Below are positions 1 through 49,156 of a stretch of DNA of 49,156 bases, in pieces. How positions within the stretch are numbered: the first letter of the stretch is position 1; each line of letters begins with the position of its first letter. Source of the DNA: an uncultured Oscillibacter sp. GTDB taxonomy: Bacteria > Bacillota > Clostridia > Oscillospirales > Oscillospiraceae. Below the pieces are notes generated by a model. It was not told the DNA's origin, did not search any database, and saw nothing but the letters and a program-made list of their open reading frames with translations. The position numbers were made by a program, and so were the translations under genes. The stretch is taken from assembly GCA_947382875.1 (NCBI GenBank), contig CANDBG010000015.1, positions 1 to 49,156 of the forward strand, in the 5' to 3' direction.

Positions 1-1
1 G

Positions 2-895
2 GAGTCAACGTCTGAGAACGCGAGCTTTTTGAAATTCAAGGAGCTGATTGAGGAGCGTTCGAACGGCGTCATCACAGTAGAGCTGTATCCGAATCAGCAG
101 CTTGGCGGCGACCGGGAATACACAGAGGAGTGTATACAAGGCACGGTGACAATGGCAGGCCCATCCACGGCGAACATCGCGCCATTGGCGCCGGCATTGA
201 ATGCGTTTGAGACGCCGTTTTTGTTTTCGGACCGCGAGACGGTGTACAAGACGTTGGACAGCGCGGCAGGGCAGGCACTTCTGGACTCCCTGGAGAGCGC
301 GGGTCTGAAAGGACTGGGCTATTTTGAGAACGGCTTCCGCCAGCTGACGTGCAACAAAGACATAGAGACGCTTACGGATCTGAAAGATTTGAATATCCGC
401 GTCATGGAGAACGATATACATATGGAGCTCTGGCGCGCACTGGGAGCGAATCCGGGGCCTCTGGCCTTTGGGGAGCTGTACACCGGGCTTCAGCAAAAGA
501 CCTTCGACGCCCAGGAGAACCCGGCGGAACTGATCTATAACACGAAATTTTTTGAGGTTCAGGACCACGTATATCTGACGAATCACATATATACGCCATA
601 TGTGATCTGTATGAATCTGGAAGCCTGGAACAGTCTGAACGAAGCGACGCAGAATCTGATCCAGGAGTGTGTAAACGAAGCGGTCATGTATTGTCGCGGG
701 ATTTGTTCCGAGAACGAGCAAAACTGTTTTGATGCCATCAACGAATCCGGCAAGAGCAAGACGTACGAAATCAGCGACAGTCTGCGCACAGAGATGGTGA
801 CGGCGTGTTCCGACATATATGACCTGATTACAGAAAAAGCGGGAGGCACGTACGCGCAGGACCTCTGGGCGGAAGCAGGATTCAGCCCGAACTAA
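2..895 (+). CDS. TRAP transporter substrate-binding protein, DctP family (5' end outside window)
   Basis: Extracytoplasmic solute receptor of a TRAP transporter, which delivers a carboxylate-type substrate to a DctQM permease. The reading frame is open to the window edge, so the signal peptide and start codon lie upstream. What is visible matches the DctP fold: the early LKFKELIEERSNG and ELYPNQQLGGDREY segments, ALNAFETPFLF, the GYFENGFRQLTCNK strand, IRVMENDIHMELWRALGANP, and the hinge region FDAQENPAELIYNTKFFEVQ with TNHIYTPYVICMN. About 290 residues are present, against about 330 for a full protein. No permease genes follow, so DctQ and DctM must be upstream or elsewhere. The substrate cannot be told from the sequence. 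Confidence 0.9.
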   Translation, partial: ESTSENASFLKFKELIEERSNGVITVELYPNQQLGGDREYTEECIQGTVTMAGPSTANIAPLAPALNAFETPFLFSDRETVYKTLDSAAGQALLDSLESAGLKGLGYFENGFRQLTCNKDIETLTDLKDLNIRVMENDIHMELWRALGANPGPLAFGELYTGLQQKTFDAQENPAELIYNTKFFEVQDHVYLTNHIYTPYVICMNLEAWNSLNEATQNLIQECVNEAVMYCRGICSENEQNCFDAINESGKSKTYEISDSLRTEMVTACSDIYDLITEKAGGTYAQDLWAEAGFSPN

Positions 896-910
896 AGCAA
901 GGAGGCCATC

Positions 911-1198
911 ATGTCAAAGTTAAGTGATTTCATCAATGCGGAGCAAGGATTTCTGGTAAAGCTGCGGTGTGAGAACCGGTTTGACGAAGGAGCATACCGT
1001 GAAATCGAGGAAGAAATACGAAAAGCGCTTCCGGAATGGAAAGCGCAGGGGTACGTGCGCAGCCAGGATGTCGAGGCGTTAATCGGATTGATCGAGCAGC
1101 TGGCGGGCGGGAGTCGTTTTTTTGACGAAGAAACGGCCGAAAAGGCAGAGGACGCCTGCGAAGAAATCGTAGAAATTCTCGGAGAATTAGCGGAGTAA
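911..1198 (+). CDS. small acidic hypothetical protein
   Basis: A 95-residue soluble protein rich in Glu, Asp and Ala, predicted mostly helical, with no cysteines except two (in LRCENRF and EDACEEI) and no signal peptide or membrane segment. An AAGGAGG ribosome-binding site lies 7 bases before the ATG, and the gene starts 15 bases after the TRAP receptor stop, so the two are probably cotranscribed. I do not recognise the family. The context suggests a gene carried along with the TRAP operon but says nothing certain about its role. Confidence 0.6.
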   Translation: MSKLSDFINAEQGFLVKLRCENRFDEGAYREIEEEIRKALPEWKAQGYVRSQDVEALIGLIEQLAGGSRFFDEETAEKAEDACEEIVEILGELAE

Positions 1199-1264
1199 GC
1201 AACAAAAAAGGAATCGCCCCCTCCTGACGGAACCGGACCAGCAAAACAGACAATAGACAAAAGG

Positions 1265-1300
1265 CCCCCCTGTGTAGGAAAATAAAACTACACAGGGGGG
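1265..1300. repeat. perfect 13-bp inverted repeat at the head of an IS relic
   Basis: CCCCCCTGTGTAG and CTACACAGGGGGG flank a 10-base AT-rich loop. The 3' arm ends in GGGGGG, six bases before the ATG of the transposase relic, so the arm also carries the only ribosome-binding-like sequence for that frame. It could be the left end plus leader hairpin of an insertion sequence. It lacks a T-run, so it is not a typical terminator. Confidence 0.6.
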
Positions 1301-1306
1301 ATTTAC

Positions 1307-1500
1307 ATGGGAAAACGCAGATAGATCAAGATTGAGCTAACAGAACCAGAAATCATAGCAATGAGGGAAGCAGGAAAAACGCGGAAAGAGATGGGAAAGC
1401 ACTGTGGTTTGGAGAAACGGCAGGTGAAATGGCGGGCAGCAAGCGGCAAGCCCAGGCGGCCCAAGGGATACAGGCGAAGAAACGGCCCCGCCTGCGCTGC
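1307..1500 (+). pseudogene. decayed IS3-type transposase OrfA (helix-turn-helix part)
   Basis: Starting at the ATG, the frame reads MGKRR, an amber stop, then IKIELTEPEIIAMREAGKTR and KEMGKHCGLEKRQVK. That is the N-terminal helix-turn-helix typical of OrfA in IS150-like IS3 elements. After RQVK the similarity continues in another frame as SKRQAQAAQGIQAKKRPRLR, matching the basic linker that usually follows. One internal stop and at least one frameshift make this a relic; OrfB is absent. A possible degraded right end (ATTTCCTAC near 1514) mirrors the left GTAGGAAAAT at 1275, which would make a remnant of about 250 bp. Confidence 0.6.
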
Positions 1501-1589
1501 TCAAAACTTCATATTTCCTACCCCAAATTGTTTTTTCGTGCTGTCCGCTTAAATTGGGGCGGTTCAAAGCAAGAGGGGGTGTTTTTGCG

Positions 1590-2303
1590 TCAGGGGAACC
1601 GGAACGTCTGACCATTTTTTTCAATTGGCACGGTCTGCCCGGCGAACTGCGGATAAGCGGCGAGGAAATCGGAAGTAAACGAGAATTCATTCCATTGATG
1701 CATCGGAAGGAAACGCCGCACGTCCGCGAGTTCGAGGAAATACTTTGGGCCTCGGAACCCGTCCTCATGCAGACGGGCATCCAGAGGGAGCATAGCCAAA
1801 TCGAGCCGCCGTCCCCGCAAAGGTTCTGCGTAACGCTTAAAATTGGCGGCCATATTGTTGTTCCAGGCTTTATCCTCGCCTTCCCAGTGCCACCAGTTCA
1901 GGTCGCCGGCATGAAAGAGCAACAGCCCATCAGCGGATACAAGAAACGCAACGCCCTCGTCGGTAGAAGGCAGCGTCTCGATGTTCGCGCAAGGCAGGGA
2001 ACAGGATTGATTCCCCTTTAAAACCCGGCATTTTTCGGCGGCGCCTTGAGAGACGCCCCAGCGTTCAAGGTTGCGTGGAGTGAGCTTGATATCGCATCCC
2101 AGGAGGAAGCAAACATCCCGTCCAGGCGCATCGAGGGCAAAGATTTTCGGGTCAAAGTGGTCGGGGTGGGAGTGACTGGAAAAGACATACAAAGGCTTCC
2201 GTTCGTCCAGCGGCGGGAGTTTCCCCCGCCACCAGTCGAACAGGAGCGACACAGAGGGCAAATCCACAAGAAACCCGCTGTGTTCCAGGAATGTGACGCG
2301 CAT
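1590..2303 (-). CDS. MBL-fold metallo-hydrolase
   Basis: Soluble metallo-beta-lactamase-fold hydrolase of 237 residues; substrate unknown. The zinc motif HSHPDHFD (the family HxHxDH) sits near residue 45, a second metal-site segment HAGDLNWWHW near residue 130, and PMHQW near residue 200 supplies a late histidine. I chose the ATG at 2303 because the protein then begins MRVTFLEHSGFLV, the usual first strand of the fold; longer versions only add low-complexity sequence. It is the last gene of the MerR operon, with one base between the YbjQ stop and this start (TGATATG), so it is probably translated by reinitiation. Confidence 0.85.
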   Translation of the reverse strand: MRVTFLEHSGFLVDLPSVSLLFDWWRGKLPPLDERKPLYVFSSHSHPDHFDPKIFALDAPGRDVCFLLGCDIKLTPRNLERWGVSQGAAEKCRVLKGNQSCSLPCANIETLPSTDEGVAFLVSADGLLLFHAGDLNWWHWEGEDKAWNNNMAANFKRYAEPLRGRRLDLAMLPLDARLHEDGFRGPKYFLELADVRRFLPMHQWNEFSFTSDFLAAYPQFAGQTVPIEKNGQTFRFP

Positions 2304-2304
2304 A

Positions 2305-2616
2305 TCAGCGCAGCCTGACGGCGGTACCGTAGGCAACGACCTCAGCGGCGCCCTGCATAACGGACGACGAGCCATAACGGATATTGATAACGGCGTCCGC
2401 ACCGAGGGCCTCAGCCTCATCCACCATTCGTTTGGTCGCGATCTGACGGGCTTCGTTCAGCATTTCAGTATACCCGACGATTTCGCCTCCGACCAGGGTT
2501 TTCATACCGGCCATAAAATCCTTACCGAAGTTTTTGGACTGCACGACGGTCCCCTTGACGATTCCAAGGGCTTCGACTTCTTTTCCAGGAACATAATCAA
2601 TATTGAGCAGCAGCAT
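2305..2616 (-). CDS. YbjQ/UPF0145 family protein
   Basis: A 103-residue protein of the YbjQ (putative heavy-metal-binding) family, which assembles as pentamers in solved members. The signature GEIVGYTEMLNEARQIATKRM followed by EALGADAVINIRY is clear, and the length is normal. The start codon and its AGGAGGAG ribosome-binding site lie inside the last codons of the upstream membrane-protein gene (20-base overlap), so translation is very likely coupled. Its place in a MerR-headed operon fits a stress or envelope role, but that is inference. Confidence 0.9.
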   Translation of the reverse strand: MLLLNIDYVPGKEVEALGIVKGTVVQSKNFGKDFMAGMKTLVGGEIVGYTEMLNEARQIATKRMVDEAEALGADAVINIRYGSSSVMQGAAEVVAYGTAVRLR

Positions 2617-2857
2617 CTTCTTCTCCTCCTTGAATTTCTTTCAGACGAATTTTGAGTGATATCCAGATCGGGATTAAAATCCCGAAATCCAGTAAAGCGA
2701 CGGCCAGCAGCAGGACTGCCAAAGGCCGTGACGGTTCCAGCCGGGAACGGAACCAGAGCAGGAGCGCGCCGGCGGCCAGCTGCATAAGGGAGCTGGAAAC
2801 AGCGTTTTTGACGGCCTCTTTCCGTCTGCGGGCTTTGGAATCAATATTGGCTTGCAT
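2597..2857 (-). CDS. small two-helix membrane protein with GGEEDAAAQY tail
   Basis: An 86-residue protein with a basic N-terminus (SKARRRKEAVK) and two hydrophobic segments (about 21-36 and 46-66), ending RLKEIQGGEEDAAAQY. The tail closely matches the tails of the two genes before it. The start at 2857 has GGGGAGG eight bases upstream; both lie inside the preceding gene's coding sequence. It is probably an inner-membrane partner of the MerR-type regulator of the operon. I do not recognise a named family. Confidence 0.75.
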   Translation of the reverse strand: MQANIDSKARRRKEAVKNAVSSSLMQLAAGALLLWFRSRLEPSRPLAVLLLAVALLDFGILIPIWISLKIRLKEIQGGEEDAAAQY

Positions 2858-3104
2858 CTTCTTCCTCCCCGCCGTCGATTTCGCGCAGGCGTTCCAGGAG
2901 AGCCCTGATGACGCCCACAATCACCGCGCCGCCCAGTACAAGGTACAGCAGCAGAAAGAGCAAGGTCATCACTCCCCCGGCCCGGCCGATTTCCGACAAG
3001 GCAAACAGGGCGAACACGATCAGCGGCAGGACGTAAAGCACGACCAGTACGGTAATGATCACCGGGGCAATTTTCTTGTCGTTTCTAGTAGTTTTTCGCA
3101 TCAT
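2841..3104 (-). CDS. small two-helix membrane protein, paralogue of the MerR C-terminal domain
   Basis: An 87-residue protein with two long hydrophobic helices (about 12-36 and 43-66) and the tail RLREIDGGEEEDASQY. It resembles the C-terminal half of the adjacent MerR protein: APVIITVLVVLYV against APVVITLLMILAM, and a shared GV.ALL.R.REI ending. It therefore looks like a duplication of the regulator's membrane module without the DNA-binding head. Start at 3104 (ATGATG; 3101 is an alternative) inside the upstream gene, 20-base overlap. It could modulate the regulator by hetero-association; that is inference. Confidence 0.75.
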   Translation of the reverse strand: MMRKTTRNDKKIAPVIITVLVVLYVLPLIVFALFALSEIGRAGGVMTLLFLLLYLVLGGAVIVGVIRALLERLREIDGGEEEDASQY

Positions 3105-3738
3105 CTTCCTCTCCTTTCCCGATTTCACGAATTCTTTGCACGAGGGCCAGCACCGCGCCCACAATGATCATCACTGGAAACGTCACAACGACCGCGGCAA
3201 AGAGAAACGGCAGCGGTTCCGCCGCGCTTGCCGCGGCGAAAGCATAAAACACGACCGCGAGGATTCCGCCCATCGCAAGGATCATGAGCAAGGTAATGAC
3301 GACTGGGGCGACGTAGCGAATCCGCACATCGTGCCGCTGTTTGTTCTGGAAGGTCGCGCCGGTTTGTTCCAGGGACTCCATTTCTGCAAGGACAGCCCCT
3401 GCATCCAGGTCGCAGAGGCGTTCCTGGCAATTGGTGAGGCTGGAGCAGAGCCGGATTGCCTGTTCCAGGTTATCGCGGTCACGTTCCAGGGAAACGAGGT
3501 GCCGCCGCATGCCATCGCCGACAGTGTGGGTTCCGGACTGCATCTGCCGGATTTCCTCCAGGGAGACGCCGAGTTTCCGGAGCAGTTTGATCCGTTTCAG
3601 GACCTCCACTTCAATTTCCCCGTAATCGCGGTACCCGTTTTCAGCGTTTCTGCGCGGGGCGAGCAGACCTTCGGACTCATAGAAGCGGATGTTTTTGCGT
3701 GTGATGCCGACAAGGGCTTCGACCTCATTGATTTTCAC
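3085..3738 (-). CDS. membrane-anchored MerR-family transcriptional regulator
   Basis: A 217-residue one-component regulator. Residues 1-70 form a standard MerR head (MKINEVEALVGITRKNIRFY, YRDYGEIEVEVLKRIKLLRKLG, SLEEIRQM). A coiled-coil stretch rich in charged residues (about 75-125) follows, then two hydrophobic segments (about 140-165 and 175-197) instead of a soluble ligand domain, ending RIREIGKGEEDDAKNY. The DNA-binding head would therefore be tethered to the membrane. It is first in an operon of four more genes and has a MerR-type promoter with a 19-bp spacer directly upstream, which argues for autoregulation. The signal is unknown; an envelope or membrane cue is plausible. Confidence 0.9.
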   Translation of the reverse strand: MKINEVEALVGITRKNIRFYESEGLLAPRRNAENGYRDYGEIEVEVLKRIKLLRKLGVSLEEIRQMQSGTHTVGDGMRRHLVSLERDRDNLEQAIRLCSSLTNCQERLCDLDAGAVLAEMESLEQTGATFQNKQRHDVRIRYVAPVVITLLMILAMGGILAVVFYAFAAASAAEPLPFLFAAVVVTFPVMIIVGAVLALVQRIREIGKGEEDDAKNY

Positions 3739-3761
3739 GTTTTCACCTCGATTTCGCTTTT

Positions 3762-3792
3762 ATTATAAACCATCCAGTAGGAAGAAGGTCAA
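3762..3792 (-). promoter_or_regulatory. MerR-type promoter/operator of the merR operon
   Basis: On the minus strand TTGACC (3792-3787) and TATAAT (3767-3762) are separated by exactly 19 bp, the over-long spacing typical of MerR-activated promoters. The spacer carries an imperfect dyad ACCTTC-N9-GATGGT that starts inside the -35 box, the usual MerR operator position. Confidence 0.8.
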
Positions 3793-3904
3793 TAGAGAAA
3801 TGAAAAAAAGCGAAAAAATTTTAAGTTCCCCGGCTGGAGGGGGAGATAGGAAACGGAAAAGGGATCGTAATATGAATTTGAGTATTTCGCAATACGGAAA
3901 GATG

Positions 3905-3913
3905 TGCTATAAT
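3905..3913 (+). promoter_or_regulatory. extended -10 promoter of mutY
   Basis: TGC followed by a consensus TATAAT, with only a weak -35 (TTTCGC at 3885, 17-bp spacing). Transcription would begin about seven bases later, at or next to the mutY ATG at 3920, so the mRNA may be leaderless. Confidence 0.6.
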
Positions 3914-3919
3914 AGAGGC

Positions 3920-5035
3920 ATGGAAACGAAAAGACAAACAAAGGAACAAGGATTAAGCGCGCTGACGCCGCCTCTTTTGGCGTGGTACCGTGCAAACGCC
4001 CGGGACCTTCCGTGGCGTCACACGCGGGACCCGTACCGAATCTGGGTATCCGAAATCATGCTTCAGCAGACGCGGGTTGCGGCGGTGTTAGGGTATTATG
4101 CCCGTTTTTTAGAAGCGTTCCCGTCGGTGGAAGCTTTAGCGTCCGCACCGGAAGAAGCTCTGATGAAGCTTTGGGAGGGCCTTGGCTATTACAGCCGCGC
4201 ACGGAATCTGCAAAAGGCGGCGAAGGAGGTCGCGGCGCGCGGCGGTTTCCCGAAGGACTGCGCGGGGCTTCTGGCTCTGCCGGGAATCGGGGAATATACG
4301 GCGTCAGCGATTGCGTCGGCGGCGTTTGGAGGCCGGGAAGCGGCGGTAGACGGCAACGTTCTGCGTACGGTAACGCGTCTGACGGACGACCATTCAGACA
4401 TCACGGACGCAAAGACGAAAAAGAAAATCCGGGAACAGGTGCAAAGAATTCTGCCGGAGTCCGACGCGGACCTGCGGATATTCAATCAAGCAATGATGGA
4501 GCTTGGCGCGACGGTGTGCGTACCGAACGGCCCGCCGAAGTGCTTGTATTGTCCGGTTCGGGAGATGTGTTTAGGGTACGCCCGCGGCACGGCGGAAGAG
4601 TTGCCGGTAAAGTCGCCGAAGAAGGCGCGGAAGCGTGAGGAGAAAACGGTCTTTGTCCTGCTGCAAGACGGCCGTACGGCTTTACGCAAGCGACCGTCAA
4701 GCGGTTTGCTGGCTGGTTTGTGGGAGTTTCCCAACGCAGAGGGCGCGCTTGACGAAACAGCGGCGCCGGGAGTTCTCAAAAGCTGGGGCTTCACCCCGAA
4801 AGCGTGGACGGCAAAAGTGAACGCGAAACATATATTCAGCCATGTAGAGTGGCACATGACGGGTTACATTGCAGAGGTCCGCGGAAGCGGCCCGCCGGGA
4901 TTTGTCTGGATGGACGCGGAAGGCTTAAAGGCGCACGCGGTGCCGTCCGCGTTTAGCCGGTACTGCGCGGAGGCGGCAAAGGCGTTGGAAGTGGCGGGAC
5001 AGGAGGGAAACGATGGCATTCTGGAAAAAGAGTGA
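3920..5035 (+). CDS. mutY: A/G-specific adenine glycosylase MutY
   Basis: Removes adenine mispaired with 8-oxoguanine during base-excision repair. In order: PWRHTRDPYRIWVSEIMLQQ with the catalytic glutamate (about residue 43), the helix-hairpin-helix LPGIGEYTASAIASAAFG (about 115-132), the catalytic aspartate in AVDGNVLR, the 4Fe-4S cysteines CVPNGPPKCLYCPVREMC (about 195-212; C-x7-C-x2-C-x5-C), and a C-terminal NUDIX-like domain from about 230 (GLLAGLWEFPN, HIFSHVEWHM). Length 371 is normal. The ATG at 3920 places the conserved LLAWYRANARDLPWR correctly; in-frame upstream ATGs add unrelated sequence. It overlaps the next gene by 23 bases. Confidence 0.95.
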   Translation: METKRQTKEQGLSALTPPLLAWYRANARDLPWRHTRDPYRIWVSEIMLQQTRVAAVLGYYARFLEAFPSVEALASAPEEALMKLWEGLGYYSRARNLQKAAKEVAARGGFPKDCAGLLALPGIGEYTASAIASAAFGGREAAVDGNVLRTVTRLTDDHSDITDAKTKKKIREQVQRILPESDADLRIFNQAMMELGATVCVPNGPPKCLYCPVREMCLGYARGTAEELPVKSPKKARKREEKTVFVLLQDGRTALRKRPSSGLLAGLWEFPNAEGALDETAAPGVLKSWGFTPKAWTAKVNAKHIFSHVEWHMTGYIAEVRGSGPPGFVWMDAEGLKAHAVPSAFSRYCAEAAKALEVAGQEGNDGILEKE

Positions 5036-5486
5036 GGACCCTTGGGACCGGAAGCCCAAAAAGCAAAAACCGGTCATCAGGGAGACGGACACGCCGATAG
5101 AGCCAAAAGAGAAGGTAAAAAATCCGAAAGAACTTCTGAACGACTGGACTGAGAAGCGTCGGGCAGCGGCGCAGGAGGAAGACGCCAAAAAACTCCTTCC
5201 GCCGGAGAAATGTCCCTGGTGTGGGCAGGAGATGGAGCAAGGCTTTCTGCTTGATTCGGTTGTATGGTATTCCGGGGTATACCGTTACTCTCCGTTTGTA
5301 CGGTTTCAGAATGGCCTTCACATCCACACCGAGGACGGACTGATTCCTCACACAATTGCGTGGCATTGTAAAGGCTGTAAGAAAATGGTAATTGACACAA
5401 CGTACAGCATAGAAGGGGATGCCTTTACAGGTCCCTTTGCAAAAAAAGAAGAACAGGAGGAAAAGTGCGAAGAATCAGGAGACTGA
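5013..5486 (+). CDS. zinc-ribbon protein (DUF6487-like)
   Basis: A 157-residue soluble protein with a highly charged N-terminal third and a two-knuckle zinc ribbon: CPWCG near residue 67 and CKGC near 119. WYSGVYRYSPF and a C-terminal MVIDTTYSIE lie in the ribbon region, as in the DUF6487 family. Function unknown. A GGGACAGGAGG site precedes the ATG, which lies within mutY, so expression is coupled to repair gene translation. The end reaches the tdk start region. It is the second gene of a tightly packed chain mutY - this gene - tdk - radical SAM gene. Confidence 0.8.
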   Translation: MAFWKKSEDPWDRKPKKQKPVIRETDTPIEPKEKVKNPKELLNDWTEKRRAAAQEEDAKKLLPPEKCPWCGQEMEQGFLLDSVVWYSGVYRYSPFVRFQNGLHIHTEDGLIPHTIAWHCKGCKKMVIDTTYSIEGDAFTGPFAKKEEQEEKCEESGD

Positions 5487-5503
5487 CCGCACTTTGCAAA
5501 AAG

Positions 5504-6085
5504 ATGGCGCAATTATACTTCAAGTATGGAGCAATGGGATCAAGCAAATCAGCGAATGCGCTGATGGCGCGGTTTAACTACGAGGAACGGGGCCAGCAGG
5601 CGCTGATGGTAAAGCCTCGCGTTGACACGCGGGACGGCGAGCATAGGGTGACGTCGCGGATTGGCCTGGAGTACCCATGCATATACTTTGACGAGATGCA
5701 GGCGCTGACGGTGATGGAACTGCAGCAAAACGCGTGCATCATCGTAGACGAGGCGCAGTTTCTGACGAAAGAAGAAGTGATGTATCTGGTGCACATCGTG
5801 GACGACCTGGACATACCGGTTATGTGCTATGGCCTGCGGGCGGATTTCAAGGGGGAATTATTCCCTGGAAGCTGCCAATTATTAGTGATGGCGGACAAGC
5901 TGGAAGAAGTAAAAACGATTTGCTGGTGTGGAAAAAAAGCGACGTTCAACGCGCGTTTTGACGAAAACGGGAAAGTGCTGAAAGAAGGGGAACAGGTTGT
6001 ACTGGGCGCGAACGACAAATATATTGGCCTGTGCCGCCGCCACTGGATGGAAGGCGACTTGGGCCCGGATTTTCAAGTGATATGA
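5504..6085 (+). CDS. tdk: thymidine kinase (type II, zinc-containing)
   Basis: Phosphorylates thymidine in the salvage pathway. MAQLYFKYGAMGSSKS gives the first strand and P-loop (GAMGSSKS), IIVDEAQFL the Walker B/DEAQ segment, and the zinc lasso is CWCGKKATFNAR with CRRHW near the C-terminus. Length is 193 residues. The ATG at 5504 gives the family's usual start but has little ribosome-binding sequence. A GTG at 5465 with a good AGGAGG four bases upstream would add 13 residues and sits inside the previous gene; the true start is therefore open. The stop overlaps the next start as ATGA. Confidence 0.95.
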   Translation: MAQLYFKYGAMGSSKSANALMARFNYEERGQQALMVKPRVDTRDGEHRVTSRIGLEYPCIYFDEMQALTVMELQQNACIIVDEAQFLTKEEVMYLVHIVDDLDIPVMCYGLRADFKGELFPGSCQLLVMADKLEEVKTICWCGKKATFNARFDENGKVLKEGEQVVLGANDKYIGLCRRHWMEGDLGPDFQVI

Positions 6086-6954
6086 TATGCAGCTTATGTC
6101 CGCGGAACTGCAATGCGGAGCGCACGCCGGAAAAAGGCGGCGGCGTATGCAGGATGCCGTCAAATGCAGTTGTAGCCCGTGCGATGCTGCACGAATGGGA
6201 GGAACCCTGTTTGACGGGCGCACACGGAGCAGGCGCGGTGTTTTTTTCCGGCTGCAGTCTGGGTTGCAGCTACTGCCAGAACGCGCCGATATCCCACGGC
6301 GGGAAGGGAAAAATGATCACATCATCCCATTTGCGGGAGATCTTCGGGAAGCTGACCGCGCGTGGAGCGTCCTGTCTGGATCTGGTAACGCCGACGCATT
6401 TCACGCCAGCGATTCTGGAAGCGCTGGGAGAAAGCGGGTGGCCGATACCGGTTGTTTGGAACAGCAGCGCATATGAAAAACGTGAAACACTGCGTCAATT
6501 GGAAGGGAAGGTGCAAATCTACCTGCCGGATTTGAAATATGCGCTGACGTCACTGGCGGGAAAGCATAGCGCTGCGTCGGACTATTTCACGTGGGCGACG
6601 GAAGCAATAAAAGAAATGTACCGTCAAACAGGCCCGTACCGGCTAGAGGACGGACAATTAAAGTCAGGCGTATTGATACGCCATATGCTGTTGCCGGGCG
6701 AGCTGGAAAACACGCGTCAAGTGCTGGATTGGGTATCACGAACCTTCCGTCCCGGCGAGGTGCTGCTCTCGCTGATGAGTCAATACACGCCGCAGCCGAA
6801 CGCAGAAGGCGTGCTCAAGCGGCATGTAACAAAAGCGGAGTACCGCGCAGCGGTCTGCTATATGGAGAACTGTGGCCTAACCGACGGCTACACGCAGGAG
6901 CGCACATCAGCGAAAGAGGAATACACGCCAGAATTTGATTGTAGTGGAATATAG
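6082..6954 (+). CDS. radical SAM protein, PflA-like (COG1313 type)
   Basis: A 290-residue radical SAM enzyme of the pyruvate formate-lyase-activase-like group. The Fe-S/SAM motif is GCSLGCSYCQN (CxxxCxxC, about residues 57-67). An N-terminal cysteine set CSLCPRNCNAER and GVCRMP precedes it, as in the COG1313 subfamily. FLPD-like IYLPDLKYAL and MSQYTPQPNA are other family segments. The substrate is unknown; the glycyl-radical partner is not in view. The start overlaps the tdk stop in the four-base ATGA arrangement, and a strong terminator follows immediately. Confidence 0.88.
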   Translation: MICSLCPRNCNAERTPEKGGGVCRMPSNAVVARAMLHEWEEPCLTGAHGAGAVFFSGCSLGCSYCQNAPISHGGKGKMITSSHLREIFGKLTARGASCLDLVTPTHFTPAILEALGESGWPIPVVWNSSAYEKRETLRQLEGKVQIYLPDLKYALTSLAGKHSAASDYFTWATEAIKEMYRQTGPYRLEDGQLKSGVLIRHMLLPGELENTRQVLDWVSRTFRPGEVLLSLMSQYTPQPNAEGVLKRHVTKAEYRAAVCYMENCGLTDGYTQERTSAKEEYTPEFDCSGI

Positions 6955-6993
6955 AAAAGCTGAGGAGCCAGATAACAGCTCCTCAGCTTTTCT
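6953..6993 (+). terminator. terminator of the mutY-tdk-radical SAM chain
   Basis: A perfect 16-bp stem (AGAAAAGCTGAGGAGC with its complement) around a 9-base loop, with the closing TTTTCT arm acting as the T-tract. It begins inside the radical SAM stop codon. Confidence 0.9.
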
Positions 6994-7022
6994 ATTTAAG
7001 AAAGAGGAAGAATTAAAAGCCA

Positions 7023-7068
7023 ATCCCGAAATTAGGAGATGTGAGGTATACTGATTTAATTTCGGGAT
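7023..7068. repeat. 12-bp inverted repeat at the edge of a conjugative-element relic
   Basis: ATCCCGAAATTA (7023-7034) and TAATTTCGGGAT (7057-7068) are perfect inverted copies around a 22-base spacer. The right arm coincides with the point where the VirD4-like frame ends, so the repeat marks the boundary between host DNA and the mobile relic. It could be an excision or deletion scar, or part of a former element end. Confidence 0.5.
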
Positions 7069-7091
7069 AAGCTCTTAATCTCCGGTTTCAT
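7056..7091 (-). pseudogene. first codons of a VirD4-like coupling-protein gene
   Basis: An ATG overlapping the PcfB stop (ATGA) begins MKPEIKSLSRN and then hits a stop. MKPEIK is the usual beginning of the VirD4/TcpA-type coupling protein that follows pcfB in Clostridia conjugative elements. Only 11 residues are left, so the element was cut here. Confidence 0.45.
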
Positions 7092-7550
7092 AGCGATGCC
7101 TCCCTGTCCTTGTGTTTGGTCTGCTGGCGGCTGGCGTTAAGCTGCCTCGCCATATCCCGGAAAGCCGCCAATGCCTTACGGATAGACGGCCTTCGCTCCT
7201 GTGCCGGCTTCCTTGCGGAAAACTCCTTGAAAGCAGCGGTCAGCATGTCCGCGTCACGCCCCTTGAAAAACACGAGATAACGGGGCGGCTGCTCCGTCGC
7301 GTCCTTTTTTCAGCGCGTAATCAATGCCGTACTTCTTCGCCGTACTCTCAAAGGCTTTGATATTGCTGTCGGTGATCTCGATGTCGGAAACACCCGCGTT
7401 TTGCTTCATAAGCTGGCGCAAGGTCTGTTTTCCGTGGGGCTGCTTGCCTTTGGCCAACAGGGCTTTCATGGCCTTTTGCAGCATTTCGGCGGTCAGCTTT
7501 GTCCCCTTGATAGACAGGGCGACTACTTTTTCATTGACTTCATCTTGCAT
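7088..7550 (-). pseudogene. PcfB family (DUF3801) conjugation protein, frameshifted
   Basis: The N-terminal part (MQDEVNEKVVALSIKGTKLT to KKYGIDYALKK) is in one frame and the C-terminal part (VFFKGRDADMLTAAFKEFSA to HKDREASL) in the next, overlapping near 7254-7310. Together they make a normal PcfB-like protein of about 150 residues, an accessory protein of conjugative transfer. The break is at a run of six A on the coding strand, where five would restore the normal reading (ALKKDATEQPPRYLVFFKG). It could be true decay, slippage or a sequencing error. It is flanked by DUF5348 upstream and a truncated virD4 downstream, the usual order. Confidence 0.75.
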
Positions 7551-7599
7551 TTACCGTCCTCCTTTCGCGGCGGTCTGCGGTTGCCCCGCCGCGCTGCTG

Positions 7600-7812
7600 T
7601 CAAATCTTCACCCGTAAGCCGCTCAAATCCTCGGCGCGAATCCCCACAAGATACCAGTTCTCGCCGTACTCAATCCGGGTGGGCTTCCACTTCCGGCCCG
7701 TGAACACTTCCAGCGTGTCGCCGCAATGCAGCCCGCTGTAGCAGTCCCCAAGGCCAAAACGAATGTCGCAGCGGTCGGTGCGCTCGTCAAAAATCAAGGT
7801 TCCCTGTTTCAT
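7600..7812 (-). CDS. DUF5348 protein of a conjugative-element relic
   Basis: A 70-residue protein beginning MKQGTLIFDERTDRCDIRFG and ending EDLSGLRVKI, with CGDTLEVF and the conserved tryptophans of the small DUF5348 family found in Tn1549-like and related elements of gut Clostridia. It seems intact, and AAAGGAAAAAG precedes the ATG. It sits 50 bases before pcfB in the element's usual order. With the rest of the element gone it is probably non-functional cargo. Confidence 0.75.
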   Translation of the reverse strand: MKQGTLIFDERTDRCDIRFGLGDCYSGLHCGDTLEVFTGRKWKPTRIEYGENWYLVGIRAEDLSGLRVKI

Positions 7813-7992
7813 ACTGTGCTTTTTCCTTTCGGATTTGCCCCGTCGCCATATCGTGGGCGGCAGATGCATAGGTCCGCCCCTGCAATTTTTTGACATTTCA
7901 ACAGGAAACCGCTCACTAGCAGAAGTGGTGCACGCATAATCCCGGCAGTCGATGGGGATTCTAATAAAAAATACGAGACAAGAGGTTAGAAT

Positions 7993-9009
7993 ATGAATCA
8001 AAAACGCGTCGGGAAACGCACCATTGCCCTGGAACATCCGCCCTCGGTGCTTTCCTTCGCCAACATCGGCGGGAAAATGGAGAGCGAGGGACCCCTGCGG
8101 GGTTATTTTGACGAACTGAACGATGATTCCTTCTTTGGGGAAAAGACCTGGGAAAAGGCGGAATCCGCCATGCAAAAGAAGGTGCTGGCCCGGGCGCTGG
8201 AGCAGGCGCGTCTGAAGCCCCAGGACCTGGATTATATTTTTGCCGGGGACCTGCTGAATCAATGTATCGGGTCTTCGTTTGGCCTGCGGGAGTTCGGGAT
8301 TCCCTTTTATGGACTCTACGGCGCCTGTTCCACCATGGGCGAATCGCTTTCGCTGGCGGCGATGCTCATTGACGGCGGGTTTGCTTCTAAGGCGGCGGCC
8401 ATGACTTCCTCGCATTTCTGCACTGCCGAGCGTCAATACCGAATGCCCGTGCCCTATGGCAGCCAGCGTACGCCCACTGCGCAGTGGACAGCTACGGCGG
8501 CAGGCTGTACGATTTTGGCGGAGGATGGTCCGGGACCTTATATCACCCACGTCACCTGCGGCAAAATTACCGACAAAGGCATTGCCGACGCCAACAACAT
8601 GGGCGCTGCGATGGCGCCTGCGGCATATGACACGCTGGCGGCGTTTTTCCGGGACACGAAAACGAAACCGCGGGATTATGACCTGGTAATCACCGGCGAC
8701 CTGGGGGAACTGGGTCATGCCATTGTCCGGGATTTTTTCTCCAGGGACGGTATCGAACTAGGCGATGAATTCCAGGATTGCGGTCTGCTGCTCTATGACC
8801 GGGAACGGCAGGATATGCACGCAGGCGCGTCAGGCTGCGGATGTTCGGCGTCCGTGCTGAACGGATACCTCCTGACGGAAATGCGGCGGGGGAAATGGAA
8901 CAAGATCGTATTTGCGCCTACGGGCGCGCTGCTGTCGCCGACGTCGAGTTTTCAGGGGGAATCGATTCCATCGATTTGTCATGCGCTGTGCATTTCCTCG
9001 AAAAAGTGA
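7993..9009 (+). CDS. spoVAD: stage V sporulation protein AD
   Basis: A component of the SpoVA channel that moves dipicolinic acid into the forespore; SpoVAD is the peripheral thiolase-like subunit that binds DPA. The 338-residue length equals that of the Bacillus protein. Recognisable parts are GLYGACSTMGESLSLAAMLI, SSHFCTAERQYRMP, TAAGCTILAE, VITGDLGELGH and GASGCGCSASVLNGY. An AGAGG site lies before the ATG. The usual neighbours spoVAC and spoVAE are not here: a mobile relic lies upstream and a terminator downstream. It shows that the organism or its recent ancestor makes spores. Confidence 0.93.
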   Translation: MNQKRVGKRTIALEHPPSVLSFANIGGKMESEGPLRGYFDELNDDSFFGEKTWEKAESAMQKKVLARALEQARLKPQDLDYIFAGDLLNQCIGSSFGLREFGIPFYGLYGACSTMGESLSLAAMLIDGGFASKAAAMTSSHFCTAERQYRMPVPYGSQRTPTAQWTATAAGCTILAEDGPGPYITHVTCGKITDKGIADANNMGAAMAPAAYDTLAAFFRDTKTKPRDYDLVITGDLGELGHAIVRDFFSRDGIELGDEFQDCGLLLYDRERQDMHAGASGCGCSASVLNGYLLTEMRRGKWNKIVFAPTGALLSPTSSFQGESIPSICHALCISSKK

Positions 9010-9013
9010 CGGA

Positions 9014-9057
9014 AAACGCAGCGAAGTCCCGGCTCTTGCCGGGACTTCGCTGCGTTT
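9014..9057. terminator. bidirectional terminator between spoVAD and the slipin gene
   Basis: A perfect 20-bp stem with a TCTT loop sits between the two convergent genes, beginning four bases after the spoVAD stop and touching the slipin stop. AAAC/GTTT ends provide T-rich flanks in both directions. Confidence 0.85.
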
Positions 9058-9994
9058 ATTCCTTCTTTTCGTCTTCAAACACGGCCTTTGCGCTGGCGGC
9101 GAGTCCCGCCAGACCTTGCAGCTCACTGGGAATAATAATCTTCGTTGCTTTGCCGTCGGAGACCTTTTGCATGGTCTCCAGGGCTTTCAGCTTGACGACC
9201 TGATCGTTTGGCGCGGCGGCGTTCAGGAGCCGGAGCGACTCCGCCAGAGCCGTCTGCACACGGGTAATGGCTTCCGCCTCGGCCTCGGCGGCCATGATAC
9301 GGGCGGCCTTTTCGCCTTCCGCATGGAGAATCGCGGCCTGCTTGGCGGCGTCGGCTTTCAGGATGGCCGCCGCTTTTTCGCCCTCGGCGACCAGAATCTG
9401 GGATTGCTTCTGGCCTTCCGCCTGAAGAATGGACTCCCGGCGTTCCCGTTCGGCCTTCATCTGTTTTTCCATAGCGTTCTGGATTTCCTTCGGCGGAATG
9501 ATGTTTTTCAGCTCCACCCGGTTGATCTTGATTCCCCATGGGTCCGTGGCTTCGTCGAGAATGGAGCGCATCCGGGTGTTGATGATATCCCGGCTGGTGA
9601 GGGACTGGTCCAGTTCCATCTCGCCGATGATGTTCCGGAGGGTGGTGGCTGTCAGATTCTCAATGGCGTTCATGGGGTGCTCGACGCCGTAGGTGTACAG
9701 CTTCGGGTCGGTGATCTGGAAGTAAATCACCGTGTCGATCTGCATGGTGACATTATCCTTCGTAATCACGGGCTGGGGCGGAAAATCGGCAACCTGTTCC
9801 TTCAGCGACACCTTTTTGATGACCTGCATCAAAAAGGGGATTTTGATATGCGGTCCCTGGTTCCAGACCGCATAGAAGCGGCCCACGCGTTCCACGACGT
9901 AAGCCCGGGATTGCTTTACGATGTGGAAATTTGCAATAATCAGAACCGCCAGAAGGAAAATGACAATCGAAATCGGAATCCACCAAAAATTCAT
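9056..9994 (-). CDS. SPFH-domain membrane protein (slipin/QmcA-like)
   Basis: A 312-residue stomatin-like scaffold of membrane microdomains. One N-terminal transmembrane segment (about 4-22) is followed by the SPFH domain (VVERVGRFYAVWNQGPHIKI, about 33-190), the YTYGVEHPMNAIENLTATTL segment, and a long Ala/Glu-rich coiled coil (about 190-265). The C-terminus has ALETMQKVSDGKATKIIIPS. It overlaps the nfeD-like gene by four bases (ATGA), the classic NfeD/slipin pairing, which itself supports both calls. Confidence 0.93.
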   Translation of the reverse strand: MNFWWIPISIVIFLLAVLIIANFHIVKQSRAYVVERVGRFYAVWNQGPHIKIPFLMQVIKKVSLKEQVADFPPQPVITKDNVTMQIDTVIYFQITDPKLYTYGVEHPMNAIENLTATTLRNIIGEMELDQSLTSRDIINTRMRSILDEATDPWGIKINRVELKNIIPPKEIQNAMEKQMKAERERRESILQAEGQKQSQILVAEGEKAAAILKADAAKQAAILHAEGEKAARIMAAEAEAEAITRVQTALAESLRLLNAAAPNDQVVKLKALETMQKVSDGKATKIIIPSELQGLAGLAASAKAVFEDEKKE

Positions 9995-10443
9995 TTTGCA
10001 ACCTCCATTCCACTCAAAACGTTCACAATCAGCTTGACGCCCTCAATCCGCTGGACCTCCACCTGGGTCCCGGCAGGGATGTTGTGTCCGTCAGTACTGC
10101 GGGCGGTCCAGGTTTTGCCGTCCACGTAGACCGCGCCGGACGCCTTTTCGTTGTCCACCGGCTCCACCACGCGGGCCATCATACCAACAATTCGGTCGGC
10201 ATTGGTCGGAATGCCGGGACGGTTCATAAAGCGTTTCACCAGCGGACGGCTCACCGCCAGGGCGGCCGCCGACACGATCACGAATGTCAGCACCTGCACG
10301 CTTACCGGGAGGTCCACCATGGAAACCACCAGCGCCGCCAATGAACCCGCTACAAACCAAATGGACACCATACCCTCGGTGATCAGCTCCGCCACGCCGA
10401 ATACAACAATTGCCCCCAGCCAGACCCAAATCATAAGATTCAT
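9991..10443 (-). CDS. NfeD family membrane protein
   Basis: A 150-residue short NfeD protein with three hydrophobic helices (about 5-22, 26-43, 48-64) and a C-terminal OB-fold domain (GMMARVVEPVDNEKASGAVY, VDGKTWTARSTDG, PAGTQVEVQRIEGVKLIV). The protease domain of long NfeD forms is absent, as normal for this class. It is upstream of and overlaps its slipin partner. The ribosome-binding site is AAAGGAGG, and an extended -10 promoter lies about 40 bases upstream. Confidence 0.92.
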   Translation of the reverse strand: MNLMIWVWLGAIVVFGVAELITEGMVSIWFVAGSLAALVVSMVDLPVSVQVLTFVIVSAAALAVSRPLVKRFMNRPGIPTNADRIVGMMARVVEPVDNEKASGAVYVDGKTWTARSTDGHNIPAGTQVEVQRIEGVKLIVNVLSGMEVAK

Positions 10444-10480
10444 GAAAACGCCTCCTTTCTCATGGTTTTATGTTACTTCC

Positions 10481-10489
10481 AGTATAGCA
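10481..10489 (-). promoter_or_regulatory. extended -10 promoter of nfeD-slipin
   Basis: On the minus strand TGC-TATACT with no convincing -35 at the right distance. It lies about 38 bases before the nfeD ATG. Confidence 0.5.
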
Positions 10490-10543
10490 TATTCTGGCCT
10501 GTAATACTATTTCAATTTGGTTACAAACCAGTGACGTATCATT

Positions 10544-10670
10544 TTAGAAACGGCTGTGATTCTTGACAGCTGTTGCAGGTTCTTCGTTCTCGCTGTTTCC
10601 GCCGCAAGCGCAAAGGGAAAACGTCATTCGCAAGGCCGGCAGGAGTGCAGGGATTTTTATTGACAAAAAT
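10544..10670 (-). pseudogene. relic of a lipoprotein signal peptide
   Basis: The minus-strand frame reads IKIPALLPALRMTFSLCACG then GNSENEEPATAVKNHSRF and a stop. This looks like a worn lipoprotein leader (hydrophobic core, lipobox SLCAC, then GGNSE), as in many Clostridia solute-binding proteins. No good start codon or mature protein follows. Low-confidence relic. Confidence 0.4.
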
Positions 10671-10710
10671 CTGGTTGCCCGCCTGCACTTTTCCGCTGGG
10701 CAATGGATAA

Positions 10711-10762
10711 AACGCGAAAACCTTCTATCGTAAGGCCATGGAAGACAGAAGGCTTTCGCGTT
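10711..10762. terminator. hairpin with T-tract
   Basis: 16-bp arms (AACGCGAAAACCTTCT and AGAAGGCTTTCGCGTT, one mismatch) around a 20-base loop, followed on the plus strand by GTTTTTA. No plus-strand gene precedes it directly, so it may be left over from a lost gene. Confidence 0.55.
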
Positions 10763-10766
10763 GTTT

Positions 10767-11015
10767 TTAAAGAGCAGGAGTAAAAGAGAGAAGCGGGAAC
10801 TGACAGATGCGGTATTGTACTTTAATTTGAACTGCTGCCACAGTAAGGACTTCACACTGTGCAGGATTCACTTTTTCCAGCACGATCGAGGAGCCCAATT
10901 CATTTTCGGGGATTGTGATTTCTTTTAAACCATCTCTTGGCCCGGACACCAGCCAACACACGTCGTCTGCATTTTTCATCGAGTTCACCGCCAACGCTTT
11001 AGATACTGTCATCAC
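10767..11015 (-). CDS. hypothetical protein, possibly a gene fragment
   Basis: An 82-residue frame ([20 protein letters not shown] to [14 protein letters not shown]). I do not recognise it. There is no convincing ribosome-binding site, and the surrounding stretch 10500-11530 is made of relics. It may be the middle of a decayed secreted protein rather than a gene. Reported so that the stretch is described; treat as doubtful. Confidence 0.25.
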
Positions 11016-11027
11016 AAGAAGGAAAAT

Positions 11028-11525
11028 GTGGCAGAACAGGGAAAAGCTGTACGGCCACCGCCCAAACGTGGAACAATGCAGCGCGCTGAACGCAGGCTAT
11101 TCCAGAAGACGGGGAATATCCCCGCGCTCTTTCTGAGGCGGAGCGAAACCGTCTGTTAAACGTGTGAGCTTCGTCAACCTGGAAAAACCGGCGGCGGACG
11201 CGGCGCCAAGTATACGGAAGTCTTTCAAGCCGCCTGGAACGACGCAGCCTATCTTCGGCAGCGGTTTTTGCTTTATGAGCCGGATTTGATTATCTGCGGC
11301 GGCATAGGCTTTATGGCGGAAATTCTGGAAAAGGCGGTTCTGCACCGGGGAAACCTGCCAGCGCAGAACTGTGAAAATCTGAACGGCACCTCCTGTTTTT
11401 ACACCCGCTTTCCCGGTAAAGAGCGTCTGACCCCGGTAGCGGACTTTTGCCGTCCGGAGCGGCCGAAAGGCGGACACCTGCGGTATCAGACGGATTTTCA
11501 TAGGATGAAGGAAGTCCGCGCCTGA
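11028..11525 (+). pseudogene. decayed uracil-DNA-glycosylase-like protein
   Basis: Three frames must be joined to read one protein: [20 protein letters not shown] and LNAGY, then PEDGEYPRALSEAERNRLLNV, then SFVNLEKTGGGRGAKYTEVF through LLYEPDLIICGG to the end near 11525. The motif NLEKTGGG followed by YEPDLIICGG resembles small uracil-DNA-glycosylase-like proteins of Firmicutes; that assignment is from memory of the family pattern. One break is GAAAAAC, where a sixth A would restore NLEKTGGG. With two or more other shifts it is a true pseudogene. There is no convincing start. Confidence 0.55.
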
Positions 11526-11542
11526 CTTCCGACGCCGGAGCC

Positions 11543-12061
11543 CTAAGCAAAAAAGGCCGTGCGGAGACCGTGGAGGTCTCCCGTGGCGCGGAGAAACCAG
11601 ACGGTACAAACCAGGTCGGCGGTAAAGAGCAGCAGGAAGCCGTAGGCAAGCCCGGCTGGAAGCGCTTCCGCCAACGCCGCCGCAAAGGGCTGTACAAACC
11701 GAACCGCACCCGCCGTCAGGACGCCCCACGCCAGCGAAAACGGAAAACATACACGTCCGTTCAGATTTCCGGGAACCTGAGAGTAGTCCCAGAACCAGAC
11801 GCCAAACAGCGTGTCGCAAACCCAGTGCCAGACATATTCCACCGCCGTGGCCGTCAGCCCGCCCCAGACAATCAGGGGTGTCCAGTACATATCCGGCAGG
11901 GCCAGAACCGCCAGCATTCCAAAGCCGTAAACCGGGCACAGCGGCAGCAGCAAAAAGCACCGACGCCCCTGAAACTCCGCCCGGCTGACGGCGGCAAAGG
12001 TTCGTTCCAGGCACCAGCCAAGGAAGCTGTAAAACCAAAAATACAGAAGCCATTTTTCCAA
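11543..12061 (-). CDS. CmpB-type putative ABC transporter permease (COG4905-like)
   Basis: A membrane protein of 172 residues with about five hydrophobic helices, beginning EKWLLYFWFYSFLGWCLE, a typical opening of the PF06541 family; the WHWVCDTLFGVWFWDYSQVP and NLNGRVCFPFSLAWG segments are the family core. I chose the TTG at 12061 because GGGAGGG lies at ideal spacing before it; a longer ATG start at 12103 has no such site. No ATP-binding partner is nearby. The family's transport role is only predicted. Confidence 0.8.
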   Translation of the reverse strand: MEKWLLYFWFYSFLGWCLERTFAAVSRAEFQGRRCFLLLPLCPVYGFGMLAVLALPDMYWTPLIVWGGLTATAVEYVWHWVCDTLFGVWFWDYSQVPGNLNGRVCFPFSLAWGVLTAGAVRFVQPFAAALAEALPAGLAYGFLLLFTADLVCTVWFLRATGDLHGLRTAFFA

Positions 12062-12133
12062 GGTAATCCCTCCCTGGAACAGTGTTTCCCGCGCAAAGAT
12101 CACTATTCGCCTCTTGCGCTGGGAGATATTTCA

Positions 12134-12142
12134 TGGTATACT
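12134..12142 (+). promoter_or_regulatory. extended -10 promoter of the uracil-DNA glycosylase gene
   Basis: TGG-TATACT, about 30 bases before the ATG and followed by AGGAGGT as ribosome-binding site. The -35 is weak. Confidence 0.5.
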
Positions 12143-12171
12143 GACAGAAAACGACAGGAGGTCATACGGGT

Positions 12172-12741
12172 ATGGATACATGGGAGAACCTGCGGGCAGA
12201 ATGTCTGGCGTGCCAGGGCTGTTCTCTGGCGGAAACACGGACCAATGTTGTGTTTGGCGACGGCGCGGAGGACGCGGAAATTCTCTTTATCGGCGAAGGT
12301 CCCGGACAGCACGAGGACGAACAGGGAAAGCCCTTCGTCGGCCGCGCGGGAAAGCTGTTGGACGATTTGCTGGAAATGGTCAAGCTGGACCGGACGAAGG
12401 TGTATATTGCAAACATCGTCAAGTGTCGTCCGCCCCAGAACCGGGACCCGCTGAACGTGGAACAGGACGCCTGCATCGACTGGCTGCGGCGTCAGACGGA
12501 TCTGCTTCAGCCGAAAATTGTCGTCTGCCTGGGCCGTATTGCAGCAAAGGCCATTATCAAGAAGGATTTTCGTATCACAGCGGAGCATGGCCAATGGTTT
12601 GAAAAGGACGGCGTACAAATGACGGCGATTTACCATCCTGCGGCGCTGCTGCGGGACGTCACCAAGCGGCCCGATACGTTTGAGGATATGAAAGCCATCC
12701 AGGCCAAAGCGAAGGAACTTTGTGAGCATACAGAGTTTTAA
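12172..12741 (+). CDS. uracil-DNA glycosylase, family 4
   Basis: Removes uracil from DNA; 189 residues, iron-sulfur type. The cluster cysteines are C14 and C17 (CLACQGC), VKCRPP near 85 and DACIDW near 101. Active-site segments are GEGPGQHEDEQGKPFVGRAG and the late YHPAALLR. All key elements are present and the length is normal. It is transcribed alone, between an extended -10 promoter and a terminator. A relic of another glycosylase-like gene lies about 650 bases upstream, but the two are not obviously paralogous. Confidence 0.94.
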   Translation: MDTWENLRAECLACQGCSLAETRTNVVFGDGAEDAEILFIGEGPGQHEDEQGKPFVGRAGKLLDDLLEMVKLDRTKVYIANIVKCRPPQNRDPLNVEQDACIDWLRRQTDLLQPKIVVCLGRIAAKAIIKKDFRITAEHGQWFEKDGVQMTAIYHPAALLRDVTKRPDTFEDMKAIQAKAKELCEHTEF

Positions 12742-12745
12742 CGGG

Positions 12746-12785
12746 GTCCCGCGTCCAGAGAGGTGGGAGGGCGCGGGATTTTTTT
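12746..12785 (+). terminator. terminator of the uracil-DNA glycosylase gene
   Basis: Stem GTCCCGCG / CGCGGGAT with an 18-base loop and a run of seven T. Confidence 0.85.
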
Positions 12786-12792
12786 ATCAAAG

Positions 12793-12824
12793 TTGTCAAC
12801 CGATTTACAAAAACAGGTTGACAA
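12793..12824 (+). promoter_or_regulatory. BirA operator of bioY
   Basis: TTGTCAACC-N14-GGTTGACAA, a perfect 9-bp dyad with the spacing and consensus of Firmicute biotin-protein-ligase repressor sites. The right half contains the -35 box TTGACA, so BirA-biotin-AMP would block RNA polymerase when biotin is plentiful. Confidence 0.9.
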
Positions 12825-12846
12825 ATGAGAAAAACTGCGGTATGAT
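12818..12846 (+). promoter_or_regulatory. bioY promoter
   Basis: TTGACA (12818-12823), 17-bp spacer, TATGAT (12841-12846). It overlaps the right half of the BirA operator. Confidence 0.85.
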
Positions 12847-12881
12847 GCATTCAGAAACAAAAAGGAGGATTTTGGAGATTC

Positions 12882-13454
12882 ATGAGTTCTGCTGCATCCA
12901 AAACATCCGCATCCCGTCTGCGGACCCTGGACCTGACGTACATCGCGCTGTTTACGGTATTGATTGCCGCAGGCGCGTGGGTTTCCGTACCGGTGCCCGC
13001 GCCGCTGGTCGAGTTCACCATGCAGACCTTCGCCATCTTCACGGCGCTGCTGGTTCTGGGCGGACGGCGCGGGACATACGCCATTTTAGCGTATCTTCTT
13101 CTAGGCGCGGCAGGCGCGCCGGTATTTGCGGGTTTCCGGGGCGGCTTAGGCGTGATGCTGGGCGCCACCGGAGGCTATATCGTCGGATTTTTCGTCCAGG
13201 GGCTGTTGTATTGGGCGGTCACGGCCAAGCTGGGGGAAACCCTTCCGGTAAAGGCCATAGCGTGCGTTGCAGGCCTGACGGTACTGTATGCCTTTGGTAC
13301 GGCATGGTATGTGGTCGTTTACGCGCAGGCCGCCGGTCCTGTGAGCGTGCTGACCGCGTTAGGGTATTGCGTGTTTCCGTTCATCGTGCCGGACCTCCTG
13401 AAGCTGGGCCTGGCCCTGGTACTCTCCCGACGGCTTCAAGGGTTTTTGAAATAA
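12882..13454 (+). CDS. bioY: biotin transporter BioY
   Basis: Substrate-binding membrane component of an ECF-type biotin transporter; 190 residues with about six helices. LTYIALFTVLIAAGAWVSVP, FTMQTFAIFTALLVLGGRRG, LLLGAAGAPVFAGFRGGLGV and GPTGGY-like GATGGYIVGF are family hallmarks. AAGGAGG lies upstream of the ATG. The BirA operator on its promoter confirms biotin regulation. No EcfT/EcfA genes are adjacent, so it probably uses a shared energising module or acts alone. A terminator follows. Confidence 0.95.
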   Translation: MSSAASKTSASRLRTLDLTYIALFTVLIAAGAWVSVPVPAPLVEFTMQTFAIFTALLVLGGRRGTYAILAYLLLGAAGAPVFAGFRGGLGVMLGATGGYIVGFFVQGLLYWAVTAKLGETLPVKAIACVAGLTVLYAFGTAWYVVVYAQAAGPVSVLTALGYCVFPFIVPDLLKLGLALVLSRRLQGFLK

Positions 13455-13461
13455 GAAAACG

Positions 13462-13492
13462 AAGACCGTTCCGGTTTGGAACGGTCTTTTTT
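13462..13492 (+). terminator. bioY terminator
   Basis: Stem AGACCGTTCC / GGAACGGTCT with a 5-base loop and a T6 tract. Confidence 0.9.
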
Positions 13493-13504
13493 CAGCCCGG
13501 CGTC

Positions 13505-14386
13505 TTACCCGCCAAGGTTTTCCCGCAGAAGTTGGAGGAACAATTCCATTGCCGGATTTTTCCACCGGCCCTTCCTCCATGCGCACAGAGCCGGAAGCCG
13601 CAGACCGGCAATAGGCGCGTTCAGCGCAACGAGGGTACCGGCGGACAGCTCATCTTTTGCAACAAAACGCGGCAGAAAGGTGAACCCCAGGTTGGACATC
13701 ACACAGCGTTTAATCGTCTCAATGCTCCACAGTTCCAGGGTTACATCTAATGTAATATTCCGCCCCTGCAAATATTCCTCCAGACGGCGGCGGAAGATGC
13801 TGTCCGGTTCGTCGGTCACGAGGGAAACGGGCTTGCACTGACCCGGCGTCACGAAATCCGGGTCTGCGAAGTCCGGCGCGGCCAGCAAGGCCATTTCATA
13901 TTCGCCCAAGGACTCGACTTCCAACGCGTCCCGGCTCCAATCCATGTCATAGCCTACGCCGAGGTCACAGCTGCCAATGCGCACGTTTTCCGCAATTTGC
14001 AGACAGTTCCGGCTGCGAATAATCAGCCGCACCTGCGGGGCCATGGCGCGGAAGGTCCGAATCACCGGCTGCATCTGGTAGCACAGCAGCGTTTCCGCCA
14101 TATCCACCCGGAGGGTTCCGGCAGGACGCTGGTTTTCGCTGCCGATTTCCAGCAGGCGGTCTGCGACGGAAAGCAGTTCCCGCGCCTGCTCCAACGCCTG
14201 ACGGCCCGTATCGGTCAAAACCATTCGCCGTCCGGACCGCTCGAAAAGCGTCACGCCAAGGGATTCCTCCAGCTGCTGGATTTGCGCGGTAATTGTAGAC
14301 TGCGTGTAGCCCAGGGCGTCGGCGGCCCGCTGGTAGCTCCCCTGGTCAACGATGGCTTGAAAGGCCCGCAGTTGTTTCAGGTCCAT
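13505..14386 (-). CDS. LysR-family transcriptional regulator
   Basis: A 293-residue regulator. N-terminal winged helix-turn-helix (MDLKQLRAFQAIVDQGSYQR, AADALGYTQSTITAQIQQLE), linker helix, then a periplasmic-binding-like effector domain from about residue 88. Start at 14386 is preceded by GGAGAG at good spacing; an ATG 18 bases further upstream is possible. It is divergent from the LysE-type exporter, the usual arrangement in which the regulator controls the exporter in response to an amino acid. The effector is unknown. Confidence 0.92.
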   Translation of the reverse strand: MDLKQLRAFQAIVDQGSYQRAADALGYTQSTITAQIQQLEESLGVTLFERSGRRMVLTDTGRQALEQARELLSVADRLLEIGSENQRPAGTLRVDMAETLLCYQMQPVIRTFRAMAPQVRLIIRSRNCLQIAENVRIGSCDLGVGYDMDWSRDALEVESLGEYEMALLAAPDFADPDFVTPGQCKPVSLVTDEPDSIFRRRLEEYLQGRNITLDVTLELWSIETIKRCVMSNLGFTFLPRFVAKDELSAGTLVALNAPIAGLRLPALCAWRKGRWKNPAMELFLQLLRENLGG

Positions 14387-14404
14387 GCATCGCTCTCCAT
14401 TCAT

Positions 14405-14457
14405 TGTATTTTTCGATAGTATACATCAAAAACTTTCGCTTTTCAAATGTATTTTTC
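14405..14457. promoter_or_regulatory. candidate LysR operator region
   Basis: The divergent intergenic stretch holds ATACAT (14421-14426) and ATGTAT (14447-14452) as an inverted pair, and a direct repeat TGTATTTTTC at about 14406 and 14448. AT-rich dyads of this kind are where LysR proteins usually bind. Confidence 0.4.
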
Positions 14458-14459
14458 TC

Positions 14460-14468
14460 TGCTATGAT
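14460..14468 (+). promoter_or_regulatory. extended -10 promoter of the LysE-type exporter
   Basis: TGC-TATGAT, about 30 bases before the ATG at 14499, with a poor -35, which fits activator-dependent expression. Confidence 0.45.
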
Positions 14469-14498
14469 AGAGGCATCTCAAAAAAGGAAGTGCCAATC

Positions 14499-15092
14499 AT
14501 GCCCCTCGCATTACTCCCCTCGTTTCTGCTTTACTGCTATGTCGGAGCCATCACGCCCGGCCCTGCAAACCTCTGCTCCCTTTCGACCGCCCTGCGGTAT
14601 GGCCGAAGCACGGCGCTGCGTCAATGGCAAGGCTTGTTTGCGGGCTTTGCGATTGTCTCTATGGCGTCCGTTCTGGTCACGTACTTCCTGGGCACGCTGC
14701 TGAACCCGTATGTAGAGTATCTTTCCTGGCTGGGTGCGGCGTACCTCCTCTGGATGGCATGGCACACGCTGCTTTCCTCCGGCGGCCCGGAGGGCAAAAC
14801 CGCCGCACAGCCCGGTTTTCTTACGGGCCTTCTGGTGCAGCTGACGAACGTCAAGATCATGGTATTCTGTCTGGTGGCGCTGGCGTCCTATGTTTTGCCG
14901 TACAGCCGCTCTTTTGGGTCGCTTCTGGCGGTAGGGCTCTTTCTGCCCTTTACCGGCCCCGCTGCAAATCTGGTATGGCTGTTTGCAGGAGCTGCGATGC
15001 AGCGTCTCTTTGCAGATCACCGCCGTACGGCAGATTTGGTCATGGCGGCAGCATTGGCCCTGTGTGCGGTCAGCCTGGTTTGGCCCCACTGA
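14499..15092 (+). CDS. LysE/RhtB-family amino acid exporter
   Basis: A 197-residue inner-membrane exporter with about six helices. The family start FLLYCYVGAITPGPANLCSL (PGPAN) and the TNVKIMVF segment are clear. AAGGAAG precedes the ATG. It is divergent from a LysR regulator. Exported substrate probably an amino acid, not predictable further. Confidence 0.9.
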   Translation: MPLALLPSFLLYCYVGAITPGPANLCSLSTALRYGRSTALRQWQGLFAGFAIVSMASVLVTYFLGTLLNPYVEYLSWLGAAYLLWMAWHTLLSSGGPEGKTAAQPGFLTGLLVQLTNVKIMVFCLVALASYVLPYSRSFGSLLAVGLFLPFTGPAANLVWLFAGAAMQRLFADHRRTADLVMAAALALCAVSLVWPH

Positions 15093-15137
15093 TCCAGCTG
15101 CGTGACGTTTCGACTCCGGAAAATTCCATACAAAAAA

Positions 15138-15169
15138 GCTGGACAGAAAGAATTTCCTTTCTGTCCAGC
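15138..15169. terminator. bidirectional terminator
   Basis: Perfect 13-bp stem GCTGGACAGAAAG with a 6-base loop, between the convergent exporter and SBP genes; A-run on the left side and T-rich flank on the right. Confidence 0.8.
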
Positions 15170-15182
15170 CCTGCTTTGAAAA

Positions 15183-16736
15183 TCAGCTGTCCGATTCCCC
15201 GTCGGATTCCCGGAGGTGAATGACACAGCTGGTAAGATTATAAAAAGGCTCCGCCGCCGTAGGCGTAAGGTTTTCCACTACATCCGCCTGATAAAGAACC
15301 GAGGTCGATTTGAAGCATACCGGCAAAATCGGGGCCTGGCTTTGCAGGTGGGCGCAAAGGGTGTTCATGGCCGTTGTGCGGTCCTCAGCCGCGGCGAAAG
15401 CCGACAGAAGCGCGTCGGTCTGGGGATTGCTCCACTGGCTGTAATTCAGTGAACCGCCGGTCGCCAGAAGCGGGGCAAGGTTCCAATCGGCGGTAAGACG
15501 GACTTCACCGTAATAGAGGTCAAATTCTCCAGCGGCGAGGGCGGCGTGATAGGCTTCCCAGGGCAAAACCTGGACTTCCACAGGCAGCCCGGCGTTTGTA
15601 AGGGACTCCGCCAGATACTCCGCAATGGACTTTTTGAAACTGTTTTCTTCATTGACCAGCAGCGTCAAAGGGCGTTCGGAGACGTAACCGCTTTGAAGGA
15701 GCGCCGCAGAAAAAGCGTCAACGGAATTGGTTTCCTCCAGCGCGGACGGATACAGCCGCGAGGCAGGGGAAACCGGAAACTGCGCTTCGCTTCCATGACC
15801 GGAGAGAAACGCGCTGACCACATAAGAACGGTTGATTCCGCGCCAGACCGCCCGGCGGAGGGCCAGATTATCCAAAGGAGCGCGGGCGGTGTTGCAGCCC
15901 AGGTATTGCAGAACCGTCGTATCTGCATCAATGCAGCCGACTTTCCCCGTGGTTCCGGAAGATTGCGTTCCGGTGAGATCCGCAGTCATCAGCTGCACAT
16001 CATGGGAGGAAAACCGGTAAAGGAGGGTGTCATGCCCGGCGGCTTCCACCAGCGCAATACGGTCCAGCGGCTGTCCGCCGCCCTTCCACCAGGAAGGATT
16101 CGCCGTCAAATAAGCCGTACCGTCCTCCATAGCATAGCAGTAAGGTCCGGTCCCGGTCGGCACGGTGTTTTTCTGAGTGCCGGATTTCACGATTGGAATA
16201 TCCAGCAGAGCCGGAAAGCCGGTGTTCGGTCCTGTAAGCGTAATGGTAAGGGTATCGTTCCGGCCCGTGATAGACGCCACGCCCGCCAGACGGCTCCGAT
16301 AGCGTTCCGACTGCCGTGCCCGTTCCAGGGTTGCCCGGACGTCGGCGGCGGTGAGATTGGAGCCGTCGGAAAAGGTGACGCCTTCCCGCAGCGTAAATAC
16401 ATAACGGTGCGCGGCGGGGTCGTAGGTATAGGACGCGCAGAGGGACGGCTGTGGTTCCATCGCGCTGTCCAGACGAAATAACCCCTCGTACAAAAGAGAC
16501 GCGACAACCTGCTGCATTCCGTCGGCGCACTCCACCGGGTCGAGGGTCTGACTGGGGGCGTAGGGCAGAGCGAAAGTCTCGGGCAAAACGACGCGGGGCG
16601 TTTCCGGCGGATGTTCTTCTTCCACAACCGGAGGCATGGGAGTCAGGTCTTCCTCTGGCAGCTCCTCCTGCCAGCAGCCTGTAAGCAGAACCAGCGGAAG
16701 CGCTGCACAGAGCAGCGTAAACAGGTGTTTTTTCAT
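15183..16736 (-). CDS. ABC transporter substrate-binding lipoprotein (SBP family 5)
   Basis: A 517-residue extracytoplasmic lipoprotein. MKKHLFTLLCAALPLVLLTG and C22 form the signal peptide and lipobox (LTGC), followed by an acidic/proline linker. The family 5 (peptide/nickel type) core includes LYEGLFRLD, YVFTLREGVTFSDGSNLTAA, TGPYCYAMEDG and LRRAVWRGINR. It starts 20 bases after the pgeF stop, so the two are cotranscribed. No permease or ATPase genes are near: an orphan receptor, perhaps using a distant transporter or acting as a peptide sensor. Confidence 0.9.
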   Translation of the reverse strand: MKKHLFTLLCAALPLVLLTGCWQEELPEEDLTPMPPVVEEEHPPETPRVVLPETFALPYAPSQTLDPVECADGMQQVVASLLYEGLFRLDSAMEPQPSLCASYTYDPAAHRYVFTLREGVTFSDGSNLTAADVRATLERARQSERYRSRLAGVASITGRNDTLTITLTGPNTGFPALLDIPIVKSGTQKNTVPTGTGPYCYAMEDGTAYLTANPSWWKGGGQPLDRIALVEAAGHDTLLYRFSSHDVQLMTADLTGTQSSGTTGKVGCIDADTTVLQYLGCNTARAPLDNLALRRAVWRGINRSYVVSAFLSGHGSEAQFPVSPASRLYPSALEETNSVDAFSAALLQSGYVSERPLTLLVNEENSFKKSIAEYLAESLTNAGLPVEVQVLPWEAYHAALAAGEFDLYYGEVRLTADWNLAPLLATGGSLNYSQWSNPQTDALLSAFAAAEDRTTAMNTLCAHLQSQAPILPVCFKSTSVLYQADVVENLTPTAAEPFYNLTSCVIHLRESDGESDS

Positions 16737-16756
16737 GGACGCACCTCAAGGCGGAA

Positions 16757-17560
16757 TCAGGAGGGACAGACGACCGCCGCGCACTGTACGCCCCGGGCCT
16801 CTCCCATTTTCCGGTGAGACCAGAAAAGGTCCGGACGGCAGGCGGTGCAAAGTCCGGAAGTGTCGATGCGTTCCGGGAGAACCCCGGCGCGAAGCAGCCA
16901 CAGACGGTTCAGCCCTTCCAAATCCACATGCCACTTGGGACCGCGCCGTTTCAGGTAAGGCTCCGCGGCGTCTCCCAAAGCGGCGCGCATGGAGTCAGGA
17001 ACGTCAGCGTCGGTTTCAAAGCAGCATTGACCAATGCACGGGCCAAGCGCGGCGCGGAGGTTGGCGGGGTTTGCACCGTAAAGCCGCGCCAGTTCCCGGA
17101 CGGTTTTTTCCGCAATGCCGCCCGCACATCCCCGCCAGCCCGCGTGAACGGCTCCCACCGCCCCGCTTTCCGGGGCGTGGAGCAGGATGGTGCCGCAGTC
17201 GGCGGAAAACACAAACAGGGCAAGCCCCGGCTCGTTGGTAATCAGCGCGTCGGCGGAGAAATCTCGGTCACGGAACAAGCCCTTGCCTGCGTCGTCGGCG
17301 GCGCAGGCCCGGACAGTGGTCTCGTGGACCTGTTTTGATAAGACGGTCCGTTCCGGCTCCGTGCCGAGGCAGACGCAGAAACGCCGGTAATTTTCCAGAA
17401 GGGCGTCGCGTCCGTCGGCTGTGCCGGGACGAAGGTTGAGACTGTCCCAGGGGGCAGGCGAAACGCCTCCCAGACGGGTGGAAAAGCCGTGCCGCACGCC
17501 GGACAGCACCGGCGCTGCAAGCCAGGGGACACCGTTCAGTTCATGGGTTTCCAGGGGCAT
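16757..17560 (-). CDS. pgeF: peptidoglycan editing factor / polyphenol oxidase family (YfiH-like)
   Basis: A 267-residue protein of the YfiH/PgeF family, reported in Escherichia coli to remove wrongly incorporated L-Ser muropeptide precursors and to have a copper/zinc laccase-like site. Metal and active-site motifs visible: KQVHETTV, FSADCGTILL, VHAGWRG and GPCIGQCCFE. The start at 17560 has GGAGG six bases upstream; a longer version would add only six residues. It lies 30 bases downstream of secA and upstream of the SBP lipoprotein. Confidence 0.9.
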   Translation of the reverse strand: MPLETHELNGVPWLAAPVLSGVRHGFSTRLGGVSPAPWDSLNLRPGTADGRDALLENYRRFCVCLGTEPERTVLSKQVHETTVRACAADDAGKGLFRDRDFSADALITNEPGLALFVFSADCGTILLHAPESGAVGAVHAGWRGCAGGIAEKTVRELARLYGANPANLRAALGPCIGQCCFETDADVPDSMRAALGDAAEPYLKRRGPKWHVDLEGLNRLWLLRAGVLPERIDTSGLCTACRPDLFWSHRKMGEARGVQCAAVVCPS

Positions 17561-17590
17561 TCGGGACCTCCTTTCCACAAGAATCCCCGG

Positions 17591-20335
17591 TTAATTGGAG
17601 TGGTATTCAGGGCAGGTGCACTTTTTCCATTTCAGACCGCTTCCGCAGGGACAGGGGTCATTTTTGCCGATTTTCACAACTTTAACGGGCTGTTTCTTGG
17701 GCGCGGTTCCGTCGCCGCCGACGTTCTCCACCATGCCCTTTGCAACGCGTTCCCGTTTGACTTCCTCATCCTTGCGAAGCCGTACGGAATACAGCCGGCG
17801 AACGGTTTCGTCCTGAATGGCGGCAACCATTTCCTCAAACATCGCCAAAGATTCCCGCTTGTAGACGTCAACGGGGTTGTTGTTGCCGTAGGATTGCAGC
17901 CGGATTCCCTGTTTCAGGTCGTCCATGGCGTCGATGTGATCCATCCAGTATTCGTCCACCACCCGCAGCATAATCACGCGTTCCAATTCCCGCATGATCG
18001 TCGGTGTGATTTCCTGTTCCTTGGCCTCGTAGGTTTTTTCCGCAGCGGCAATACAGCGTTCGGTCAAAGGTTCCTGCGCGTTGTCCGCGCCGTTGGACAC
18101 CGATACGGCGCCCTTGACAAAATACGTTCCTTCCAGGCCCCGCAGTGTTTCCAGACAGGCCGGCTCATCCAGGGCATCCTGCTCGGCAAAGGCCATGGCA
18201 ATATGGTTCGAAATGGACGTATGCATCATGTTCAGCACGGTTTCCTTGATGTCCATGCCGTCCAGCACCTGCCGCCGCTGGCTGTAAATCAGCTCACGCT
18301 GCTTGTTCATCACGTCGTCGTATTCCAGCACGGACTTACGGGACTGGAAGTTCCGGGATTCCACGGTCGTCTGCGCGTTTTCAATGGCTTTTGTCAGCAT
18401 TTTGTTCTCGATGGGCGTATCTTCATCCAGGTCGAAACGCTCCATCATATTAGTAATGCGGTCGCCGCCAAAGAGACGCATGAGGTCATCTTCCAGAGAG
18501 ATATAAAAACGGGTTTCGCCGGGGTCGCCCTGACGTCCGGCACGGCCGCGGAGCTGGTTGTCAATCCGGCGGGACTCATGGCGTTCGGTGCCGATAATGA
18601 ACAGGCCTCCGACTTCCCGCACTTTTTCCGCTTCGTCAGCAATTTCGGCTTTGTGCTGAGCCATTTTTTCTGCAAAAAGCTTCCGGGCAGCGATGATTTC
18701 CTGATCATCGGTGTCCGCGTAGCCGGTGGCGTCGATAATAACTTCCTCGGAGTAGCCCGCTTTTGCCAGATCGGCCCGCGCAAGATATTCGGCGTTGCCG
18801 CCGAGCATAATATCGGTACCGCGGCCCGCCATGTTCGTGGCGACGGTCACGGTGCCCAGCTTGCCCGCCTGAGCGACGATTTCGGCTTCTTTTTCGTGGT
18901 TTTTGGCGTTGAGGAGGTTGTGCTTGATGCCCTCGCGTGACAGGAGCTTGCTTAAAAGCTCGTTTTTCTCAATGGAGACCGTACCCACCAGCACAGGCTG
19001 TCCCTTTTCGTGACACTCCTTGATCTGCTCAATGACCGCGCGGAATTTCCCCGCTTCGGTTTTGTAAACCACGTCATGGTGATCATTTCTCTGATTGGGA
19101 CGGTTCGTGGGAATTTCGATAATGTCCAGATTGTAGATGGTGCCGAATTCCTCCTGTTCGGTCATGGCCGTACCGGTCATGCCGGAGAGTTTGCTGTAGA
19201 GCCGGAAATAATTCTGGAAGGTAATGGTTGCAAGGGTTTTGTTTTCGCTGTTGACGCTGACGTGTTCCTTGGCTTCAATGGCCTGATGGAGACCGTTGGA
19301 GTAACGCCGTCCGAACATGAGACGGCCTGTGAATTCGTCGACGATAATGACTTCACCATCCTTGACCACATAGTCAATGTCCCGTTTCATAGTGCCATGG
19401 GCTTTCAGGGCCTGATTGATGTGATGGCTCAGAGTGGCGTTGGAGGGATCGGAAAGGTTCTCCACATGGAAATATTCCTCCGCCTTGGCGATGCCGGGCG
19501 CGGTGAGCGTGGCCGTTTTCGCCTTTTCGTCGACGATATAATCGGCATCGATTTCGGTGTCTTCCTCCTCTTTGTTGTCCACCTGGACGACAACCTGTTT
19601 TTTCAGTCTCGAGACAAACATCTCAGCCATATCATAGAGCTGTGTGGATTTTTCGCCCTGACCGGAGATAATCAGCGGCGTACGGGCCTCGTCGATCAAA
19701 ATAGAGTCCACCTCGTCCACGATGGCAAAGGCGTGGCCCCGCTGAACGAGTTCGGTGGAATAGATGCACATATTATCCCGGAGGTAATCGAAGCCCATTT
19801 CATTGTTGGTGCCGTACGTGATATCCGCGGCATAGGCGTCCTGCCGCTCCTTGGAGGTGAGACCATGCACAATCAGTCCGACCTTCAGGCCAAGGAACCG
19901 GTGCACTTTTCCCATCCACTCGCTGTCGCGCTTGGCGAGGTAATCGTTGACGGTGACAATATGAACGCCCTTGCCGCCCAGGGCGTTGAGGTAGGCGGGG
20001 AGGGTTGCGACAAGGGTTTTGCCCTCACCGGTTTTCATTTCGGCAATCCGGCCCTGATGGAGCACAACGCCGCCCACAAGCTGCACGCGGTAAGGACGCA
20101 GCCCCAGCACGCGGTCGGAGGCTTCCCGCACGGCGGCAAAGGCTTCCGGAAGAATATCGTCAAGGGTTTCGCCGTTCGCCAGACGCTCCCTGAATTCCGG
20201 CGTTTTGGCTTGCAGCTGGGCGTCGCTCATGGCCTTGTATTCGTCGGCCATGGCCTCAATTTTGTCCACAATCGGATAGATGGATTTCAGTTCCCGGGAA
20301 CTGTAATCTCCAAACAGTTTTTTCATCAGACCCAT
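17591..20335 (-). CDS. secA: preprotein translocase ATPase SecA
   Basis: The motor of Sec-dependent protein export; 914 residues, full length. [20 protein letters not shown] (Walker A, about residue 100), [20 protein letters not shown] (DEAD motif II, about 205), [12 protein letters not shown] and [20 protein letters not shown] (motor domain 2) are intact. The C-terminus carries the zinc/SecB-type tail [20 protein letters not shown]17-TATGCT promoter lies upstream. A second ATG four codons in (M4) is an alternative start. Confidence 0.98.
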
Positions 20336-20425
20336 GGTGTTTTGTTACTTCCTTTCTAAAATCAAGCAATCCCAAAAAGGGATGGAATGTCGTATGAAAT
20401 GGCATGTTACCAGGAAATCAGCATT

Positions 20426-20454
20426 AGCATACCACACCTGCCTATAAAATGCAA
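20426..20454 (-). promoter_or_regulatory. secA promoter
   Basis: On the minus strand TTGCAT (20454-20449), 17-bp spacer ending in TGG, TATGCT (20431-20426): both a -35 and an extended -10. It is about 90 bases before the ATG. Confidence 0.65.
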
Positions 20455-20480
20455 AAGAAATCAGCGATTTCGCAAAATGT

Positions 20481-21692
20481 TCACAAAAGAAAGCCGCTGT
20501 CCGGCGGCTTTGGTACGCTGTCCGCGGGAGGGAGCTCCGTATCCAGCAGCAGCCGGAGGCGGTTCTGTACGGTTCCTTCCCGCGTGGAGGCGTCGTAGTC
20601 TACGCCGACCAGCAGGCCGCCGGGCAATTCGCGCTGCAAGCGGGCGTAAAGACCTCTTGCGTAGATGTGCCCCGGGAGGCACCCGAAGGGCATTGCGCTC
20701 AAGACCTTCCGGTAACCCGCCCGCACCCAGGCGGTGGCCTCCGCCGACAGCAGCCAGCCGCAGCCCAGTCCGCACCCGGACGGCAATGCCTGTGCCTTGA
20801 CCTCCAGGTATGGCGGCAGCGTGAAAAAGCCGGCGCTGTGCAGGACCTCCAAAAAGTCCCGCTGAAACCGCAGGGTCCAGGCCATCAGCGACATTCCGCC
20901 AAGACGGATCAAAAGCGGGCTTTCCTGCAAATGCGTATCCATATAGTACAGCGCGTACCAGGTCAGACCGTTGACGCCCACCATACAGCTATGATTTTCC
21001 AAATAGCGTTCCAGGCTCCAGTTCCCCAGATGACAATACTTTGTATATAATTCCCCGACGACGGCCACTTTTTGAACCGGACGTTCCGTCACCGAAACCG
21101 CCCGTACATCGGCGGCAATTTCCCGGCAGCGCCGGAGGATTCCTGCAGGCGTCAGATTGCGGCCGGCCTGCAAATCGCCGGCAAGGGTCTGCGTCCAGCG
21201 GCGAAGGACGCGGTTTGTATCGCCCGGATTGGTCTCAAAGGGCCGGACCTGATTGCCTGTAAGCATCAGCGCATCGCCCCAGAACGCCGCCGCCACTGCG
21301 CGCCGGGCCATCGGGAGGCTTACGGGCAGCGCGCATTTGCGTTCCAGGCCCCGGGCGTTGAGGGACAGCAGACGGACTTGTGCAAAGCCCTCCCGGTCCA
21401 GCACGGGCCGCAGGAGCCGGATTAAGCAGGACCCCCGACAGGCGTCAGCGGCTTGGGAAATCAAAACAGAAGTCCGTGCCAGGTCGTAGTCTCCGGACCG
21501 CAGAGCCGCGAGAACCTGCCCGGCGATTAAAATGAACGGGTAACACAAGTCGTTGTGCAGATACCGCAGCCCCAGTTCTTCGATGCCTGTCTGCTTCTCC
21601 AGAATCACAACACGGCGTTCCGGCGTCTCGAAGGCCCAGCGCAGAAGCGGCCAATGGTGGTCCAGCAGAGCGGGAATCAGCAGTGTTTCCAA
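20481..21692 (-). CDS. 2-hydroxyacyl-CoA dehydratase / activase-related protein (COG3580/COG3581-like)
   Basis: About 403 residues, resembling the stand-alone proteins related to the dehydratase D-component and DUF2229 family. Evidence: NDLCYPFILIAGQVLAALRS, a cysteine-bearing cluster RGSCLIRLLRPVL, the segment VAVVGELYTKYCHLGNWSLE and the late MPFGCLPGHIYARGL, in which cysteines may bind an Fe-S cluster. I set the start at the TTG (21692) because AAAGGAGG lies eight bases upstream; a GTG at 21719 has none. No ATPase activator domain is fused. Reaction unknown. It follows a small membrane protein gene and is probably cotranscribed with it. Confidence 0.7.
   Translation of the reverse strand: METLLIPALLDHHWPLLRWAFETPERRVVILEKQTGIEELGLRYLHNDLCYPFILIAGQVLAALRSGDYDLARTSVLISQAADACRGSCLIRLLRPVLDREGFAQVRLLSLNARGLERKCALPVSLPMARRAVAAAFWGDALMLTGNQVRPFETNPGDTNRVLRRWTQTLAGDLQAGRNLTPAGILRRCREIAADVRAVSVTERPVQKVAVVGELYTKYCHLGNWSLERYLENHSCMVGVNGLTWYALYYMDTHLQESPLLIRLGGMSLMAWTLRFQRDFLEVLHSAGFFTLPPYLEVKAQALPSGCGLGCGWLLSAEATAWVRAGYRKVLSAMPFGCLPGHIYARGLYARLQRELPGGLLVGVDYDASTREGTVQNRLRLLLDTELPPADSVPKPPDSGFLL
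20490..20511 (-). terminator. terminator overlapping the end of the dehydratase-like gene
   Basis: AAAGCCGC / GCGGCTTT stem with a 6-base loop and a T-rich flank on the minus strand. The stem lies inside the last codons before the stop at 20481. Confidence 0.65.
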
Positions 21693-21721
21693 AGCGGCAG
21701 CCTCCTTTGCATTCCGCACGG

Positions 21722-22159
21722 TCAGCGGCGTCCGGATTTTCCGATGTAATAATCCAAACAGCCCAGAAGAAAGAGTCCCAAGCCCAGATTTGGGTAATTT
21801 TTTCCCAAAATCATGTAAATACGATACAGGCGGTCAGCCAGCGGCGGGGAGAGCATACAAAACGCCAAAACCATACGCAGAACAATGATTCCCAAAATGT
21901 CCGCAGCAAACGCGGCGTATGTGATCAGCCCTGTGAGAGACATTTTGTCCTGATCTTCAGGCGCAACGCGAATCTTACGGTCCCAGCCATAAGAACCGAA
22001 GATCAAAACCGTTTGCAGTCTGCGGCCTGGAATCCGAACAAAAAAATCCGCGGACAAAAGAAACGGAAACCAATGAGAATTACAGGAAGCCATTGCCCAG
22101 GCGATGAACAGCATTCCAAAGAAAATGAAAAGATCGTCCAAAACCCGCACCCCTTCCAT
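21722..22159 (-). CDS. hypothetical membrane protein
   Basis: A 145-residue protein with hydrophobic segments near residues 8-24, 75-100 and 120-140 and a short basic tail (YYIGKSGRR). I do not recognise it. A good promoter (TGGACA-N17-TATAAT) puts the transcription start two or three bases from the ATG at 22159, so either the message is leaderless or translation begins at the TTG at 22141, which has GAAGGGG upstream. Its gene is divergent from the MBL RNase-like gene. Confidence 0.6.
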   Translation of the reverse strand: MEGVRVLDDLFIFFGMLFIAWAMASCNSHWFPFLLSADFFVRIPGRRLQTVLIFGSYGWDRKIRVAPEDQDKMSLTGLITYAAFAADILGIIVLRMVLAFCMLSPPLADRLYRIYMILGKNYPNLGLGLFLLGCLDYYIGKSGRR

Positions 22160-22167
22160 TTTCCTTT

Positions 22168-22196
22168 ATTATACAACGCGGGCCTCTGGATGTCCA
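22168..22196 (-). promoter_or_regulatory. promoter of the membrane protein / dehydratase-like operon
   Basis: Minus strand TGGACA (22196-22191), 17-bp spacer, TATAAT (22173-22168). Confidence 0.65.
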
Positions 22197-22230
22197 GATT
22201 TGATACGGCGGGAAAAATGGAAATCTCTCG

Positions 22231-22259
22231 TTGTATATCTTGTCAAATTGTGCTATACT
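22231..22259 (+). promoter_or_regulatory. promoter of the MBL RNase-like gene
   Basis: TTGTAT (22231-22236), 17-bp spacer ending TGC, TATACT (22254-22259). The -35 and spacer coincide with the left arm of the 19-bp inverted repeat. Confidence 0.65.
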
Positions 22260-22299
22260 GTATCCAGCGAAGCCCCAGAGAATTTGACACGATATACAA
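22231..22299. repeat. 19-bp inverted repeat spanning the MBL RNase promoter
   Basis: TTGTATATCTTGTCAAATT (22231-22249) and AATTTGACACGATATACAA (22281-22299) are inverted copies with a single mismatch, 31 bases apart. The left arm covers the -35 region and spacer; the right arm lies in the 5' leader, just before the AAGGAGGG site. Because the left arm is upstream of the transcription start, this is more likely a pair of protein-binding sites than an RNA hairpin. Confidence 0.75.
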
Positions 22300-22326
22300 A
22301 AATCCATTATAAGGAGGGCCTGTCGA

Positions 22327-23928
22327 ATGAAGCTCCACTTTTACGGCGCGGATCAATGCGTCACCGGAAGCTGTCACTGCCTGGAAATCAACGGAAAGCG
22401 GATTCTGATTGACTGCGGCTTGCAGCAGGGCCGGGACGAGGTTTCCAACGGTGAATTTCCCTTCGCCGCGAACACGATTGATTTTGTTCTGGTAACTCAT
22501 GCCCACATCGACCACTCGGGCCGGATTCCCATGCTGGTAAAGCAGGGATTCCAAGGCCGGATTCTCACCACACGTCTCACGGCGGAGCTTCTGGAAATCA
22601 TGCTTCTGGACTCCGCCCACATCCAGGAGCAGGACGCCGAATGGCGGAACCGCAAAGGCGAGCGTTCCGGCGCGCCCCGGACGGAACCGCTGTACACCGT
22701 AGAGGACGCCCAGCAGGTCATGCAGTACATGACGACCTGTGAGTACGGGCAGTTTGTGCAGCTGTGCGAGGGCGTGGAGGTCGAGTTTGTGGACGCCGGG
22801 CATCTGTTGGGTTCGTCCTTCATCGCCATGGACCTGACGGAAAACGGCGTAAAAAAGAGCATTGTTTTTTCCGGCGACATCGGCAACATCAACCAGCCCA
22901 TCATCCGGGACCCGGTACAAATCACGGGAGCGGATTACGTCGTTATGGAATCCACCTACGGCGACCGCAATCACCCGGAGAACTGGGGCTATACGGACCA
23001 TCTGGCAAAGATCATCGACGAGACCATGGCCCGAAACGGCAATGTGATTATACCGTCCTTTGCCGTGGGGCGCACCCAGGAGCTGCTGTATTTTATCCGA
23101 GAGATCAAGGAAAAGCATATGGTGCATTCCCGTCCGGATTTCCCGGTTTACATTGACTCGCCCCTGGCGAAAAAGGCAACGTCCATTTTTGACAGCGACC
23201 TCCGCGGCTACATGGACCACGACGCTGTGTGGCTCGTGCGGAAAGGGACGAATATGTTCCGTTTTCCGAACCTCTGCCTGACGGAGAGCAGTGAGGAATC
23301 CAAGGCGCTGAACGAGGACCCCACGCCAAAGGTCATCATATCCGCGTCGGGAATGTGCGACGCGGGCCGGATTCGCCATCATCTGAAGCACAATCTCTGG
23401 CGGCGGGAGTGTACCATTCTGTTTGTAGGCTACCAGGGCGAAGGCACCTTGGGACGTCAGCTTTTGGAGGGCGCCAAGAGCGTCAAATTGTTTGGCGAGG
23501 AAATTTCGGTACAGGCGCATTTGGAGAATTTCACGGGACTCAGCTCTCACGCGGACCGAGACCATTTGATTCACTGGATTTCGGGGTTCCAGGACCCAAA
23601 ACCGCAGCAGGTGTTTGTCGTTCACGGCGATCGGGAAATCGCGCCCTTCTTCGCCCAGACGCTGAATGGCATGGGCATTCCGGCGCACGCGCCGCAGTAC
23701 ACGGAAGTGTATGACCTGGAAACGAACACGATGCTGGAAGTCGGCTATCTGCCGGAGCGGAAGGCGAAGATTGCAGGCACGTCGAAGAGCGCCCCGGCTT
23801 ACGACCGTCTGGTGTCCATTGGCGGCATGCTGACGGAGTTCATCAAGCGCAGCAAGGGCCGGGACAACAAGTCTCTTGCCAAGTACGCCGACCAGCTGCG
23901 GCAGCTGCTGGAAAAATGGGAGGCGTAG
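22327..23928 (+). CDS. MBL-fold beta-CASP ribonuclease-like protein (COG1236 type)
   Basis: A 533-residue metallo-beta-lactamase with beta-CASP domain, of the CPSF/Ysh1-like class that cleaves or trims RNA. The zinc motif THAHIDHSG is near residue 60, DAGHLLGSSF near 157, FSGDIG near 180 and VVMESTYGDR near 206; the beta-CASP cap covers about 230-370 (PSFAVGRTQELLY, SASGMCDAGRIRHHL). LSSHADRDHL and VVHGDREI complete the RNA-MBL region. The C-terminus adds about 60 residues of helical sequence. Probably an operon with rlmD, which starts 27 bases later. Expression may be controlled through the inverted repeat at its promoter. Confidence 0.92.
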   Translation: MKLHFYGADQCVTGSCHCLEINGKRILIDCGLQQGRDEVSNGEFPFAANTIDFVLVTHAHIDHSGRIPMLVKQGFQGRILTTRLTAELLEIMLLDSAHIQEQDAEWRNRKGERSGAPRTEPLYTVEDAQQVMQYMTTCEYGQFVQLCEGVEVEFVDAGHLLGSSFIAMDLTENGVKKSIVFSGDIGNINQPIIRDPVQITGADYVVMESTYGDRNHPENWGYTDHLAKIIDETMARNGNVIIPSFAVGRTQELLYFIREIKEKHMVHSRPDFPVYIDSPLAKKATSIFDSDLRGYMDHDAVWLVRKGTNMFRFPNLCLTESSEESKALNEDPTPKVIISASGMCDAGRIRHHLKHNLWRRECTILFVGYQGEGTLGRQLLEGAKSVKLFGEEISVQAHLENFTGLSSHADRDHLIHWISGFQDPKPQQVFVVHGDREIAPFFAQTLNGMGIPAHAPQYTEVYDLETNTMLEVGYLPERKAKIAGTSKSAPAYDRLVSIGGMLTEFIKRSKGRDNKSLAKYADQLRQLLEKWEA

Positions 23929-23955
23929 ACGCGTTTCCATTGAAGGATTGGTTAT

Positions 23956-25308
23956 ATGGAGAAATTAGAAAAAGGGGCCTTTTATACCGGCTTGGCAGGA
24001 GGATACTCGAGCGACGGGCTGGGAATTGTCCGCATAAACGGCGCAGTGGTATTTGTACCGGGCGCGGTGCGGGGGGAGACGGTTGAACTTCGGATTACAA
24101 AGGTTATGAAGTCCAGCGCGGTCGGGGAACTGGCGGGGATTTGTCATCCCTCGCCGGACCGGCAGGACCCGGATTGTCCGTATTTTGGAAAATGCGGCGG
24201 CTGTGATTTCCGGCATTTAAGCTATGCTGAGGAACTGCGGGCCAAGCGTCAGCGCGTGCAGGACGCCCTGACGCGGCTTGGCGGCTCCGGGGTGCAGGTG
24301 GAAGAAATTCTGGGCGCGGAAAATACGCTTTGCTATCGCAACAAGAGCCAGTATCCGGTTGGAAGCGGCGGTGAAATTGGCTTTTACCGGGCCAGAAGCC
24401 ATCAGGTGGTTTCGGTTGCGCGTTGTCTGCTTCAGCCGGAGGTTTGCGACAAAACGGCAAAAGCCGTAGGGGACTGGATGCGGCGTTATCAGGTTCCGGC
24501 CTATGATGAGCGAACGGGCCGGGGCTTGCTGCGGCATATTTATGTGCGGGTAAACCGGCAGGGCGAAAGTTTATGCTGTGTGGTTGTCAATGGGAAGCGC
24601 CTGCCCAGGGAACCGGAACTGACAGCGATGATTTTGGACGCTGTACCGGAGACCGTGGGGGTGGTTTTGAACGTCAACACGCAAAAGAACAATGTGATTT
24701 TAGGAAGCAGGTATCGAACCGTCTGGGGACGGAATTTTTTGATGGACACGCTTTGCGGGTTAACATTCAAGCTGTCAGTGCCGTCGTTTTTTCAGGTGAA
24801 CCCGGCACAGACGGAGGTCCTTTATGGAAAAGCGCTGGAATTTGCGTCGCTGTCGGGGACGGAGACCGCTTTGGATTTGTACTGCGGCGCAGGTACGATC
24901 ACGCTTTGCTTGGCACGGAAGGCCAGGCGAGTGATTGGCGCGGAGATTGTACCGGAGGCCATTCGGGACGCGAATGAGAACGCTGTACGGAACGGGATTG
25001 AGAATGTGGAGTTTTTTAATGGCGATGCGTCGGACATTGCGGCAAAGCTGGCAGCGGAAGGACTGCGTCCGGACGTTATTACCGCAGACCCGCCGCGCAA
25101 GGGCCTCGCGCCGGAGGTAATTGCCGCAATTGCGGGGATGCATCCGAAACGGGTGGTGTATGTATCCTGCAACCCTGCCACGTTAGGGCGGGACGTGAAG
25201 ATTTTCATGGAAAACGGCTACGCCGCAGCACGTGCCACAGCAGTTGATCTGTTCCCGCGAACAGCCCATGTGGAGACTATCGTGTTGCTGCAAAGAGGAA
25301 CCTTGTAG
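23956..25308 (+). CDS. rlmD: 23S rRNA (uracil-5-)-methyltransferase RlmD-like
   Basis: Methylates a uridine of 23S rRNA; 450 residues. An N-terminal TRAM domain (about 1-55) is followed by Fe-S cysteines in ICHPSPDRQDPDCPYFGKCG/GC and later in ARCLLQ, then SVPSFFQVNPAQTEVLYGKA, the SAM site LDLYCGAGTITL, TADPPRKGL and the catalytic cysteine in VYVSCNPATLGRD. Ends normally at HVETIVLLQRGTL. Subfamily (RlmD, RlmCD) cannot be settled by eye. The gene is followed directly by mobile-element scraps; rlmD/rum-type genes are known insertion sites for conjugative elements. Confidence 0.93.
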   Translation: MEKLEKGAFYTGLAGGYSSDGLGIVRINGAVVFVPGAVRGETVELRITKVMKSSAVGELAGICHPSPDRQDPDCPYFGKCGGCDFRHLSYAEELRAKRQRVQDALTRLGGSGVQVEEILGAENTLCYRNKSQYPVGSGGEIGFYRARSHQVVSVARCLLQPEVCDKTAKAVGDWMRRYQVPAYDERTGRGLLRHIYVRVNRQGESLCCVVVNGKRLPREPELTAMILDAVPETVGVVLNVNTQKNNVILGSRYRTVWGRNFLMDTLCGLTFKLSVPSFFQVNPAQTEVLYGKALEFASLSGTETALDLYCGAGTITLCLARKARRVIGAEIVPEAIRDANENAVRNGIENVEFFNGDASDIAAKLAAEGLRPDVITADPPRKGLAPEVIAAIAGMHPKRVVYVSCNPATLGRDVKIFMENGYAAARATAVDLFPRTAHVETIVLLQRGTL

Positions 25309-25455
25309 AAATCCTGTGTTTTCAGCACTTTGCCCGCCATGTGGTGTTTGACGCCGAGGGCGATATACTCCGCAATAAGCGTATTGAGGACTATATCACG
25401 GTTTCGGTTGTCATTGATATGGGGTGTAGGAACACAAAAAATTGAATATAGCAAT
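25309..25455. other. stretch without a recognised gene after rlmD
   Basis: Open in both directions, but I recognise nothing. The minus frame (PTPHINDNRNRDIVLNTLIA and on) and the plus frame (ILCFQHFARHVVFDAEGD and on) both look protein-like; neither matches a family I know. Likely the border of the mobile relic. Confidence 0.4.
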
Positions 25456-25486
25456 GAAACGGCATCGTGAAAAACGGTGCCGTTTC
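25456..25486 (+). terminator. hairpin after rlmD region
   Basis: GAAACGGCATCG / CGGTGCCGTTTC, 12-bp stem with one G-T pair and a 7-base loop, followed by TAATT. A weak T-tract, so possibly a terminator. Confidence 0.55.
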
Positions 25487-25561
25487 TAATTGGCCAACGC
25501 CGCAGGTTTAGAAAATCTACGGCGTTTCTTCATGTCCAGACACCGAAAGGAGCGGAAAACC

Positions 25562-25684
25562 ATGCCAGTATTCCGCGTGGAGAAAAACAAGGGCTGCACA
25601 GTCATGTCGAATTTCCATCTGCGGGACAAGCGGCTGTCCCTGAAAGCCAAGGATCTGCTGTCGCAAATCCTCTCGTTCCCGGAG
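25562..25684 (+). pseudogene. N-terminal piece of a conjugative-element replication initiator
   Basis: MPVFRVEKNKGCTVMSNFHL and RDKRLSLKAKDLLSQILSFP-E is the opening of the helix-turn-helix/DUF6017 replication initiator carried by many Clostridia conjugative elements. AAAGGAGCGG precedes the ATG. The similarity stops after FPE, where the winged-helix part (usually DWDYTLAGL) should follow. Confidence 0.75.
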
Positions 25685-25686
25685 GC

Positions 25687-25870
25687 CAAAGCCGATATTT
25701 TTTTTTATCAGCTCTCGGTATCCATCCCTCTCATCCATCCTCATACGGCTCTTGGGCCTGCCAGCAGGGGCGGGAACAGGCAGCGTGGGGGTAGGGGAAA
25801 GGATGGATGGGTCAGTATCGCTCTATTTCGTTTTATTTTTCTTAGTCTTATTAGGGACGGAAAAACCGCC
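25687..25870 (-). pseudogene. inverted C-terminal piece of the same replication initiator
   Basis: On the minus strand, running toward the N-terminal piece, the frame reads a Lys/Thr/Asn-rich stretch with one stop, then DTDPSILSPTPTLPVPAPAG and RPKSRMRMDERDGYRELIKK-NIG. The linker and the GYRELI..NIG motif are typical of the DUF6017 region. It therefore lies head to head with the N-terminal piece, with the junction at about 25684-25697 next to a run of T. Confidence 0.65.
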
Positions 25871-26167
25871 GCCAAGACTGCGGCTTTCCATCGGTGCAGG
25901 CTGATGAATACAGGCAGGGACGGTTTACCTGCTCTGCCACGCTTCCAGCTTGGCAATGCCCTACCAGATGAGATACACTGGTGTCAAACAAGGGCAAAAA
26001 CTTTTTTCAAGTAAATTGTACTTATTTTGACTGCTTTCCCACGCCTCGGAGTTGTATCAAACCGATTTCAAAATTCAAAGCCGCACAAGAATACAGCAGA
26101 CGCATATTCTATATGCACCCGCAATTTATTTCTCAATTCGCCAAATCTATTATCAAACCCATGAAAA
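25871..26167. other. stretch without a recognised gene
   Basis: About 300 bases, progressively AT-rich, with no frame that I can assign. Nothing regulatory stands out. It lies between the initiator scraps and the potassium-transport scraps. Confidence 0.4.
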
Positions 26168-26300
26168 TTATCTCCCTGCAAAACGCTCTTTCATCACTTT
26201 TACACTGGAGCAGAATCCTGTCAGCACAATAAATATTTCCAGCCTTCCAAGAATCATGCCAATCATTTCCACAATCAGCGCAGGTGTCCGGTGCTGTCCC
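26168..26300 (-). pseudogene. C-terminal scrap of a TrkH-type K+ transporter
   Basis: Minus strand HRTPALIVEMIGMILGRLEI-FIVLTGFCSSVKVMKERFAGR ends at a stop at 26168. The TPAL...GMILGRLEIF segment is the final helix of TrkH/KtrB transporters. Everything before it is missing. It follows the trkA relic in the order expected of a trkA-trkH operon. Confidence 0.6.
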
Positions 26301-26353
26301 GGTAATAAGAACAAGCCTGTCGCAAGCGAGTATCCGGGTGCCGCCGCGTGCAA

Positions 26354-26915
26354 TCAGAGACTTATCACCGAAAGGATACAGGCTATCACGGCTTCGTCCG
26401 GCAGGTTTATCTCACATACCTGCTTTCCGGCGGCAAAATCGGCGGAAGTGATCGGAATCTCCAAAATCTGTACACGTCCTTCCACAAGAGGAATCACTTT
26501 TGCCATTTCCTCAATAAACGCCTGCTGCTCAATGATACCGGTCACGGCGGAAACTGCACAGACCACACTGTCAATTCCCATCATATGAAAAAAATCTGTT
26601 TTCAGGGGATCGGACAACAACGCCACCGTTTCAGGCACATGAAATTTCTTCTTGCACAATTCGCAGACAACAAGATTATTCTCGTCCTTCGAGGTGAGGG
26701 CAATGGCGATATCTGCGTCTTTTGCCCCGGCATTCTCCAAAACAAAAGGATTGCTTCCATCCCCCTCAATGACAGGAAACTCGTCAAGGTCAGCTAACCT
26801 CCTGCATTCAAAGGGATCCTTATTAATCACCGTTACCTTATACCCTTTTTGCATCAGGGACAGTGCCAGTGATTTTGCCTTGTTCCGCCCACCAATCAAA
26901 AGCACGTTTTTTCAT
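26354..26915 (-). pseudogene. TrkA-family K+ uptake regulator, frameshifted
   Basis: A TrkA-N (RCK) nucleotide-binding domain: LLIGGRNKAKSLALSLMQKG, VINKDPFECRRLADLDEFPV, IEGDGSNPFVLENAGAKDAD, followed by a partial TrkA-C domain ending INLPDEAVIACILSVISL and a stop. The true start appears to be the ATG at 26915, but the following run of six A shifts the frame; five A would give MKNVLLIGGRNK. The C-terminus is also cut, after which a TrkH tail appears. Non-functional relic of a potassium uptake operon. Confidence 0.75.
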
Positions 26916-26928
26916 GGCTTGTCTCCCA

Positions 26929-27060
26929 TCATCTTTTTGACAGCAGCTTGTCAATCTCTTTTGCCGACAACACCGCAGGACAGATTGTGTCAATCCCAAA
27001 TTCACGATACACGCATTCCTGCTCCGGGTCGTATAAGCGGGCGATCCCCGATAGCAAAAA
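26929..27060 (-). pseudogene. scrap of a second TrkA-family protein
   Basis: Minus strand FLLSGIARLYDPEQECVYRE-FGIDTICPAVLSAKEIDKLLSKR and a stop; the ARLYDPE..-YRE-GI-T-CP pattern is the end of an RCK domain. It lies just upstream of the other trkA relic, so the ancestral order was trkA-trkA-trkH. Confidence 0.6.
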
Positions 27061-27359
27061 TGCCGCAAAACCTTGAAAAATCAAGACTTGGCGGCATTTG
27101 AGGACTTATAAAGAGATAGTCGAAAATCACTTTGGATTTTCTATGAAAAATGATAAATTAAATATTGTCATTCTATGTATTTGAATGTACACTCACCTCC
27201 TTGCCGATAGATGTCAAAGAAGAATATGAAACCGTCTCCGCTTCGGAAAGTGTTACCTATGCGACATCTGGTGATAATTATTATGTGGTAAGCGGATATT
27301 CTGGGGATAGTATAATCTATTACAACCGGGTAGACTTTGATGAAGCATTTTATTGCAGT
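27061..27359. other. stretch without an intact gene
   Basis: AT-rich. A plus-strand frame reads LTSLPIDVKEEYETVSASES and SGDNYYVVSGYSGDSIIYYN, which looks like part of a secreted protein but has no start, no match that I know, and runs into unrelated sequence. Confidence 0.35.
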
Positions 27360-27835
27360 TTATCCATAGACGTCCTCTGCCAGATAAAACATCATGTTCG
27401 GATGCCCCTCGCTGAACAGGACTATTGCAGAAGCCAGTTTTTCCAGTCTCTTTCGCATAGCGGGAGAGAGCAGAGGGTTAATCTGTTTTCGAATCATGGT
27501 CAGCGCCCGATTGGGAGCAGCCAAGAGCCATGTGTATTCAGAAAACCGCTGATCCGTGCTATAAGGTTTGTCCAGCTCCCTAAGAAACAGACAGGAAGTG
27601 TTCGCCAGGTAGTCTGTCGCCAACAGGTATTGTTCTTTTTGCAGGTCATAAATAAGGCCCCGGATATCTTCAGCCTGGATCGACACGCCGAACATCTGCC
27701 TTGCCGTTTTCGGAAGCCTATGCGCTTCATCAATGGCAATGGCCCGGCTGTTTGGGAGGATGGGCCTGCGGCCTGTTCCGCGATGGATGGCGCCGGCCAG
27801 TAGGAGGTTGCGGCCGCGAGGTACTGTCCTCCATC
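27360..27835 (-). pseudogene. fragment of a DEAH-box helicase from a conjugative element
   Basis: Minus strand ...LLLAGAIHRGTGRRPILPNS-RAIAIDEAHRLPKTARQMFG and SIQAEDIRGLIYDLQKEQYL onward. IAIDEAHRLP is a Walker B/DEAH motif of the DinG/Rad3-like helicases found in gut conjugative elements. The helicase core on both sides is missing: the frame stops at 27360 and nothing upstream of about 27835 matches. Confidence 0.65.
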
Positions 27836-28362
27836 GCAGCTATCCAGAAACATGCGGCAGTTTTTGGATTGTCTTACTTAAAGAAACTAGAAACCAGAAC
27901 AGTTCCCACATTACACTTTACAAGCCAAAGGGACAGGAGACTTTATGTCCCTTTTCCGCCATCGACAAGAAGCAATCTCCACAAAGGATATTGACCTTTT
28001 TGGGGGCGAACCGACTGCCCGCGGCAGGGACAACCCATCCGGGCGCTGGATGTTCTGCCTGTAGTCGGCGGGGGAATGCCTCCCTTGGTTCTGGGACCTC
28101 CGCCCGTTCTTCATCATGCCTTGGCAGCTGTCACATACATTACGCTGATCCGGATGATTACAAAGAACAACAGCCCTAACACGCGGCGCTATCTTTGATT
28201 TCTTTCAAGTTAATTGACTATAGCAGCGTCTAGTGCAAGAAAAGCCCAGCTTAGACACCTTAATTTTACCATGGGCGAATGGCTCTATGGCGCTGAAGAA
28301 AAACCTGATGAAAGCCCCACACTATTTACGGGAGCAGCAGCTGTACGCAACCCATGTACTAT
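27836..28362. other. stretch without a recognised gene
   Basis: Several short open frames but none recognisable. MGEWLYGAEEKPDESPTLFT on the plus strand (about 28271) and AVTYITLIRMITKNN (about 28128) look like tails of lost proteins. No promoter or terminator of note. It is the end of the relic zone before the glycan island. Confidence 0.4.
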
Positions 28363-29250
28363 CTAAGGCTTTATAAATTCAAAAACGATATAATCACTTA
28401 ACTCACAGGCCTCCAAGTCCGCCTTCCAATGTTCGTCAAGCCCTCGTGAGATAAAGTCATATTGCTTATGCCGCCCTGGTTTTTTATTCAAAAGCCAATA
28501 AAGCAAGTTGCCCATGCCATATCGCTGGTAAAAGCTACATTGATAGTCTTGAATTCCGCACTGCTCTGCAATCCACTGAAAACTGCCTTTTCCCAAGACC
28601 CAAAGATGTTGGGTGCTAAACAGGAAACTTTCATAATCCTTCCCCAGCAGTTCCCGCATAACCGGGGCATCCGTGGGCGTTCCAATAAAAGCTTTTCCTC
28701 CGCTGCACAAAAGCTCCAATACTTCTTCTACAAACTGCAATGGTTCTCGAACATGCTCAATCACATCAAATGAAACCGCAACATCCACAGTTCCCCCATA
28801 GCTTTTACATGCTTCCGACATATAGGGAAATACCGAAAATCCTCGTTCCTTCATAGCCATTCGGTAGGCTTTGGAGGGTTCAATTCCGAGCGTCTCCTTC
28901 GCAACTGTGTTTACATAATCCAAGAACGCCCCAGCTCCGCAGCCAATATCTACCACCCGTTTTTTTCGAAAAATTTCCGTGCCCGTATAACGGAATTTGT
29001 CAAGGGATTCCACATCATGCATCTGATAAAAGTCTTCAACTGCAGACGTCCCTTCTAAACTCTGGCGATATTCTTCGCTTTCATAAAAGGCTTGCAGATC
29101 CTCCCGCGGCTCCTCGTGCCAAATTGTTTGGCAGCTTTTACATTGGTACATCGGAACAATGCTCTTGTAAAGATTTCCCACTCTGCCATCTCGGATAGGC
29201 CCCTGATATGCAATACCTACTTTCTCGCAGCCACATAATTTACATTTCAC
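28363..29250 (-). CDS. class I SAM-dependent methyltransferase with N-terminal zinc knuckles
   Basis: A 295-residue protein. The N-terminus has two cysteine pairs (CKLCGC near 3-8 and CKSC near 37-40), a likely zinc site, as in C-methyltransferase-like proteins of sugar pathways. The SAM site is VVDIGCGAGAFLDYVN (about 98-113), followed by VAVSFDVIEHVREPLQFVEE and the post-motif GGKAFIGTPTDAP. GTG start with AAAGGAGGAG upstream, inside the kdsC end. It is the last gene of the island, so it may modify the octulosonic acid or another sugar of the glycan. Confidence 0.85.
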   Translation of the reverse strand: MKCKLCGCEKVGIAYQGPIRDGRVGNLYKSIVPMYQCKSCQTIWHEEPREDLQAFYESEEYRQSLEGTSAVEDFYQMHDVESLDKFRYTGTEIFRKKRVVDIGCGAGAFLDYVNTVAKETLGIEPSKAYRMAMKERGFSVFPYMSEACKSYGGTVDVAVSFDVIEHVREPLQFVEEVLELLCSGGKAFIGTPTDAPVMRELLGKDYESFLFSTQHLWVLGKGSFQWIAEQCGIQDYQCSFYQRYGMGNLLYWLLNKKPGRHKQYDFISRGLDEHWKADLEACELSDYIVFEFIKP

Positions 29251-29728
29251 GTCTATCCCGCTCCTCCTTTATCAACCATTCGATAAACTCCCGAACTGCG
29301 CCGCATCCGCCCGCCAACCTGCTGACAAAAACACACCGTTTTCTTACCGCGTCTGCCGCATCCGCCGGACAGCCGCAAATACCGCAAAGGGACATCATGG
29401 ACAGGTCGTTTTCATCATCGCCCATACAGGCGGCCCATTTTAACGGTATGGCAAGCTCCCGCGACACTTTTTTTAGGCACTCGCCTTTTTCCGCGACGCC
29501 TTGATACACGTGCTGAATTCCCAGCTCCTGGCACCGTTCTTTCACAATCGCGGAACTGCGGCCTGTTATGACAACCGGGATAATTTGATGCCGCGGCAAT
29601 AGAATCCGGATGCCATAGCCGTCTTTTACATGAAAGGCTTTGAACAACTCGCCTTGCGCGGAAAGATAAATCCTTCCATTTGTCAAAGTTCCGTCTACAT
29701 CCAAAGCCAATAGACGAATTATTTGCAT
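29240..29728 (-). CDS. kdsC: KdsC-like 3-deoxy-D-manno-octulosonate-8-phosphate phosphatase
   Basis: A HAD-superfamily phosphatase without cap domain (about 162 residues), which dephosphorylates Kdo-8-P in the Kdo pathway. Motif I is LLALDVDGTLTNGRIY, motif II VVITGRSS, the lysine is in VAEKGECL, and motif IV is MGDDENDLSMM. The length and the C0 architecture match KdsC, though relatives act on N-acylneuraminate-9-P. It overlaps kdsD upstream by 10 bases and the methyltransferase downstream by 11. The ATG at 29734 is an alternative start. Confidence 0.87.
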   Translation of the reverse strand: MQIIRLLALDVDGTLTNGRIYLSAQGELFKAFHVKDGYGIRILLPRHQIIPVVITGRSSAIVKERCQELGIQHVYQGVAEKGECLKKVSRELAIPLKWAACMGDDENDLSMMSLCGICGCPADAADAVRKRCVFVSRLAGGCGAVREFIEWLIKEERDRREM

Positions 29729-30705
29729 GGCCATCTCTGCAAATCCTGGTCAATGATCCCGGCTTTCAAAATATCTTGAAGGCCAATGACGCCGACAACC
29801 TTTCCGTCCTTCAAAACCGGCATATGCGTAATCTTTTTTTCCTTAAACTTTCCAAGTGCTTCTGCTGCCATTTTTCCGGAAAAAATCGTAACAGGACTTT
29901 TTGTCATAACCTCCTGTACATAGAGTTGGTACACATTGACCCCTTTTTCGAGCTGACGGCGCAAATCGCCATCCGTGATAACGCCCGCCAGTCGATCGTT
30001 CTTCTCCATAATCAAAACAATTCCACTGCCTTTGCAAAGACCGATGACCGCGTCTTTCAAAGGTGAGCCATTATGAACCATGGAAATTTCTTCCCCTGAG
30101 GCCATCAAATCATCCACCTTCAACAGCAGCTTCTTGCCCAAAGATCCCGCCGGATGTACCTTTCCAAAATCAGACTCCTGGAATCCATAAATTCCACTTG
30201 CAACAATGGCCAACGCGTCTCCGAAGCAAAGGACAGCGGTTGTGCTGGATGTTGGAGCCAATCCCAAATAACAGGCTTCTTGAAAATTGGGGAGTATTTG
30301 CACAATATCAGAAGCATGCGCTAGAGTTGAGTTTGCGTTGCTGGTAATTCCAATCAACGCGGCGCCGATCAGTTTGATCCCCGATAAGATTCTCAGAATC
30401 TCATCGCTCTCACCGCTATGGCTGATCGCAATAACAATATCGTTCGCGGAGAGCATTCCCAAATCTCCATGCATAGCCTCGGCGGGATGCAAATAGAATG
30501 ACGGCGTACCGAGGCTGGAAAATGTCGCGGCTATTTTTCTCGCAATGTGTCCCGATTTTCCAATCCCGGTAACCGCTACTTTTCCAGTACATTCTGCAAT
30601 CTGCTTTACGATTGAAATAAATGTATGATCCAAGAGTTCACTCGTTTTAGCCAACGCGGCCCCCTCTATGTCAAAAACCCGTCTGGCTTCCGCTAATATA
30701 TCCAT
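29719..30705 (-). CDS. kdsD: KdsD-like D-arabinose-5-phosphate isomerase (KpsF/GutQ family)
   Basis: Converts ribulose-5-P to arabinose-5-P, the first step toward Kdo. The 328-residue protein has an N-terminal SIS domain (KVAVTGIGKSGHIARKIAAT, FYLHPAEAMHGDLGM, AISHSGESDEIL) and two C-terminal CBS domains (about 205-325: SMVHNGSPLKDAVI, THMPVLKDGKVVGVIGLQDI), the standard architecture. Start at 30705 with GGAAGGAAG upstream. It lies 29 bases after kdsA. Confidence 0.92.
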   Translation of the reverse strand: MDILAEARRVFDIEGAALAKTSELLDHTFISIVKQIAECTGKVAVTGIGKSGHIARKIAATFSSLGTPSFYLHPAEAMHGDLGMLSANDIVIAISHSGESDEILRILSGIKLIGAALIGITSNANSTLAHASDIVQILPNFQEACYLGLAPTSSTTAVLCFGDALAIVASGIYGFQESDFGKVHPAGSLGKKLLLKVDDLMASGEEISMVHNGSPLKDAVIGLCKGSGIVLIMEKNDRLAGVITDGDLRRQLEKGVNVYQLYVQEVMTKSPVTIFSGKMAAEALGKFKEKKITHMPVLKDGKVVGVIGLQDILKAGIIDQDLQRWPCK

Positions 30706-30734
30706 GTGTCTTCCTTCCCTTTGCGGCTGATTCG

Positions 30735-31511
30735 TCAATGTACAGCCTCATATACTTTCATCACCCGATTCAAAAGGGCTTCCAATTCATCCAACGCAAT
30801 CATATTAGGACCATCGGACAGTGCTTGAGCCGGATTTGGATGTACTTCAAAAAACAAGGCATCCGCTCCTGCCGCTACCGCCGCTTTCGCCAACGGCTCT
30901 ATATGTTCCCGTTTTCCTGCTGTAGATGTTCCGTACCTTCCCGGTTCCTGTACACTATGAGTTGCGTCCATGACAACTGGATATCCATATTTTTTCATTT
31001 CCATGATTCCAGACATATCCACCACCAGCGTGTTATATCCAAAGCACGTTCCTCGTTCACAAAGCAAAATATTGTTATTCCCGGAGTCCTCTATTTTTTT
31101 CACAACGTTTCCCATGTCCCAAGGCGCAAGAAACTGGGCCTTTTTCACGTTAATACGTTTTCCGGTTTTTGCGGCGGCAGTCAGCAAATCCGTCTGCCGG
31201 CATAAAAAAGCGGGAATCTGAATCATGTCCGCTGCTTCTGCCGCGATTTCCGCCTGCCAGGGTTCATGAATGTCCGTACAGATTTTTAAATCATAGGTTT
31301 CTTTTACCGCTTTCAGAATGCGGCATCCTTCTTCTATTCCGGGCCCGCGATAGGATTCTATGCTTGTCCGATTGGCCTTGTCAAAAGACGCCTTGAAGTA
31401 ATAATCCAGATTCAGACGCTCTGCAATTTCTTTTATTGTCCGAGCGGTTTGCATTATGCACGCTTCGGACTCGATTACACAAGGCCCCGCGATTAAAAGC
31501 ATCCGGTTCAT
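30735..31511 (-). CDS. kdsA: 3-deoxy-8-phosphooctulonate synthase
   Basis: Condenses phosphoenolpyruvate with arabinose-5-P to Kdo-8-P; 258 residues, TIM barrel. Visible family segments: IAGPCVIES, FKASFDKANRTSIESYRGPG, TDIHEPWQAEIAAEAADMIQ, IPAFLCRQTDLL, ERGTCFGYNTLVVDM and EVHPNPAQALSDGPNM. The cysteine in AGPCVIES is the residue of metal-dependent KdsA enzymes (metal-independent ones such as Escherichia coli have Asn here). The ATG at 31511 overlaps the preceding cytidylyltransferase stop as ATGA. Confidence 0.93.
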   Translation of the reverse strand: MNRMLLIAGPCVIESEACIMQTARTIKEIAERLNLDYYFKASFDKANRTSIESYRGPGIEEGCRILKAVKETYDLKICTDIHEPWQAEIAAEAADMIQIPAFLCRQTDLLTAAAKTGKRINVKKAQFLAPWDMGNVVKKIEDSGNNNILLCERGTCFGYNTLVVDMSGIMEMKKYGYPVVMDATHSVQEPGRYGTSTAGKREHIEPLAKAAVAAGADALFFEVHPNPAQALSDGPNMIALDELEALLNRVMKVYEAVH

Positions 31512-32191
31512 ACAAACGATTCCTCCAAACCTGCCAATTGGCATGCAAGTTCATAATCCTTTTTTTCATCAATATCCAAGGCTTCTATGCCGGAAACTTC
31601 TTGAATATAGGGAGCAAATCCGATTCTCCTATGGTGGTGTGTAAAGACGGCTTTCTTAAACATATAGTATCCGCTGGTTTCCACCCAAATGGGTTCCATA
31701 TCCTGCGTCCTCGGAACATCATGGATATCGTAATTGATGGGCTTTCCCTTGTACCACGCAAATGTTTGAATCCGTTCAGCCGAAAAGGCGGAGTCATTTT
31801 TGCCGTCTAAAATACGCCTCAGCGCTTCCTCGAAGGAAACTTTTCGGAGGAAAGGCGACGTTGTATGCGCTAATACATAAATGTCTGCGTCCACTTCCCC
31901 TATGAAGCTGCGGTAAATATCAAAGCCTTTCACTGTATCCTGGTCAAGAGTTTTATCTCGCTTGCGGAATATCACGCCATGCGGTAAATATTGCATCACC
32001 GCTTCGTCGCTGCAATACACATACACCTCATGAATCCCGGCCACTTGAAGCAATGTATTGCATATATGCCAGCAAAGCGGGTGTCCCGCAAGCGGAAGAA
32101 TGTTTTTGTTTGGCAATCTTTGGGAGTTTAGTTTAACCGGCACAAAGGCGGCAACTTTGGAGCTGCTTCCCACTGCGGCAGAATTTTTCAT
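31508..32191 (-). CDS. CMP-ulosonic acid synthetase-like cytidylyltransferase (NeuA/KdsB family)
   Basis: A 227-residue nucleotidyltransferase that would activate the 3-deoxy-ulosonic acid with CTP. FVPVKLNSQRLPNKNILPLA is the nucleotide-binding loop (closer to NeuA-type PVRxxSxRxPxKN than to classic KdsB), followed by HPLCWHICNTLLQV, YVYCSDEAVMQYLP, LAHTTSPFLR and a late IEALDIDEKKDYELA. With kdsA, kdsC and kdsD immediately downstream, Kdo or a close analogue is the likely substrate, but a nonulosonic acid is not excluded. The ribosome-binding site is weak; about 200 non-coding bases separate it from the DUF115 gene. Confidence 0.8.
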   Translation of the reverse strand: MKNSAAVGSSSKVAAFVPVKLNSQRLPNKNILPLAGHPLCWHICNTLLQVAGIHEVYVYCSDEAVMQYLPHGVIFRKRDKTLDQDTVKGFDIYRSFIGEVDADIYVLAHTTSPFLRKVSFEEALRRILDGKNDSAFSAERIQTFAWYKGKPINYDIHDVPRTQDMEPIWVETSGYYMFKKAVFTHHHRRIGFAPYIQEVSGIEALDIDEKKDYELACQLAGLEESFV

Positions 32192-32399
32192 AAATACAAG
32201 TCATTCCTTCCCGCTGCGAAAAAAGGCACAAAAGAGGATGAAACCAATCTGCCTCTAACGCAGTAATACAAAATCTTTCACTCAGGGCCATCATGATTCC
32301 ATTTCACGTCGAACAACAGCTTTTGCATTCGGAGATCCGGTGTGGCAAAGGGCGTTCCGCTATGCCTCCTATATACGGCAAATATGCAAGGCGAACCGT

Positions 32400-33713
32400 T
32401 TAATCAAAGAGCAAATCGAAATTTATTTTTTCAAATACATTCAGCAGCGTTTTCCTGGATGCATTATAAATAGAAAATCCCCGCTCTTTTCCAACCTCCC
32501 GCGCATAGGCCAAGGATATTTTTGTATCAATACTCTCACGCTCAACCACCTCGGAATTAACGGTTGGATCTCCTCTTTCGTCCGAAAGATAATCGTTCCG
32601 GAAATGGTTGTATTTTTTGCTTGCGGAATAGCTATGATCCACGCCATACAGGTATATTTCTGAGCAGCCCAGGTAAGCGGCCAGCTGAATGCATGTATAA
32701 ATTACATCCCCGCCCACATAAGCTCCTTGTGAGAAGTCATTGCTGAAACCGGGTGGATAAGGCTCCCAAATATTTAAAACGGACAAATGGAATTTTACAA
32801 ACGCCGGATTATCCTCATCTTCAAGGCATATGTCTGGAATCAGCATATGCTTGGTTCCGCCATCTTTCAGCAAAGCAGCTTTCCACTCTTTGAAGCCGTA
32901 GCCATATTGGCATAAATAGTAATCCGGACGCCATTGTGTGGAATCATATGCCCGGACAATTCCGCTTACGCTGATGCAGATTTCATGAAATCTCGCCAGT
33001 TTATCCAGATCCTCAATCCGCAGGCTAGGTCCCGTGCCAACAATAAAGCATCGTTTTCCTTTATGAATATTTTTTAACGCTTTTATCTTCGGATTTTGGT
33101 GTTCTGGTATCCAGCCCATAAAATCATAAAGATTTACCCGTCCTTTTTCTGGCAAACCACGGGGGTCATATTGATCGCTTGTCAGATACAGCCGATTTTC
33201 CTTCACCTCGGCTAAAGAGCTGATACAGGTTGGATATTGGCGCTCCAGCTTTCTCACAAGTTGATGATCCACACCAGACTCCGGCACAATTTTCACCTTG
33301 CAATCAGGCTTGTCCGCATAATAATTCAAAAGGCATATGCTGAAAAGGTTGAGGCCGTACAAATAGGCCGTTCCCTCCCTGCGGATGCGTTTATCCGCAA
33401 TATCCAAAAGATTTTCGATTCCATCTAGGACGATTTCCTGCGGCAGTTCTCGCGCAGATAAATAAGGAATTTCATGCTGACGCAGCCGCTGTTCAATTTC
33501 TGCGGCTCCCATAAACGGTGTAACGATTACGATACATCCCCGATGATTTTCTAAAAATGTTCCAAAGCTAATGATTGGAACACCTTGATGGCTTGTTCCC
33601 TGAAGGTTCGGATTGGCATCAATAAAACCGCGTACCCCCGCACCTTTCATGAACTGGTATATTTTTTTCCCTCTGCGGCCACAACCCCAAATAAAAAAAT
33701 CAACCCTCATCAT
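32400..33713 (-). CDS. DUF115 (Maf-like) flagellin glycosyltransferase candidate with N-terminal Rossmann-like module
   Basis: About 437 residues. The N-terminal 100 residues form a Rossmann-like module (FFIWGCGRRGKKIYQFMKGA, FIDANPNLQGTSHQGVPIIS). The C-terminal domain carries the DUF115/6-hydroxymethylpterin-pyrophosphokinase-like motif GKRCFIVGTGPSLRIEDLDK, then FHEICISVSGIVRAYDSTQW, GGDVIYTCIQLAAYLGCSEI and YLYGVDHSY. Maf proteins with this domain transfer ulosonic acids to flagellin. The order here, upstream of the Kdo-type genes and in the flagellin island, fits that role. Start ATG at 33713 follows GGAGG by five bases (33710 is an alternative). Confidence 0.8.
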   Translation of the reverse strand: MMRVDFFIWGCGRRGKKIYQFMKGAGVRGFIDANPNLQGTSHQGVPIISFGTFLENHRGCIVIVTPFMGAAEIEQRLRQHEIPYLSARELPQEIVLDGIENLLDIADKRIRREGTAYLYGLNLFSICLLNYYADKPDCKVKIVPESGVDHQLVRKLERQYPTCISSLAEVKENRLYLTSDQYDPRGLPEKGRVNLYDFMGWIPEHQNPKIKALKNIHKGKRCFIVGTGPSLRIEDLDKLARFHEICISVSGIVRAYDSTQWRPDYYLCQYGYGFKEWKAALLKDGGTKHMLIPDICLEDEDNPAFVKFHLSVLNIWEPYPPGFSNDFSQGAYVGGDVIYTCIQLAAYLGCSEIYLYGVDHSYSASKKYNHFRNDYLSDERGDPTVNSEVVERESIDTKISLAYAREVGKERGFSIYNASRKTLLNVFEKINFDLLFD

Positions 33714-33725
33714 GCTTTCCTCCAA

Positions 33726-34080
33726 TATTGAGACTATTTATGGAATTTAAGAGATGGTGAAAATCCTGCCGGCCTTTTCAAAGGCCGGGGGTGTCCAAAG
33801 GGCAATGCCCTTTGAACTCCTCCGCAGAGGCAGAAGCCGCGCCGCCATGGTTTGGCTGATTTCAAGGGAAACGGCCATTAAATCTGCGTTTGCTTCTTAA
33901 ATCTGTGCAGTCATAAATTTAATTATGCAGTATCCCAACGTCGGTTTTGAACGCATCTGCACATGATAAACGGATGGGAAGATTTCCATTAAGTATATCC
34001 GGTGAACATATGGTAAAGCCTAGTTCGCTTTGTACATCTAATTGCGCTGCCTGGCAATAAATTACAGCATATTTACTCCT
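33726..34080. other. non-coding gap with two hairpins
   Basis: About 355 bases between the two halves of the island. It has CCGGCCTTT-TC-AAAGGCCGG (33769-33788) and CAAAGGGC-AAT-GCCCTTTG (33796-33814) in tandem, GC-rich and GGG-flanked, resembling dispersed repeat elements of gut Clostridia rather than a simple terminator (no T-tract). No frame is convincing. The two hairpins could process or attenuate the long transcript. Confidence 0.55.
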
Positions 34081-35889
34081 TCACCTTATGCCCGTCCATG
34101 CAATAAACATATCGTCCCTCCGGTCATATCCAAACGGCTGTACAGGGCGGGATTGGACAGAACTGCAATACTCTTTAAGCAGTGTTTCCAGTGTGGTACG
34201 GTCGGGCCAGCGCTCCCACGGCGGCGTGGCAAGCCGCCCCCAACTGGATTTTTGTTTGTCGATGATCAGGATTTTTCCCCCTGGTTTACAGACACGCGCC
34301 AACTCCCGAACCGCCGCACGAAGATTTACAGAGTGTTCAATGCATTCCACTGTGTAAACTACATCGAACGTTTTATCTTTATAGGGCAGAAATTCCATAT
34401 CCCCCATAAGTACATTTACAAACTCTGGAACATAAGAGAGAAGCTTTTCCGAAATGTCCACGCCCTCCAACGCGCAGTTCGGAAAACGCTCATGAATACG
34501 CTTCAGGATACGCCCTTTTCCGCACCCCACTTCCAAAACGCGCTCATTCCCTGACAATTCATGGAGAATCGAGAGTACTTCGCCATCCTCCGCCGCAATA
34601 TCAGCGGGGGCCTCCGGTGCAAAGTTGTAATCAAAATGAGCTTGAATCATGCACTTATAAGCGTCCAAATAAAACTTAACTGCCCATGCTGGCTCACGAT
34701 CCTCAAAATATTCCGCACCATCCCCTACACTGCCAAGAAAACCGCCGTTTTCCTCCATGTTTCGCTCGACCCAACTCATCAATCTGTCTGCCGGCGCAGG
34801 CATACCTAATTTATAGAGGCAGATCGCGATTTGGGAGCAGCCGGTGATGCACACCCAATCCACCCCTGCATACGCAGGGATAGAGCCATCCTCCCGCTGG
34901 CAGGCCAGGAGATTCTCGATTACTGTCATAACCTCGTCCGTATAGCCCATGTCGATCAGCCCATCAATCTGATAGGCCAAAAAATGGGTCAAGGTTCCCA
35001 GGGACAATCCATCAGGATCCCGCAAATACCGCTTTACGGCTTGATGGACAAGCGCTGCATTCTCATCGCTGCCAGTCATATGTGCGTACTCCAACATAGG
35101 CGGCAGCGCAAACAGCATGATCGTCTCCGGTATGACAGCGTCATCCTCATAGCTTTTGGGGAAGAGTGCGTCGTGGCTCCTCAAAACCTCGAATAAATAT
35201 TCCGCTGTTTTTTCTCGCAGCTTCGCATACTCATCTGTGATTTTGCAAATTGCGTTCAGCCCACGCAGGGCCTGCGCGGTGTCAAACAGGTACACGCGGT
35301 CAGAACTCGCGTCATTAAAGGAACCGTCCGGATTTGCCACCGAGGCTAGATAAGACGCCATCGCCAGTGCTTCATCCCGGAACCCGTACTGAAGCATAGT
35401 AGGTATAATATAGCCTGTTACTTCCGGATACTCATGCACAGAACCGCAGAATACAGAAACTCCCCCATTTTTCTGCTGGTTCTCCAAAATCCACCGGCAG
35501 GCACGCTCTACCGAGGTTGTCCCTGGGTCGGGGACCTTCTCCGCGCTGTACCGATATCGAAAAAGGAAATAGGATATATAGTTATTCAGTCCATACTCCT
35601 CCAACTGTTCCGCCATCTCCGCGCCGCGGTCACTGGCCAGAATGACGAGGGTAGGGTTCTGTTCCGCAATCTGCTTGGGCGGAAGAACCGGAATTCCTTT
35701 AACCGTATGTCCCCACAACTGAGCATTGTTGTCAATGATGCAAAAGGGCTTGATGTTTTTCTGTTCACAATACGCAATTGCAGCATGACCGATTTCCCCA
35801 GCTCCAAACAAAACGATCTTCTTATCATGCGGGAATGCTCTGTGCTCATCTACCAGGCGGTAGAGTTTTTCTTTTGATAAAGCAGACAT
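34081..35889 (-). CDS. three-domain protein: Rossmann-like module, alpha-toroid and SAM methyltransferase
   Basis: 602 residues. (1) About 18-108: Rossmann-like module (KKIVLFGAGEIGHAAIAYCE, FCIIDNNAQLWGHTVKGIPV). (2) About 120-430: alpha/alpha-toroid repeats of terpenoid-cyclase/prenyltransferase or GH88-like type, with recurring xxDGSF, QREDGSIPAYAG, NGGFLGS segments. (3) About 451-602: SAM methyltransferase (VLEVGCGKGRILKRI, ALEGVDISEKL, FDVVYTVECIEHS, GGKILIIDKQ). Probably makes or modifies a glycan component; the toroid may bind or cleave a sugar. ATG has GGGAGAAAG upstream. It is the first gene of a block separated by a 355-base gap from DUF115. Confidence 0.75.
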   Translation of the reverse strand: MSALSKEKLYRLVDEHRAFPHDKKIVLFGAGEIGHAAIAYCEQKNIKPFCIIDNNAQLWGHTVKGIPVLPPKQIAEQNPTLVILASDRGAEMAEQLEEYGLNNYISYFLFRYRYSAEKVPDPGTTSVERACRWILENQQKNGGVSVFCGSVHEYPEVTGYIIPTMLQYGFRDEALAMASYLASVANPDGSFNDASSDRVYLFDTAQALRGLNAICKITDEYAKLREKTAEYLFEVLRSHDALFPKSYEDDAVIPETIMLFALPPMLEYAHMTGSDENAALVHQAVKRYLRDPDGLSLGTLTHFLAYQIDGLIDMGYTDEVMTVIENLLACQREDGSIPAYAGVDWVCITGCSQIAICLYKLGMPAPADRLMSWVERNMEENGGFLGSVGDGAEYFEDREPAWAVKFYLDAYKCMIQAHFDYNFAPEAPADIAAEDGEVLSILHELSGNERVLEVGCGKGRILKRIHERFPNCALEGVDISEKLLSYVPEFVNVLMGDMEFLPYKDKTFDVVYTVECIEHSVNLRAAVRELARVCKPGGKILIIDKQKSSWGRLATPPWERWPDRTTLETLLKEYCSSVQSRPVQPFGYDRRDDMFIAWTGIR

Positions 35890-35902
35890 ACTTTCTCCCT
35901 TC

Positions 35903-37036
35903 TCAAATATTCATCCACATTTCCAGAAACAGCACATAACTTGTTATATCCGCACCCGTCAATTGCTCAATCATTTCAGTAAGGAAACGGCTCCCCACAG
36001 TGAGAACGATTTGACAGCCGTCTTGTTCCTCTGCTGCTTGGCGGAATGAAATAACGGGCACACCTTCTACCTGTGTACCAACAAGCGCCTGGTTGTTGTC
36101 GACAAAATACCGCACCCGTTCCTTTCCAAAATATAACAGCGCTCTTCGTCCGTGTTCGCCCGCGCCAAACAGAAGCAAAGGCTTTCCTTCCTCCAGAACA
36201 GCCTCTCTGCCCATTTCCCGCTCCATCCACCTCAGCCTTTGCGGAAGATTCCCGTTTGGAAAGAATTGATCTCGCAGTTCCCACGTTTCTCGTTTGCGGC
36301 ATAACCACATATCTAAAAACAGAAACAACCTCTCATCTTCATCCATTTTCCCGAGCAAATAGCTCAGTTCCCGCCGTCTGAGCTGCCAAAGCTGCTTCCA
36401 AACCTCCCGCGTTTTCGTTTGGCTTAGGCTTTCCCGGTGAATCCGATAGGTGTATTTACAAATCGGAAAGTGGCAAATCTCAAATTGTTTGCTGAAACGG
36501 AGGACATAATCGTAATCCTCAGCCAAAATCATAGCGGGGTCATATTCGCCCACTGCTTCCGCCGCCTCCCGACGATATAGGAAGCAGGCACCAAAGTTGC
36601 TTCCGGAATATAAATATTGAACCGGCCTAACACGCCCAGAGCATACCCGCGTTCCATCTTCATATAAATCATACATATCGCAATAAACCATTGCAGATTC
36701 TTTAGGCGCCTTATCTAAAAACGCAACCATCGCTTCAATGGCATCCGCGTCATAGTAATTATCATCCGATGTCCATGTAAGATAATCTCCTGTTGCTTGG
36801 CGGAAGCCAATATTCAAGGACTGCGGCAGCTTTTGATTTACTTCATTATAAACAATTTGAATTCGTCTGTCCTTCTGCGCATAGCACCGGGCAATTTGAA
36901 GCGTTTCGTCTGTGGAGCAGTCATCTACAATAATAAGCTCCAGATTTTGATAGGTTTGATCTAATACGCTTTGAATGGATTCCTTTATATGCTTTGCCCC
37001 ATTATAGCTTGGAAGAACCACGCTCACTTTTTTCAT
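35903..37036 (-). CDS. family 2 glycosyltransferase with C-terminal Rossmann-like module
   Basis: 377 residues. The N-terminal 220 are a GT-A family 2 enzyme: SVVLPSYNGAKHIKESIQSV, LELIIVDDCSTDETL, the metal motif TSDDNYYDADAI, and the acceptor-site AEDYDYVLRFS. After a helical linker, residues about 285-370 are again the Rossmann-like module (PLLLFGAGEHGRRALLYFGK, YFVDNNQALVGTQVEGVPVI), here at the C-terminus. Sugar and acceptor unknown. Tight spacing (13 bases) to the toroid/methyltransferase gene. Confidence 0.88.
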   Translation of the reverse strand: MKKVSVVLPSYNGAKHIKESIQSVLDQTYQNLELIIVDDCSTDETLQIARCYAQKDRRIQIVYNEVNQKLPQSLNIGFRQATGDYLTWTSDDNYYDADAIEAMVAFLDKAPKESAMVYCDMYDLYEDGTRVCSGRVRPVQYLYSGSNFGACFLYRREAAEAVGEYDPAMILAEDYDYVLRFSKQFEICHFPICKYTYRIHRESLSQTKTREVWKQLWQLRRRELSYLLGKMDEDERLFLFLDMWLCRKRETWELRDQFFPNGNLPQRLRWMEREMGREAVLEEGKPLLLFGAGEHGRRALLYFGKERVRYFVDNNQALVGTQVEGVPVISFRQAAEEQDGCQIVLTVGSRFLTEMIEQLTGADITSYVLFLEMWMNI

Positions 37037-37064
37037 TGCTTTTCATAATCCTTTACTCTAAGAT

Positions 37065-38165
37065 TTAAGTTTCATAAAGCCCTTCTAAAACTTTCGCCTG
37101 TCGCCGTATGTCATAACCCGCGTTCCGCACAATATCAGCGCCTTCGTACCGGTCAAATTGGATACCTGACAAATTTTCCAACGCATGATTCCAGTCCGGG
37201 AGCCGCAGGGGCATATGCTGGATACGTTCGGTGAACGCCACATCCTCCGGTACTTGGTCAGACACAATGCATGGCAGTCCAGCTGCTGCCGCCTCAATAA
37301 TTGCAATTCCAAGCCCCTCAAATCTGGACGGCAGAAGGAAAATATCCATTGCCTGCAAATAGTCCTCCACATTGGTTTTCCAACCCAGCAGGCGCACCGC
37401 GTCCTCAAGGCTGTTCTCTTGAATTTGCCTTTCCAAATCGCCGCGCAGTTCTCCTTCTCCAATAATCAACAGTTTTGCATCTCCATGACTCTTACGAAAC
37501 TTACAGAGAAGCTCAATTAAAAACGCATGATTTTTTTGATAGGTCAGCCGCCCGGTTGTTCCAAATACCAGTTCTCTTCCAAGGTCAAGTTTTTTCCGGA
37601 TTTGTTCCCGCTTTTCAGGGCTGAACTGAAATCGTTCTATTTCAATGGCGTTTGTCATAATCCGAATTCGCTCTCTAGGGATTTGAGGTCCGTACAGCCA
37701 ATCCGCTGCCTTCCAAGAACAGGCCCAAAAGTCTGTTGCCAAATCCGGCGAAAAGGCCCGTTTCACTTCTTCATGGCGCTTCAAAAGCTGCTCTCTCTTT
37801 TTGGGGTCTGTATTGTCGATAAAGGTAGAATGGGAATGTACGATCACCTTTCGAATTCCCATTTCCTTTGCGATCTCCTCAATCAAAAAACCTGTCCAAA
37901 AGCAGGTATGCAGGTGCAGAACGTCATATCCCTCTTCCAGAATCTCACGCACACGATTTGTAAAGACTGCCGGATTTTTGGAAGAAGTAACCGGCAAAAG
38001 CTTTACGTCAAACGGAAACTCCCGATATTCCTCCGCGTCCTGCAATCCGCGGTTCTGCGTCATAAAATCAAACCGGAATCTTTTCCGATCCATGTACTTG
38101 TAGTGACTGAAAATATACGCCTCAATCCCGCCCAGCCCTGGCGACACTAAATGCAGTATTTTCAT
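37065..38165 (-). CDS. family 4 glycosyltransferase
   Basis: 366 residues, GT-B fold. MKILHLVSPGLGGIEAYIFS is the donor-side start (PGLGGIE), HLHTCFWTGFLIEE and VHSHST follow, and the C-terminal donor domain has FGTTGRLTYQKNHAFLIELL, LIIGEGELRGDLERQI and the LPSRFEGLGIAIIEAAAAGL retaining-transferase motif. The ATG at 38165 has GGAGG eight bases upstream; a longer frame runs into the previous gene. It is 20 bases after the HAD-like gene. Confidence 0.9.
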   Translation of the reverse strand: MKILHLVSPGLGGIEAYIFSHYKYMDRKRFRFDFMTQNRGLQDAEEYREFPFDVKLLPVTSSKNPAVFTNRVREILEEGYDVLHLHTCFWTGFLIEEIAKEMGIRKVIVHSHSTFIDNTDPKKREQLLKRHEEVKRAFSPDLATDFWACSWKAADWLYGPQIPRERIRIMTNAIEIERFQFSPEKREQIRKKLDLGRELVFGTTGRLTYQKNHAFLIELLCKFRKSHGDAKLLIIGEGELRGDLERQIQENSLEDAVRLLGWKTNVEDYLQAMDIFLLPSRFEGLGIAIIEAAAAGLPCIVSDQVPEDVAFTERIQHMPLRLPDWNHALENLSGIQFDRYEGADIVRNAGYDIRRQAKVLEGLYET

Positions 38166-38184
38166 TGCTGCTCCCTCCATCGCG

Positions 38185-40224
38185 CTACAGCAGTTCGGAA
38201 ACCCCGGTGGTGCGGTTGAAAAAGGGGTCCTCATCCCGCAATGCCAAAAAGTCCCGGCTTCGGATTTCCATTTTGGAAATCAAAGATAATATGCCTTCGG
38301 CCAAAGGTTTTTCATCTGCCTCCGCCCATGCGGGATCCAGTTTCCGATACGTCTGGAAAAAGCCTTTAATTCCATCCTGTACCCGTTGAATACAACACAA
38401 ATCCGATTCGCTCCGTGTCTCCGCTGCATAACAGGCTTCTCCCTGCGCCCCAAAACCCAGCACAGGCGGATGCGGTGCGGTGACAATCGTCTCCAGCATA
38501 TAGAAATTCTGATAGATTCCGCTGTTTTCCTTCTCGTAAAACGGCTGGATATCCAATCCTTGCATCCGCGTATAATCCGGGTCGAGCCGGGAGAAATAAA
38601 AGCCTCGCAAACGCCGCCCTACCATACGTTCAACATACATTTGAACCGTCCCCCGGGCTACGAAATCAAAAAAGGCAATCTCTCCCTCTGGCGGGTTCAA
38701 GCTCTGTATATAAGTACAATAATTCTTCCGGTTCGCCTCTGCCGCTTCCAGCAGCTCCGCTTTGAAATCCAGCAGCCGGTGCTTCCCTTCGCAGTCCTGG
38801 ACCGAAATCTCAAACCGTTCCCGCAGCTGCTCCTGGAGGCTTCCGCTGAAGCGCATTTCCTCCACATAGCGGATATCCTCTTCATTTTCCAACCCTGCAC
38901 GGATGGCGGCAAAGCGGGAGGTCAAAAAATAGACGGAATTGACAGAAGTATCCATCTGGTCATAAAGCTGCTTGACCAGATATCCGTCCCGCGCACAGAA
39001 CCAGATGTTTTTCAGGCCATGCGTTTGTATCTGCTGGTAAAACCAGATTACAAAGCCAGTAATCAAAGGGCCTAGGAACAGATATCCAACATCATAGGCG
39101 CTGTCAGTATGAAGCCGCCTCTCCGGTTCTTCAAACTGAAACGGGCTGTTAAACAGCTTGGCTGTGAACATGCCAAGCTGAATCCGGCTGGACAGGCTGC
39201 CAATATGCTCCCACAGGCCCAGATAGCCCGCGAGTTCCAGCAAATCCAGCCCGCTGTATAACTGGCAGGCATCGAATCCATTCCGTTCTGCCGCCTCTAT
39301 GTCCGTGTCACTGGAATCGCCAATGTGCAGGCAGGTCTGTCCTGGAATTTTTCCCCGCAGCGCTTCAAACAGCCGCTGCATCTTGCCCGTCCGGTATTCG
39401 CAGGAGGCGAAAATATCTGTGTAACCGGCAAAGCCATTGTGTGTCAGCAATTCCGCCAGCTGCGCTTTCGTGTAAAACGTGTCAGAAACAATGCAGACGG
39501 GCTTCCCCTTCCTGTGTACTTCTTCCAGAATTTCACACACATCCCTCCGCGGGACAGTCAAATCCCGGTCGGTTTCCCATTCCAGTTGCGTCAAATCCTC
39601 TGGGGAAACAGAAAGACAGGGCGATCTCTCCAACAGATAGGTATAAATCTCCAAAAGCGTTGGAACAGAAGCCTTGCACAGCTCCTTTTCCGCTTCCAGG
39701 CGCTTCTTGGGAAAATTTTCAATTTGAATGCCGCGCCCTTCCAAACGCTGCCCGACGATTTCATATACATCCGCCGGGAACAGTGTCCGCCGCATCAGCA
39801 GCGTGTCAAACAGGTCAACGCTGATTACGTCATGTCCGTCAATCAGCCGCCAGAGCTCCGCCTTGGTAACGCCTGGGACATCCGCGAGGCTGCAGACCGG
39901 TTTTTTCGGCGCGCACAGATCGTTACCCCGGATATCCAAAAGAGCAATGGCGTGTTTCCGACACACATCTCGAATCCGGTTCGCAATCACCTTGCAGGAC
40001 TCCGGCCTCGCGGCGGCGATGATCAGCCGGACGCCTGCCGCCGCGGCTTCTTCCAGAGAGCGGATGGATTTGCCGTAAAGTCCGCCGCTGGTCCGATAGC
40101 CGTCCAGCAAACAGAAAACCGTATAGCCATCCAATTCTGCCAGCAGTTTTTCCGTTAAAGGGCTCAGGCCGTATATAGCAATTTTTTCGTTCCGGTACTC
40201 CGCAAAAAGTTCCCTTGCGTCCAT
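38185..40224 (-). CDS. COG5610-like HAD-domain protein of glycan clusters
   Basis: 679 residues. N-terminal Rossmann-like module (about 10-105: KIAIYGLSPLTEKLLAELDG, VFCLLDGYRTSGGLYGKSI). A HAD hydrolase domain follows (DVISVDLFDTLLMRRTLFPA, GKPVCIVSDTFYTK, LHIGDSSDTDIEAAERNGFD). The C-terminal about 330 residues are an extension seen in COG5610 proteins (IWFCARDGYLVKQLYDQMD, FFDFVARGTVQMYVERM). Such proteins are typical of capsule and exopolysaccharide loci; function unknown. AGGAGG upstream of ATG. Confidence 0.8.
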   Translation of the reverse strand: MDARELFAEYRNEKIAIYGLSPLTEKLLAELDGYTVFCLLDGYRTSGGLYGKSIRSLEEAAAAGVRLIIAAARPESCKVIANRIRDVCRKHAIALLDIRGNDLCAPKKPVCSLADVPGVTKAELWRLIDGHDVISVDLFDTLLMRRTLFPADVYEIVGQRLEGRGIQIENFPKKRLEAEKELCKASVPTLLEIYTYLLERSPCLSVSPEDLTQLEWETDRDLTVPRRDVCEILEEVHRKGKPVCIVSDTFYTKAQLAELLTHNGFAGYTDIFASCEYRTGKMQRLFEALRGKIPGQTCLHIGDSSDTDIEAAERNGFDACQLYSGLDLLELAGYLGLWEHIGSLSSRIQLGMFTAKLFNSPFQFEEPERRLHTDSAYDVGYLFLGPLITGFVIWFYQQIQTHGLKNIWFCARDGYLVKQLYDQMDTSVNSVYFLTSRFAAIRAGLENEEDIRYVEEMRFSGSLQEQLRERFEISVQDCEGKHRLLDFKAELLEAAEANRKNYCTYIQSLNPPEGEIAFFDFVARGTVQMYVERMVGRRLRGFYFSRLDPDYTRMQGLDIQPFYEKENSGIYQNFYMLETIVTAPHPPVLGFGAQGEACYAAETRSESDLCCIQRVQDGIKGFFQTYRKLDPAWAEADEKPLAEGILSLISKMEIRSRDFLALRDEDPFFNRTTGVSELL

Positions 40225-40256
40225 TGACGCCCTCCTTTTCCGCGTCCCGCAGCGTC

Positions 40257-41306
40257 TTACAGCTCCTTATTCGCGTAAAATTGCAGCGTTCTTCGAATTC
40301 CCTCGTCCAAGGAAACCTGACTTTTCCAGCCCAGGCCCCGCAATTTGCTGCTGTCCCCTGTTACCTCCAAAAGTGCGCCTTGTACCTCCGGCGTGTCGCG
40401 TTCTTCATAGCTGAATATAACCTTGGCGTCTGTGCTCCACTGTGCGGCGTATCGTTCCGCCAAATTCTTTACAGAACACTCCTCCGCCTCGCCGCAGACG
40501 TTGTAGGCTTCTCCCGATTTTCCATAATGCAGGATGTCCAACAGCGCATGGGTGGCGTCTGTAAGGTACAAAAAGGAGCGAACCGCCGAGCCATCACTTT
40601 TCAATACGATTTGATTGCTCTCCTGCAACTGCCGGATAAAATCGCCGTGCAGGCGGCCGTCCGTCAACGATATGCCGGGACCATATACCTGAAACGGCCT
40701 TGCCATAACACAGGACATACCCAATTGAATATGGCAGAGCGTACATAATGCTTCCGCGCTGCGCTTTCCGAAAGCATATGCATTCCTTGGATAGTTCCAA
40801 TCCAGGAGACCAGTATCGGATTCTCGCCTGCGCTGTTGATTCCGACAGTCTCCATAAACGTCTACACTGCTCAACAATAGGAATTTACGGCTCTGCTTCT
40901 TCTGCGCCAATTGCAGCAAATTTTGACAGCCAAACTGGTTAATTTGAAAAGTATCCAGCGGTTTTTCCTGCCGTGTGTGAATCCCGGCAGGGCTGGCGGC
41001 GTGGATGCAAATGTCGACATCTTCCTCGTACTCTACAGGCTCCCGCACATCCTGCACCAGCAGCTGCAAATGAGGATCCTCCAGATAATCCCCAAGTCGG
41101 GCTTCCGCGTTTGCACGGCTCCGGCATAACGCCAAAATTTTTGTATCTCCGCCGTTCCTCCGGTTATTTTCCAGAAGGAGCATGACGAAATAAGACATGA
41201 TAAAACTGTTTGCGCCGGAAATCAGAATCGTTTGATTGGCAAGCCTGTCCAAATCCTGACGCTGTGTAAGCATCTGATCCAGATCTTCCTTGATGATTTG
41301 ATTCAT
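40257..41306 (-). CDS. NAD(P)-dependent epimerase/dehydratase (extended SDR)
   Basis: 349 residues. Rossmann start ILISGANSFIMSYFVMLLL; the third glycine of the usual GxxGxxG is replaced by Met (GANSFIM). The catalytic region has LLLSSVDVYGDC and YAFGKRSAE (Tyr-x3-Lys), and RPFQVYGPGISLTDGRLHGD plus SFLYLTDATHALLDILHYGK are typical of sugar-nucleotide SDRs. It probably epimerises or dehydrates a nucleotide sugar, possibly the CDP product of the upstream cytidylyltransferase, whose gene overlaps by four bases (ATGA). Confidence 0.87.
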   Translation of the reverse strand: MNQIIKEDLDQMLTQRQDLDRLANQTILISGANSFIMSYFVMLLLENNRRNGGDTKILALCRSRANAEARLGDYLEDPHLQLLVQDVREPVEYEEDVDICIHAASPAGIHTRQEKPLDTFQINQFGCQNLLQLAQKKQSRKFLLLSSVDVYGDCRNQQRRRESDTGLLDWNYPRNAYAFGKRSAEALCTLCHIQLGMSCVMARPFQVYGPGISLTDGRLHGDFIRQLQESNQIVLKSDGSAVRSFLYLTDATHALLDILHYGKSGEAYNVCGEAEECSVKNLAERYAAQWSTDAKVIFSYEERDTPEVQGALLEVTGDSSKLRGLGWKSQVSLDEGIRRTLQFYANKEL

Positions 41307-42028
41307 GCGCCCTGCCCCTTTCGGTTTTCCTTTTCACTGAAAAGCGGATACAATGCTGTTGCGATGGACAAATCTTCCGGGTATGTTACTTTAATGCAGA
41401 ACCGGTCGCCCTTCACCATGGCAACCTGCACGCCAAGCCGCAAAACCAATTCGCTGTCCTCGTATACTTCCCGCTCTTGGGAGGTATTCCGGTAGTTCTC
41501 ATGTGCCCGCCGCAGGAGGCAATATCGGAATGTCTGAGGGCCTTGCTGGACAAACAGCTTTTCTTTTTGCAGGGTTTGGTTGGCGATAAAGCCGTCCTCG
41601 CTGGCAGTAATCGCGTCTGTTGCATTTACTACCGTAATCACGCCGTCGTACGTTTCCATCAGTTCATAATGCCGGTTGATGGTTTCCTGCGAAAGGAACG
41701 GGCAAACTGCCGTCATGATTATCACCGTATCCTCCGGCTTGGCTGGAAGGCTGCAAAGCCCGCTGTATACGGAATCAAACCGCTTTTCCCCGGCCTTTGC
41801 CACGTACTTCAGCTTGGAAATCCCGTACTCGTTTCCCCACGCCCAGACCCGGGGAATGTATTCTTCCAGCGTCACTACACAGATTTCGTCAATATGTACA
41901 TTGCATTCTGCCGTCCGCATGGAATACGCCAGCATCGGCATTCCCGTCAGTTCCACAAACTGCTTCGGCAGGTTTCCAGAGTTGAACCGAACTCCATATC
42001 CTCCCGCCAGTATCACCGCGTAATTCAT
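41303..42028 (-). CDS. IspD/TarI-like cytidylyltransferase
   Basis: 241 residues, GT-A-type nucleotidyltransferase. VILAGGYGVRFNSGNLPKQF is the CTP-binding loop, LTGMPMLAYSMRT follows. The usual HDAVRPF of IspD is MTAVCPF here, and the late metal/CTP part reads VKVT-like CIKVTYPEDLSIA. The changed motif argues against the MEP enzyme of isoprenoid synthesis and for a glycan role, e.g. activation of a polyol or sugar phosphate as in TarI. It lies between an FkbM methyltransferase and an SDR. Confidence 0.8.
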   Translation of the reverse strand: MNYAVILAGGYGVRFNSGNLPKQFVELTGMPMLAYSMRTAECNVHIDEICVVTLEEYIPRVWAWGNEYGISKLKYVAKAGEKRFDSVYSGLCSLPAKPEDTVIIMTAVCPFLSQETINRHYELMETYDGVITVVNATDAITASEDGFIANQTLQKEKLFVQQGPQTFRYCLLRRAHENYRNTSQEREVYEDSELVLRLGVQVAMVKGDRFCIKVTYPEDLSIATALYPLFSEKENRKGQGA

Positions 42029-42053
42029 AGGTATAACAATTCCTTTCTAACTT

Positions 42054-42908
42054 TTATGGCATCACCGCGTATAAAACCAATTCGCACATCAAACAAGTCG
42101 AATGATGCTGTATATACAGCTGGTATTCTGGAACCAATTCTTTAATATATAAAGGAATTTCCGTCATATCTTCTGGCTTGTGATAGATGCAGACTGCCAG
42201 TTTCAGTTTGTTCCGCAAAATGATTCTCCTCGTACCCTTCAGCGATTCAAGTTCCGAGCCCTCTGCGTCCATTCTTATCATCGTAACCCAATCGTCTGGA
42301 TTGACAAATTCATCAATAGTCGCCACAGATATGGTAAGACCGCCTTCTTCCTGGAAAGTGGGTGAGTCGTTACCTTTCGCCTTAAAATGGAGGTTTTTTC
42401 GTTCACTCCATGTTCCGAAATAGAAAATTTCCACCCCTTTATGATTCCATTTTTCAGCATTTTCACGACACTCTTGATAATTTTGCAGATCTGGTTCAAA
42501 GGCATATACCTTCTTTACACACTTGCAATATTTCAAGAGCTGAATGGATGTTTCTAGACCATAACATCCTGCATCAGTGAATACTCCGTCCTCTTCATAT
42601 TTCATAAAAGGAGGTGCAAAATATTGTCCAGGGTCATCTTCCTCAACAATCCCGCTCATATTAAAAATCAGATTATCCGGATATCTTCTGTCTTTCAAAA
42701 TATGCATGGTTTCATGAAAGCATTGCGTTGTGCTAATCACGACTGTCAAATCCTTGCGGCACAACAATTCTTCCGGGCTTATGCAGAGACATCCCAAATA
42801 TCCGTCTTTCTGTTTGCTTTTTGTTTGACTGTAAAACCGGAATAATTGTTCGTAATTTTTCCAATATGGCAGAATAGCTTTTCCATATTTTTCAGCCTCG
42901 TAAAGCAC
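42054..42908 (-). CDS. FkbM-family methyltransferase (main frame of a frameshifted gene)
   Basis: The 284-residue main frame starts at a GTG within the gene and contains a partial Rossmann-like module (about 1-80: YEAEKYGKAILPYWKNYEQL, GYLGCLCISPEELL) and the FkbM domain (VFTDAGCYGLETSIQLLKYC, YAFEPDLQNYQECRENAEKW, TMIRMDAEGSELESLKGTRR). The module's usual FGAG motif has become YEAE. Sequence upstream (to 43120) codes for the missing N-terminus but with two one-base shifts, so the working protein, if any, is shorter than its relatives. It would O-methylate a sugar. Confidence 0.8.
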   Translation of the reverse strand: MLYEAEKYGKAILPYWKNYEQLFRFYSQTKSKQKDGYLGCLCISPEELLCRKDLTVVISTTQCFHETMHILKDRRYPDNLIFNMSGIVEEDDPGQYFAPPFMKYEEDGVFTDAGCYGLETSIQLLKYCKCVKKVYAFEPDLQNYQECRENAEKWNHKGVEIFYFGTWSERKNLHFKAKGNDSPTFQEEGGLTISVATIDEFVNPDDWVTMIRMDAEGSELESLKGTRRIILRNKLKLAVCIYHKPEDMTEIPLYIKELVPEYQLYIQHHSTCLMCELVLYAVMP

Positions 42909-43120
42909 AATTTTTCGATCTTTTGGCAGGGATGCACGAAACTCCTCAAAGGTTCTTCCATCAAGGGGGAAGCAAATCAGGAAGATACAATTTTAGAACT
43001 TCTTGCATATATTGCTCATCATTAGAAATTAAATAATCCAGCTGGTGCAGATGAAATATCTTGGGATATTTCATCTTCCAGCATTCCATATACTTTTTTG
43101 CAGTCCGCTATCATGTCCAT
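42909..43120 (-). pseudogene. N-terminal part of the FkbM gene, out of frame
   Basis: From ATG at 43120 (with GAGGAG upstream) the coding strand can be read MDMIADCKKYMECWKMKYPK, IFHLHQLDYLISNDEQYMQE, VLKLYLPDLLPLDGRTFEEF and on into the main FkbM frame, if one A is removed from the A6 run at 43094-43099 and one C from the C5 run near 42965. Both breaks are single-base gains in homopolymers. They could be sequencing errors, in which case one intact gene runs from 43120 to 42054. Confidence 0.6.
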
Positions 43121-43141
43121 TCTCCTCTTATTTCCAGCCTG

Positions 43142-43225
43142 AATTAGTCAATCCAGCTCCAATTTTCAAATCGCAAGAGATGATCCAGCTTGTTTTTCTC
43201 GCCATGAAAATCGTTGCTGTATATG
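43142..43225 (-). pseudogene. duplicated, diverged tail of the PHP-phosphoesterase gene
   Basis: Minus strand NDFHGEKNKLDHLLRFENWS and WID-stop, which mirrors SDFHGEKHKPDHPLAARELA...DWLI at the end of the intact PHP gene about 1 kb away. It is fused directly to an FkbM scrap, so a recombination or deletion made the joint. Confidence 0.7.
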
Positions 43226-43238
43226 TTGTTTTATGTCA

Positions 43239-43430
43239 TTACAGCGTTGGGTTTATTGCTCTGAAGCGTCTCCAATTCCGAACCTTCATATCCATCTTAA
43301 TCATAGTAACACGCTCTTCTGGGGGAACCACCTCATCTTGGTCTTTCGGCATGGGATATCTTAAATCGGCGGGAGTTTTTCCTGTGTAGCGCGGGATGTC
43401 AGGTAAATACGTGGTTACGATAGAGTCAAT
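43239..43430 (-). pseudogene. scrap of a second FkbM methyltransferase
   Basis: Minus strand YIDSIVTTYLPDIPRYTGKT...EERVTMIKMDM. VTMIKMD and, after restoring one lost G, MEGSELETLQSNKP give the FkbM core motif. It is cut on one side by the IS110 relic and on the other by the PHP tail. Confidence 0.6.
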
Positions 43431-43444
43431 ATATCGCCTTTCTC

Positions 43445-43970
43445 CGGAAGCCAGCCAATTCAGCCGCTTCAAAGCTGATGATCCGGCAAGCCGTTGACGC
43501 ACTCAATGCTGTCTCCGCAACTGTGGAAAAGCTCAAGACCGAGTTGCTGGCGCTGGCCTCCCAACTTCCCGAATATCCGGTCGTCATGGCTATGCGCAGT
43601 GTGGGTGATTCTCTTGGCCCTCCGCTCATGGCAGAGATTGGGGACATGACTCGCTTCGCTCGTTGGAGTGCCATTACATCCTTTGCCGGAGTTAACCCCG
43701 GCAAAGGACCAGTCTGGTACTCATGAGGCCAAGAGTGTATGTACATCCAAGACTGGTCCGCCAGAACTGCGCAAAGCCCTCTTTCTAGTCATGGACTGTC
43801 TCATTCAGACCAGACCCCAGGATGGCCCTGTCTGCCGGTTCATGGACAAAAAACGTGCTGAGTGCAAGCCTTATCTGGTCTACATAACCGATGGAGTCAC
43901 CAGGTTCCTGCGCATCTGCTGTGGCAGGGCGCAGGAGTATCTGGCTTCTTTGGAAGCGCCTCCTGGGCCT
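43445..43970 (+). mobile_element. IS110-family transposase relic (C-terminal domain)
   Basis: Plus strand MIRQAVDALNAVSATVEKLK, then LPEYPVVMAMRSVGDSLGPP and LMAEIGDMTRFARWSAITSF-AGVNPGK, then in the next frame SGTHEAKSVCTSKTGPPELR-KALFLVMDCLIQTRPQDGPV-CRFMDKKRAECKPYLVYI. This is the transposase_20 (IS116/IS110/IS902) domain. The shift lies near 43713 (AAAGGACC for expected AAAGACC). The N-terminal DEDD catalytic domain is gone. It is inserted against the direction of the glycan island and disrupts it. Confidence 0.8.
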
Positions 43971-44122
43971 GGCCCGGTCAGGCATAGTGGAATCTTCTCC
44001 GCATCCCTTTCAGACTGGCACTTCAGCGGCGGTCTCTTTGTTGTGCCCTTTTACATCGCCTCATCTTTCTTTGTCTTCCTGCAAATTTACCCTTGACTTT
44101 TTATTTGCAGACTTTACTAAAA

Positions 44123-44932
44123 TCAAATTAGCCAATCCAGCGCGAGTTCCCGGGCTGCAAGAGGATGATCCGGTTTGTGTTTCTCGCCGTGGAAATCGCT
44201 GCCGCCAGTAACCCGCAGGTCATATTTTTTGGCGAGTTTCAAATATCCCGCCGTCTCTTCCAGCGTGTGAATTGGGTAGTAGCATTCAATCGCGTCCAGG
44301 CCATAGCCTTTCAAGCGGCAAACTAATTTTTCCAGGCTCTCGCCGTTCAGTACAATCTGGTATGGATGCGCCAGTGACACCTTGCCGCCTGCCGCTTTGA
44401 TCCGCTCTACACATTCCTGCGCACTGGGCTTCATGCCTTTCTCCATCTCCTGGAAATCCGGCGTATCCAGATATTTGTCAAACGCCTCTTTCCGCGTCGC
44501 CACCATTCCATGCCGCAGCATCACCATTGCAAAATGCGGACGCCCAATGGAGCCGTCCGCCGCTTCCGCGTCCACTTCGTCCAGCGGAACTTCCAGGCCC
44601 TTTGTTCGTAGGAAATCTCGAATACGATACTTGCGGTCATTCCGCCCGCCTTTCAGGCTGTTCAACCAATCCTGCAAAGCTGCGGCAGAAAAACCGTAAC
44701 CCAAAATGTGCAAATTCAGGTAATCGTCCGCACTCAGTTCCACACCTTGGATTACGCGCAGACCAAGCGCCTTCCCCGCCGCTTTCGCTTCCGCCACGCC
44801 ATCTATGTTGTCGTGGTCTGTCAAGGCCCATACTTCCGCGCCGCGCTTTTTTATCAGTTCCGCCAGCTCTGCCGGGGAATATTGCCCGTCAGATGCGGTG
44901 CTGTGCGTATGCAAATCCGCTTTGCAAACCAT
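44123..44932 (-). CDS. PHP-domain phosphoesterase
   Basis: 269 residues. Metal-binding motifs of the PHP superfamily: ADLHTHSTASDGQYSPAELA, WALTDHDNIDGVAEAKAAGK, VIQGVELSADDYLNLHILGY, VSLAHPYQIVLNG and TGGSDFHGEKHKPDHPL. Members are nucleoside-bisphosphate or polynucleotide phosphatases of the YciV/RNase AM group. Intact, with GGAGG five bases before the ATG. Next to APS kinase it could remove 3'-phosphoadenosine-5'-phosphate left by sulfation; that is inference from the known 3',5'-bisphosphate activity of relatives. Confidence 0.88.
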   Translation of the reverse strand: MVCKADLHTHSTASDGQYSPAELAELIKKRGAEVWALTDHDNIDGVAEAKAAGKALGLRVIQGVELSADDYLNLHILGYGFSAAALQDWLNSLKGGRNDRKYRIRDFLRTKGLEVPLDEVDAEAADGSIGRPHFAMVMLRHGMVATRKEAFDKYLDTPDFQEMEKGMKPSAQECVERIKAAGGKVSLAHPYQIVLNGESLEKLVCRLKGYGLDAIECYYPIHTLEETAGYLKLAKKYDLRVTGGSDFHGEKHKPDHPLAARELALDWLI

Positions 44933-44941
44933 GTGCGCCTC

Positions 44942-45478
44942 CTACTCCAACCCAAAAAACCGGAACAGCCGCTCTGCGATTTCCTCCGGCGTTTCCGCAC
45001 CGTCGTTCTGGACGACAATACTGGAGTGGCCCGGCTCGTCCCACGGAAGGTCTACGCCCACTACATTTTTTGCTCTGCTCGAATACAGCTTCTTCTGATC
45101 CCGTTTATACAGCGTCTCATGAGCTACTTTCAGGTAGATTTCCCGATAATTTTCAATGTTTTCCCGATTCCACTCCCGAACCTCGGTGTACATCGCAATG
45201 CTGCATATTACAATATCGAAGCCCGCTTCCGCCATGTCCTTACAGCCTTGAAACAGTAAAAACGCGCCCGCTTTGCGAGCTTCCGTTGTGTAATGGTCTT
45301 CCAACAAGACCATACCGTCTGCGGTACTGTGACCCGCCTGCGTACGGGCGCGGTCGCCGTCAATGAGGATGGCGTCTGGGTGTTTTTCTTTCAACCGCCG
45401 GTAAAACAGTCCGCCGACGGTCGTCTTTCCCGCACCAGCCAATCCGGTGAAGAAATAGACCGTTCCTTTTTTACTCAT
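44942..45478 (-). CDS. adenylyl-sulfate kinase (CysC-like)
   Basis: 178 residues, APS-kinase fold: P-loop FFTGLAGAGKTTVGGLFYRR, the substrate segment ILIDGDRARTQAG, ARKAGAFLLFQGCKDMAEAG, REIYLKVAHETLYKRD and KNVVGVDLPWDEP. Would make the sulfate donor PAPS from APS, although no APS-forming sulfurylase is in view; close relatives in glycan loci may act on other nucleotides. ATG at 45478 follows AAGGAA. It lies 18 bases after the sulfotransferase-like gene. Confidence 0.83.
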   Translation of the reverse strand: MSKKGTVYFFTGLAGAGKTTVGGLFYRRLKEKHPDAILIDGDRARTQAGHSTADGMVLLEDHYTTEARKAGAFLLFQGCKDMAEAGFDIVICSIAMYTEVREWNRENIENYREIYLKVAHETLYKRDQKKLYSSRAKNVVGVDLPWDEPGHSSIVVQNDGAETPEEIAERLFRFFGLE

Positions 45479-45496
45479 CTCTTTTGTTCCTTCCAC

Positions 45497-47503
45497 TTAA
45501 TGGTACAGCGGCTGCTCCAAAAGCGCTGGATCCAGCTGCAGCTTCCGCATAAAATGCAGCGGCTGGCTCCGCTTGTTCACAAACCGCAGGCTGTTCATAA
45601 GAAGCTTCGCGTTGGCAAACCGGCTTTCGTCAAACTGCTTCATTTGTTGTTCCAGCAATTGCAGTTGGATGTCTTTTTCCGTTTCGATGTCAACGCTCTC
45701 GCCATTTACAGATACCTTCGCTTTTTCAAATACCTTTGTCCAGGTTTCCCGAATATAGTGGTTTACGGTTGTAAAGCCCGCAATCAGTTCTTTTACCTTC
45801 TCCTCGTCTACCGGCGCTCCGTCATAATATTGGAGGTCATATCCATAAAATTTGTAGGCGTCCCGGAGAAAATATTCGATAAAATACCGTTCTGAATCGT
45901 TGACATAATCATCATAGGTCTTATAAATCGGCGCAGGATCGAAGCCCTTCGTTTCCGGGTGCGGGTCACGTTTACCGTTCTCTGAGCAGTAGGTCATACT
46001 CTCCGTATAGGGCAAGTCCAGAAACGCCGCCAATGCCGTAAACGTCGCCTTTCCGTTTAACTTGCCATCCTCAAAACGAACCAGAACACTGTCCTTATAC
46101 AGCCGGTCATCCGGGTCGATCATAAAGCTGCGGTTGAACACACGTTCCGAAACCGCGTCGCTAACCACAGTTGTGCTGTCCGCATTGTTGTTATTATCCT
46201 CCAACGCGCTCCCGTACATAAATTTCACCGTCGCGCCGTGGCTGGTGGTGAAGCGGCGCATGGGCGTAAACGTTTTGATGTACTTAAAATTTCGAAAAAT
46301 AGCAGATTTCCGAATTTCCTCGTAGTTTGCCGCATGTAATACCGTCTTTTTTGTCTTTTCCTCCACCGACAAGGAATACACGATGTTGGAGAAGTGCGGC
46401 TGGAAAAATACCGCTGGAACAATCCGGGACGTTGGATCTAAACCCGCTGTCGCCATATCGTTTTGCAGGAAAAATGCTACCAGATAATCCTTATCCGTCC
46501 GGCCCTTCATCCGGTACAATTCCTCCACAAGGCGGGGATTTTTCCACGGTTCAAAATTCTCCATCGCCTCTTTCAGTGTCTGGGCGGTTTCGATTCCTTT
46601 CCGCAGGTCGCTCACAATTTCGTTTGCGTTCGACATCATAATGGAGGGAAACGCCAGCAAATTGGGATGGGAATCAAAAATTTCATTAAAAAAGTCGCCG
46701 CCATTATGCGTAGAGAGCTGTGTATGCCAGATCATACGGTTGATTTCTCGGATGTGCAGCGGCTGCAAAGTATATTGATTGTAATCAATTCCATACCGCG
46801 CCTTGAAATCAATGGGATATTGCGCTTCCTCATTTTCGATCAGAAAAACCAGCTTTTCATCCTCCAGCAGCGGACGCATGTTCAGACACTGCAAATATGT
46901 ACAAAACGTTTTCCAGTCGGAATAGTGAAGATAGACGTGATTCTCCTTAGCCACGTCCTCGCTTTTCCGTACATTGTCGTTCAAATATTCCAGTTCATAC
47001 TGGCTGTAAACGTCATGAGCTAAGATAGGATTTTCCAAATCCTTGAAATAATTCTGGCTGACGACGGGGTTTCCAAAGTTTACAAAATCCCCAAACTGCT
47101 CCTCTTCCGGAAAAAACGGAACATAGCCGTTATGATCGTCATAGGGGAAGAAGCAGAAGGGCAAGTCCTCGAAAGGAATAAAATCCTTCCGAAAGAAATA
47201 GGGGTATTTTTTCAGCAGCTTGCAGTTTCGTTCATAGCGGCCCTGCAAGAGCTTGATATTCGGTTCATAGAAAACCTTAATCATCAGGGGCAGAATGTCC
47301 TCTCGAAAATGCCCCTGGTTGAACAATTCAATAAACGTCGTATAAGAGACCTGGTAATTCCCACCGTATTGCAGATTGTATGCCGCCGCTTCCAGCAGCT
47401 CGGCGGGCTCGCCTCCCTGGGCGATCACAATTTGATACGCTTTTATCGCGTCCTCTGTGCCGCCCATAGAGGCCAGCTTCCGGGCAATTTCGATCGTACT
47501 CAT
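45497..47503 (-). CDS. large sulfotransferase-like protein next to flagellin
   Basis: 668 residues. The N-terminal helical region (about 1-75: IEIARKLASMGGTEDAIKAY, TPR-like) is followed by a domain I cannot name (FPYDDHNGYVPFFPEEEQFG, FVNFGNPVVSQNYFKDLEN). From about 240 there are sulfotransferase-like features: DSHPNLLAFPSIMMSN, KTVLHAANYEEIRKSAIFRN, FKYIKTFTPMRRFTTSH and a late VLVRFEDGKLNGKATFTALA-AFLDLPY. The classic PAPS loop (RSGTT-type) is not evident. The neighbouring APS kinase supports sulfation, but this call stays tentative. Start at 47503 has AAAGGA upstream. Confidence 0.55.
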   Translation of the reverse strand: MSTIEIARKLASMGGTEDAIKAYQIVIAQGGEPAELLEAAAYNLQYGGNYQVSYTTFIELFNQGHFREDILPLMIKVFYEPNIKLLQGRYERNCKLLKKYPYFFRKDFIPFEDLPFCFFPYDDHNGYVPFFPEEEQFGDFVNFGNPVVSQNYFKDLENPILAHDVYSQYELEYLNDNVRKSEDVAKENHVYLHYSDWKTFCTYLQCLNMRPLLEDEKLVFLIENEEAQYPIDFKARYGIDYNQYTLQPLHIREINRMIWHTQLSTHNGGDFFNEIFDSHPNLLAFPSIMMSNANEIVSDLRKGIETAQTLKEAMENFEPWKNPRLVEELYRMKGRTDKDYLVAFFLQNDMATAGLDPTSRIVPAVFFQPHFSNIVYSLSVEEKTKKTVLHAANYEEIRKSAIFRNFKYIKTFTPMRRFTTSHGATVKFMYGSALEDNNNNADSTTVVSDAVSERVFNRSFMIDPDDRLYKDSVLVRFEDGKLNGKATFTALAAFLDLPYTESMTYCSENGKRDPHPETKGFDPAPIYKTYDDYVNDSERYFIEYFLRDAYKFYGYDLQYYDGAPVDEEKVKELIAGFTTVNHYIRETWTKVFEKAKVSVNGESVDIETEKDIQLQLLEQQMKQFDESRFANAKLLMNSLRFVNKRSQPLHFMRKLQLDPALLEQPLYH

Positions 47504-47525
47504 TGGCATCCTTTCTGCATGAAAA

Positions 47526-47551
47526 AGGGGGCGGGCTTCAGCCCGCCCCCT
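47526..47551 (-). terminator. flagellin terminator
   Basis: Stem GGGGGCGGGC / GCCCGCCCCC with a 4-base loop and T5 on the minus strand, between the flagellin stop and the next gene. Strong, so the island downstream is transcribed by read-through or from its own promoter. Confidence 0.88.
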
Positions 47552-47591
47552 CTCTTTGCTATTGCTATAATTGAGTGTTTGCTTTGGAGAA

Positions 47592-49156
47592 TTAGCCGAG
47601 CAGCTGCAACACGCCCTGAGGCACTGCATTGGCCTGAGCCAGCATTGCCTGTGCGGACTGCACGAGGATGTTGTTCTTCGTGTAGCTCATCATTTCCTCG
47701 GCGATGTCGGTGTCGCGGATGGTGGACTCGGCGTCCTGGATGTTCTCCGCCATGACGCTCAGGTTGTTGGCGGTGTGCTCCAGACGGTTCTGTGTCGCGC
47801 CCAGGTCGCCGCGGACAGCAGACACATAGTTGATCGCGTTCTTGATCACGTCGATCGCGTCCTTTGCGGCGTCAGCTGTCTTGATGTTGATGGCCCTGAT
47901 GGATTGACCCTCGGCTGTGATCTTACCGTTATCATCCAGCTTCATGCCCATGGCCTTCACATGCATATCACCGATGGAAACCTTCAGACGGTTGAAATCG
48001 TCGCTGGTGTCGCCGATCTGGAGCGTCAAGGACTTCTTGCCGCTGCCAGACTTAACGTTATCAATGCTGGTAAGACCCCAGTTGACCAGCTTATTGATCT
48101 TATCCTCGCTGTCCAGGAACTCGTCAGCATCTTCATCGTATTTACCGTTGTTATAATCCCATTTCTCTTGCAGCGAAATGGTCGTGCCGTTAGTGCCAAC
48201 GCCCACGGTGAATGCCTTGTTACCATGGGCGGCTACGCTGATGCGGCGGGCCAACTCGGCAACGGCTTTGCTGTCGGACGCATTGAACTTTCCATTGGAA
48301 TCAAGCAAATCCTTGATGCCAATCGTATTTTTCGCTGTCGTGTTCGACTCGGTGTCGAAGGTGATATTCTCTCCGCCAATGGTCAGAACACCGGCGTCTC
48401 CGCTTCCAAGGGCAGCGAGCTTTGCAGCAATCTCACTCGCGCTGATGTGAACGTGGGCCAGCTGCGTCCCCTTCTTCGCCACGCCGTTCGTGATATTCTG
48501 CGTATTGCAGTTGTAGCTCACAACACCAGAAGCGTGGGCGCCTTTGTTCGCAGAGCCGTTGACAGCCATGCTGAGGCCCTTGCTTCCGGTAATTGTGACT
48601 TTCATGTTGGCGTCGAAATCCTTAAACGACTTCGAGGCTTTCATTTCAAACTTCAAAACGCCGCTGGCGGTCACGCTCACATGGAACGATGCCTTGGTTG
48701 ACACGGCGCCTGCCTTACCAGTAAGGCTTATGCTGGCCTTTGCGGTTCCACCCGCGGCGATTGTGCCGCCTGCTGTGGCAATACCCACAAGCGTGAGATT
48801 TTGGTGAGTAAAGATGTCACCCGACTGGAATGCCTTAGTTGCCGTAAACTTGACCGTAATCGTTGCGTTGCCAACATTAACCTTAAGCGCGACCGAGGCG
48901 CCCTGAGCAATCGACTTGCTCGCCCTTACGCCATGGAGCGCCTGCTTCAGGTCAATTTCAAACTTCGCCTGCTGGCTGGCAACACCGGCCTTATGCCACT
49001 GGCCGCAGGTGGCCGGGGAGGCAGAGGTGCCGGTAGTAAGGGTAAAAGTCTCCGTCTTCTCAATCGTCACATCCTGAGAGACAACAGGATCATCCATCAG
49101 GGAGCCGTCGAGGAGCTTGATGCCGTTGAAGTTGGCGGAATCGGCGATACGGTCGA
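47592..49156 (-). CDS. flagellin (5' end outside window)
   Basis: About 521 residues of the filament protein are present; the first hundred or so lie beyond the window edge. [20 protein letters not shown] at the edge is the end of the conserved N-terminal D1 region. The C-terminal D1/D0 is complete ([80 protein letters not shown] and QLLG). The middle is a large Ala/Ser/Thr/Lys/Gly-rich surface region with many Ser/Thr positions for glycans, and two cysteines (PATCGQW and YNCNTQ), unusual for flagellin. Confidence 0.97.

Follow-up and report, generated by a model that had tools for sequence, protein, structure and literature searches.

Described systems

Kdo is commonly taken as a marker of Gram-negative lipopolysaccharide (LPS), and its established enzymology runs from KdsD, which makes arabinose-5-phosphate, through KdsA, which uses PEP, and KdsC, which dephosphorylates, to a synthetase yielding CMP-Kdo, a donor that E. 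coli already makes. KpsC/KpsS and WbbB are retaining beta-Kdo transferases using CMP-Kdo. Adducts of Neu5Ac and of Kdo have been reported on flagellin in E. coli, and in the available part of that report Maf of Clostridium botulinum and Geobacillus kaustophilus places Kdo from CMP-Kdo on flagellin Ser/Thr (PMC11339370), as may happen here; this bears out the remark, in an earlier sequence-only reading of this DNA, that Maf enzymes accept Kdo in engineered settings. The same text gives a legionaminic acid derivative as the native donor of the C. botulinum enzyme and predicts one for G. kaustophilus; their Kdo comes from the E. coli host (PMC11339370), whereas our island carries its own Kdo genes. 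These Maf enzymes are distant relatives of the DUF115 domain described below. Clostridial flagellar hypervariable regions, or flagellin glycosylation islands, resemble our locus in that genes for sugar pathways and transferases, variable in kind, adjoin flagellin and CMP-ulosonate pathways are among them, but in the available portion of the source these are Pse and Leg pathways with Maf, whereas our locus has a Kdo-type pathway to an 8-carbon sugar and a DUF115 protein that is non-canonical, and the terms Kdo and octulosonic occur zero times in that portion (PMC13317340).

The flagellin island

The window, the whole stretch of 49,156 nucleotides analysed, is the entire contig C15 of an Oscillospiraceae genome bin that is 87.5% complete, and as the contig edge falls inside the gene, the flagellin N-terminus is missing. 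In a bin check against the genus genomes, both contig ends found their best match seen in G169, which matched the RlmD-like protein at 80% and the protein at 45497-47629 at 83%. The island reads as follows, from flagellin outwards:

47592..49154, minus strand: flagellin (FliC), N-terminus cut by the contig end (Flagellin_C PF00700, 95 bits, E 3.2e-27)
47526..47551 (stem), minus strand: GC-rich 11-bp hairpin, then T5, a putative terminator or attenuator (sequence reading)
45497..47503, minus strand: p710, conserved protein without Pfam family (ORF opens at 47629)
44942..45496, minus strand: adenylylsulfate-kinase-like protein (PF01583 62.5 bits; NF004041 130.9, cut-off 127)
44123..44932, minus strand: PHP-domain protein (PF02811)
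42054..42908, minus strand: FkbM-type methyltransferase with accessory Rossmann domain (PF05050; Rossmann HMM 62 bits)
41303..42028, minus strand: IspD-like cytidylyltransferase (PF01128 120 bits; under NCBIfam IspD cut-offs)
40257..41306, minus strand: NAD-dependent epimerase/dehydratase, SDR (PF01370)
38185..40224, minus strand: HAD-containing glycan protein (PF00702; Rossmann HMM 14 bits only)
37065..38234, minus strand: GT4 glycosyltransferase (PF00534, PF13692)
35903..37036, minus strand: GT2 glycosyltransferase with C-terminal accessory Rossmann domain (PF00535; Rossmann HMM 82 bits, itself a seed)
34081..35889, minus strand: N-terminal Rossmann domain, family-less central region, C-terminal SAM methyltransferase (PF08241, PF13649; Rossmann HMM 90 bits, itself a seed)
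32400..33725, minus strand: Rossmann plus DUF115/GT42-like protein, candidate Kdo transferase (PF01973 58 bits, cut-off 34.6)
31508..32191, minus strand: CMP-ulosonate, presumably CMP-Kdo, synthetase (PF02348 59 bits, cut-off 22.6)
30735..31511, minus strand: KdsA, Kdo-8-phosphate synthase (TIGR01362 391 bits, cut-off 314, equivalog)
29719..30738, minus strand: KdsD, arabinose-5-phosphate isomerase (TIGR00393 290 bits, cut-off 204)
29240..29734, minus strand: KdsC, Kdo-8-phosphate phosphatase (TIGR01670 141 bits, cut-off 107)
28363..29250, minus strand: SAM methyltransferase, final member of the overlapping genes (PF13489)

All the genes that the sequence-only reading had named are thus present, in one direction behind flagellin, itself the single PF00700 match in the bin. 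The glycan genes are contiguous with flagellin on the same strand, apart from two interruptions. The hairpin lies past the stop codon of flagellin and ahead of the gene that follows (a consensus scan gave it a plus-strand reading only, the minus-strand one being read from the sequence), so island and flagellin are not necessarily one transcript; and the PHP gene, together with a 1.2-kb gap ahead of the FkbM gene, breaks up the run of glycan genes.

The flagellin-proximal genes belong to a type of island found in the genus, in which they are common to 11 of 86 genomes and variable genes lie farther out. Homologues of p710, whose start is conserved among them at 47503, occur in these 11 genomes (the source genome counted). 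Wherever the contig extends far enough, flagellin is the immediate neighbour ahead of p710 (10 of 10 copies: that of the window plus nine more, of which one is broken), whilst two further copies stop at a contig edge. No family was returned by a Pfam search with p710, and a match to Sulfotransfer_3 in one of seven members (E 0.18) was not significant. Behind p710, G206 carries a CMP-sugar synthetase, a 2-epimerase-type protein and a CBS-nucleotidyltransferase protein, G230 a CMP-sugar synthetase and a DUF115-like protein, and G169 a GHMP kinase with SIS and nucleotidyltransferase-HAD proteins. Several genes of our island recur in such settings: the PHP protein in six flagellin islands of the genus (57-84% identity), the SDR in that of G151 (63%), the HAD protein in the islands of G151 (63.5%) and G230 (55%) and in the G245 flagellin island (48%), and the GT4 enzyme in the G178 island (61%). 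The protein at 34081-35889 found no match at E<=1e-30 among the other 85 genus genomes.

Among the genus genomes, the Kdo-type synthetase was found in the source genome alone (1/86), and third-position GC is 0.44-0.55 from GT4 through the island end against 0.63-0.70 in four left-half genes. Acquisition of the Kdo cassette into the variable part of a flagellin island would be the best explanation. The final SAM methyltransferase shares 11 bases with the KdsC gene and was the best match of zero ORFs across 80 cassette-type loci (described below); O-methylation of the glycan is a possible role.

Kdo enzymes and the synthetase

KdsA, KdsD and KdsC were correctly named by the earlier reading, as all three score above curated cut-offs; the model is an equivalog for KdsA (top PDB match 1fwn, E 2e-87) and a subfamily model for KdsD and KdsC, which fall short of the equivalog cut-offs of PRK10892 and PRK09484. 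The claim of a complete Kdo-type pathway held for these enzymes and for the presence of a CMP-ulosonate synthetase, but the latter is not of KdsB type: it falls under every KdsB model cut-off, is NeuA/PseF-like, scores under all PseF cut-offs too, and its top PDB match is a NeuA. Since it is not KdsB, CMP-Kdo is its presumed product only. The island thus has KdsD, KdsA and KdsC in common with the LPS pathway (KdsD-KdsA-KdsC-KdsB-WaaA) and lacks its KdsB-type synthetase, whilst neither WaaA nor LpxC, sought as evidence of Kdo2-lipid A assembly, was found in the 87.5%-complete bin, in keeping with the claim that there is no lipid A gene.

We compared 80 cassette-type loci with flanks of up to 10 kb, 32 of Firmicute type and 48 of Bacteroidales type. 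A synthetase with other substrates could make the route yield an isomer or derivative of Kdo or some such ulosonic acid, as might be suspected from the missed KdsB and PseF cut-offs and from a large group of Bacteroidales relatives, in which KdsA is present in only 3/48 loci; yet KdsA here clears its equivalog cut-off by a wide margin and has the genes for KdsD and KdsC next to it, and KdsA, in the same locus as the synthetase, and KdsD are each found in 29/32 Firmicute-type loci, which makes such a product very improbable.

The candidate Kdo transferase

The DUF115 protein (441 aa) has a Rossmann domain fused in front. Its family profile matches 1ro8, a sialyltransferase, at E 9e-11, 2p2v at E 3e-7 and 5mu5 at E 7e-10, where we take the first two to be GT42 entries, CstII to be a GT42 sialyltransferase and 5mu5 to be a Maf. 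It would thus resemble GT42 sialyltransferases and Maf about equally, although sialyltransferase Pfam models, as a test of GT42-likeness, gave no match at E<=0.01 to members of A3. With the GT42 enzymes it shares the catalytic core, by profile match, and would share a CMP-ulosonate donor, but theirs is a sialic acid, whilst its gene neighbours would make Kdo. KpsC/KpsS and WbbB transfer Kdo from CMP-Kdo, as the DUF115 protein would, and a relative of PF05159, presumably the KpsC/KpsS family, lies immediately ahead of the synthetase in loci L040, L044 and L052, but no sequence match between transferases of these types and DUF115 appeared in the searches made.

That the DUF115 protein acts as a Maf, placing Kdo directly on flagellin Ser/Thr whilst the other transferases extend the glycan or act elsewhere, fits its catalytic domain (PF01973 above cut-off, profile match to 5mu5) and its place in a group (support 89) that also holds the L040 and L057 proteins and that of the flagellin-linked L061, all three from genomes encoding flagellin. 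Two Maf enzymes, moreover, accept CMP-Kdo in the available text of PMC11339370. The match to sialyltransferases, which have sugar acceptors, is equally good, however, and the family alignment extends to the last residues of the protein with nothing after the catalytic domain, which leaves no room for the C-terminal flagellin-binding TPR domain that the available text describes for Maf-1 (PMC13317340). Relatives also occur in 40/80 cassette-type loci, Alistipes included, and the family is present in loci that have no flagellin in reach, 24/48 of Bacteroidales type among them. We consider a Maf role unlikely and read the protein as a probable Kdo transferase rather than a canonical Maf, of which none was identified among the island proteins; of the "Maf-like" label the DUF115 domain and a distant relationship survive, the canonical architecture does not.

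By HMM, a PglD_N-like Rossmann domain is fused to four island enzymes, and weakly to a fifth. Of the 80 loci, the two known to be flagellin-linked both have it, as do 5/78 of the remainder, and a Wzx homologue accompanies 0/7 Rossmann-bearing loci versus 13/25 other Firmicute-type loci. The domain does not mark flagellin islands in general: among 12 more loci of the genus with flagellin or p710, two have it, and the p710 islands in G165, G197 and G198 lack it.

The cassette in other genomes

Related cassettes occur in many Firmicutes, which contradicts the idea that Kdo genes are foreign to this group, and are mostly distant from flagellin and often adjoin a flippase. No flagellin lay within the flanks (<=10 kb) of the 80 loci. 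An exported capsule or wall polysaccharide, with flippase and polymerase elsewhere in the genome and flagellin nearby by chance, would suit this commoner setting, as 13/32 Firmicute-type loci hold a Wzx homologue within the flanks (e.g. Pseudoflavonifractor capillosus) and a search of 30 carrier genomes gave no match to flagellin in 13. Against it, the island lacks a recognisable flippase, polymerase or ABC exporter, as the sequence-only reading had said (no transporter family among Pfam matches of its 17 proteins at E<=0.001, no Wzx profile match at E<=10), and some of its genes are shared with flagellin islands elsewhere in the genus. As the bin falls short of completeness and the contig breaks off within flagellin, export genes may still lie farther out. 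The cassette also stands behind flagellin, on the same contig and strand, in two Lachnospiraceae genomes (at 14 kb in G253 and 22 kb in G245), which strengthens the flagellin-island reading and leaves the exported polysaccharide quite unlikely. When the class was sampled evenly, 1/13 other carriers was flagellin-linked, an Acetatifactor genome counted before. The Hungatella locus L044 holds a relative of a protein just behind flagellin in G253 and G245; flagellin was not found on its cassette contig.

A proposed flagellin glycan

Our preferred reading, to which we give a probability of roughly 60%, is an Oscillospiraceae flagellin-glycosylation island with an acquired CMP-Kdo cassette leading to a native Kdo-containing flagellin glycan. 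Going by family scores, KdsD would supply arabinose-5-phosphate, KdsA would join it to PEP, KdsC would strip the phosphate and the NeuA-like synthetase would yield CMP-Kdo. In the cytoplasm, the Rossmann-DUF115 transferase would then add Kdo either to a glycan that other transferases of the island had started on flagellin, or directly to Ser/Thr, the former being at least as likely. Methylation, possibly along with sulfate or phosphate, would finish the glycan, and the modified flagellin would leave through the flagellar export apparatus, which would make flippase and polymerase unnecessary. The earlier claim that the glycan is built on flagellin rather than exported is favoured by the CMP-Kdo route, the island's want of export genes, its genus-type link to flagellin and the recurrence in two genomes, with direct Ser/Thr attachment reduced to just one option. 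More tentatively, and at less than even odds, native flagellin Kdo without LPS may arise via a GT42-like DUF115 family of Kdo transferases with a second role, in Firmicutes and Alistipes, in polysaccharides for export. The PglD_N-like Rossmann domain, fused to this transferase and to several unrelated enzymes of Kdo-type flagellin islands, would be a possible adaptor guiding the enzymes of the flagellin glycan to the substrate.

The flagella of a gut bacterium without detected LPS genes may thus carry Kdo naturally. If true, native Kdo-flagellin in gut Firmicutes would put Kdo on a host-sensed protein and would be the natural counterpart of a flagellin reaction that we found reported in engineered E. 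coli only. The DUF115/GT42-like family is nominated as Kdo transferases, and with one cassette in two settings, exported polysaccharide and flagellin, the donor and acceptor specificity of its transferases would be open to comparison.

Kdo pathway genes behind flagellin

The window is an entire contig, C15. Minus-strand genes continue from flagellin, whose N-terminus is missing where the contig end cuts it, down to 28363, and the glycan and Kds genes that the sequence-only reading had placed behind flagellin in one direction are all present there. In order from flagellin the island holds:

45497-47503, minus: p710, the first island gene
44942-45496, minus: APSK, an APS-kinase-like protein
minus: PHP protein, then a 1.2-kb gap
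42054-42908, minus: FkbM methyltransferase, with the Rossmann domain described below
minus: IspD-like protein
minus: SDR
minus: HAD protein, matching the Rossmann domain weakly
minus: GT4
35903-37036, minus: GT2, Rossmann domain at aa 281-373
34081-35889, minus: Rossmann/methyltransferase protein, Rossmann domain at aa 19-112
32400-33725, minus: DUF115 protein, Rossmann domain at aa 4-94
minus: CMP-ulosonate synthetase
minus: KdsA
minus: KdsD
minus: KdsC
minus: methyltransferase

Overlaps of 4 bases join KdsA to the synthetase and KdsD to KdsA, KdsC overlaps KdsD by 16 bases and the last methyltransferase overlaps KdsC by 11, with gaps of 355 bases ahead of the DUF115 gene and 208 bases ahead of the synthetase. 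A perfect GC-rich hairpin with T5 at 47526-47551, between flagellin and p710, reads as a putative terminator or attenuator. In a Pfam scan of the island the two minus-strand ORFs of the gap at 43239-44096 gave no match; the short ORFs on both strands of this stretch presumably resemble a degraded IS110-type transposase. At the inner island edge, the stretch 25300-28300 is low in GC and poor in clear genes; it includes a TrkA_N piece of 183 aa (26354-26905) and may be an insertion scar. We set aside a binning or assembly mix-up, as genome G169 was closest at both contig ends among the genomes seen and genus genes adjoin the island.

The proposed KdsD, KdsA, KdsC and CMP-ulosonate synthetase were borne out by curated models: KdsA scored above its equivalog cut-off (best solved relative 1fwn, E 2e-87) and KdsD and KdsC above their subfamily cut-offs, while the synthetase is NeuA-like (best PDB match a NeuA, E 1e-14), fell far under the cut-off of all KdsB models and, judged by its sequence, is not a KdsB. 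LpxC and WaaA were not found by model search in the bin holding the window (2.77 Mb, 113 contigs, 87.5% complete), with models that gave matches in Gram-negative control genomes, which agrees with the earlier claim that lipid A genes are lacking in the island; use of the Kdo in LPS was set aside. No LPS or export genes were present in what was searched.

The cassette in other genomes

We scanned 84,980 species genomes for relatives of the synthetase and kept the best 80 of 136, counting per locus from six-frame ORFs, many of the loci being under 20 kb; viral contigs held no relative. Thirty-two loci were of Firmicute type (L040-L068, L081, L104 and L116, of which L049, L054 and L068 are labelled Bacteroidales, Muribaculaceae and Coriobacteriia), and among these best 80 of 136 KdsA was found in 29/32, KdsD in 29/32 and KdsC in 19/32 of them. 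Among genomes closer to the window the synthetase occurs in 1/86 genus genomes (the window genome only) and 14/391 class genomes, and KdsA above its cut-off in 4/150 genomes of the family, the latter two counts including the window genome.

None of the 80 loci (best 80 of 136) carried flagellin within its flanks (≤10 kb) and 13 of the 32 Firmicute-type loci had a Wzx homologue in flanks of up to 10 kb; taken alone, these flanks therefore favour Kdo made for exported polysaccharides of the capsule or wall. They also suggested a cassette that is never flagellin-linked, which whole-genome flagellin positions overturned. Leaving out L049 and L054, flagellin was found in 17 of the 30 carrier genomes searched (no match in 13/30), and in two of them the cassette lies on the contig and strand that also carry flagellin:

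Acetatifactor sp. HAN001 (Lachnospiraceae): flagellin 66880-68346; DUF115 79520; synthetase 82424; then KdsA, KdsD, KdsC; second DUF115 85353
Blautia-labelled MAG: flagellin 939138-940565; PF05159 protein; synthetase 916279; then KdsA, KdsD and GT2

A single 132-aa ORF on the opposite strand lies between flagellin and cassette in the former. In the latter a 29-kb same-strand ORF run that includes the listed genes stands behind flagellin, its terminal HAD protein 48% identical to that of the window, and on our reading flagellar structural genes probably occupy the other side. In 11 other flagellin-bearing genomes, weak flagellin matches (G241:C125, G254:C117) aside, the cassette is on a different contig or more than 1 Mb off (L067); L063 has both on one contig ~99 kb apart, and the cassette contigs of L040, L042 and L060 are too short to show linkage either way. 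An even class sample gave a flagellin match in 5 of 13 other carriers, with one flagellin-linked, the Acetatifactor genome again. The Hungatella locus L044, with no flagellin match on its cassette's contig, has a relative (52% and 37% identity) of a protein found close behind flagellin in the two flagellin-linked genomes.

In a KdsA, synthetase and KdsD tree of a subset of loci the three flagellin-linked cassettes did not group, and with support of 19-63 around the window the tree therefore shows neither a single nor a multiple origin. L049 and L054 are Lachnospiraceae-type cassettes in records labelled Bacteroidales and Muribaculaceae, possibly binning errors; L054 groups with L052, a flagellin-linked Lachnospiraceae locus, with support of 100.

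DUF115 and other candidate Kdo transferases

The DUF115 family occurs in 16/32 Firmicute-type loci and, as in the window, is the ORF directly ahead of the synthetase in 10 of these 16. A profile of 35 DUF115 proteins against the PDB matched a sialyltransferase (1ro8, E 9e-11), 5mu5, which we take to be a Maf (E 7e-10), and 2p2v (E 3e-7); singly, 29/35 match PF01973 and 0/35 match sialyltransferase Pfam models at E≤0.01. The window protein lacks the C-terminal domain of a canonical Maf, and that identity was set aside. In a tree of a subset (the G230 protein entered twice) it grouped with proteins of L040 and L057 and both of L061, the second flagellin-linked Lachnospiraceae locus, with support of 89 and apart from the protein of its congener G230; the window DUF115 gene was therefore probably acquired together with the cassette.

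Loci lacking DUF115 often have another transferase-like protein in the ~3 kb upstream: L044 and L052 (by similarity also L054) have one of PF05159, and L055, L062 and L116 one of PF07388, with L053 just below the cut-off. The upstream proteins tested in L041, L050 and L059 matched no family and that of L043 is a flippase; the scan left out L042 and L051, and upstream sequence is short or absent in L049, L060 and L064. Such unrelated candidates in one neighbourhood would fit the role of CMP-Kdo transferase. On one short contig (L040:226-3952) a DUF115 protein, a PF05159 protein and a further cytidylyltransferase (PF02348, 185 bits) precede the cassette, several candidate Kdo transferases thus being able to occur together. 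Among the 48 Bacteroidales-type loci, mostly Alistipes (L069-L119, e.g. L078, L087, L115), a synthetase of the same kind is paired with a DUF115/GT42-like protein in 24, usually with no KdsA linked to it; in these non-flagellar loci the pair may form a module for ulosonate transfer.

A Rossmann domain fused to island enzymes

Unrelated enzymes of the island share a fused domain of ~95 aa that is close to PglD_N/CoA_binding. An HMM seeded with three window copies was iterated over a chosen set (flagellin islands, n = 8; other cassette loci, n = 20), and found the domain in 8/8 vs 1/20 (29/162 vs 5/342 ORFs), where 6/8 islands came from the window's genus and the sole match of G206 was weak (14.5 bits). 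Across the unselected 80 loci it was present in both known flagellin-linked loci (L052, L061) vs 5/78 others (L040, L044, L054, L057 and, weakly at 14 bits, L060), several on short contigs. Flagellin was present in 6/6 carrier genomes with the domain in the locus vs 11/24 without (Fisher 0.021; L049 and L054 left out), and no Wzx homologue was found in the seven domain-bearing loci (flanks up to 10 kb). Twelve further genus flagellin/p710 loci (13 stretches) had the domain in two (G155, G175), some islands being clearly without it. The unselected counts therefore make it a fairly good separator of the two settings of the Kdo cassette and no general mark of flagellin islands.

We propose that the cassette enzymes would make CMP-Kdo, from which the DUF115 protein would move Kdo in the cytoplasm to a flagellin-bound glycan, our preferred acceptor, or to flagellin itself. 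We put the probability of a native Kdo-containing flagellin glycan from this island at roughly 60%; the fuller proposal, native Kdo on flagellin without LPS via a GT42-like DUF115 family, with the Rossmann domain perhaps an adaptor, is tentative. Both were rated slightly lower because the unselected Rossmann counts are weaker than those of the chosen set.

The earlier statement that Maf enzymes can accept Kdo in an engineered setting agrees with a study in which Mafs of two Firmicutes accepted CMP-Kdo, and flagellin mass in E. coli showed 220-Da steps with the one Maf studied there (PMC11339370). A Neisseria sialyltransferase can reportedly add Kdo to a glycolipid sugar (PMC8092323). In the available parts of other sources, clostridial flagellar hypervariable regions are described with pseudaminate or legionaminate and a count of zero for Kdo/octulosonic terms (PMC13317340), octulosonic acid stands only in a reference title of a bacterial O-glycosylation review (PMC12645811), and an older survey has Kdo2-lipid A enzymes in 0/7 Gram-positive genomes (PMC3087551). 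Among the matches listed, none showed Kdo as a native part of flagellin or as a sugar of Firmicutes; this coverage, which mostly excludes subscription journals, is no proof of absence.

Sister islands in the genus

Homologues of p710 occur in 11/86 genus genomes (12 copies), directly behind flagellin in all ten copies whose contig extends on the flagellin side, among them a G169 copy disrupted by stops; those of G230 and G203 stop at the contig edge. The adjoining APS-kinase-like gene makes a sulfotransferase reading of p710 tempting, which we set aside: it belongs to no Pfam family, Sulfotransfer_3 matched 1/7 members at E 0.18, and a PDB profile search returned haemoglobins only (E 1.2). p710 is a candidate for the first sugar-to-protein step and may start the flagellin glycan.

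Third-position GC is 0.57-0.70 in flagellin, p710, APSK, PHP, IspD-like, SDR and HAD genes, 0.40 in FkbM and 0.44-0.55 from GT4 through the last methyltransferase; four left-half genes have 0.63-0.70. Measured in 2-kb windows, GC drops from 0.53-0.60 over the first 25 kb to 0.45-0.50 at 25.5-38 kb. This composition agrees with acquisition of the Kdo block.

Alike-looking proteins lie in the p710 islands of G198, G165 and G197 (L156:11445-13751, L130:12501-14810, L155:2370-4670), the one scanned (G198) combining a PPDK_N with a PEP-utilizer domain. Close to the G165 protein lie a methyltransferase and an APS-kinase-like gene, a set that may resemble the pathway for phosphoramidate in the Campylobacter capsule.

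Past p710, gene content varies between genus islands. G151 has an SDR and a HAD protein 63% and 63.5% identical to those of the window. The G169 flagellin island (L147:4898-8794) encodes a GHMP kinase, a SIS protein and a nucleotidyltransferase-HAD fusion, a set as in the synthesis of GDP-heptose, another sugar usually tied to Gram-negative envelopes. G206 encodes a CMP-sugar synthetase, a UDP-GlcNAc-2-epimerase-type protein and a CBS-nucleotidyltransferase, which we take to be as in legionaminate synthesis, with a weak DUF115 piece (23 bits) and no NeuB identified in the island. In G230 a CMP-sugar synthetase adjoins a 402-aa DUF115-like protein (118 bits to the family HMM; PF01973 27 bits, under the cut-off). 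From the CMP-sugar genes of G206 and G230, the variable part of the island already carries CMP-ulosonate genes in some species of the genus, and it is this part that the Kdo cassette takes here.
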